DNA from: Planoprotostelium fungivorum
Taxonomy: Eukaryota > Evosea > Variosea > Cavosteliida > Cavosteliaceae
Reading direction: 5' to 3'
DNA: 45,073 nt
Assembly (NCBI GenBank): GCA_003024175.1
Contig: MDYQ01000272.1
Span: 1-45,073, forward strand
In this document: in pieces, positions 1 to 45,073 of the stretch
Layout: each line of letters begins with the position of its first letter
Position numbering within the stretch: the stretch's first letter is position 1
The notes under the pieces: model-generated
Told to the model about the DNA's origin: nothing
The model's database searches: none
What the model saw: only the letters and a program-made list of their open reading frames with translations
Position numbers and translations under genes: made by a program

Positions 1-3
1 TAG

Positions 4-1891
4 GAGAGACTTCAATGGATCGAAACAATCAAGAGGACCATAGCTCGACACAAGAGACGTATGCTTGACTTGTCGTATCTGCAGAAGGTGACATGGTCAT
101 TCACCTGCTCTTCGAATGACACCGTCTTGAAGTTCAAGAACAGAACGCCAGTCGTGGTCCTCGTTCAATCTCTCTGGCGTAGGAGAAAAGCATGTCAGCA
201 CATCGCACAGCTACACAAAGTTTATTCACGCAGGAAGAAGATCGCGAATGAGATCCTCACGACAGAACAATCTTACGTCGGCTCACTTCAATTGTTGGTA
301 GAGGTGAATCATCATGTTCATCATTCAGAATGTTGATCACGATCATGTGGTGTGATGTGATGATGAAACATGAAAAAAACTGAGCATCGAATCAGGTCTA
401 CGTGAATCCTTTACGCAAGAAGAGCCCATCCATACTATCACCCGAAGACATCAACCTCATCTTCTCCACCATATCCGAATTGGCCGAGCTGCACGAAGTA
501 TTATTGACACGTCTCCAACAAAGAATGGAGAATTGGTATCCACGACAACGGATCGGACAATTATTCTGCGACAAGGTGAGGGAGATGAAAGGAAACGAAC
601 TCAATCGCCAAGGAATTCCTGTTCAAATTGAAGATGTACTGCTCTCAGTATGTATCCAACTATCAGCAGTCCCTCGCTGCGTTAGTCAGATTAGAAGGAG
701 AGAACGAAAACTTTTCGAATTTTCTTGAAGTGAGTTGACATACAACCTCCTCGTCCCTTGTATGAGAGGAAAAATCGAAGAATGATCGGTTACAATTCGT
801 TGAAATTTGACGCGGGAGACAGGCTCTGCTTAACGATCCTCGTTGTAGATCACTGACTCTGAACGATCTACTGATCATGCCCGTACAACGAATTCCTCGC
901 TACGAACTCCTCTTGAAGGTGAATATGAAATCTCATCGAAATTTCGCTCGCTCAACCGATCAGGACCTCATGCGTTTCACTTCACAAGAAGATGATGATT
1001 ATCCCGATTTAGACAACGCCGCACGCGAATTCAAGGACATCAACTCGTTCACCAACACGCGAACGCAAGAGGCCAACACGGTCAGGAGACTGAGAAACGT
1101 TCAACACAAAGTGAGAAGGGTCAGCATAAAAGAAGCACTACTCCAACCAGGTGATGATGATCAGATGATGATCATCGTGATGCGATCGCGATCGTCACGA
1201 TGAACGATCGGACGTGTCGACTGATGACTTCTTCAGGTAGAACCCTGGTGAGGGAAGGATTTCTCGTTTATTCTTCAAAGAAGAGAGACAAGATGATGTA
1301 TGGATTTCTCTTCGCAGACTGTCTCTACCTATCGAAGAAGACAGACAAGAAGAACGTCTCTCACCGTTACGACTTCAAGGTGAAATTGTCTGCATCTCAC
1401 TCGTATTCATCTCGTTCAGGAAGTCATCCCTTTAGAAGGGGCATCCGTACAAGACATCACTTCTACCCCCATACCATCCTACCGTACGTACCGTACGTAC
1501 ACTGATACCCGACTGACCCTCTCAGCGGAAGCTTCTTCACCCCCTCTACGTAAATCGAGCGCAACGTCGATGAAAAGTCCAGTTCAGAGCACTCGCTCGG
1601 TGGTAGAAAAGTTCAAACTGAGTAAGAGCTCGCCGGAAAATAGCAAAATATTCTCCGCCAGCACGGGCTCCCTCTTCAAACTGGCTAACAAGAACACACC
1701 GCGTGAGTTTTTATCGTGGAGTGATCACGTGACACACATCAGAGAAGGAATACCCCCATGCGTTCTCCATCGCATGCGTTCGCGATGGCGTCAGCATCAC
1801 CTTCACTTTTAAAGTGGAGAAGAGTAACGAGAAGAAGGGCTGGGTGAATGCCATCAATAAGGCCATACGTGATCTGATGGAGGAGATATAA
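4..1891 (+). CDS. RhoGEF (IQ-DH-PH), 5' part missing
   Basis: This is the 3' part of a Dbl-family guanine nucleotide exchange factor for Rho/Rac GTPases. The window opens with TAG, read as the 3' end of an intron, after which the frame is open, so earlier exons lie outside. The order is an IQ-like basic helix (VVLVQSLWRRRKA), then the DH domain starting at KKIANEILTTEQSYVGSL and running through NDLLIMPVQRIPRYELLLK, which is the most diagnostic DH segment, then a PH domain (GRTLVREGFLVYSSKKRDK, YGFLFADCLYLSKK) whose last helix is KGWVNAINKAIRDL. Introns fall at about 303-397, 584-650, 729-820, 919-960, 1152-1235, 1379-1420 and 1705-1747; the fourth DH exon starts near 821 in phase 0. The stop is TAA at 1889. 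The PH domain carries a Ser/Thr-rich insert before its last strands. The architecture resembles the second RhoGEF at the other end of the window. The family call is firm; the GTPase target cannot be told. Confidence 0.88.
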
Positions 1892-2464
1892 AGATGTAAA
1901 GAATAGCGGTCGGTGTGTCGTTGCAAGGTCTTCGCATGAGATCGTGTTCTGGGAAGAAATTCCGTTTTTCTTCGGCGTTTCAGTGGAAGGAGAGAGTCAC
2001 AGCGTCCACGTTCTCTCATCTCAGAGATTGAGAAGGGACATAAGGTTCACTGCGCGGGGTCGAGTAAGGTTCTAAAGAGTGTCTGTGTGTGCTTCCACGT
2101 CGGGGTGTGAGGCTTGAAATAATTCGAAATTGACAGTCACAGGTTTTGTTTGAAAGCCCGCGGAGAAATGGATACACGCCGGTACTTTGATGCATTGCTC
2201 GCCTCTTCCTCTTCGTCTCTCTACGTATTTACGTGAACGGCTGCTATTCTCAGATGAGAATCTATAGAGGATGCATCACCTCGTTCTGTGGAGGTGCATC
2301 GAGAAGTCTTGGATTGTCATCTATAGATATAGAATACTATGGCGACCGTGCGGGGAACTGTCAGATGGAATGGATCGCCCGCGGCAGAGTATGAGGTTGC
2401 ATAAATATTGTACGTGACAACAACAGGAATGCAGACGGCACACAATCAGGAGAGGAGAGGCAGC
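1892..2464. other. intergenic region, no gene seen
   Basis: The 570-nt gap between the RhoGEF stop and the zinc-finger start has no convincing reading frame. It contains an imperfect inverted repeat around 2262-2330, in which GATGCATCACCTC is followed by GAGGTGCATC and both are flanked by copies of ATCTATAGA. This could fold as a hairpin in the 3' UTR of the upstream gene or in the promoter of the downstream one. Confidence 0.4.
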
Positions 2465-2963
2465 ATGGACAATATACTGAACTCGAAGGACGAGAGTATC
2501 ACAGTGAAGGATAGTGATGGCGTATTCATCTGGGTGACGGTGAGCGTCAGGGATCAAATGGAACAAGGTAGACTGACCCATGATTAGAGGACACCCAAGG
2601 CGTTAGACAGAGAGGACTCATCTTCCATCGTAATGCAACTTCCCCCTTACCTTCCCTTGTATGAGGAGGATAATAGCGATGGAAACTCCAAGATAATGGG
2701 AAGAGAGTGCACAGGTAAACTCAATCATTTCAATGAGTTCTGATCACAACGCAGACATCCCCATTTTCAACATCAGGAAGAAGCGCAGGAAAAAGGACGA
2801 GGTGGAGAGGAAGTTTTCTTGTCCAATGAGATGCGGAAGAGCCTATGGAACAGAGGGTGCACTCAAAACCCATCTGAAGAACAAACACAAAGACGATCCC
2901 ATCATGCACGACAAGATCAGCAATAACATCAGATGGCCAAGGGTATCCATCGCCCAGACCTGA
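2465..2963 (+). CDS. small C2H2 zinc-finger protein
   Basis: Three exons join into a protein of about 137 residues. Exon 1 starts MDNILNSKDESITVKD and ends at a GTGAGC donor near 2540. Exon 2 (RTPKALDRED..., LPPYLPLYEEDN) starts after the TTAG near 2587. Exon 3 starts after the GCAG near 2756 with a basic stretch (IRKKRRKKDE) that looks like a nuclear localisation signal. A single zinc finger follows: FSCPMRCGRAYGTEGALKTH then LKNKH, with the spacing C-x3-C-x12-H-x4-H. The protein ends RVSIAQT at a TGA. One finger plus a basic patch suggests a nuclear nucleic-acid-binding protein. I do not recognise the segment around LPPYLPLYEED and cannot assign a target. The exon joins keep phase, which supports the model. 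Confidence 0.7.
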
Positions 2964-3176
2964 TCATGGAAAGGTGTTTTTGATGATGTATCAAGAGGAA
3001 GAATTGTACAAAATAGGCTTGAAATAAAATGTATTGAATGACGGTCTATTGCTACAAAACTGACCAATGCATCAAAAGAGGGGAGAGTGACACAGGAGCT
3101 CAGAATGCATGGGCTTGGACAAAGATGTAATTTTAATGTAAATAGATGGTACTTGAAACGTGTTCCGTTCTCCACC

Positions 3177-4239
3177 TCATGGGCAGCACCCAATCGATGC
3201 AGGGTGCTCACCAACTTGAAGCTTATCCTGAACCATCTGTCCGAGACTCTCGTCGACATCTTCTTCTTCTTCTTCTTCCGTTTCTTCCTCTTCATCAGAG
3301 GACTCTTCCGCTTCTTCTTCATCAGCCGCAACAGCTTGAGATTCTTCATCTGAAGAGTATGGAGGCAGTTCTGTCACCTCTCAATTCAACGAGCCATGTC
3401 CCACCACCCTCTCACCTTCGATGCCATTCTGCGTGCTTTCCTCAGTCTCTTGCCATTCTCCGGCTTCTGCTACGTCATTCAAATCGGCCACGTCACCGTC
3501 CGAGCTGAACGTCAGAGTGGTCAACTGATCGTCATCGTGCACTGGCTCTTCCTTGACAATCATATCGAGTATAGGATCGTAATGGTAAGGTCTGGCCACC
3601 ACCGGTTCATCCGTCTGTTGTTCCATGACGGGTGACAGCGTGAAAACTGAAGTGGTGTGAGCGAACGGATGAGAGAAGAGGATTCACCTGGCTCTGGTGC
3701 CTGCACAGGATCGGCTATGGACAAGGAGTCGAACGAAGAGGTGACGTACGCGGGGGAATCGAATCGAAGACGATCAGGCAAGTCGATCAGCCTGAACATC
3801 TTAGCGGCGGCTGCGAGGTCTTCCAGTTCATCGTCGATGGAAGCCTCTAACGCCCTCTTGTGGCGGTGCGTGGCGGTGACTCCGATAGGGCAGGCCTCGG
3901 TGGGTGTTTGTCTCTTGTTGATGAACTTGATCTTCAAACGTGGGATGGTGATGCTGTCCTTCGGTGTCGTTGTGGGGGTGGAGATCACACGGTCGGGTGA
4001 GGCTGGAGCAGGGGTTGAAGCCACACGGTCAGGTAAGGGTGGAGCGGGGGTGGAGACCACCCGTGCGGGTAAGGCTGAGGCGGGGGTGTCGTTGATGATT
4101 GGGGCGATGAACGGATACGCCAGGCTCCTAGATGGATTAAGGTGGCCGCGTCGCTGCCGGAAGATCTTCTCTCCATAGTTCTACCGTTGCGTGTGACCGG
4201 GGTGGTGAGAAAATAGGAATACAAGTCACACGACTCCAT
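3177..4239 (-). CDS. unknown protein with a very acidic C-terminus
   Basis: The gene reads leftward. A central exon carries a short proline-rich repeat, three copies of a pattern like P-x-R-V-x-STPA (ALPARVVSTPA, PLPDRVASTPA, ASPDRVISTPT), followed by a basic segment (RLKIKFINKRQ) and a helix (DELEDLAAAAKMFRLIDL). A 41-nt intron (GTGAAT...TTCAG, near 3690-3650) leads to an exon with VKEEPVHDDDQ. A 43-nt intron near 3415-3373 leads to the last exon, which holds long Glu/Asp runs (ADEEEAEESSDEEEE) and ends ASIGCCP. A likely first exon begins MESCDLYSYFLTTPV at 4239, but its join to the repeat exon does not resolve cleanly, so the N-terminus is uncertain. The acidic tail and basic middle suggest a nuclear or chromatin-related protein, which is inference. 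I do not recognise the family. Confidence 0.5.
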
Positions 4240-4371
4240 GTCTACAATTCTCACGGTCCATCTGTAACCAAAAACAGTACAGCTGACACAGAATAAACTA
4301 TACACATCTATCTCCTGCAAGCATCATCTCGAACACATCATCACAATGAGAATGCACGATCTTCTCCATCA

Positions 4372-6457
4372 TCACGCGAGGTTTTTATTCCTATAGATGA
4401 CGTAATCTCCATACACGTTCTTCTTCTTCGACACTACAGGTACCCAGAAGGCCCTCAGAAGTGGATGAGAGTGCGATGCGATGAGAAACTTCTCTCGAAA
4501 GACAGCTGTGAAGGGGTGTCCCTCCGAGAACCAAACCTCTTCCACATCAGGCAGCTCTAAATCTACGAAATAATGACAATCCTTCCAAGCGTCCACCTAT
4601 TTCCGTCACTACAACGAGCCGTCTCATTCAAATGAAACGCCTCACGTAACGCTCCGTCTCTTCGCGGTTCATGTCGTTGAAATGTGGCGGGAAACCGTGG
4701 GTGGAATATGTCTCGTTGTAGAGAGCCGGAAGTTGACCTCCGAACCCCGATCGGACGAATCGGAGGGTGTGGTTGGGTGGCACAAAGAAATGAGACGGAA
4801 AGCGGTACCACTCCTTTGCGACGCAGACGTTGACGGCCGTTGAGGTGTTCGCCGTGGGGAGAGATTCAAATTTTGAATACAGGAAGAATGGCGCGGAATA
4901 ATTGACGCCGTTGCTGATGAGATGAGTGGGAGGAAGAGGAAGACGTTCACCTGACGATGCGAGAGACCGACAATAAAACGAATAAAATGAGGAATAAATT
5001 CTTCAAAACTCCGACGATCTTGGAGAACGTCACGACCTGCCGTCTTCAGTTCATCTACACCGTTGTAGATCCTCACTTTTCCTGAAAATCCCAATTTTCT
5101 CAGAATAACGGTTGAAGCCTCGATCGAACATTGGATGGTGATGGAAGATGTCAGACAGACCAATGGATAGATAACAAAGAGGAACCTCTCTTCTTTGTGG
5201 GCCATACGAAGCATGACTGCCATCCAGATGTAAAATGGCAGAGTGTAGATGCACTTATTCAATCGGAAATTTCCCAGAGACATCTTCGACGTGATCGCTA
5301 GGACCTGTTCGAAATTCAAATTCCGTTCGATGGCGGGAAATCACCGGTAGAGATAGGAAAGCGAGGGGGAAGAGGAGATTGAAGTTGAGGAAGCCGTTGA
5401 TGACGTAAAACGTCCAAGGTTCAACTCCGTACAGGTCCGCACCGTGCGGAGTGAAGACGTTGTAGAGGATGATGTTGAGGGGTGGAACGATCCATTTGCG
5501 GTAGAAGTGGTAATCTACAACGAGCCCGGGCCCCTGGTACAATGTGAGTACTTCCTCGTTAAGATGACGGTGACGACGATGATGATGATGATGTCATTGT
5601 CTTGAAGATGATGATCGTGAGAGCCCACCAATAAGAAGGGAAGAGATGCCGCAGCAGAGAAGAGAGTCTTGAAGAAGCCAAGAGAATAGATGGCATCCAA
5701 GGCGATGGGTAGAGCTAGCACGAGACAGAAGGGCCAACCCAGGAGGGTGGCGGCGGCGACTGAGATGACTGCCATGGAGAGGTCTCTGGTCATCCAGAAT
5801 GAGATGGCAAGTGTGGTGAAACACATGGAAAAGGAGGAAGGGAGGAAAGCTGTGACACGTGTGAGATGATCATGTTTCAAGATGTGATTGTGATACGATG
5901 TGAGGTTATGACGAGACGCCTATGACTCGATCGGGGTGATGTGATGTGATCTGATTTTGTGGTGGAAGATGGATCTAAGTGAGAGGTATCACATGTGGAG
6001 GCGTTGAACATTCCGGGGCTGAATGAGAGGAACAAGAGCGTCAAAGCACCCACATTGGGACCGAATGTAGCGGCGGTAGATCTGACAAATTTGTATTCGC
6101 AAAGGGCAGAGAAGAGGCCGAGGCAAGCTCTCACTCCAAAGAAAGCCACAATCTGATGGAAACGGTCAGTATCTCGATCAAGACACTCGCACGTCTCAAG
6201 ATCACCTTATTTCCTGTCAAGATGATGAAGAGCTTGGCAAGCATGGCGTGTAGACCAATGTATGAGTATGATCTTAACCCAAATTCAGGGCTATACTCCC
6301 ACGTCTGTAATCCTTTTCCAGTGAGGAGGTAGTGTGTTGGTTCCCAGTAATTCATAACCTCATCACAATCTGATAACGTGTTGAAGTTGAGCAGGGTCGA
6401 TAAAAGTCGAGCGACGACCAAGGTGAAGAAGGCATATCGTAACACTGCCTCAACCAT
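4372..6457 (-). CDS. ALG9: ALG9-type alpha-1,2-mannosyltransferase
   Basis: This is a GT22-family multi-pass ER membrane enzyme that adds alpha-1,2-linked mannoses from dolichol-phosphate mannose to the lipid-linked N-glycan precursor in the ER lumen. The N-terminus carries the family signature SDCDEVMNYWEPTHYL, then TWEYSPEFGLRSYSYIGLHA, which matches ALG9 more closely than the other GT22 members PIG-B and ALG12. A later exon has HKEERFLFVIYPL, the conserved luminal motif of the family. The C-terminal part includes DCHYFVDLELPDVEE and NVYGDYVIYRNKNL. There are at least six exons with short introns. The one near 5514 has its acceptor formed by CGTTGTAG, and the one near 4590-4637 contains the same motif internally. 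ATG is at 6457 (MVEAVLRYAFF) and the stop at 4372. The acidic unknown gene follows on the same strand about 130 nt downstream. Confidence 0.92.
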
Positions 6458-7044
6458 TTTCCATACGATCGTTGAATCTGAATCGCTGACGATGCTGATG
6501 TGTCAATCCGAATAGGAGTGTCTGGCTGAAACCAGAATAAAATCAACTTTTATTCACGTTTCTGTTCCTTCCCGTGAATATGGATCTCGTGACGACCGAG
6601 GAGGCCTCGGGAACGACAGTGTACAATCTTCATTCTCGTGAAGCTTCAAGCCAATTGGAAACAGGACGACCACATCTTATCATCCGCACTTCTGATCAAA
6701 CATAACCCCACGTTCTCAGAATTCCCAGTACATGTGAAAAAAAAGACCCGCCCGCGGGCTTCTCATCCTCTACTTTGACGACCCAGGCCCGGGGCCAGCG
6801 CAACATCTGACAGATCCAGGCTGCCTTATCGATAGTTTCTCGGCGTCGCCCTGGAGATCTCTACCAGGTGGTAAGCCTCGTTGAAATTTCTCTGCCTTCG
6901 CTCCAATTGGCATGAGCAGGGATGCACTCTTTTGCGCCTCAAATTCAAGCTTTCACGGAGTCTGCAGGGACGCTTAAGGACCGCCGTAGGTCGGCTGTCT
7001 TCGTGGAAAAGTGTTGATCTGTCGCAGCACAACACACGCCCGAC
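6458..7044. other. intergenic region with a GC-rich block
   Basis: No confident protein gene is visible. A 41-codon open frame starts with ATG at 6580 (+) but has no recognisable features. From about 6740 to 6860 the sequence is unusually GC-rich for this window, with palindromes GCCCGCGGGC and GGCCCGGGGCC. On the minus strand this block runs straight into a run of eight T at 6737-6744, a pattern that could mark the end of an RNA polymerase III transcript (see the separate entry). Confidence 0.4.
6737..6900 (-). ncRNA. possible Pol III transcript, unassigned
   Basis: Reading leftward, a GC-rich and potentially structured stretch ends in GCGGGCGGGTC followed by eight T, resembling an RNA polymerase III terminator directly after a stem. 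Stem-forming pieces include CAGCCTGG with CCGGGCCTGG and ACCACCTGG with CTCCAGG. I compared it by eye with SRP RNA, RNase P, U6, U3 and 7SK and found no convincing match, and I see no clear internal A or B box. The 5' end given is arbitrary. This is only a candidate. Confidence 0.15.
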
Positions 7045-7245
7045 ATGAAGGGGAAGGAGCAAGAGACCATCACGCAACCCAATAAGAAGCAGAAGAGAGA
7101 AGAGGAGGGGAGACAATTGAGGAGGGCTACACGATTCTCTTTCGCGATGCAGATGACGACGGAGGAGAGATTGAGAATCATCACTGGACTCATACATCCG
7201 TCGTCGCAAGATACGACGCTACGAATCAAGACACTGAGACAGTAG
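7045..7245 (+). CDS. short basic hypothetical protein
   Basis: An uninterrupted 66-codon frame encodes a Lys/Arg/Gln-rich N-terminal half (TQPNKKQKREEEGRQLRR) and a more ordinary C-terminal half (TTEERLRIITGLIHPSSQ). It ends LRIKTLRQ. About 20 nt after the stop is an AT-rich stretch (TTTTATTTATG). I recognise no domain. The basic segment would fit a nuclear protein, or the frame may be the last exon of a gene whose earlier exons I cannot see, or chance. Confidence 0.28.
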   Translation: MKGKEQETITQPNKKQKREEEGRQLRRATRFSFAMQMTTEERLRIITGLIHPSSQDTTLRIKTLRQ

Positions 7246-7678
7246 GAAGAGATCGACACGCACAAGTTTTATTTATGTTGCCTGTATAAAAAGATGACCA
7301 TGTTATGTAAGCGTCTCCGCCTCTTATCATCGTCGATGGGATCACACCAGCAATCGTCAGTTGATCAGACGTGAATTATAGAGGCACTTCCACACCCACA
7401 GAGGAAGGAAGCAGTCGCTGTTGACGCCAACATTTTGGATTTTCACAGGGAAAGTTCATCTGTCTTCGGGGTTACCGGATTAACGTCACCAGTGGAGCGT
7501 CCAGGACAGCGACATCGATCATTCAAATGTGAAGAGGTCTCACTTGTGGGGGAGGAGAAGGCCTATGAGTTTCATTCGACAGGAGCACCATGAGGTCTAA
7601 GGATGCGTCAAAATATAGTCGGCTGTCACAAACTCTTCAACTATTTTCGGTTTTGTGCGGGTCATTCAACGAGAAATC
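7246..7678. other. intergenic region, promoter of DOMON gene
   Basis: This 430-nt stretch has no coding signal. A TATA-like TGTATAAAAAG lies at about 7284, too far upstream to be an obvious core promoter for the DOMON gene unless the 5' UTR is long. Confidence 0.35.
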
Positions 7679-8513
7679 ATGAGGTGGCTCATCCTCTTTG
7701 CGATCTTCTGCGCCCTTGTCTTTGGAGATGCTTCGAACTCGACGGACATTAATAGCGGCACCATCACCACCGATGGTACTTGGACGGTGATTTACACCCA
7801 ACAAGTGTACCTGATCGAAGATAGGCTGTGTGGACAAAATCAGCCGACAAGACTAGCATCACATTCAATATCACCGCTCAGACCACAGGGTGGGTCGGCA
7901 TCGGATTCAACAGCGTGGGCTTGATGGGCGGCGCAGACATCACCACCTCTTGGATAACGAACAACGCTGTTACCATCTTTGATGCGTGCGTATGGATGGC
8001 ATCGTGTTCAGGCTGATGTGAACAGATATGCGACGATGGAAGCACAACCACAACCCGATACGAAGTCGGGAGGATCCAACGATGTATCTGCTGTTTCAGG
8101 CAGTGAGGTAACCGCCGTTTCTCATATGCGATGTGCATACTGACATCCATTAGTCTGCGACCTCGACGACAGTGGTCTTCACACGCCCAATGGCGGCAAC
8201 AGACAAGAACGATAACGCCATACAGGGGAAGATCTACGTTCTATGGGCGTGGGGAACTCAAGATGGTGTCGGTGATGCCAGCAGTCCACAATTCCCTCAA
8301 CACGAGAGATACGGCTCCGGTGAGATGGAAGCTCATGCTTTCATCATCGATTGACAGAAACCGTTAGTGCAGATCAACTTTGGAACGAGAAACAACGCCA
8401 CGGTGGTTGGCAGCAGTGGGACGAGCGGAGGTCAGAGAGGGACGGCTGGGAAGACCTTGACTGTGGGATGGATGCTCATCTTCTGTCTCGTGGCGGGCAT
8501 CAGCACCATGTAG
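7679..8513 (+). CDS. secreted or surface DOMON-domain protein
   Basis: The protein starts with a signal peptide (MRWLILFAIFCALVFGDA) followed by one DOMON domain, a beta-sandwich that in other proteins binds heme or sugar. Diagnostic pieces are SITFNITAQTTGWVGIGFN, GGADITTSWI, DAYATMEAQPQPDT and GKIYVLWAWGTQDG. Introns of 38-48 nt join these pieces in phase: GTGATT...GATAG after DGTWT, GTGCGT...AACAG (40 nt) after IFDA, one ending TCCATTAG near 8153, and one of about 48 nt near 8317-8364. The last exon is a Gly/Ser/Thr-rich linker and a hydrophobic tail (TVGWMLIFCLVAGISTM) ending at TAG 8511. The tail could be a membrane anchor or a GPI-attachment signal. Length is about 210 residues. A second DOMON gene lies 7 kb downstream on the same strand. 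Substrate and cofactor are unknown. Confidence 0.82.
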
Positions 8514-8567
8514 AACCCTCATCATCAACACCAATGATTGTGATAGTATATAATTTGTCCATGATGA

Positions 8568-9720
8568 CTACCGTTGGCTCTTTATTTCTTTTTCGACAGT
8601 TTTGCATCGCTCCGCCGCCGTTTTCATGCACTGTTTCAACTTCTCATCGTCTAATGAGGTCCCTCCGCTCTTTCTGATCGTCACGAGAGATCCATCAGAG
8701 CGAGTCACAATCGTCAACAGTCCAGAAGACAGCTCCTCCTCTTCTGCGCTGGGATCCACGAGTACTTGTCTGTCGCGGGTCAGTCGCAGTCGCAGGTTCC
8801 AGTCTCCTCACTCATCGATGATGGCGAAGGTGGTGGGGACGAGATGATGGAGGATGTTGATCCTTCCAGACGATGCATCGATCGGCATGGCGATCATCTG
8901 ATTCTCTTTCGTCACGACTAATTGCGGTAATCGAACTGTTTGCATGAGTGAAGCGGTTCGAATTGAAGTTTGTGAAAATCGACAACAAATGCAAATAAAA
9001 GTTACCATTTTGGATGGCCGAGAAGAGTGCAATGAGAGCTGCATCACCGATACTTCCGTCGTGATTGATGCAATACACGTCTGCGTATAGATACCATACC
9101 ATCCCGGGTAATGAGTCCTCTTCTTCATCATCTTCTACGGCCTCGTGGCGTGTCATCTTGACTTTCATGTCTTCCAAAGATAGATGGTGAGGGCTGCGGA
9201 CGAGTTCGTTGAGCCAATGACCGAGAGCTTGAGCCTCTTCGGTTGGTTTGCCCGTTCGGAAGCGAGAAGAACAGATGGGCGTCATCTCCACATTGACAAC
9301 TGAAGAGTCGATTAGAACGGATGATTTGAGCATCATAAACGAAGCGTTCTGATGATCTCCTCTATCAGATGACAACGATCGAATTGATTCCGTGGTGATG
9401 TTTGATGCAAATATGAAGAAGGGAGATGATCGAAGAGGAGTCTCACTGATTTGTCCATTCGGTGTAGCATCTGTTGGAGGTCCCACCTCAGCTACAATGG
9501 CACAAGTGACAGAGGTTCCATCTCCTCCACCTCCGCCCAGTTTCTGACTGCCGTGTGTGTTACCGATACGGACGAAAGCTGAGCCGTTGCTGCTGCCGAA
9601 GGAATTGACGCTGATCTTCGTATTACGAGCATCGTCTAAACTTCTTCCGTCAGGTCTGACGTTGTGGGCCAAGAACTTCTTGTGAAACTCGGAAGAATAG
9701 ATCTTTCGAAACGATTCCAT
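8568..9720 (-). CDS. EXOSC8: exosome subunit RRP43/EXOSC8 (RNase PH fold)
   Basis: This is a core subunit of the eukaryotic RNA exosome ring, which processes and degrades RNA in nucleus and cytosol; ring subunits of this type are normally catalytically inactive. The N-terminus FHKKFLAHNVRPDGRSLDDA is the RNase-PH-like signature. It continues SVNSFGSSNGSAFVRIGNT, then TSVTCAIVAEVGPP. Later exons carry PICSSRFRTGKPTEEAQALG, WYLYADVYCINHDGSIGDA, LPQLVVTKENQ and VPTTFAIIDE joined to QVLVDPSAEEEELSSGLLTI. The order matches EXOSC8 rather than RRP42, RRP45 or the catalytic bacterial enzyme. The last intron (GTGAGGAG...CGACAG, near 8813-8772) keeps phase. An insertion rich in Glu/Asp (AVEDDEEEDSL) lies before WYLYAD. 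The gene converges on the DOMON gene, with stops 55 nt apart, and diverges from the small membrane protein gene. Confidence 0.9.
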
Positions 9721-9824
9721 CGTGATGATACGATCTGATCAGCTGATGTCAAAAAAAAAAGAAAAATAAATGATCAAGATAAACAATCAGACACAGGCAA
9801 CAGCGATCTCCACATCACCCCAAA
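9721..9824. promoter_or_regulatory. 104-nt divergent promoter
   Basis: The start codons of the exosome subunit (leftward) and the small membrane protein (rightward) are only about 104 nt apart, so both promoters must share this space. It contains an A-rich stretch (ten A, then GAAAAATAAATG). No TATA box is obvious. Confidence 0.5.
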
Positions 9825-10153
9825 ATGAAGGTCACACAACCTCTCCGTGCAGGAGATCTCAAATACCAACACGCCGGAAGCTTTCTCGGTCACACACCAA
9901 AGGGTATCGACTACTGGGCCGCATATCGTCTGGACCCTAAGGGCAGCTTCCAATGGACTTACCGTGCCAAGAAACACATCTACTTGTGGGGATTCGGTCT
10001 GATATTCGCCACATTCTACCTGTGTGCCAAGACACAAGTGCGGATGGATTGAAAAATGTAACACTGATGGAAAAACAGGAAGACATCGACACGGCGGCAT
10101 GGGGAAAATCCAAGGATCGTTCTTTCATGTTCCGTGGCCCTCAGAACGAGTGA
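9825..10153 (+). CDS. small single-helix membrane protein
   Basis: Two exons encode about 95 residues. Exon 1 starts MKVTQPLRAGDLKYQHAG and includes HTPKGIDYWAAYRLDPKG, a basic segment (TYRAKKHIYLWG) and one transmembrane helix (YLWGFGLIFATFYLCAK). A 41-nt intron (GTGCGG...AAACAG) follows CAKTQ. Exon 2 encodes EDIDTAAWGKSKDRSFMFRG and ends PQNE. Ignoring the intron gives a shorter protein ending QVRMD, so the splice matters. Size, a basic N-terminus, one helix and a hydrophilic tail resemble accessory subunits of mitochondrial respiratory complexes, but I do not recognise the family and this is a guess. Confidence 0.6.
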
Positions 10154-10512
10154 CTGGTCCATGTGAAAATATAAACGACGAGAGGAGATTTGTCACAAGA
10201 TTTTTCGTCATCTCTTACAGCGCCAGAGCTCTGATGCCACAGAAAGTGTTTCATTCATATCGTCGACGACACCATTGTAATTGCCTCTCGCAGCTGAGCA
10301 GATGCGGCGAACCTATTTACACGTGTGATATACAGGTCGTAGAACAGATGATTCTGTCTGTCACTGAGATGGTGTGGGGCATTCTGGTGGTGATGGCGGT
10401 GCCTGCCGAAAATCATTGAATCGGAAATTACGCACAGAAGATCATAAATCGCCACGGGGCACAAATCACAACTAGCATTGTCAACGAGTCGCCCTCTTAA
10501 ATCTGTGTTCAC
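10154..10512. other. intergenic region, no gene seen
   Basis: This holds the 3' flank of the small membrane protein gene and the 5' flank of the lipase-GTPase gene. I find no frame with coding character on either strand and no notable repeat. Confidence 0.4.
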
Positions 10513-13500
10513 ATGGGGCAACAAGTCAGTGCTCTCGAACAGGTACCCATTGACATCATTTGAGATGTCGTGTTTGACTAATGTAAGCCCATCTTGGGTC
10601 ATCGCTCTGCTAAACGTGTGGCTCAAACGATGATCTGCTGTCTATTGTCTGACGCCATCTACCATCACGCCGAAGAGGGCGCTACGTCCTTCACTGACGC
10701 GCTTCACAACCTCCAAATCACATACTCATGGTTCGACGTATGTCAAATCATCTCGATACATATCGATTGCTGTCGACGATGATATCATCATCCCAGACAT
10801 CTTCTCGCCAATTGAACACCTTCTCAGGTTTATGGATATCAATTATCGTGTCCAGGATTTCCATACCCATTCGCTGTCGTGGAGATGGAGGACTTTTTCG
10901 TCCTCACAGTGGCGGGAACCCATCGAGTCGAAGATTGGCTCACCAATCTCGACTTTGATTCCATCATCTCTGGCCATCTCAATCTACACAGAGGTGACCT
11001 CTCTCACCATCATCACTCTCAACGTCATCCATTTCTCTTCATAGACAATCCTTCATTACCCCGAACTCTTCTCTGATGTCCCTCGCTCGTAGCTTGTCCA
11101 TCACCGATGTCCCATCATCTCATCATTTGATCATCTCATGTCGATGTAAAAAATTGACGGGAACAGGTTTCGAGCTCGCAGCTCGTCACATCCCCATCCT
11201 CGATGTCTACGCCGCAGCCACGAGCAAGAAGAAGGAGCTCATCGTGTGCGGCCACTCTAGAGGTGGCGCCATCGCACAGCTTTTGAATTTTCAATTGCTG
11301 AACCGCGGCCACCACTCCACCTGCTTCACTTTCGCATCGCCCGTTGTGGGATGTCCCAATTGGTCGAACGAGGTGCGAGTGTGAGACTTTTTGGGACGTT
11401 GACCGTGGCTCGTTGTAGATCAAGAGATTGGACCCTGATGGCAAGTACTTCTTCCATTACGTCAACGCATATGATCCAGTTCCATTTCTGTTGACTCATT
11501 TTGGGTCAAATTATTCTTCTGCTGGCACTGTCATTCTATTCAAGAGAGGTGATTTGCATCGTACTCACTCTTTTCTGATGAAATTTCATCTGAATCTCAA
11601 CTGATCAATCGATAGGGGGTAACGAGGGAGAGAAAAGTAAGGATGGTGAGATTTTTATTGAATTTATTTCCTCACAAAATCAAATTTGACAAATTTTTTG
11701 TGACATAGACAGAATTTCGCACACTCTCTGCAGACGATTTCAAATCAGAAGGAACGAAATTATTCGGTTCACACGATTCGGTCTTGAACATTCACCGTTA
11801 CATCGAAGGCCACAAGATGTCAAACTACAACAAGTGCATCCTGTCTGCTGGCGGACCACTACAGCTTCCTTACCGTCACAATACCTCGTCTGATACGGCT
11901 AACAACTTCAGTAGCAACGAATACGTAGTGCCTCCCATCCTACCTCCCGAGGTGAAATTTCTATGAAATTTCTGTGAATTTCGTTCGAATTCTCGTAGAA
12001 TATCGGTGGAGAATTCTCCACGGCCAAGCACGTGAGGTTCTATCTGAAAGGAGAGAACCTTTCATCCATCACCATCCTCAACTTTGCCTTCAACACCATG
12101 AACGGAAGACAGATACTACACGAGGTACCTCCCTCCCTCATTCTACATCATTTCTACCTCTACAACGAACCACTCATCCATCTACAACGCACGCATATTC
12201 TCGTTTTTATCATCTACAACGCACCATATCACGAAGAGTGATAGAATGACAAATGAAAAGGTGTTACCTGTGTCGAAGAGTAGCATTCAAGTCATCTCTG
12301 ACTTGGACTTGGACGATGAAGCTTACAAACCCGATTTCTCCATCTCCATCTGCAATGGCTTTTCCACGAAAACGATCGCGGGCAAATTGCCCTTCCAGCA
12401 GGTCATGCTTTTGGGACAGACCGGCGCGGGAAAATCACATCTCAAAGTGTGTAATCGAAATTTCGTGGATATTTACGAGGTCAGGCCGTGTTAGAAATGA
12501 TGGAGAAGGGTCAATCGTTACCCACCACCCCCTGCAGCATCGCCAGAACAATTCCGATGGATCACACGCCGGAAGAGATGATATCGTACGGCGACCGCAT
12601 CGTGTACAGAGAGTGGATCGGTGAGATGTCGTGAGATCGAGCGTTGTAGATTGACGGATTTAGGACTGACGAGGTATTCGAACGACGAGATACAGGCCAT
12701 TTGGGACAACGTGGAGGCGAACACGCCGGTGGTGATGATCGCAGTCATCAATCTCAGTACTGTTGTGAGTGTGATATCATCATTCACATCATCACATCAT
12801 CACATCATCACATCATCACATCATCACATCACCACACCACACCCATCGTGACGTATCTCATCACATCACATCACATCACATCATCACCACACGACACAAA
12901 CGCATCACCGGTCTTCAACTCAACTTCGGATAGGTATCATCAGAGGACATGTTCGAAATGTTGAACAAGATCAATTTCCAGAAAGAGACTCTCGTGGAGG
13001 GACAAGTACAAAAGTATCCGGTCGTACTCTACGCCCTGACGAACCCGTATTCAGTTCCTCGTTCGAAGAGAGAGATCACCGTCACAGAGTTTGGTAAACT
13101 CATCTCGAAACACGATCCGACGGCTATAGAGCAAGATCGTGTGTTCAAGTGAGATCCATCGCATCATCTCATCACGATCATCGACTTCGACTCGTGATCG
13201 ACCAGTCATCATACACGTATTCTTCATACAGGATGATGATCATCATGATGTCGATGTGATGCTGATGATGAACAGATTGAACACCGACCCGTACGAATTA
13301 GAAGACGGCAGATACGTACCCATAGAAGGTATTCCAGAGTTCCACCACAGAGTTCGATCCACACTCGATGAATTCTACTCCAACGGCAACTGCAGCATAC
13401 GTCCAGTGAGGACGGTGGTACTCAAAGGTATCGGCCAGTGGATTCTACAACGAGTCAACGACCCGAAAGTCATCGCTGGCGTCTTCGCCTTGCTGTCCAA

Positions 13501-13540
13501 CATCGCCGTGATGGCGGGAAAAGCTTACTTGAAGAAATAA
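10513..13540 (+). CDS. class-3 lipase fused to a P-loop GTPase-like domain
   Basis: About 13 exons join in phase into roughly 665 residues. The N-terminus MGQQVSALEQ fits an N-myristoylation signal (Gly2, Ser6). Residues about 60-310 are a class-3 (Rossmann-type alpha/beta hydrolase) lipase: FFVLTVAGTHRVEDWLTNLD, the nucleophile elbow VCGHSRGG, FASPVVGCPNW, the likely catalytic Asp in AYDPVPFLLTHFG, and the likely His in IEGHKMSNYNK. A beta-rich linker follows (VRFYLKGENLSSITILNFAF). Around residue 420 is a Walker A motif, VMLLGQTGAGKSHLK. Beyond it are PVVMIAVINLST, YPVVLYALTNPYSV and a C-terminal helix (VIAGVFALLSNIAVMAGKAY). The usual GTPase DxxG and NKxD motifs are not seen; the expected places read REWIGL and LTNPY. 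The substrate is presumably membrane lipid. Introns near 11363-11418 and 12614-12663 carry the CGTTGTAG motif; the former uses it as acceptor. Confidence 0.78.
12783..12890 (+). repeat. intronic ATCATCAC microsatellite
   Basis: An intron of the lipase-GTPase gene contains about seven tandem copies of an 8-nt unit (ATCATCAC) followed by degenerate CACAT repeats. It lengthens that intron to about 165 nt, against the usual 40-60 nt. Confidence 0.8.
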
Positions 13541-13631
13541 ATTCCAACTGTACGATGACTCGTTCGGAAATTTGGAATTCGGAATCGGGCTAGGATGTGG
13601 ATTTATTTAATACACAACATATTCTACACGA

Positions 13632-15182
13632 TGAGGTTGATGCTGCTCCTCTGCTGTGTATCAGCGGGATTGTCTCTGTCGTTCCGTGGAGTCAATCAAG
13701 CCGGTGCTGAGTTCGCCTCTTCCAATCTACCAGGTGAGTCATTAGAGGATCGGGCAGCATGATATCGACACTGTGAAGGGAAGAACAATCAAGACTATGC
13801 TTTTCCTTCTATTAGTTCCATCGATTGGTTCGTGAAGAGGGGAGTAAATGTCTTCCGTATTCCATTCTTATGGGTGATCTGAGACCTCTTCTTGTCGTCC
13901 GTTGCTGAAATAATCAGGAACGTATTCAGCCCGTTTTAGACGGACCTTTCGATGCGTCATACCTGAGTCTGTTAGATGCAACCGTCAACCACACCACCCA
14001 GTCTGGTGCTTTCGCACTCATCGATCCACACAATTACATAAGATATAGAGGTACACCCATTGGACAGGGCGTGAGAAATTTCGAGATCGATGTCTCGAAA
14101 AACTGATCTCCACAGGATGTCACCTACACCATCTTTCAGAAATTTTGGAAGAGCTTGGCGAGCCGTTACGCCAGTAATCAGCGAGTCATCTTCGGTCTAA
14201 TGAACGAACCTCACGATGTCAAGACCGAAGTTGTGAGAACGGCCATGCAGGCCGGTATCGATGGCATCCGGAGTGCAAACGCCAACCAACTCATTCTAGT
14301 CCCTGGTAACGCTTGGACGGGAGCCCACAGGTATATTGCATCAGACGTCTTCCCTCACATCATCTCCCTTCCTCTTCTTCTGTCTTCTCTAAAATGCCTC
14401 CAGTTGGTTCGATAATTGGTATGGTACACCCAACTCTCAAGTGATGCTCAACATCACTGACCCCATCAACAACTTTGCCTACGACATCCACCAATACTTC
14501 GACTCGGACAATTCTGGCACCCACACAGACTGCAGGGTGAACAAAGTCAGACATCTCATCTCATGCAACATCACAGATGGACTGGAACACATCGAAAGTC
14601 TTCGGACCTCTGACGCAGTGGCTGAGACAGAACAAAGCCAGAGCTTTCCTCTCTGAATTCGGCTTCGCTCAGAATACCAACTGTTACTCGATCGCGAATG
14701 ACACGTTGAATGCCATAGAAGCGGGAGGAGACGTGTGGATCGGCTGGACCTACTGGGCAGCCGGACCCATGTGGGGAGACTACATGTATACCGTAGAACC
14801 CAACGCAGCGTGAGCCTCCATCGAGATCATCGCCATCGTCATGCATCGTCTTCATGCATCATCTTGCAACATCACGTCCTCCACGACGTCACACCGTCAT
14901 CATGATGCGGAGATGTGTGTGATGACGATGACGTCTTAGAAGATGAAAGCCGTGCTGATCTCAGACAGAGGTAACTCTACCGGACAATGGGAGAATGTCC
15001 TGTCGAAATACATCCGTTTGAATCAACAAGTCATCGTGTCACCCACAGGAACCTCTACTCTTCAGACGAAGAGTGAGGGCAACGCGAGGACCATGAGACA
15101 GGTGAAGGAGAGAACGATATCTCTTCGTTGACAGTTTCAGATGTTCCTCGGCGTCTCTGTTCTCCTCCTCTGTTGTTTGTGA
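13632..15182 (+). CDS. secreted GH5-type glycoside hydrolase
   Basis: This is a family-5 (cellulase-like) beta-glycosidase that would act outside the cell or in the phagosome on beta-glucan or mannan; the exact substrate is not clear. A signal peptide (MRLMLLLCCVSAGLSLS) is followed by FRGVNQAGAEF, the usual first strand. Next come WFVKRGVNVFRIPFLW, AFALIDPHNYIRY, and VIFGLMNEPHDV, where Glu is the catalytic acid. LILVPGNAWTGAH, AYDIHQYFDSDNSGTH and RAFLSEFGF follow, the last carrying the Glu nucleophile. GGDVWIGWTYWAAGPMWG closes the barrel. Exons are separated by short introns; the one at 14810-14968 is about 159 nt and rich in CATC. The last exon, after GTGAAG...TTTCAG, adds only MFLGVSVLLLCCL, a hydrophobic tail suggesting GPI anchoring. 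Catalytic residues are intact. Confidence 0.87.
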
Positions 15183-15514
15183 AGCGGCGTGCACATCTTA
15201 ATCGAATGGTATAAACACAAATTGTATACTATTCGTGTGGATATGTCGTGCGTGAACGACATCTCAACGCGGCGTGCGTGGTCACTTCATTGAACTTGCT
15301 TGTGGGATATCGAAATCGATCCGCTGCAAGGAAAACTACGGATGTGACAACCACACCTGTCACCGGGGTCTCCTCACGTCATTCGCGGGCACTCCCACTC
15401 AATACCACCACTCCACCACGCGCCCGACAGACGGTTTTCACCACTTTCAAGAAGCCCGAACAACACCTACCTCACTTGGTACCGTCACTTCACACGAGAC
15501 GCAACAGCCGACAC
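15183..15514. other. intergenic region upstream of DOMON-reductase gene
   Basis: Open frames cross this gap on the plus strand but lack coding character, and the signal peptide starting at 15515 is the better start for the next gene. A TATA-like GGTATAAACAC lies at about 15209, which could serve the downstream gene if the 5' UTR is about 270 nt. Confidence 0.35.
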
Positions 15515-18167
15515 ATGCGATTCCTCTTCCTCTGCCTCATTGCGGTGGCGACAGCTGCAACCGCGAGCGGCAGCACCAACGGCACCTATTCACTGACCTC
15601 TCGAGATGGATTCCAATTGTCTTGGTACATCGACTTGGACAATGAGACCATCTATTTCAATATGACGGGTGAGATGATTGGATCCGCAGGCGATGTTGAC
15701 GCAGACAGCACCCACCACCGGCTGGCTATCCATCGGCTGGAACGACGGGCAAGGAATGGCGGGAGCTGATATGGCAGTTGGCTGGGTCACCTCTTCAACG
15801 ACACTCTTATACGACTGCATCTCTTCCGGAAATGTGAGATCACACGTCCACGATCTGTCGAAGGATAAAGCACGTCCATAGATCTGATTCCCTCTGCAGT
15901 CGCTCCCTCCCCTCGATGTCAATGAGGGAGGCAGTAACGACATCCAAATGTATTATAGTGACCAGTCTGCATCCTCTACTACCATCGGATTCAAGAGGAA
16001 ATTGAATACGGGAGATAAGAAGGACTACATCATCTCTGACAAAGGCATCTATTTCCTCTACGCTTGGGGCAGTCAAGATGGAACTGTTCGCGGCTCTAGC
16101 ATCGACTACCGTCAACATGATGGACAAGGTAATCAAAGAGATGTGATGAAGAGAATGAAGAGAGACAGGAACCTTGTTAGTCAACTTTTTCGACGGAAGT
16201 GTGACTGAATTAGACTCTTTAAAGAGACCGGGAGTCATCTTAGCTTTCGTGGCCTTGGGTGCACTCCTCATCTACGCCATCTCACGTTGGTCATATATCT
16301 TCATCTCTCGTAGAGTCCTCCACAACACTTCAGGTGCAATTCTATCACATGCATCACATTGCATCTCATGCGAATGTCTCTCGCTCATCATCTGTAAGAC
16401 GTTAAATCCTTTGTAGAAGTATCGAAGGCACCACGTTTGGCTCACATCCATTCCGTCTTGGACTCGTGGCTCTATCGACGCATCCCCCACACCGACATCG
16501 CTCTGATGCACGCTCTCGTCTTCATCGTCTATATCTTCATCAACGTGGCCACTCTCTTCTTTGACCTCCCCATAGCTCCCGATTCGTTCGGTACGCTGAT
16601 CGCAGCCAACGCCATGCTGGTGAGTCGAAAAATAAAACAAAATAAATAGATGTTATAAATCGAATGTACGATCGAATGAGCTGATGCGATGGTAGGCCGT
16701 CATACCTGCCACGAGGAACAGTATCTTAGTGGTTCTCACGGGGATACCATTCGATCGAGCGGTGCAATTTCACAGATGGGTGGGTCGACTCACGGTCATC
16801 ATCGCCACGGTCCACGTCGTCTACACCTTTGTAGATTGGAGACGCTCCGGAGAATCGGTGAGTGTCTTTCCGTCCCATCGTGTCTGACGGACACATTAGA
16901 TCATCGACATGCTTCGATCGGACATCACGAACATCTGGGGTTTAGTCGCGTGGGTCGCACTCCTCATCATGTTATTCTCCTCTTTCGAGATCTTTCGACG
17001 CAGACTCTTCGAGGTGCCCCCATTTTATTCTATTTTATTCTCCTGAGCCGCCGCAGGTCTTTTACACGGTGCACTTTTCCTTCCTCATTTTCTTCGTTTT
17101 CGGTTGCCTCCACAACGCGAGGTTCATTCCATTCGCAGCCAGTGCAGCCGCGATCTACTTCATCGATCGAGCAATCCGATTCACCTACGGTATGATACCG
17201 CGACGCGTCACGTCCACTACCGTGAAAGACTCGAACCATTCCATCGTTCAATTCAAATTCACCAAAAACCGCATCGCAAAGAGTGAATGGAACATCGATC
17301 GCCATAGAAACTGAACGGTTTAGCTCTGGGTCTTTACTCCACCGGACAATATGTATTCGTCAATTTTCCTTCCGTCAGTCTCTTCCAGTGGCATCCCTTC
17401 TCACTCACATCCCCCTCCGACGTACGTTACGTCTCGTGACATGCAACTGACGTGCGACAGGCCTTAGAGGGTGAGATCAACGTAAGAGCTTCCGGGGGCT
17501 TCACGAGACAATTGGTCCTGGCGGCCCAAAATAATCCAAAGATGATGATACGCGTCGATGGGCCTTACGGACACTTGAACGTCGGCATCAGGAGGTACCC
17601 CGTCGTCTTATTATTCTGCGGGGGAATCGGCATCACACCCGTTTTGTCTGTGTTGAGGGATCTATTTTGCTCCATCAAGGATCGACCGTCGATGGTGGAG
17701 GTGAGAGACCGTCTGGTGATCGTTGTGGCTGATGGACGTACAGTACGTACACGTCTATTGGTCGATTCAGAGGTGAGAAGTGTTGGGTCCAATTTCTTCT
17801 CACGTTCGTTTCAGTGAAGATCAATACAAGTGGTTCGCAGAAGAATTGTCCACCGTCACAGCGTCATCGGGTGATGCAGAGATCGCCATCAATGTCATCG
17901 TCACGCGGCAAGAGAAGGTCACACCACCTTTCACGAAGGATAGAATCAACGGAGAATTTGTGGATAACGTTCTCAACGATGTCACCATCAAACATCCACT
18001 CACAGCGAGGTGAGATGATCGGCTCATGAGATCTTGTGATGACAGAGATCAGGTATGTCTTTGCTTGTGGACCGAAGGGAATGGTGCAGACAATCTGGGA
18101 CAAGACGAGCGAGAGAAAGTCTGTGGGAGAGAGATTCGATTATCACAAGGAGACGTACGAATTTTGA
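15515..18167 (+). CDS. DOMON protein fused to ferric reductase/NOX module
   Basis: A signal peptide (MRFLFLCLIAVATAATASG) leads into a DOMON domain: FQLSWYIDLDNETIYFNMT, APTTGWLSIGWNDGQGMAGA, IYFLYAWGSQDG, GQGTLLVNFF. A helix (GVILAFVALGALLIYAISRW) follows. Next comes a ferric-reductase-like transmembrane domain with paired heme-ligand His: HRWVGRLTVIIATVH (13 residues between) and HFSFLIFFVFGCLH (12 between). The cytosolic part has the FAD motif WHPFSLTSPSD, then RVDGPYGHLN, the NAD(P) glycine loop CGGIGITPVLSVL, and near the C-terminus YVFACGPKGM. It ends KETYEF at TGA 18165. Introns of about 40 nt join in phase; the first, after FNMT, is GTGAGA...GCAGACAG. It most likely passes electrons from NAD(P)H across the membrane to an external acceptor via the DOMON domain. 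All expected ligand residues seen are present. Metal reduction versus superoxide production cannot be decided. Confidence 0.85.
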
Positions 18168-18386
18168 ATAGATTTCATGTACATATGTATGTGTTTCTCT
18201 TCAGTGTCATGAACGCGATCATCGAGATCAGTCTCACGCCTGTTTTTGGGTTTCGTTCGTTCACGTGATGATGACAAAGACTTGGTCAATGTGTGTAAAT
18301 ACGCATTCTATGGGGTGACCAGAAGCCGACAGATTTCGTTGTAGAAGAGTTAAAAGATTTCTGTGACAACCACATCTCGAGAACAC

Positions 18387-20046
18387 ATGACGTCCCTATA
18401 CGATCTCCTCTCTTCTTCCCCTTTACCTCTTTATCTCAATCCTCACGACCTTCTGCAGTTGGCATGCTGCTGTCACCAGTTGCATCATCTAATCACAGCT
18501 GATAGCCATTTCGATGAGAACAATTGGAGAGGTATTTATGAATCGAAGTATCACAAGATCACGGTGTGTCACAACGACAATCATCCATCACCAACACCCA
18601 TAGACATCAAAGGGAGGCCGCAGCAACAGAGAATACTACCACGATTTGTTTCGTTCCAACTTGAAAAGAAGGACAGAGAGATTCACACAGACCGAAGATG
18701 GTGGCAGTCACATTCCTGTCTCAAGACATCTGACACCAGCAACAGGACCTTTGCACCTTATGGACGGCTGGGGAGCAGCCGTCTTGTTACACGGTAAGCC
18801 ACTGGCTTACAACTGGCCTTGCGATCACATTTGGAGTATAGACCGCTTGTTCTGTACCGAAGACAGAGACATCAGGTATGATCGTCACGATCCACCATCA
18901 TCACATTGTCCTCAATCTCCATCAGTCAAGCATCGAAAGATGAATCTCAAAAGCTCGGCCACGTTCTCAATCAAGGTCTCATCCAACCCGAGGAACCTCT
19001 GACAGTAAGCATCCATCCTCACATCCTCATATCACGTCTGTGATCTCCCACTGACATCATCTCGCAGGTCCAATTCAAACGTCTGGTTGATCTATTGGGA
19101 AGAGGAGAGTACCTCTTCGAACTCCATCCCAGCGATTCAGAATGGACTATGACGGCCAAGCGCAACGTCAGGCCATGTGAGGAGCTCATCCAAAGACATC
19201 ACCTGACGACATCCAGACTCTACGATAGCTTATGAAGAGACACCCGGCAACAGGAGATATGCCATGGTGAAGACATCTACAGAGTTGTAGACTGACAAGT
19301 GTAGAATTTCAATTATCACAGCAACGATTGTCCTTGGAGTACGCAGAGCGTTCGAAAATTGGACGAATCCAGGGTGAGAGAATGACAATCAAACGAACTA
19401 CAACGGTGTAGATCGAATATTACAAGAAGGAGATCGAGAAGGGAAGGAGACCCATCGTCTTAGGAGCCCTTCCCAAACAGATGCCGGTGGACACTGACTT
19501 CCCCATGCCATCAGACATCTTCATCTTGGATGGCCATCACAAGGTCATCTCATCTTCCATCCTCTTCATTCATTGAATTCTATCTTCAACTCTTTCTCTC
19601 TTCTTCACGATTCGCACGAGACCTTCTGAATATCGTTCAGTACCTGGCCTATCACGAGAAGAACATCCAACCCGCGTGGCTCATGGTCAAGAGACTGAGA
19701 CAGAACAGCGACGAAGACTTCATCACTGTGGACGATCGAAACTCACGTCTAACGCGCGAGAACCTCAGGGGTGGGGAGCTGCAGGCGACGTCAGAAGAGA
19801 CCACCTGCTTTCAGATGGTGAAGAAGGTTGCCTTCGAGGAGACATACGAGGAAGACATTCAACCGGAGGACCTAGAGAAGATGAAGAGGGGAGAGATGGA
19901 AGCGGTGAGGAGAGAAGATGAGATGGGTGTTGAAGTCGTCACAGCCTTATCATTCTCAACTGCATCAATGGCAGCTGTGGCAACAGCAATGGAAGGAGTA
20001 CGTAGACAAGTATGGACCCAGCGCCATCTCGAAGTTGAAGAATTAA
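18387..20046 (+). CDS. F-box protein with ParB-like domain
   Basis: The N-terminus reads as an F-box (LYLNPHDLLQLACCCHQLHH, ENNWRGIYESKYHK), the SCF ubiquitin-ligase adaptor motif that binds SKP1. After an intron the exon YYHDLFRSNLKRR continues through DGWGAAVLLHGKPLAYNW. Further short exons include VQFKRLVDLLGRGEYLFELH and SYEETPGNRRYAM, joined to NFNYHSNDCPWSTQSVRKL. The C-terminal domain resembles the ParB/sulfiredoxin-type nucleotide-binding fold: IEYYKKEIEKGRRPIVLGAL, then DIFILDGHHKYLAYHE, where DGHH(K/R) is the signature. The reading ends AISKLKN at TAA 20044. ATG at 18387 is preferred over an in-frame ATG at 18363 because the F-box follows closely; both are possible. The same frame stays open after the TAA (next entry), so this stop may be intronic in a longer isoform. 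Confidence 0.68.
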
Positions 20047-20109
20047 AAAAAATTAGAAAAAGACTTGATCTACAATGTCCATGGACGTGGATTGGTCGAC
20101 ACACCAGAG

Positions 20110-20872
20110 TCTGGTGGAAGTTTGACATTTTACATGTCTAACATCCTCCATTATCTCGTATGCTCAACTGTGGTGGTCTCCATCTTCGCAGGCTAGCTGC
20201 CTCACAGGTGACGCCCTCCCTGATCTCTACTTCACTCGGACGTCGAGCATCGCGCGCGGACTGATAGAACATCAGACCTGCGGCTACCTCTTAAAAGCTG
20301 CCGATGGAACGTCTCCGACACTGACCATCTCTTCCACATTGGTCGAGCGATTGGCGCACGTTGCCGATGTCAGGAGTTTCTTGGTCGATGCGACAGAAGA
20401 CTACGAGAGAGCAGCGAAGATATTGGCCAGTCGACCACTCTATACTTTCCAACGTCTGGACGTGCGTGGAGAGGTGAGAGACTTGTAGCTGATGGAGGTG
20501 TGACGTCCATCGAAAGGAGATCCATCTGAGTTTGAGGATGCCAGTCAGAACTCCAGAGAGGGAAGAGCTGCAGTCATACGCTCTATTAGTCGTCCTACAA
20601 TCATCCAATCGTCCCATCTCATGGTTGGTCTCTGATCCATTCTCTCTGACCGACACCACACCAATGGTGATCTTTCACAGTTGTCAATTGCATCGCCTGA
20701 TGAGATACAGATGGATAACAGTTTGGACTCCATCTTTGAACCACAAGGGTCTCTCCTCTCTTTCCTTCAGGAGGACACCGCGGAATCTGCATTGAGAAGC
20801 TTGACTGAAGACCTCTTAGCTCCCATCTTCAATCACCGACGGGCATCTGTAACAACAAGCGTGTATAAATAG
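20110..20872 (+). CDS. downstream exons: C-terminus of F-box gene or separate gene
   Basis: Three or more exons encode a plausible helical protein: SGGSLTFYMSNILHYL, then, after a 34-nt intron in phase (GTATGC...TTCGCAG), ASCLTGDALPDLYFTRTSS. It continues LIEHQTCGYLLKAADG, DVRSFLVDATEDYERAAKIL, SRPLYTFQRLDVRGE, and finally LLSFLQEDTAESALRSLTED, ending TTSVYK at TAG. If it is a separate gene, the only in-frame ATG is MSNILHYL at about 20128. Alternatively an intron 20002-20109 (GTAGAC...CAGAG, phase 0) joins it directly to the F-box/ParB-like exons and removes the TAA at 20044. The frame between 20047 and 20109 is also open, so readthrough would give one long protein. The last exon join near 20620-20681 is not resolved. 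I do not recognise the domain. Confidence 0.5.
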
Positions 20873-20963
20873 TGTATCATGTCTGTATCATCACACAAAG
20901 ACGTAAACGACAACAGAGTCGTAACATCATCCAAAATGAAGAACATGACATGCATCGATCAGA

Positions 20964-21985
20964 TCAACTGGGCATGCTGTATTTAAAATTGGGGTTTTTC
21001 GTGCTCGGATCAGTTCCCCTCGATTTGAAGATGTATGCCAGAGTATGTTCTGATCCCAACACTTCACCTCTGTACCTGATCTCGACCTGAATGCATGTGA
21101 GTCGTGTTTTCCATCATCGTGCCGTCTGAGATGAGATCACCTGTGGAGCTTTCTCCAAGTCGATGTGTAACTTGTTTAGAATGTATTTCTTCAGATGTTT
21201 GACTGTGACCTTTGCCGACGTGCGAATGAATGGTTTGTCTAGGGGTCTCAATTCTGGGTTCGTGTTCCTGCATCACCGTCACCATCTGATCTGCATCTTC
21301 CATCTCTCACTTTTCGTCCACGTTCAACTCGAAACCAACCTCGTCGGTGTAGAAAACGGACTTGTCTTCCTTCTTAACCTTCTTGTAAGGTTGTTTGTTG
21401 GCATCTGGTTTCCCATTGTTGTTGGCAGGCGCCGGTGCAGGTGCTGGAGGAGGGTCCGTCTTGAGTCCTACGGAGGAGTAATACTTTCTCTCTTCCTCTG
21501 CGTCTTCGGCTTCGAATTGGGGGAAGATCTTGCAGACGATGTTATGGATCTGTCGGTCGAATCTGAAATGGGATCAGAAGATGGGAGGAGCTGACGACGA
21601 ACTTGATCTTGTCCAAGGGATAAGGACCGAGGGCGACCTCGCAGGTGGGACAGTCAGTCTTATCTCTCAGATACTTCGTGATGCAACTCTTGCAAACTCG
21701 GAGGGCGTTAGACGTTACATTTGGATGATAAAATCACATGTGTGGAGGCATTCGACAATGGTGTGGGCGTCCTTGATGTATCCCATACACAGAGAACAAA
21801 CCAAAAACTCATTCAGGATTCTCGTTTCAAATTTGATCTGCATTACATTAACTTACGAGGAGACGGGTTTTACGTACATCTCTTCCATCGACTATCGGTT
21901 CTCTATAATTACTGTTCTCTTCTTCCTCTTCCTCTTCGTCCTTGTTAGAGTGGTTGGTGTCCTCATCTTCTGGTCTGTCCGCCAT
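20964..21985 (-). CDS. Polycomb-group RING finger protein (PCGF-like)
   Basis: The predicted role is a PRC1-type partner of a RING1-like E3 ligase that monoubiquitinates histone H2A in chromatin. Starting MADRPEDEDTNHSNKDEEEE, an acidic N-terminus leads to a C3HC4 RING finger: VCSLCMGYIKDAHTIVECLH, TFCKSCITKYLRDKTDCPTC. The segment after it (FDRQIHNIVCKIFPQFEAED, AEEERKYY) is typical of PCGF/BMI1 proteins, not of RINGs in general. A proline/alanine linker follows. The C-terminal RAWUL (ubiquitin-like) domain is recovered only after splicing: ELRPLDKPFIRTSAKVTVKH, LKKYILNKLHIDLEKAPQ, then VEIRYRGEVLGSEHTLAYIF. Introns are about 40 nt, one GTACGT...ATGCAG after DGRD and one GTTCGT...TTTCAG after DKIK. 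Zinc ligands are all present. It diverges from the RsfS gene across 100 nt. Confidence 0.88.
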
Positions 21986-22085
21986 CCTCAGATCATGATC
22001 TCAATGATTCAACGACACGCCAGATAAATTCCAAGAAAATTCGTGCTGGACATCATCGCACATCAGATCACATCACACCAACATC
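21986..22085. promoter_or_regulatory. 100-nt divergent promoter (PCGF / RsfS)
   Basis: The two start codons are 100 nt apart on opposite strands, so the space must hold both promoters. It is rich in CATCA/TGATG repeats and has no obvious TATA box. Confidence 0.5.
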
Positions 22086-22856
22086 ATGCAACGCATCTTC
22101 TCCACGAGACTGCTGGTCAACCCAATACAACACCAGTGCGGCCTTCGAACCATCGCATCACGTCCAAAGAGGACACCTCTGTTATCAAGAGTTCCCGGGC
22201 ACCTGAGTAAGGCACAGAAGAACAACTTGGACGATTTGGTATCACAAGTATCTAAATCTCCACTCAAAGAACCGAAGACGAGAAAGCCAAAGAATGTGAA
22301 GACAACAGAGGAGAGAGAGGAAGCCGTATCACAAGAGAGCATCGATCAAGCATTAGAGTTCATTCGAGATCTGAAGCCGTCTGAGATCGTCATTCCTCAA
22401 GACCTCTTGGCCGAACCCAAGGCCAAGCTCCCTCCCATCGAGATGGCAGACGTGCTCGCCTCACTCAAGGAATCGGGAGCCACCGATCTGTTCGTGATCG
22501 AGACATCATTCAAATGCAACTGGGTCAATCAGATCATTGTCGTCACGGGGGGCTCCAGAAGGCACATGCTGGCCATCGGTGAACAGCTGGTGAAGGAGTT
22601 CAAGTACAATGCAAAGTATCACTCCGGGGTCAACACGCAGACAGAAGGAAAGCAGAGTGAAGATTGGATGGCGGTCGATCTGGGTACCATGCTGGTCAAC
22701 ATATTCTCGGCCCCGGCGAGAGAGAGATACGAAGTGGAAGTCCTGTGGGCGCTCAAACATGACGAAGAGCTGTCCGATGCCATCGATCCCGTCGAGTACA
22801 AGAATGCCATATCGAGCAAGATGGAGATTGATGGATTCGATAGTACAGAACTTTGA
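22086..22856 (+). CDS. mitochondrial ribosome silencing factor (RsfS/MALSU1)
   Basis: A single uninterrupted frame of 256 codons, unusual in this intron-rich region. The N-terminus (MQRIFSTRLLVNPIQHQCGL then RTIASRPKR) is basic, hydroxyl-rich and free of acids, as expected of a mitochondrial presequence. A charged linker follows. Residues about 120-240 form the RsfS/DUF143 domain: MADVLASLKESGATDLFVIE, VNQIIVVTGGSRRHMLAIGE, then EDWMAVDLGTMLVNIFSAPA and RERYEVEVLWAL. In bacteria and mitochondria this family binds uL14 of the large ribosomal subunit, blocking premature subunit joining or acting in assembly. The family call rests on the D-W-x-x-x-D-L-G and R-x-x-Y-x-x-E-x-L-W signatures. Confidence 0.9.
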   Translation: MQRIFSTRLLVNPIQHQCGLRTIASRPKRTPLLSRVPGHLSKAQKNNLDDLVSQVSKSPLKEPKTRKPKNVKTTEEREEAVSQESIDQALEFIRDLKPSEIVIPQDLLAEPKAKLPPIEMADVLASLKESGATDLFVIETSFKCNWVNQIIVVTGGSRRHMLAIGEQLVKEFKYNAKYHSGVNTQTEGKQSEDWMAVDLGTMLVNIFSAPARERYEVEVLWALKHDEELSDAIDPVEYKNAISSKMEIDGFDSTEL

Positions 22857-23240
22857 AGAAATCGATTTTTATTTTGTGCAAGAGAGGAGACAGTGTGGAT
22901 CTGAAGAGGAAAGTCAGAACACGATCACACATTTCGATTGTGATGGATTATGATTGGATCAGAAACGTCTATGGTGTAATCAAAGATATTCATGTGAAAC
23001 ACGGACATGGTTAACATCCTCTAAAGAAGAGAGAAGAGAGATAGATGTTCATCTTACCTGTTTCCTGCTTTGAGAAGAATGCATGTCCTCGGCTGTAAGG
23101 CTGATTCTACAACTAGCCAACATCATTTCATATTTTCTCCGATATCGCAAGAGTTTCAACGCCTCGAAGACATGAAGATCACATGATGCATTTGTCTTCT
23201 ACAATCATACGCTTTATTGTATTGCAATCATACAATGCAT
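22857..23240. other. convergent 3' flanks, no gene seen
   Basis: The gap separates the stops of the RsfS and RhoGDI genes, which point toward each other. Nothing on either strand looks coding. Confidence 0.4.
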
Positions 23241-23969
23241 CTACCAATCCTTCTTGATGTCTGTTCAAAGTCAACATCTGACGTTGCATTCCATTCGGAT
23301 GAGCTCACCAAAGGCATACTCGTATTCGAGATGGTTCTCCTTGTCATCATCGATGAATTGACTCTTTGCCTTGTAAGAACCACGAGCCAGCATGCCGGAG
23401 GGTGCCTCGTCAAAACCGTTTCTGGGGAAGGTCATCGTGTAAGGAGCCTCCTGTGGTGCAAAAGAACCGATCATAGTCTCCTCCTTGTGAACTGCAGACC
23501 GTTAGAATGCAAGAAGCGAAATGATATTCACCTCTCACGGAAGCTCTGTATGCAGAGTTGACGTACTTGAGTCCGGAGACGATGTCGTGTTGGACGGTGA
23601 AGATGATGGTGATCTTGTATTTGCATCCCTCCTTAAGAGTGAATGGGGACTTCTTCATATCCTCTATGGCCTGCTTGTCTCCCAACTTGTAGACGATATC
23701 ACCTCCAGGTCTTCCCTCGGCAATGACTCTCATCTCGTTGATGACTACGCGACGCGGGTCTCCGGCAGCTACATATGAAAGATTAGAACGAGGCATCTAG
23801 ACCGACTGAACTCACGAGAGTATGCCTTGGAGGCGGCAGCACCGAGGAGGGACTCTTTGTACTTCTTTAATGATTCATCTTCGGTATCCTTGTTCAGAAG
23901 TTCGGCAACGGTAACTTTCTGCGATACTTTGTAGTCGGGGACGTTAGTCTGATCCTCTTCGGTGGACAT
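23241..23969 (-). CDS. Rho GDP-dissociation inhibitor
   Basis: RhoGDI extracts prenylated Rho/Rac GTPases from membranes and holds them in the cytosol in the GDP state. The N-terminal regulatory arm begins MSTEEDQTNVPDYKVSQKVT and includes DESLKKYKESLLGAA. The immunoglobulin-like domain follows: DPRRVVINEMRVIAEGRPGG, FTLKEGCKYKITIIFTVQHD, IVSGLKYVNSAYRASV, then MIGSFAPQEAPYTMTFP and GMLARGSYKAKSQFIDDDKE. The last intron (GTGAGC...GAACAG) after EYEYAF joins the short exon DIKKDW, the normal end of the family. Without this splice the frame ends in unrelated ELIRMECNVRC. Length is about 200 residues, as usual. The window also holds two RhoGEFs. Confidence 0.93.
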
Positions 23970-24348
23970 GTTGCTTCTCTCTCTCTTGTGTGTGTGCTGT
24001 TCGGAAGTGACGACGCCATTGAAAGAAGATATCTCAACGACAGACGCGGTACGAAAAAAACGCATTTTCAGGCACCGAAAACGGCTCAGATGCGATGTTC
24101 TTTGCTTCTCTGGAACATCATGTGACTTCGAGGGACGGTTCAGCTTGTTATGTAATGAAACATGAATTGTCGGCATAGAAAATCTATAGACTTCTCTTCG
24201 TGAATGTGAAATCACATCTCATCCAGCTAACTGCTTTCGACACCGACGCCTCTACATTGCTTCTTTATCTCTATCTTGATTCATGCGCGCCACCATCTGT
24301 ACAAAGCCGCAAAGCCGTATATCACAGCCATTCTTTCTCTCCTTCTGC
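23970..24348. other. intergenic region upstream of RhoGDI
   Basis: This is the promoter side of the RhoGDI gene plus the 3' flank of a small minus-strand frame. A run of seven A lies at 24054. Nothing coding is visible. Confidence 0.35.
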
Positions 24349-24636
24349 TCATCTTCCTCTCCGTTTCTCCTCCTCTATACTTCGATTGAAGCTCTCCATC
24401 TCTCGCGAGTACTTCCTCTCGATGGACTGTGATAATGTATACAGCATCCTCAGCCTCATGCCTAAACCGGAAACGCCTGTATCTGGACTCATCACCACCG
24501 GTGCCATCTTCTCTGATGCCTCTTGCTGCTGCATGTGTGTGCGCTGTGTGTTGTTCGTTCTGATCTTCTCTATCTCTCGTGTGGCGTTCAACGGTCCTGG
24601 AAGGATAAGTCGAACCCATGGCGACTCGTGGGCCAT
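24349..24636 (-). CDS. small hypothetical protein, helical
   Basis: A 95-codon frame without introns begins MAHESPWVRLILPGPLNATR and continues REIEKIRTNNTQRTHMQQQE, then SGLGMRLRMLYTLSQSIERK and MESFNRSIEEEKRRGR. The composition (many Glu, Arg, Gln and Met, few Pro) suggests helices and possibly a coiled coil. The opposite strand is also partly open with Ser/Cys/Leu-rich content, which looks like the shadow. I recognise no family, and an upstream exon cannot be excluded. Confidence 0.4.
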   Translation of the reverse strand: MAHESPWVRLILPGPLNATREIEKIRTNNTQRTHMQQQEASEKMAPVVMSPDTGVSGLGMRLRMLYTLSQSIERKYSREMESFNRSIEEEKRRGR

Positions 24637-24886
24637 TGCAGATCCTCATAGATCTCGGAGATCCAATTCATCAAGATGGGTTCTCAACTCCGAACAAACG
24701 GTGTATCTCTCATAGCCACCGTACGTTGACGCCAACATCGCATTCGAAATAAGCCACTCACAACACACGTTCCATAGAAAGAGTCTATTAACTCCACAAT
24801 CTCACCATTCTTACGATGAAAGAAGAAGAGAAGAAGAGAAGTAAGAAGAGAAGTAGAGAGAGGAGAGGAACACATGAAAAGTCGAC

Positions 24887-27800
24887 TCATATATTGAACG
24901 GAGCGACCAACCTCACGATGTCCATGAGGACCTCCGGATTCCTCACGCAGGTCTCCTTCACACACCTTCCTTCGCAGAACTGCTCGATCACGCCTGTCCT
25001 CAGAAATACGTCGATCTGTTTCTGTGCCTCCGGTTCTCTGTTTTTTCTCATCAGCTCTCCATCTCTTCCACATCATCATCATCACCTCCTGACGCACTCG
25101 TGCGTGTCTGTTTCGGCGGGGATGGGCTCGATGATAGACAGTGGTTGTATCGTGTCCGTGTAGTCCCACTCGACGAAGCCGTTTCCTGAATCTTCAGTCT
25201 ACAACGAGACTTCTTCTCACCGGTAAAGGGAGCTTTTCGGCTCTGAATTCCCGGGACTTTCTGTGTCTCTGGTGTGATGAGAGATGCATTCAACGATCGA
25301 CTCAAAAGTTCGGCAGCTACAACGGCGACTCGAGCGTCACCGATGCCGGCTGATGATCTCATCAGACGTGGTCGGTTGTGGTGGACGCTCACCGTGGACC
25401 AGGACTTGTTTGCCTCCAGCCATATCGTGTACCCAGCCTCCCGTTTCGACTGGATCGAAGAAAGTTTGAACGAGAGAGAGGATGAGACGGATTTCCCGCC
25501 AAGAATAAAATTCGAGGTGGAAGAGGGCCTGGTAGAACGTCAGCGTTGTAGATGGAGATTTCCAGGAATTTTCACCTTGAAGGGGAGGAAGAGGAAGGAA
25601 CGAGTGAGGAGGAGAGTGAAGGGAGTGCCTGGAACACCTAATACACCTCTCTGGAAGTCTTTCGATAGACCTGCCGCACGTCAGCGTCTCGTCTACAACG
25701 CTACAGTGATGACGTCATCGTGATGAATTGTGACGTAACTCACCCATGTAAGCACCACCCACGATGCCTCCGAACGAATTTCCATAAAATCCTCTCTGTT
25801 CACCCACCACGACCACGTCTACAACGAGTCAAATCAGGATTTCGTCGAAATTTCACCTCCGTCGCCCAGCATGGATGGATGTTGGATGAAAGATGAATTG
25901 GCCAGACATCTCATGACACTCACACCGTTCATGAAAGATTGAGCCACATAATCAGGGGAAGAGATGAGGGCTGCTCATCGTCATCACTTTCGTCATGACA
26001 TCACACAAGATTTCCACGACATCACGTCTGATGTCATCTACATGATATCACGTGAGATATCATACCTTCAGGATGAGACAGAGCGTCGTGGACGATCTGA
26101 AGCAGATCGAATTTTCCAAATCCATACCAATCCTGCGACACCAAAATCCAACGGTGGCGATTGGCGGGAATCGTCACGTAATGGTACAACGCTTCCGTCC
26201 TGTCACCTGAAATTTCGTCGGTATTTCTCCATCACGATCCGTTACCAAAGAGTCCGTGACCGTACTGCATGACGAAGGAGGGAGAGGGGTCTTGTATGAT
26301 GGAGCACGGAATGAATACGATGAAGGGTACGTTGATGAACCCATTCATGGTGGCGTTGAGAGAGTGGTCTTGCGTGTGAACTCGATGGAGGACGGAACCT
26401 CTGCGGCATTCTTCGGCGTAGCAGGGGGCCTTCAGGGATACTGAGAGAGTGAGAAGGAGGAGATTTGTGAGATGATGAGGATGATGATCAGATGATGATG
26501 AGGATGATGATCAGATGATGATGAGGATGATGATCAGATGATGTTGAGGATGATGATCAGATGATGATGAGAATGATGATCAGATGATGATGAGGATGAT
26601 GATCAGATGATGATGAGGATGATGATCAGATGATGTTGAGGATGATGATCAGATGATGTTGAGGATGATGATCAGATGATGTTGAGGATGATGATCAGAT
26701 GATGTTGAGGAGGATGTCGTTGACGATATGTATGGCGGATAAAGTCTGTGGAAATGATGAATTGTAGACGAAGCTTACCCCAGACGATCCTTCCCGCCGT
26801 TTCGGAACCAGGAATACATTTCTCCTCGTTCACCTACCCCCTTCAGATTCTTCCCCGAATCTTCCATCTACAACGACCCACCTGAGTGATCTTCCACTCC
26901 AGGCCGTGATTTTCGACGTGTCGTAACAGATCGTCTCTCATCCATTGTAGACCACCCAGACTCGATTTCCTGGAAATGGTGACGTAATCCCAAGCGATCT
27001 GTACTTCGGAGATCTTCCATCCCTGACTCTCGATGGCGGGAAAAACGAAATTGGCATAATGCTGGAAGGATCAGTCTCGTTGTAGATGAACGAAATGTCT
27101 CGTTGTAGATGGACGAACCTGTTGTCTCTCCGTGAGATCGGAGAATTGTAGTTCGCTTCGTTTGTAACGTTCGTAGGCTGAGGCTAATTTCCTGAAGCCC
27201 TCGGTCGCTGGAGCTACTTCTCCATCACTCTTCACGAGACCTCTGACCGCCACGATATACCTGCCCGTCTCAGTCTCAAAGTCTCGAGATTTTTCCCGGA
27301 ACGGAGACGATTCCTCGGAAGACGTGCGTCACCTGGTGCTGTGGTGCAGGGGTATAGATGGTTGAATGATGATACTGGGCTCGTTTAGATCGAATCGATC
27401 CATTTCCAACCAGTGAGGATGTCTCTTGAATGTCTTTGATTCCAGTACGACAGTCTTCACGTCTTCTCCCTCGTAATCCTCCAATGTACTCAGAGATAAA
27501 CCACCTGCCGCGTTGTAGATCGAGATTTCGCGGAGATTTCACCTTCGACTTCGGTGACACCTTGCAGGTGGAAGAGGGTGGGGCCGATGGTGGAGAAACC
27601 ATCCGCTCGATTTAGAATAGTAGGATCGATGTGCTTGTGTGAGTGTTTCAATTTAGGCAGAGAGTGACTCTTCAAGTCGATTCGATATCCCGTCTCAGTC
27701 GTGTTATCCTCCCTGTTTCACGTCAGAATTTTCGCAGGAAAATTCACGGAAAACACGAATACCTGAGAAATTTCGAGGAAGGGTAGGGGTAAGCACAGAG

Positions 27801-27923
27801 GGTAGTGTCGACTTCATCACAGTCTCTGTACTGACAAGAGGGGTCGACCGAGTGTAGATGGCACTTACCAGTCTCGTTGACCAACCCAAAGAAAGAATGG
27901 GCGGCAACGGCCAACCCCACCAT
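24887..27923 (-). CDS. large secreted alpha/beta hydrolase, bacterial-like family
   Basis: About ten exons. The likely start MVGLAVAAHSFFGLV at 27923 gives a short signal-like N-terminus; no better ATG lies upstream. The order follows a family of large predicted hydrolases I know mainly from bacteria: DLKSHSLPKLKHSHK, LNRADGFSTIGPTLFH, GRYIVAVRGLVKSDGE, VFPAIESQGWKISEVQIAWD, QWMRDDLLRHVENHG, NATMNGFINVPFIVFIPCSI, MQYGHGLFGN, WILVSQDWYGFGKFD. The nucleophile elbow is FYGNSFGGIVGGAYM, then FQRGVLGVPGTPFTLLL. Near the end are AIGDARVAVVAAELLSRSL and THECVRREPEAQKQIDVFL. Four Cys in the last exon could form disulphides. It stops at TGA 24887. The intron at 26441-26778 is 338 nt because of a minisatellite; most others are 40-70 nt, and many contain CGTTGTAG or its complement. 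The fold call is good; the substrate is unknown. Confidence 0.75.
26480..26709 (-). repeat. minisatellite, 10 x 23 nt, in an intron
   Basis: Ten back-to-back copies of a 23-nt unit (GATGATGATCAGATGATGATGAG minus its last bases when quoted short: GATGATGATCAGATGATG plus ATGAG or TTGAG) fill 230 nt exactly. Variation is almost limited to one A/T position near the unit end and one G/A at the unit start. The four rightmost copies share the T variant, suggesting recent local duplication. It lies inside the 338-nt intron at 26441-26778 of the hydrolase gene. Confidence 0.9.
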
Positions 27924-28014
27924 CAGACTGTACAACGTCAATTTTCCACGAAATTTCACTATACAAGAGGGGTATGGTTAATCTTCACGACGTCGCATGT
28001 GATATCGTGAAGAC

Positions 28015-28832
28015 TCACAGGATGAAGAGTGTCCAAGCTGTACCGCTCTTGACAACCTTTGCCATGGTGGAGACGGGCCTCCTGCTGACCAAACCTTTCT
28101 TGAGTAATTTTCTCGATTTCGGCAAGATGTAAGTCCCCAATATAGAAAATTGAACGTAGATGGAAGTCAAATTGGCTCCAAAGATAGCGAGAGTCGTGTA
28201 GAAGAAGGGCAGCCACTTTGGATGCACCGTGAGATCCATCTCCCAGATGAAGAATTGGAGATTGAAGAGGATGAACATGGAACCGAGATCGATGACGATG
28301 AGAGTGAGGAGGGAGAGGACGACGAAGAGACGAGAGAGGAGGGAAGTGCCTGTCCTCTAATGAGGTGATGTTCATTTTGGACGATGGAAATGAGACGTGG
28401 ATGTGTGATGCATTACCTTTTCTCTCGAGTTGGTACAATTGGTTGTTCAATACGAGCGTGGTGTTGAGTACTCCGGAGGTGATCGAACAGAGGAGACCGA
28501 TGACAGTGAAAGGTAAAATGCTGAACTCCCTTCCGGTTAATGTGAAGGCGAGGTAGGCCCAGAGTATCCATCGGAAGCTGAGCACGAGAAAGAGAGTGGC
28601 ACGTGTCCTCCATCGTGCAGATGCATCCAACCTGACATTCGATTCAACGTCTGTGCGAGGCTCTCGACGAGTGACACGAGCGGATGGTGACGTTGTCTCA
28701 CCTCAAACGCAGTTTAAACTCGCCAGACTTGGTGAGAAGTGCTCTCATTTTTGGGGTTGTCCAACCCTCTTCTATTCCTTTCTTTCGGCGCTCTCTGAGT
28801 CCCACCGGGAGCTCTTTAGAAGTCCCTGCCAT
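28015..28832 (-). CDS. four-helix membrane protein, unknown
   Basis: Three exons give about 225 residues. Exon 1 starts MAGTSKELPVGLRERRKKGI and ends with a basic stretch (FKLRLR). After an intron ending AATGTCAG, exon 2 has two membrane helices (RATLFLVLSFRWILWAYLAF; FSILPFTVIGLLCSITSGVL). After a further intron ending GGACAG, exon 3 has two more (LFVVLSLLTLIVIDLGSMFI; FFYTTLAIFGANLTSIYVQF) and a basic cytosolic tail (ILPKSRKLLKKGLVSRRP), ending AWTLFIL. The stop at 28015 overlaps a possible GTGAGT donor, so a longer C-terminus is conceivable. The topology looks like a four-pass protein with both ends in the cytosol. I do not recognise the family. It diverges from the p24 gene. Confidence 0.65.
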
Positions 28833-29082
28833 CGTGATCGTGTGTGATTGATGAAGTGTGTCTGGAAAGATGAGACCGATGTCGATTCCCAGGACGTATT
28901 CGCTCACTTTAGACGTCGGTCAAGTGTGTGCCTCTCTCTTGTTTCCCAGCCCGCAATAGAGAAAACGCACCGAGTTTTCTCTCGTGGAAAATTGCATCTA
29001 CAAGTCAATCTACAATGTAATTAGCCGGAAATGGTTTAAAGTTTTTTTTGGTGACACGCACAAATAAGATCGACGTAGCATC
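28833..29082. promoter_or_regulatory. 250-nt divergent promoter
   Basis: This space separates the starts of the four-helix membrane protein gene (leftward) and the p24 gene (rightward). It includes a T8 run at about 29042 and two near-copies of the dispersed motif (CATCTACAAG, AATCTACAATG) at 28995-29017. Confidence 0.45.
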
Positions 29083-29950
29083 ATGCAGAGATCTATCGTT
29101 CTCCTTTCCGTTCTGGCCCTCCTGTGTGGAGTGCAGGCTTTCTCGACCACCATTGATGCCACCCGCGAGGAATGTTTCATCGAGGAGGGACGCACGGGTC
29201 AACCCATGGGTCTGATGTTCACCGTAACACAAGGTGGTTTCTTAGACATCGATGTTCAGGTACGTTCTACATCTCTCCTCCTGTTTCATCCTTTTTCAAT
29301 CATATCCATATCCCCTGATTTGCAATTCAGATCAAGGCACCCGATGGAAGAGTTGTTTATTCCGCAGAGAGACAACACGACGGTAAATACAACTTTATCG
29401 CCCACACCGATGGCCCATACAACTTCTGCTTTGGAAACCGTATGAGCACCCTTACCCCCAAGCAAGTCTCCGTTGTTGTCGTCGCCGACGAGGCCGATAG
29501 ACCTCCCCAACCAGCCAACGATAAGGCCGCCGCTCCAGGTGAATCTCCTTTCGTGATATCATTTTGGTTTATGATTTATATCATAAACCCATTTGAAATG
29601 AAGTTGATGGGTGTGAACAGAGGATCTTTCGCCTCTGGCCGAGACCATCAAGAACTTCGCCGACACTGTCAAGGAGATCTTGGAAGAGCAGGAATACATG
29701 AAGATGAGAGAGAGAGCCCACAGAAACAGTGAGTCCATCATGTCATTCGAACACTTCTCATCGTAAACACAGCCAACGACAGCACGAACGCCAGAGTCGT
29801 GTGGTGGTCCTTCTTCGAGGTGAACATCCATCACACGACATGTTGCATTGGACAGATCTGATGCATGTGCAGGTGGCCGTCCTCGTGACCATGAGTTTGG
29901 GACAGATCTACTACCTCAGAAAGTTCTTCGAGACAAAGAGACCCATGTGA
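29083..29950 (+). CDS. TMED2: p24 family cargo receptor, TMED2-like
   Basis: p24 proteins cycle between ER and Golgi in COPI/COPII vesicles and help load cargo such as GPI-anchored proteins. The signal peptide (MQRSIVLLSVLALLCGVQA) is followed by a GOLD domain: TREECFIEEGRTGQPMGLMF, TVTQGGFLDIDVQ, then KYNFIAHTDGPYNFCFGNRM. Two Cys (EECF, NFCFGN) form the usual disulphide. A coiled coil follows (KNFADTVKEILEEQEYMKMR, ERAHRN, then TNARVVWWSFFE), then the membrane helix VAVLVTMSLGQIYYL and the short tail RKFFETKRPM. Over its length it matches the beta subfamily (TMED2) best, notably RMSTLTPK and EQEYM-x-x-RER-x-HR. The tail has the aromatic FF signal. Five exons with short introns. Two GPI-anchor candidates (GH5, DOMON) in the window could be cargo, which is inference. 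Confidence 0.93.
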
Positions 29951-30211
29951 AAACAATAAAGAGGATCAGAAGAACAATCGAACGTCGTATTCTACCAAAA
30001 GTAAAGACATCCACGAACTCGAACCGTTGTCTTGAAACTCCGGCACTTCTATCATCATCGCGGTTACCATGATCCGATCGAGCGTAAGATCACATCCAAC
30101 GTCTGATCAACTGTTTCATACTGGGGCACCTCGTTAACTCGCTCTGCCTATGGGAATCCTCTTCGTGTTATCAGCGCTCGAGTAGACGTGGCAGTTACAT
30201 TCACATCCTCT

Positions 30212-32890
30212 TTATTGTCGATTCAGTTTCAAGTCGAAGTAGAGTTCGTCCATCACTTCTTCCTCCATCTTCGATTTGAGATAATGTCTGAAGGTGCCCG
30301 ATCTCCTCTTGTTCTTCTTCTTCTCCTCCTCTCCATCCATGATCCTGTCTCCGTCTCATCTTCAAGCATGACAACGTCTCTACTCACCACAAGATGGCCG
30401 AATGATAATCCAAGGCGACTTCAGGGAGCAGACCGCAGTGGGGTGGAACTACCGTTCCCGCCCTTTCTCTCCTCCCCCTCTTTCTCACCCTCCCACTGCT
30501 ACGTTCAGTCCACTATGTCTGCGTTCGCACCCACTCTGTGTTCTTCTCAGACATGTCTTCTGAGGAAGTGTAGATGCATCTGTGGGCCACGGACCCATTC
30601 GGCACGATCGTCTGGCGCATGCTGGACAGTGACAAGTGTGTGCACATCTGTCGTTGTAGACGAGAGTCGCTCTCGTTCCAGGAATCAAACGGAGACGGAT
30701 GAGTCATGGTGTGGCAGTCTCCAGAGGGGTCGTTCGTAGGTTCCAAGACATCGACGAGGGAGAGCAGCTCGGCGTGAGCCGATAGATCTCTCAACTCGGC
30801 CGAAACTCTGTGTCGAACTTCTCTATTCATCTGATTGGGTGGTCCCTTGTAGCTCTCTTCGAACTTCTCCGATTTAATCTATTTTATTCAGTCATTTTCA
30901 CATCGACAGGAGACACGTTGTTTTCATTCGATGTCTCACCTTCAGATAATTTGTAAAGGCAACGTCGAGTTGGAAGAAAGAGAGAGTGTCTTCTAATCTC
31001 TCGTCTCCGTCTCTGATCTTGCCCCACACGTCGTATTCTTCTCCCTCATACAGACCGTAGATGACAGACATCGGATCCACCACGAACTGCGGGTGATATC
31101 GATGCTGCAGCCAGAATTGTGCCGTGTTCAGCAGAGACCTCGCATCATCCCCCAGCGTAGAACTCAACCGACAGATCTCCCTCTTCGCTGCGGCACATTC
31201 GATCGTCTACAACGAGTCACTTTCGATGGAGTGGGGGCTCACCGTGGAAGTATGGGTGGGCTGAGGGAGGTAACCTCTTCGGATGTAGAGGGAGGATAAG
31301 AAGTCGGAGAGTTGGCTCTGAGAGAGATCGTTCGTGTGGATCTCTCTCAGCTTGTCCACTTCTTCTCGATTGCATTCTGTCACTAACTTGGATACGTCCA
31401 CGTTGTAGTCTGAAGTCCTTCAACTTCTATTTTCTCTCTATTTTCTATTTCTATATTTTCTATTTCTCTATTTTCTATTTCTTTATTTTCTATTTCTTTA
31501 TTCTATCTTCTATTCTATCTTATATTCTCTCTATTTCATATGAATAGACTCACGATCAGCTGTACAGATGATGGGTACCCTCGTTCTCTTGATGAGATCA
31601 CACATCGATTGAACAAAACTCTTCTCGTCTCTCGAACACGTGTCCACGTCTTCAAACAGGATCACCGTAGTCCTCTCCTCTGATGCTCTCGTTTGTTGTG
31701 ATTTGTCTTCACCTTCTGATTGTGATGCTCTGTCGTGACTTAATACAGATTGTGATCGTGTGGCCTCTTCGATCTGCAATCCGTGTCATTCAGATTCTGG
31801 ATGATGATGACGATGATGCTGATGATGGTGTTGATGTGATCGTGCGTGGTATGAGATGACCTCGATGTGATCGATGGAAGTTTTGTGTGATGATGGATGA
31901 TGGAAGATGAGAGAAAGGCAGTCACCTGCTGGAGGTGGCGTGATGTGCGATGATCGGAGCCGTTGACTTCGATGATGTCACAGTGATATGCCTCACAGCA
32001 TGCCTCTATCTACACCTTCGTTACACTCCACGTGATGTCATCAGTGCGATCGTGATAGCTCACCGTGGCTGTCTTTGCTGCAGCATGAGAACCGATCAGC
32101 AAGATGGCGGGTGGAACATCGTTCGTTCTGTTTCCTTTCCATGCAGCCAGCCATCGACAGATGTACTAATGACATCCATCAAAATGAGGTGTAGACACAT
32201 GATAGATCTCACCTCGATCACCTTCCCTCCATCTTGTCCTCTCAGCAGCAATTCTGGATGATGAGGTCGATAACGATTCGTCCATAAGGTACCCTCTGCC
32301 TCTCTCTCGGTGCAATCATCCACCCAATCGAAGAATGAATCACTCAGACTCAGCTGCAGAGGCCTCACGACGTCGGCCGTGCGAGACCCAACGGGTGGAT
32401 TGGGTGTCTGTAAGATGGGTTTTGACCTCTGATGGTGGGTGTCTCGACGGAGAAGTGAAGAGGGTATCGAATCATGTTTGGATGATGGGGTGGGTTTCGA
32501 TTTCGTCCGGGCTGGAGGGTAATGGAAGGGTGGCTGATCATCAGATGGCTCGACATCTTCCACCTCTACCGGATGTTGGGTCACATTGACGGGAAGTGGA
32601 AATTGAGGGCATTCAATTGTATCCCATATCTTCGGTAGAACTGGTGAGGTCGTCCCGTCCAGAGTTCCATTCCCATTGTGAGATATCTTCTGCAATTTGA
32701 AGAAAGGATGATCAATCCGACCGACATTTCTGGCTCTGTCCTCCATCTTATCCCTCTCAATCTTCCTCTTTAGCTCTGCATTGCGATCTTTGATGATGTT
32801 CTCGGCTGTCTTCTTAGAACCTGCTGACCCATCACTATTCTCCTTCTTACTGACCGTGACGAATCCCAGGAGTGTGCCTTTGGTCGGCAT
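30212..32890 (-). CDS. ATAD5: ATAD5/ELG1-like RFC subunit (PCNA unloader)
   Basis: ELG1/ATAD5 is the large subunit of a replication-factor-C-like complex that removes PCNA from DNA after replication. The N-terminus (MPTKGTLLGFVTVSKKENSD) is disordered and charged, with a short HPFFKLQ motif. The AAA+ region starts LWTNRYRPHHPELLL. The Walker A position reads ILLIGSHAAAKTAT, then FEVNGSDHRTSRHLQQ. The Walker B is VILFEDVDTCSRDEKSF, followed by LIKRTRVPIICTADRESIHM. The lid and collar follow (QLSDFLSSLYIRRGYLPQ, NTAQFWLQHRYHPQF, SAELRDLSAHAELLSLVDVL). The end RSGTFRHYLKSKMEEEVMDE resembles the ATAD5 C-terminus. Stop TAA at 30212. The frame of one exon near 30513-30700 is less certain. In Walker A the second Gly is replaced by Ala, unlike active clamp loaders. 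An intron at about 31427-31535 is a T-rich repeat. Confidence 0.83.
31427..31535. repeat. intronic TTTTCTATTTC low-complexity repeat
   Basis: About ten degenerate copies of TTTTCTATTTC(T) lie in an intron of the ELG1-like gene. On the coding (minus) strand this is an A/G-rich tract, so it is not a polypyrimidine splice signal. Confidence 0.8.
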
Positions 32891-34148
32891 GGCGCCGATG
32901 CCTCTATTTCAAAATTCAACCGTGCGAACCACTACAACGTCTTGCTTTTCTATCAAAGCGAGAGGTCTGTTCAAGTGTTCCACCTATCTCTTAGTCAGAT
33001 GATACTATGGACGAAAAATAGCTATCACACCGTAGACTGGACAGAATTGGAGTCTGGAAAGTGTGAGATGGGATGGAAGGATGAAGATGCAATGGTACTG
33101 CTTCCAGTTTCTCGATGAGAGCAATGAGATGAGCGGAAGCGATTTATTGTATTCAGAGACAAGTTTTATAAGACGAAAGAGTTGAACGTGCGATCACGCA
33201 AAATTTGTGAAAACTAGTTTTAATGTTTTTATTCTTCTGTTCAGCCTGCGCCTTCTCACGCGCAGGTCTGCCATCTCCTCTCTGATCTCTCCTCACCGAC
33301 GTTCATTTGCTGAGGGAGAGAATGTGAATGTGGACGTTGGGTCTTGTGTAATGGTGTCTACATTATGAGCTCTCCTGAGCTCACAGTTTCTATGTACGTG
33401 ACGGATTCTGCACACTCGTGAAGAAAAGAGGACACACATCAGTCATCAGATACCGCGTAACTTTCTAAAACATTCTTTCACATTAGAAGTGTCTTGCCGC
33501 AAGATGGTGTCCTGGTACCTGTAAGAAAGTCAGTTACAACCGACCGAAACGTAATGGTTACCCTGAGGCTCATCGCAGGGCAGGATAGACTCGAGCGTCT
33601 CAGTCTGCTGTCCTCCCCTCAATTAGAGTTCGAAAACAGCTCGACCTCGACGTCTCTGTCCCCCTCCCAAACTTCGTGCGATGTCCTCGTTCTCATAGAA
33701 GGGCTGCTCTCTCTTGTCGATCTTCCTCGTTATGCTACAGAAGCCCGCCGAATCATAGGGCGTTCCTCTTCACAGAAATCTCATCTGATTCCAAGTTTCC
33801 TTTGACTTTTCGCGTTCTCACACGGTGAGGGGGCGTAAGGTTTCATCAAAGGATAAAAATTGAAGTTCAGGTGAGAAAATCATCACAGAGTCAAGAAGAA
33901 GCAGAGAACGAGAGGCAGAACGAATACTAAAGGTTCTCAAAGAAGACTGCGCAAACGAGAAAGCAAGAAATTTCTCAGGCTTCTGTTGTCAGTTCCAGGA
34001 TAAACCAGGGTCTAAACCTAAACCTCTTCTGGTTCTGAGATTGAAGGTGATGAGGATTAGACCCTCTCCTGATCCGACCGATGATCGAACCTCTGACACG
34101 TCAACTCACATCAGAGCGTAGAGAAGATACATCCATTCGAAAATACAT
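32891..34148. other. 1.26-kb region without a confident gene
   Basis: This is the longest gap in the window. A 104-codon frame at 33494-33805 (+) starts MPQDGVLVPVRKSVTTDRN and is Ser/Leu/Arg-rich without a recognisable domain; I give it little weight. There are two perfect short hairpins: CCTGCGC with an 8-nt loop and GCGCAGG at 33245-33266, and TGAGCTC-TCCT-GAGCTCA at 33366-33383. Between them CTCTCCTCA and TGAGGGAGAG can also pair. A 12-bp palindrome AAAACTAGTTTT lies near 33213. These may mark a structured RNA or be coincidence. Confidence 0.4.
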
Positions 34149-36280
34149 CTATTGTACACTTCCAGATGGATAGAAGTCCTGCGACGTGTAAATGGGAATG
34201 GAGTGTCCATGTGGTATCCTCTCCGATTTCGGTCTCCCCTTCTTCTCTTCTTCCTCTCGCTCGTACCACACTTTGCTCACCGGCTTGATCTACGACACAT
34301 CAGTTCCACCTCTTTCCCCCACACTTCACCTCTGATATTCTGCTCTTCGGTGTCCTCACAAAGACGAAATAGATGACGGATATAGTCAACGTCAACAAGT
34401 TGATGCAGCCGACGACGTAGTAGACGATACCTAAAGTGTGTTAAGATGAGAGATATAGAAGAGGAGGACTCACCCGGGATCTCTGGTGCGGTTGTGGTGA
34501 AGTGAGAGAAGAGGGGAGCGAAGATGAGTGGACCGATGACGCCGTCGATGGTCTTTAGAGAAGAGAGAACTCCGATGGTAAGTGATTGTTCTTCGGGTAG
34601 GTAGTGGCTGCACAGCATGGCCTGCAGAGTTGGATCTGGTTTCTTGAGTCACGTTAACAGACGTGAACTCACTCGTCAAGTAACCGAAAGAACGGAGGAG
34701 AGTCAGGGGATAGAGATACCACCTTTAAAATCATTTCGTCAGATTTAAAGTTTTGTGGACTTCTCACCAATTGGTCACGAAGGTGTAACAGGCTAGACCG
34801 GAAGTTCCGAGGATCAATCCGAGGCAGACGGCCTTCTTCTTACCGAACATGGGAACTAGGAATCGAACGATGGGCACCATCAGTATCATACCCACTCCGG
34901 CTGCACTGCTCAGCGTGCCGATCCAGAAATTAGTTTGATGGGGGAAGACATATTTGATCCACGACGCCTGTGTTTCTATGACACCTGATGGACGTGTGAA
35001 TTGTCTACATCATCATCGGACATGGTGATGCATCATGGACATCATCATCGTGCACCACGGACAATACGAGAGGATCGGGACATTCACCTTCGAGGGAGAA
35101 AGACAGTAACATGATGAGGATGCACAAGACGATGGTGTGAACGCTCCTCAGCAAGAGGAAGAAGTCACGGAGAGGAATGAGAGACGACCAATCCCATTTC
35201 TTGATCGACTGACACGATCAGCTCCACATCATCATCATCATCATCACACCTCTTTCGGTCTCGTCTCTGGCATGGCGATCAGCATGAGGAGCACCAGCGC
35301 GTTGACCGATAGTGCCACGAAGAAGACGACGCGGTATCCATACTGACCCCTTCAGCTCGAATTCCCCACGAAATTTCACCTCGTCGGAGACCCAACCGGC
35401 CAGAGCCGGCCACCCGATGCGGCTGATCCCCATGCCCATGCCGAACATGGCGAACCCAAAAGCTTTTAGACGTGTCAGACGCGTGTCTTAGAGGTCACCT
35501 CACCCCTCCGATGAGCAGGTGTCACGTCCAACATGGAGGTCAGCGCGACGACGTGCATGCCTGAAGATGGTCAGGGGAGGTCGCGGGAGATGAAGATCAC
35601 CGTCTGTTACGGCTCCGATGGAAGATGTGACGAAGAAGATCCAGCGAGGGGTGCCGTAGATGTAAGCCCCGTAACCGAGAGATTGTGCCAGCTGATGGTC
35701 GATGAGTTCACTTCGGATCACATTGCGAAGTGGATCGAAGTCGAATGGATGTCGTGAACAGATGGAATTGAGATGGAAGTCTCACCACAGAGGCGACGAG
35801 CATGGGTTTCCTTCCGACGCGATCGGACAGCGCGGCGTGGATGGGAGACATGACGAACGTGCCTGCATTTCGAATGGAGCCGAGGTAGCCGTTGAAGACT
35901 GTCGCATTAGTGTTTGCATATTTGCCAACGTATCCTTCTTGCTGCGATGTGTCAGAGAGACAACTCCATTTGGGAATGATGATCGTAAGAAAGCAAGAAT
36001 GGTCTCACCTGGAAGATCTCTACCATCCGGAGGTATCCCATGCTTCCACTGAAACCGAACCCGATAAAGTGAACCGTAAGAACAGCCATCAAGAACATCA
36101 TGCGAGGTCTATACCAGTGCTTCTTCTTGCCATCTCGTCGCACCTCCGGAACCCGTTGACCTACTTCCATCAACATTTGGAATCGATCGATCGCGATACA
36201 AATCATGTGACAGACTCACCCAACAGAGGTTTCGTATCATCGTATTCTCGATCTCCTCGTTCGTCGTTGATGGAGCTCAT
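34149..36280 (-). CDS. major facilitator superfamily transporter
   Basis: About ten exons encode a 12-helix MFS carrier. The cytosolic N-terminus is MSSINDERGDREYDDTKPLL. The first helix is in RMMFLMAVLTVHFIGFGFSG. The loop between helices 2 and 3 has the MFS signature ALSDRVGRKPMLVAS. Further exons carry GYGAYIYGTPRWIFFVTSSI, GFAMFGMGMGISRIGWPALA, YGYRVVFFVALSVNALVLLM, FWIGTLSSAAGVGMILMVPI, GVLSSLKTIDGVIGPLIFAP and IVYYVVGCINLLTLTISVIY. Taking an intron with acceptor GTCGTAG after RTPKSRISE gives a charged cytosolic tail (YEREEEEKKGRPKSERIP) ending SGSVQ at TAG 34149; without it the protein ends sooner. The pattern resembles drug:H+ antiporter-type or MFSD-like carriers. Substrate unknown. 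Confidence 0.8.
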
Positions 36281-36764
36281 GGCAGTGTGGTGTCGCACGA
36301 GTTGGTGTTGCTGTCACTTCCGATAGTCCCCGACTCGTCTGACCGGTCTGACTGGAGTTTTCTTTGGGGCTTCGGGTTGTTTACGGCTTGTCCGCCTATC
36401 GTTCTCTCAGGTGCCAACGCGATACTTTCAGAAGCTTAACTCTCGAGAAGGTGTTATCATTATTTATGGACTTGGTGCATTGTTGGGATGACAAAGAAGC
36501 GGCAGCGTCTTCGGCTGTACAGCAGAGTTGATGTAGTTACAACTGGCCAGTCGATTTCATCTACAACGTTGTAGACGTACAATGCTGGTCATTGATCTCA
36601 GTACATGTTTCGCAACGCGAGGTGCAGGGCTGCTGTGTTGTGGGAGGCTCATTCATTTGCTCCTCGTGTTGCTGTGATCAAAGGCCTCGGAAACCGGAAA
36701 AATAGGGTACCGGAAGATTCCGCACGATGACATCAAACACAGCAATCCAGAACATCGTCACATC
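36281..36764. promoter_or_regulatory. divergent promoter region with 16-bp palindrome
   Basis: This 484-nt space lies between the starts of the MFS gene (leftward) and the NTF2-like gene (rightward). No frame looks coding. It contains a perfect palindrome TCTACAACGTTGTAGA at 36560-36575, two back-to-back copies of the dispersed motif. Confidence 0.5.
36560..36575. repeat. palindrome TCTACAACGTTGTAGA, copy 1
   Basis: A perfect 16-bp inverted repeat built from two half-sites of the dispersed CTACAACG motif overlapping at CG. The same 16 bp recur at 37694-37709. Symmetry suggests a dimeric DNA-binding protein or a joined pair of element ends. Confidence 0.8.
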
Positions 36765-37415
36765 ATGCAAAACCCAGCCGCCGAAATCGAAAAGATCATC
36801 AATGACCTAACGACGACCCCGTGAGACGATGACAATTTTGCCATGTCCACTGATCGCCATCAGATCCTCAGAAGTACAGAAGCAGACTGTCTTCAAGTAC
36901 TTCACTGACAATGCCGCCTACGATCACCCTCTCGTTCACTTGGCTCCAGGAAAGAACTCGAGAGACAATCTTCTCAACTTCTATAGAGTCTACCACACGT
37001 TCACGTATGTCCATAAGATCGAGGTTAATAGTATCGGTGAGGCGCAGAAACGATCGCACATCGTTTGACATCGAGAGTAGATTTCAACAAGGAGAACAAC
37101 CACTTGGTCATTGATCTGTGGGAGACTGCTTCACCCAAATTCTTTCTGCCATACACCATCAAAATGAGGTGAGACATACATCGAATCACCATCTTACCAT
37201 CCATTCCTCACACACGATCCAGATTGATCGTTGTCCTCAACTTAGACAAGCGTGGAGAGCTGTACTTCATCTCCAAGCAAGAAGATTACTTCCCCCTTCA
37301 AGACATTGCTCAGATCATTCCCTTCGGTGGCCTCTTCGTTCGAACCCTCAAAGCCTTCAACTCTTTCGTCGGCCAAGCCGTAGGAACTTCCCTCCATTAC
37401 GCCGGACTCGTCTGA
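36765..37415 (+). CDS. NTF2-like protein (SigF-like type)
   Basis: Four exons give about 180 residues. Exon 1 is MQNPAAEIEKIINDLTTTP, then a 45-nt intron (GTGAGA...CATCAG). Exon 2 has EVQKQTVFKYFTDNAAYDHP and GKNSRDNLLNFYRVYHTFTY, typical of an NTF2-like cone fold. Exon 3 carries NNHLVIDLWETASPKFFLP. Exon 4 is RLIVVLNLDKRGELYFISKQ, EDYFPLQDIAQIIPFGGLFV, and a C-terminal hydrophobic helix (LKAFNSFVGQAVGTSLHYAG). The K-Q-E-D-x-x-x-P-x-D segment recalls a family of fungal and protist proteins annotated as SigF-like NTF2-like. No enzymatic role can be assigned; the hydrophobic tail suggests membrane association. Confidence 0.7.
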
Positions 37416-37509
37416 TCTCATTAAACAAATTTCCCTCCATCCTCTTCCATCAACACAAGACATCTTCACTTACCGACTCATCACATCATCCACATCGCGA
37501 GCACTTGTT

Positions 37510-39186
37510 TTATTCTCTTCCAGTAGACACGTGATGTTGTCTGAGCTGCGTGTCCGCTCCTCCACTGAGGATATCCGAAACGTCCTTCTCGTTGTTCTGA
37601 ACCGACCAAACTGCAGCGAGGACCTTGTCCTTGTGCTCTTTGATCGTGTACAGAGGATAGCTCGATCGAAAGTCCCACACCTACCACCGTCAATCTACAA
37701 CGTTGTAGACGCCGCCCACCTTGACCGTCTGATCTAATCCAGACGTGACAAAGTAGTTCTCTCGTGTTGGATGCCACTGCACCGAGCTCACTGGTCCCTT
37801 GTGTGACGTGAACTGTGGTCCTGAAGGATGTCAGCCCTTCTATCACTCCGTCCATCTACAACGAGCCTCACCCTGATTCTCGTCGCCTCGCGTGTCGCAG
37901 CTCTTGATCTTGGCGTCGACGTGTGCAGTCAAAAACATTCTGTGTCTTCCACTGTAGCTCACACCGTTGATACTCGTGTTCAAATTCTTCAATTGGGCCT
38001 GTCGTTACCCCTCAGTCCATCTACAACGCGCCATTTTCACCTGCAGTCCACTCTCTACGTTCCACACACGGAGGGTGTGGTCCCAAGAGACAGAAGCGAT
38101 CTCCTCTTCAGAATACCAAGTCAAATCGCTGACGCAGTTGGTGTGGCCGACTATCTTTGAACGAGGTCCATTGGCCTCCGTGGTGGTCTTCCTCCTCTTC
38201 TCACCCTTCATGGAGCCTCCAGCTCCACTGGGAGAGACTCTCCACAACATGATGGAGCTGTGGGTCCTGTCAGTCCGAGTGGGTCGATCGCGTCCTCACT
38301 TGTCCCAGGAGCCAGAGGCGAAATCGAGGCTGCCCTCGAATTTCTTGCCCAGTTGTAGACTGGCTGGCGACACGTCAACACACTGTACTGCCGCAGAGTG
38401 TCCCTTGCAGTGATGTGGGTTGATGATCTGTTTGTCTGACACGTTGACGTTCCACGTACGAAGACTACCGTCACGCGATGCGGAGACGAAACCGATGACA
38501 TCGTCGACCTCATTGAAGATGGTGATCTTTGTGATGCCGTCGGTGTGACCGGTGCAGGTGAGGACGGCTGAATCGGTGGGAAGGACGGAATCTTTCGTGG
38601 TGGGCATGTCCCAAACGCGGATGACTTTATCGTAGCTGCCTGATAGTAATTGCCTAATGTGATGATTAGAAGATGTGATAGATGATGAGATATGAGATAG
38701 AATATGTGAGAGGGAGAGAACAATGGTGGGTTTGATGTCTTTGAAGGACGAATGGGATCACCTCTTTGTCGCCAGAGCTGCAATAGAAGAAATCCAATCG
38801 GGATGCTCGTATGTGGCTGTGTGTTCGGGTGGCTTGAGTGCCTCTACGTACTCGATCGTGATGAGATCTTCCGTTGAAAGTTCTTTTTCCTTCAGAAAGG
38901 CCTCCAAAGTATCTCTGAGAAACTCATCGTTCACAATAAATTCGAATGGACGAGGGGAATCTGAAAATCATCATGAGGTGATCACATACATCACCCGAAG
39001 ATCTCGAGTAATCCTTCACAAGACGAAGCTCTCACCAGAGTTTAAGAGATGATTGATGACACCAGAGAGACCATATCGACCTAATTTGAGTGGGACACGG
39101 AACGGTTTGTCGGTGACGGTCAGGGCAGGTTCTAACTTTGTGATGAAGCGAACTTCTATCGTCTCATTCTCGTCTACTCCTTCCAT
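37510..39186 (-). CDS. WDR12: WDR12/YTM1 ribosome biogenesis protein
   Basis: YTM1/WDR12 is part of the PeBoW (Nop7-Erb1-Ytm1) complex that matures the large ribosomal subunit in the nucleolus. ATG at 39186 (MEGVDENETIEVRFITKL) is preferred because upstream codons in this frame have only GTG starts. The N-terminal ubiquitin-like NLE domain follows (KPFRVPLKLGRYGLSGVINH, FEFIVNDEFLRDTLEAFLKE, STEDLITIEYVEAL). Seven WD40 blades come next: HPDWISSIAA, LTCTGHTDGITKITIF, GFVSASRDGSLRTWNV, GHTNCVSDLTWYSEEEIASV, SWDHTLRVWNVESGLQ, SGLDQTVKVWDFRSSYPLYT, DILSGGADTQLRQHHVST. At least three introns contain CGTTGTAG; the one between TVKV and WDF (about 37687-37725) holds the whole 16-bp palindrome. The stop is TAA at 37510. 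Confidence 0.92.
37694..37709. repeat. palindrome TCTACAACGTTGTAGA, copy 2
   Basis: This is the second perfect copy of the 16-bp palindrome, inside a short intron of the WDR12 gene. It differs in context from copy 1: only the palindrome and the following A-C are shared, so the two are not part of a longer duplicated segment. Confidence 0.8.
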
Positions 39187-39338
39187 CTTGAGATCTGTGC
39201 AATCCTCTTCCGTTCTCCTTTTCTTCCGGCTCGTTGTAGTTACGAAGTTGATTTTCGGTGTTTTGTGCACAAAAACAATGGACTAAGGAAGCTTGTGTGA
39301 GCGATGATGGAAGTTGATCATCTTTCAATCAACAGGCT

Positions 39339-42300
39339 TTATACCGTCATGTGTTTCCCGCTTGTCTCCACGAGCGATCGAACCGAATCAACCCATCTCC
39401 GTGCCTCTTCACCAGATCCTGCACTCAGCACGTAATTATCCGTCTTCGTGTGGATCTGAAACCATCCTTCCAGCCCCGGTAGCTCTCTCGCCGATGCTCC
39501 CGCCACCTCTAATTGCGTCGTCGTCTATTCATCGCCATCAGATGGTTTCTCGTTCGACACGATGATGATGATGAAAGACGTGCGATCGATGAGATCTCAC
39601 GTTATCAGCCGAAACGATGCTCATCGTCTGTTTCGTGATGATCAGTGTGCACTCGATTTCTGACTGGTTCATCTTTCGTTTCAGCTTGCCTTCTCTCTCG
39701 TAGTCTTTCATGATGGGCCTCTGCGACATATCTTTGAAGCTGTTTCTACGTGCCGAGCTGCTACCTCCACTGTATTTCTCCAGAATCCAAGCGTTCTTCG
39801 TGGCACTGATCATCGTGAGATAAACTCGAACACGTACGTAGATATAGAGGACACGATGATGAGCTCATGATCATCTCACTATGAATCTCTCTCCGTCGGT
39901 TTCTTCAGGTATTCCGGCATGTCATTCTCGTACAATTCGTTGGCCTTTCGATTGTCGATGTTCCTCGCACTCTGCAATGCATTGACGTCCCACGAGCCAA
40001 ATTGTGTCGATTTGATCTTCTCTCCGTCAGTCTCTCTCCGTGTCATCCTCTCACCTTCGCCCTTCCCAATCGTCTGTGAATGCCCGAACAGTCCGTACAG
40101 ATGAGAACGCCCATTGTGATGTTGATCCACTGTGGATCTTTTGTACCGCAATCTGCGCAGTGCCAATTGCTCGCATTGTCCCTCAATCGATTCAGCACGT
40201 CCTGTTCACGTTGAGATCTCGAATGTGTGATGATGTGTGATGATGTGATGATGTGTGATGATGTGTGATGATGTGATGATGTGTGATGATGTGTGATGAT
40301 GTGTGATGATGTGATGATGTGTGATGACGTGTGATGAGGTCACTCACCCCGATCGATTCTTCTGAAGAGGACGTTGTTGATGAATAAGAGACGACCGAAT
40401 TCGAACGAGAGTGGTTGGGTGTACCCTTTGGTGTTCCCACGTCGAGTACGTTCATCTGATCCGTCACCACCTGTAAAAAATGAGGGAGGGAAAAGGACTC
40501 GAAACCTCACCCCTCGGATGAGATTCATCCACTGGTAGAGGAGAGTGTGGCTGGGTGCAGATAAGAAGTAGATGCAAGATGAAGTGCCCAATTGAAAGGA
40601 GAACTCTCTGTCTAAAATGCACAACTTTGCGATGCAATTGCACAAGATGGGGATGACCTTCTTCACCTTACCCGCCCTCGCATCATCTTTGGATCTACCA
40701 TCACCTGAGTCGATGACGTCACGATTCGCCACACCTGCACAGGTACAGCCGTTGGTCCTTTAAGACGAAAAAGTTTCTCTTCCAAGATGAAGAACGGAGG
40801 TGGAGTTCTCCTTCAAATGTGGGACGATTGAGATCGATTCGGCTGTCTGTACTGTAAGCTGCGCCAGATTCTTTCAACTTGGGATCGTCTGGAGAGGTCA
40901 GGGGAGGGAGGAGAGAGGACGTTACCTTGTCTAGAGATGAGCTGTTCGAATAATTGGGACACGGCATCGTCGATTTGGTCCATCCACGAGATCATCTGAG
41001 TCAAGTGAATCTATGATTCATTTGTGATGGTGATACATCGAGCACGATGATTTGAAGTGAGAATTACAATCGAGGGGTTGAATGTTGGTGAGATTTGATG
41101 ATTGAAATCTGGGTACTCACTTCATCGTTCGTTGTAGTGCGGAAGATATACTTTTTCGCGCCCGAAATCTCAAATTGAAATCCTTTCACAGATTCAATTT
41201 TTCCGATCGGCTGACGTCTCACCTTCTGTCGTGGGAACCTTCTCCGTCAGGTCGTGGAGCTGGCACAAATGGAGGGGAATGGTGAATAAATACTTGAAAG
41301 TCAAACCGAGAGAGCCGAGATCTCCCTCTTCGACGGTCGCATTCGCAGGTTGTCGAGCGGAGGTTGGACTGTTCCTACAGTATCGTCAGGAAAAAAGGCG
41401 GGAGATTTGAATTTCGAACACGCACGCCGATGCCAGTAGATTGGTGATGGACTGTCTCTTCCAGCGAGTCGTCTTCGGTTTCGCCTTCGTGCAGACTAAA
41501 ATGTCGTTGAACAGGAAACAGAAGCGTAATTTCGGCGTCTACAACGATCAGCTGATGACGTCACGTGACGTCACACCTTCTCCACCATCTGTGTGAGATA
41601 ACCTCTGCGGATGTACCTCCGGTGAGGTGCACACAAATTGTCAAATTTTCCAGTCAAATTCGAAGCCACGTGAAAGACCTCGACAAAGTGAGTTTTCACC
41701 GAGTTTTCATCGAGTTCTCCGTGACATCTCACCTGGTTGAGGTTCTCTGCTTCTCTCTTGCGGTCGTTTACGTAACCAGCGACTTGTTTCATCTTCTCTA
41801 ATGCTCTGGCGATGTCGTTGTAGTCACCGTGACGAGGTGGTGTGTGTTGAAGCAACTCTTGAAGGAGGAGAACGTACCTGCGCCACGTAAGCGCGGGACA
41901 TTTGAATTTCAAAAGTATCAGTACCTGGGTATACGTTGGATGGGTTTGATGAGGAAGCTGGAGAGGTCCAACAGCTCGCACTCTGGAACGTTGAATTTCG
42001 TTTTTTCGAGAAAAGTCGCAAATTTAGAATTCTTCGCGCACTCTCTCATCGTCTCGAACGCCTTCGGATAATTGTTCACGTAAACCGTGTACACCTGCAC
42101 CTCCCTCTCAGTCTCAATCGTTCGATCTCAATCGTCCACTCATAAGACACAACACGTGCACTCCGGTGAGACACACAGAGACCTCTTCACCTTCAGAAAC
42201 TCGGCTAGTCCCAAAAAAATGTCCCCCAACTTCGTCTCTACGTTGTTGTTCCATTTCGACAGCCTCTCCTTCACTTTCTGTGATATGAGACTGTTGTAGT

Positions 42301-44929
42301 TCTTGATGACTTCGACTTGTGAGAAGATAATCTTCACGTCTGATGCCTTGCACAGATCGGGTGACTTACGCAGGGGCTCCAGCCAGAACTGTCGACGTCA
42401 AAATTCGATGAATTCTATGCGAGTTTTCACCTTCACGGTCACGTCGAGGTGGTTGACGTAAGCTGCCTCTGAATCACGAATTTCCTTTGCAATTTCGTTC
42501 CTCCTTCGGTCACGGGCTGTGTGAAGTTGAGTATCTACAACGAACGAATTCTCTGCGAGTTTTCTAGGGAATTTCGGAGAATCATCACACCTGCGTTCTT
42601 CATCTTCAGTTTACGTAAGAAGCTTCGGATGATACACTGCATCGTCACGATCTTTCTCAGATCTAATACGGGTGCCAACGTTTGGCTCGTTGTAGAGGGG
42701 GTTACTGTGTCTTGAGTTTTCGGTGGAATTTCTGTGGCTGCGGGTGGTGGGGAGATTTCGATGGTAGGTGTCGTTGTAGATGACACTCCTGAACTCTCTT
42801 CCTTCCTCTCTGGTGATACCTCTGCCTTCTCTTCTTTCTCCTCTCCTTCTTTCTCTCCCTTCTCTTGCTGTTCCTCTCCATCTTCTCTCTTCTCCTCTGT
42901 CTTCTCTTGTATTCCTCCTCTCTCCTCTTCTTTCACCGTTTCCACTTGTCTCTCCTCACTTCTTCCTTCTTTCTGCCCCCCCTCACTCTTTTCCTCCTTC
43001 TCTTCCTCTCTCAGCTCCTCCGTCTTCTCCTTCTCTTCTTCCTTCTCCACCCTCTTCTCTTCCTCTTTCAGCTCCTCCGTCTTCTCCTTCTCTTCTTCCT
43101 TCTCCACCCTCTTCTCTTCCTCTTTCTCCTGCGGTGCAGTCTCTCTTCTCTCTTCCTCCACAATCTCTACGTCTTCCACTCTGAATGTGCTCTCTTCCCT
43201 CTGTTCGATTGCAGGTTCGAATGACTCTTCCACCTTCTCCCTTCCAATTGAAGTGAGCTCTACGTCTTCCTCCTTGCTTATGAAATGTTGTGCGGTCTCT
43301 CTCTTGTCATCCAGGTAGGTGGATGTTGGATTGTCATCTGTGTTTGATCCCTCCTTCTCTTCTTTCTTCCCCTCCTCTATCTTCTGCTCTTCCTTCTCCT
43401 CTATCTTCTGCTCTTGCTTCTCTTCCACGTGTTTCTCTTGCACTTGTTCCTCCTTCTCTACTGGATGCATAACAGTCTCTTCCCTCGGTGTGGAAACATT
43501 CGTCGCGTCAAAATTTTGCATGTCATCTTCTCCTTCTTTAGGTGTGACATTCTCTGAAGATATCGTCTTCTCTTCGCTCGTCTCTGTTCTCTCACTCTCT
43601 TCTGTCTTCTCTTCGCTCGTTTCTGTCCTCTCACTGTCTTCTGTCTTCTCTTCCTCGGGTGATTCTCTCGGAGTTGTGGGTTCATTTCTCTCACGTTTCT
43701 CCTCTTTCTTCTTGGCCTGAAGACAATTGGATCTCATTGTTCGTGATGATTATGACGATGGATGATCAAGGGTGATGATGTGTGACGATGATGACAATCT
43801 ATGATGGTGAGCACACCTCTCTCGAGGATGGAGATATGATGGATAAGAATAGTCCAGGAATTTTCCCAGTCGACTTCTTGTGTGGAACTTTCTCTGGACT
43901 CGCGCTGACTTCCTTGTGGCTCGTTGTAGATGCAGTCTCCGCCGCCAACGCCGAAGCCGTCCTCTTTGCCCTCACCTATAAGATTCTCATTCGAATGAAA
44001 TCCTTCCCAGACCTTCCCACCTGCAGGACATCCTGACGTGTGACGTAACCTGTCTGAGGTCTGCTGCTGACTTGAATTTGATCTTTCTTAAACTGTGCGG
44101 CAATCTCCGAGGGAGCAAAGAGGTGACGCTTGGAGGGTGACTGTCGTCATCGAGTGAGAAGGTTTCATCCGAATGAAACGGCGCATTGCAATGCGACTCA
44201 CCATGGGGTCATTCTTGACGAATTGGTTCTCCTCGAGTTTTCCACTGTTGACGGAGAAGTAGACGGATTTGGGTCGGCTACGGTTGGATGTTCTGGGGCT
44301 AGGTGGTAGCTCCTCATCTTCCTCATCGCTGCTACCTACATCATGATCAACTGGATGTTCTATAGACGATGAGCACCTGTGTAGACTTTGGGGCCAGTCG
44401 GGTCGTCTGCCATCTCGAACTCGATGCCCAAGGATTTACATTTTTGGATGATCAGCCACACCATGCCGAGGATCTAGGCACGTTTAGATGAAGAAGACAG
44501 AGAAGGGCATCAAAGAAACTCACTTGACGCGTATTGCCTTCCACGATGGCATTGGGATACAGACCTGATGTCTTAATGTCCATCTGAGTCTCCATAAATT
44601 GCAGGGCCACGGAGATATTGTCGATCTTGTGGCTAATGAACTTTGGATTCTTCGTGTATCGAGTGATGCTCTTTCCCGATACGACTTCCAGCAGCTGAAT
44701 GAACATCAATCCGTCACAGAGGTCAGTCTGTATATCGACGATGCCAAGATTTCTTTTCGAAAGCTGAGCGTTGATCCATGCCGAAAATCTCTGTCAATCA
44801 ATCAGATCGAATCATCGTCTGAATTTGGATGGGTGGTTATTTCATGGGAATTAGCAGTGTTCGTGTCGTCTAATGGAGTGTCTGTCTCACCTCGCTTTGG
44901 ATGTTGTTCCATCTTTCAGAGCCACTCAT
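39339..44929 (-). CDS. CH-IQ-RhoGEF-PH-PH-ArfGAP-PH signalling protein
   Basis: A very large gene whose product should link actin, Rho and Arf signalling. MSGSERWNNIQSE at 44929, then a calponin-homology domain: RFSAWINAQLSKRNLGIVDI, DGLMFIQLLEVVSGKSITRY, NISVALQFMETQM. A Glu/Lys-rich exon (42.7-43.7 kb, about 300 residues) is followed by an IQ motif (IVTMQCIIRSFLRKLKMK). The DH domain has EIAKEIRDSEAAYVNHLDVT and LDLSSFLIKPIQRIPRYVLL. The first PH follows (IRRGYLTQMVEK, CLFNDILVCTKAK), then a second PH (FEGELHLRSSSWKRNFFVLK). The ArfGAP zinc finger is WHCADCGTKDPQWINITMG, VLICTDCSGIHRRLG (C-x2-C-x16-C-x2-C, with the arginine). A C-terminal PH ends ARRWVDSVRSL and GKHMTV at TAA 39339. From memory, Dictyostelium GxcDD has a similar CH-IQ-RhoGEF/PH-ArfGAP order. 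Exons at 43.8-44.4 kb are only partly resolved. Confidence 0.85.
40215..40336. repeat. intronic GTGATGAT microsatellite
   Basis: About fourteen alternating units of GTGATGAT and GTGTGATGAT fill an intron just upstream, in coding sense, of the ArfGAP zinc-finger exon. The same kind of (G)ATGATG-rich simple sequence occurs in introns at 12.8 and 26.5 kb. Confidence 0.85.
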
Positions 44930-45073
44930 CCTCAGCTATAAGCATAAGCGTGAATGGATCAAATTACGATCAAGGAGGGGGAGAGTGTAGTGTTAGGCCC
45001 AATGAGGTTGACAGCCTTTGATAAAAATAAACATTCACCAATTTTCATCGCGAGTTGTAATGATGGGAGCTCC

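Follow-up and report, generated by a model that had tools for sequence, protein, structure and literature searches.

According to the sections of PMC4390886 drawn on here, the HIP1 word (GCGATCGC) occurs at 300–2700 copies per Mb in most cyanobacteria, with observed/expected (O/E) ratios of 55–228 for most HIP1 genomes; HIP1 and its replacements are 75–100% GC (HIPs reach at least 75% save for one supplementary sequence), one-off variants of HIP1 are common, and HIPs are palindromic and generally paired with matching methyltransferases. We compared with it the word CTACAACG in a window of 45,073 bp of Planoprotostelium fungivorum, the whole stretch of DNA analyzed. Like HIP1 as those sections describe it, CTACAACG is a strict 8-mer present about once per kb and far above dinucleotide expectation (PMC4390886). 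Its O/E by base composition, about 30 in this one window (54 by dinucleotides), is under 55–228 but within the range of the weaker HIP1 genomes in the same sections (PMC4390886). Set against that account (PMC4390886), CTACAACG is a half-palindrome where HIPs are palindromic, is 50% GC where HIP1 and its replacements are 75–100% GC, shows a weak excess of one-off variants at best whereas those of HIP1 abound, and unlike HIP1 belongs to an intron-bearing eukaryote, in which it is clustered and densest in introns. The sequence-only reading had likened the word to HIP1 and to bacterial uptake sequences; density and dispersal bear this out, whereas palindromy and GC content do not. The literature searches made found no published description of the word.

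The sites of eukaryotic general regulatory factors are found in either orientation, with flank preferences, fixed-offset dyads and co-occurring sites. CTACAACG resembles these and other eukaryotic DNA-binding sites in orientation independence, flank preferences, fixed-offset dyads and co-occurrence, but most of its copies are within gene bodies (in exons as well) and not in promoters, and its core is unusually strict. Bacterial uptake sequences (DUS and USS), as generally described, are likewise short, dispersed and present in both orientations, whereas the host here is a eukaryote. Introner elements and intronic splicing enhancers, again as generally described, are also short and recur in many introns; CTACAACG, unlike these, is found in exons and spacers too, with neither strand preference nor a long common sequence.

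CTACAACG or its complement CGTTGTAG gives 41 exact matches on the two strands at 39 loci, two of which are overlapping inverted pairs, for a density of about 910 per Mb in this one window (41 in 45 kb). Base composition predicts 1.37 matches, and 100 dinucleotide shuffles gave a mean of 0.76 and a maximum of 3, so that the excess is about 30-fold and 54-fold, respectively. The roughly 28-fold over-representation claimed from the letters alone was therefore real and understated, and the accompanying count of about 38 loci had missed the starts 5458, 36567 and 37701 and placed two others 2 nt off (37858 for 37856 and 42690 for 42688). Markov models predict 0.64–0.80 matches at orders 1–2, 2.0 at order 3 and 4.4 at order 4, and with the sites masked orders 1–5 predict 0.6–1.4. 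The order-5 and order-6 models proposed earlier as a check predict 15.7 and 34.9 when run on the 45-kb window, a test that is circular at this length because CTACAACG itself supplies the 6- and 7-mers. By z-score CTACAACG is the top 8-mer at orders 2, 3 and 4, and 1,119 control words of the same letters average 1.3 copies with a maximum of 11.

Sites were assigned to classes by self-trained gene models, with 3 of the 8 spacer sites moved by hand, and all three classes named in the sequence-only reading are represented, with 20 sites in introns, 13 in exons and 8 in 8.1 kb of non-coding spacer. The proposed comparison of densities, made on the window, gives 2.1 per kb in introns and about 0.5 in exons (0.6 with the three doubtful sites counted as exon). 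The intron sites occupy 18 of 146 introns, against 0.1 sites expected. They include 4609–4616 (+) in intron 4597–4645 of an Alg9-like mannosyltransferase gene; 5061–5068 (−) in intron 5037–5076, whose junction at residue 350 is inside a Pfam Glyco_transf_22 match (9–424); 12642–12649 (−) in 12621–12663; 19398–19405 (+) in 19374–19411; 25199–25206 (+) in 25186–25220; 25544–25551 (−) in 25529–25575; 25693–25700 (+) in 25671–25743; 27511–27518 (−) in 27505–27542; and 42535–42542 (+) in 42463–42590. Intron 27062–27118 holds two sites, 27078–27085 (−) and 27101–27108 (−). The site at 26868–26875 (+) is in modeled intron 26834–26881, which is really the 3′ part of 26746–26881, since the modeled exon beside it has zero length. 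Four introns end with CGTTGTAG exactly at the modeled acceptor: 11373–11418 of a lipase gene (site 11411–11418, −; junction at residue 160, inside Lipase_3 61–184), 25819–25856 (25819–25826, +), 31207–31242 (31207–31214, +) and 41539–41732 (41539–41546, +). The NLE/WD40 gene at 37510–39186, which we take to be WDR12-like, carries two overlapping sites at 37695–37708 in intron 37681–37719 (whose junction, at residue 383, falls within a WD40 repeat match), one at 37856–37863 (+) in intron 37821–37871 and one at 38021–38028 (+) in intron 37999–38040. Relative to their genes, 7 intron sites are sense and 13 antisense, and this occurrence in either orientation argues for a double-stranded DNA element.

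The exon sites exceed what protein sequence and codon use predict, as synonymous-codon shuffling gives 1.43 sites, with a maximum of 6, and none of 1,000 shuffles reaches 13; the earlier claim that protein constraint is insufficient is thereby upheld. Three exon sites are antisense, at 841–848 (−) in a RhoGEF gene (CGT TGT AGA, read RCR), 5515–5522 (+, LVVD) and 25317–25324 (+, AVVA). The others are 4714–4721 (−, LYNE), 5458–5465 (−, LYNV), 13445–13452 (+, LQR), 30652–30659 (−, LQR), 31401–31408 (−, HYNV), 41130–41137 (−, RTTT), 41816–41823 (−, DYND), 42688–42695 (−, PSTTS), 42772–42779 (−, SSTTT) and 43922–43929 (−, ASTTS).

Three of the spacer sites, 12160–12167, 12182–12189 and 12214–12221 (all +), lie 78, 56 and 24 nt upstream of the ATG at 12246 and are taken as non-coding where the automatic model has exon. 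The remainder are 18337–18344 (−), upstream of an open frame with its ATG at 18387 (F-box-like by eye); 32932–32939 (+), 41 nt upstream of the ATG at 32890 of a presumably ATAD5-like gene that has an AAA match; 39232–39239 (−), 45 nt upstream of the NLE/WD40 gene ATG at 39186; and two overlapping sites at 36561–36574 in a divergent spacer. The 100 bp upstream of start codons show a weak peak (6 sites versus 2.1 expected, P 0.03 uncorrected), and the first 400 bp of genes are poor in sites (1 versus 8.6 expected). Sites occur in 10 of 25 gene models, and 33 of the 41 fall within a gene model at a distance of over 390 bp past the start. Site-bearing introns follow the same direction (1 of 35 introns in that first 400 bp versus 17 of 111 later), a difference that is not significant (P 0.07). 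For the site-rich genes 30421–32890 and 37510–39186 the next gene is convergent (models under 60 aa ignored) and hence cannot have its promoter at their sites.

An inverted second half at a fixed offset of 6 (CTACAACG-TTGTAG) is present at 4 of the 39 loci. The perfect palindrome CTACAACGTTGTAG forms at only two of these, 36561–36574 and 37695–37708, while at 5055–5068 (CTACAACGGTGTAG) and 19398–19411 the second half is one mismatch off; no other offset or orientation of site pairs within 45 bp recurs at more than one pair. The base preceding the core is T in 33 of 41 sites, A in 7, G in 1 and never C, which corrects the Y of the consensus given earlier. Across the flanks, 32 site pairs have at least 14 nt in common versus 1.1 by a naive quarter-per-base estimate, with the palindromes explaining a few. 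Two other regulator-like words tend to occur close to the sites. Of 12 GGCGGGA copies, 8 lie no more than 200 bp from a site, versus 3.2 expected (P 0.004); equal closeness is reached by 14 of 781 control 7-mers with similar copy numbers, some of which overlap the motif. Of the 4 copies of TGACGTCA, 3 start at most 27 bp from a site, one 17 bp from the site at 25693 and two overlapping copies 17 and 27 bp from that at 41539. Across the window, CAGCATG, AATAAAA, CAATTGG, GTACGTA and TCTATAGA show no closeness to the sites and GAAATTTC only a marginal one, and neither CACGTG nor CAGCTG is enriched at distances up to 40 bp from them.

The pattern found in the window suggests, with about even confidence, that CTACAACG forms the core by which a putative abundant sequence-specific protein recognizes its site on double-stranded DNA, acting in intragenic regulatory or chromatin modules. 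The protein would prefer a site of about CATCTACAACGAGNC, usually bound as one copy and at times as a two-fold symmetric pair centered on the CpG of CTACAACG-TTGTAG. Copies are found in exons, in very small introns and a short way upstream of some start codons, mostly inside gene bodies; together with other regulator-like words they may form small cis-regulatory or chromatin-organizing modules in a subset of genes and so affect transcription or chromatin. Occurrence in either orientation and structured flanks or dyads are both as expected of cis-regulatory sites. The excess in every sequence class and the clustering of sites (P 0.009) also favor this reading, as does the coding of both LQR tripeptides and the only RCR/RCS of the 27 modeled proteins in the window by CTACAACG. 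Against it, most sites are outside promoters, and the one-mismatch excess is weak or absent, where ordinary binding sites usually allow mismatches.

An unlikely alternative is that the whole genome carries an iterated word like HIP1, a strict oligomer that genome maintenance (modification, repair or recombination) makes and keeps everywhere and that is free of gene-specific regulatory meaning. The density is within the HIP1 range in the sections cited above (PMC4390886) and every sequence class is affected, exons too, while 8 of 9 five-kb blocks hold the word; yet the word is non-palindromic and 50% GC, and its sites are clustered (P 0.009) and scarce at +0 to +400 of genes. One-mismatch relatives are in weak excess at best, with 33 outside the sites versus 19.8–31.9 expected when the sites are masked, and 35 versus about 20 by comparison with dinucleotide shuffles. 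The CpG o/e of 0.95 in the window and the few CpG-decay variants (CTACAATG, 4 versus 1.4 expected; CTACAACA, 2 versus 1.9) leave little pointing to CpG methylation at the site. A regional oddity, with local duplication and gene conversion making the word frequent in this part of the genome alone, seems rather less probable still. Some copies are not independent: 27078 and 27101 are within one 23-bp tandem duplication, the two perfect palindromes at 36561 and 37695 have 19 nt in common, and 12182 and 12214 have 14 nt in common from their flanks. The tandem duplication, the palindromes and the uneven spread (no site in 20–25 kb, nine in 25–30 kb) fit a regional origin; the 10 of 25 gene models that carry sites and the flanks, most of which differ beyond a few bases, speak against it.

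We give little credence to a role at the level of RNA, whether as a splicing signal or enhancer or as a site where proteins bind pre-mRNA or mRNA, even though density is highest in introns and four acceptors coincide with the end of CGTTGTAG. TAG ends 36 of the 146 modeled introns anyway, intron sites take both orientations and spacer sites lie upstream of start codons, so that the word is neither strand-specific nor confined to transcripts. Equally improbable is a footprint of mobile DNA, whether ends of tiny elements, introner-like insertions or repeated short filler at repaired breaks: the intron copies and some common flanks fit, but the 21 exon and spacer copies do not, sites separated by over 30 bp have no stretch longer than 19 nt in common, and there is little halo of decayed copies. 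Constraint on protein or codons (Tyr-Asn, Ser-Thr-Thr) scarcely enters consideration. The sense direction of 10 of the 13 exon sites and the Tyr-Asn frame, with its favored codons TAC and AAC, speak for it; as the main cause it is refuted by the synonymous shuffling and by the 28 sites outside coding sequence (25 if the hand move is undone).

Somewhat apart from the protein-site reading, we suggest tentatively, and as a doubtful rather than probable view, that a strict dispersed 8-bp word of HIP1-like density in a nuclear genome, written into exons against synonymous-codon expectation and into about one-eighth of introns, may be the equivalent of an iterated word in a eukaryote, maintained by a putative DNA-binding or genome-maintenance system that acts inside gene bodies and avoids gene 5′ ends. 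Should the whole genome resemble the window, a compact protist genome would carry a strict recognition word about once per kb, in its exons and its very small introns, CTACAACG would be a ready probe for the protein that reads it, and the purpose of iterated words such as HIP1 would become testable in a eukaryote. Ordinary genes would then show that their synonymous codons, and even a handful of their amino acids, can be molded by a signal at the DNA level.

Counting both strands, the 45,073-bp window contains 41 exact copies of the 8-mer CTACAACG, or 39 loci when overlapping inverted pairs are counted once. No other 8-mer reaches as high a z-score at Markov orders 2, 3 and 4. Dinucleotide shuffles (n = 100) gave 0.76 copies on average and at most 3, Markov models of order 1 to 5 with the sites masked predict 0.6 to 1.4, and the 1,119 words composed of the same letters average 1.3 copies, with a maximum of 11. 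The sequence-only reading had listed 38 starts; the excess it described is real, while three sites were missed and two were misplaced by 2 nt. The test at Markov order 5 or 6 proposed there is circular in a window of this length.

Exons, introns and spacers were defined by the final models of a small gene finder trained on the window itself, with models longer than 60 residues used for class counts and models longer than 90 residues for the start and gene-body tests. Several of these predicted genes are well supported by Pfam, including one with a Glyco_transf_22 match spanning profile positions 2–414 of 414 and one with a RhoGEF match (11–180 of 180) together with ArfGap and PH; NLE with WD40 repeats and Lipase_3 were also matched, and four of the nine modelled proteins searched gave no Pfam match. 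The junctions of three motif-bearing introns (5037–5076, 11373–11418 and 37681–37719) lie inside Pfam matches, and those of two more (37821–37871 and 37999–38040) inside β-propeller matches that score below Pfam's own cut-off. The modelled introns are short, 89 of 146 being 30–59 nt long and 74 no longer than 48 nt, and their donors read GTG in 129 cases and GTGAG in 64. Owing to a zero-length exon (26833/26834) in one model, one of the introns counted belongs to a longer intron. A CTRAY-like branch site close to the acceptor was seen by eye and was afterwards built into the gene model. On the minus strand, 39879–44929 holds a gene with CH, RhoGEF, PH and ArfGAP matches; its long middle part, rich in Glu and Lys, is specified by imperfect repeats.

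With three sites reassigned by hand, introns contain 20 copies of CTACAACG, exons 13 and non-coding DNA 8; the unaltered split is 16 exon, 20 intron and 5 spacer. The three sites, at 12160–12221, are exonic in the automatic model and were set as non-coding because the Lipase_3 match (residues 61–184 of 329) ends well before them and an ATG at 12246 directly follows. Across all models, 1,000 synonymous-codon shuffles yielded 1.43 exon sites on average and at most 6, against the 13 observed, which rules out protein or codon constraint as the main cause and upholds what had been argued from the variety of reading frames. The excess is seen in the LQR frame (2 sites versus 0.03 by synonymous shuffle), the STT-type frame (4 versus 0.35), the YN frame (4 versus 0.83) and the antisense frames (3 versus 0.20). 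CTACAACG encodes both LQR tripeptides and the sole RCR/RCS found among the 27 modelled proteins; the LQR frame is written in codons that the gene models seldom use (CTA for 8% of Leu and CGA for 17% of Arg), the YN frame in common ones (TAC 67%, AAC 62%). The 20 intron sites lie in 18 of the 146 introns, compared with 0.1 expected from dinucleotide shuffles, and are oriented 7 sense and 13 antisense. This mixed orientation makes a splicing or other RNA signal unlikely as the main cause. No tRNA (ARAGORN, bacterial code) and no Rfam family at gathering score was found in the window.

The flanks of the 8-mer show preferences as well. T immediately precedes the core in 33 of the 41 sites and A in 7, A is favoured two bases upstream (22/41) and C three bases upstream (24/41), and the base right after the core is A in 24/41. 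Among sites separated by 30 bp or more, 32 pairs have at least 14 nt in common, a few of them due to palindromes, compared with 1.1 by a naive quarter-per-base estimate. The preferred site thus extends beyond the core, to roughly CATCTACAACGAGNC. Four of the 39 loci have an inverted second half positioned at offset 6, forming the perfect palindrome CTACAACGTTGTAG at 36561 and 37695 and pairs with one mismatch at 5055–5068 and 19398–19411; within 45 bp, any other offset or orientation of a second half was seen in a single pair at most. Outside the sites there are 33 relatives with one mismatch, where masked Markov models predict 20 (order 1) to 32 (order 3); in the comparison with dinucleotide shuffles the figures are 35 and about 20, so that any halo of variants is weak at most.

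Along the window the loci are spaced less evenly than random (P 0.009 for gap variation, uncorrected), the largest gap having a P of 0.17. Gene models longer than 90 residues contain 33 sites, and the first 390 bp of every such model is site-free. Around 25 starts, two of them hand-set (21985, and 18370, which lies 17 nt from the true ATG at 18387), circular-shift tests gave 1 site versus 8.6 expected from 0 to +400 (P 0.003, uncorrected) and 6 versus 2.1 from −100 to 0 (P 0.03, uncorrected). Of the 35 introns that begin no more than 400 bp from the start, 1 contains CTACAACG, compared with 17 of 111 later introns (P 0.07, uncorrected). Fifteen of the 25 gene models have no site; these include a ferric-reductase-like gene of 2.65 kb and 12 introns (a reductase match, the DOMON part being assigned by eye), and a transporter-like gene of 2.3 kb and 13 introns (a weak MFS match). 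A role as promoter of the next gene was rejected, the 200-bp profiles around starts and stops having no such pattern beyond the weak −100 to 0 peak.

Two other words were found near CTACAACG. TGGCGGGAA, often followed by A, has seven copies (4686, 5332, 10911, 13513, 25494, 26163 and 27035), six of them in exons versus 0.32 by synonymous shuffle, an excess of about 18 times. It tends towards the neighbourhood of CTACAACG: of 12 copies of its core GGCGGGA, 8 have a site no more than 200 bp away versus 3.2 expected (P 0.004, uncorrected). Among 781 control 7-mers with comparable copy numbers, however, 14 come equally close, including some that overlap the motif or the bases flanking it. All four copies of TGACGTCA (25710, 40714, 41556 and 41566) are within modelled introns, and three start within 27 bp of a CTACAACG site, two of them beside the same one; two overlapping copies form TGACGTCACGTGACGTCA, which adjoins CTACAACG at an intron end. 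TGGCGGGAA/GGCGGGA resembles an E2F site and TGACGTCA a CRE/ATF site. Five further words tested (CAGCATG, AATAAAA, CAATTGG, GTACGTA and TCTATAGA) showed no proximity to CTACAACG, and that of GAAATTTC was marginal only.

The best reading of these sequence features is that CTACAACG is a putative site for a sequence-specific DNA-binding protein. Such a protein would recognize a double-stranded site, mostly as a single copy and at times as a symmetric pair, and the sites would be grouped with other regulator-like words inside gene bodies, where they may act as enhancers, intragenic promoters or chromatin boundaries. The main rival is an iterated word like HIP1, a highly iterated palindrome of cyanobacteria, to which the sequence-only reading had likened the 8-mer. 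HIP1 is given 300–2700 copies per Mb with an O/E of 55–228 in most cyanobacteria outside one group, one-off variants are frequent and methyltransferases generally accompany it (PMC4390886). The density of CTACAACG, about 910 per Mb, matches, and to that extent the comparison stands; it fails on palindromy and GC content. Relative to base composition, CTACAACG has an O/E of about 30, below the 55–228 stated for most HIP1 genomes but in the range of the weaker ones (PMC4390886), and its halo of one-off variants is weak at most. A mobile element or introner was rejected, long sequence common to the sites being lacking; two sites do lie inside one 23-bp tandem duplication. CpG methylation followed by decay was likewise rejected, with a CpG o/e of 0.95 and few CpG-decay variants.

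Beyond the window, searches of viral contigs with three protein pieces and of genome contigs with one spliced protein returned no relative. Two pattern scans of the viral contigs gave 24 loci, most with 2–6 copies of CTACAACG, numbers partly imposed by the search pattern itself. One of these, L001 (IMG/VR contig 3300027714_000011), has 9 copies in 11 kb on one strand only, with all eight spacings multiples of 3, like a coding repeat, and its copies probably represent a repeated protein; another, L005, has 3 copies in 2.6 kb, also on one strand only. Whole-word and topic searches of open-licence PubMed Central papers listed no description of CTACAACG or its longer forms, and the papers matched by the whole word seem unrelated, judging from their titles and the opening of their abstracts.

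The window holds other repeated words. The palindrome GAAATTTC has 14 copies (938, 11580, 11954, 11965, 12457, 14075, 25847, 26209, 27950, 35370 and four more positions), where a Markov model of order 3 predicts 2.7; introns contain 10 of the 14. At 26471–26716 the 23-bp unit GATGATGAGGATGATGATCAGAT is repeated 10.7 times with 97% matches, mostly within the spacer ahead of a minus-strand gene starting at 26348. Tandem arrays of ATGTGTGATG and CATCATCA occupy 40223–40337 and 12778–12887 within longer introns, and 40 of the 51 CATCATCA words are located in introns.
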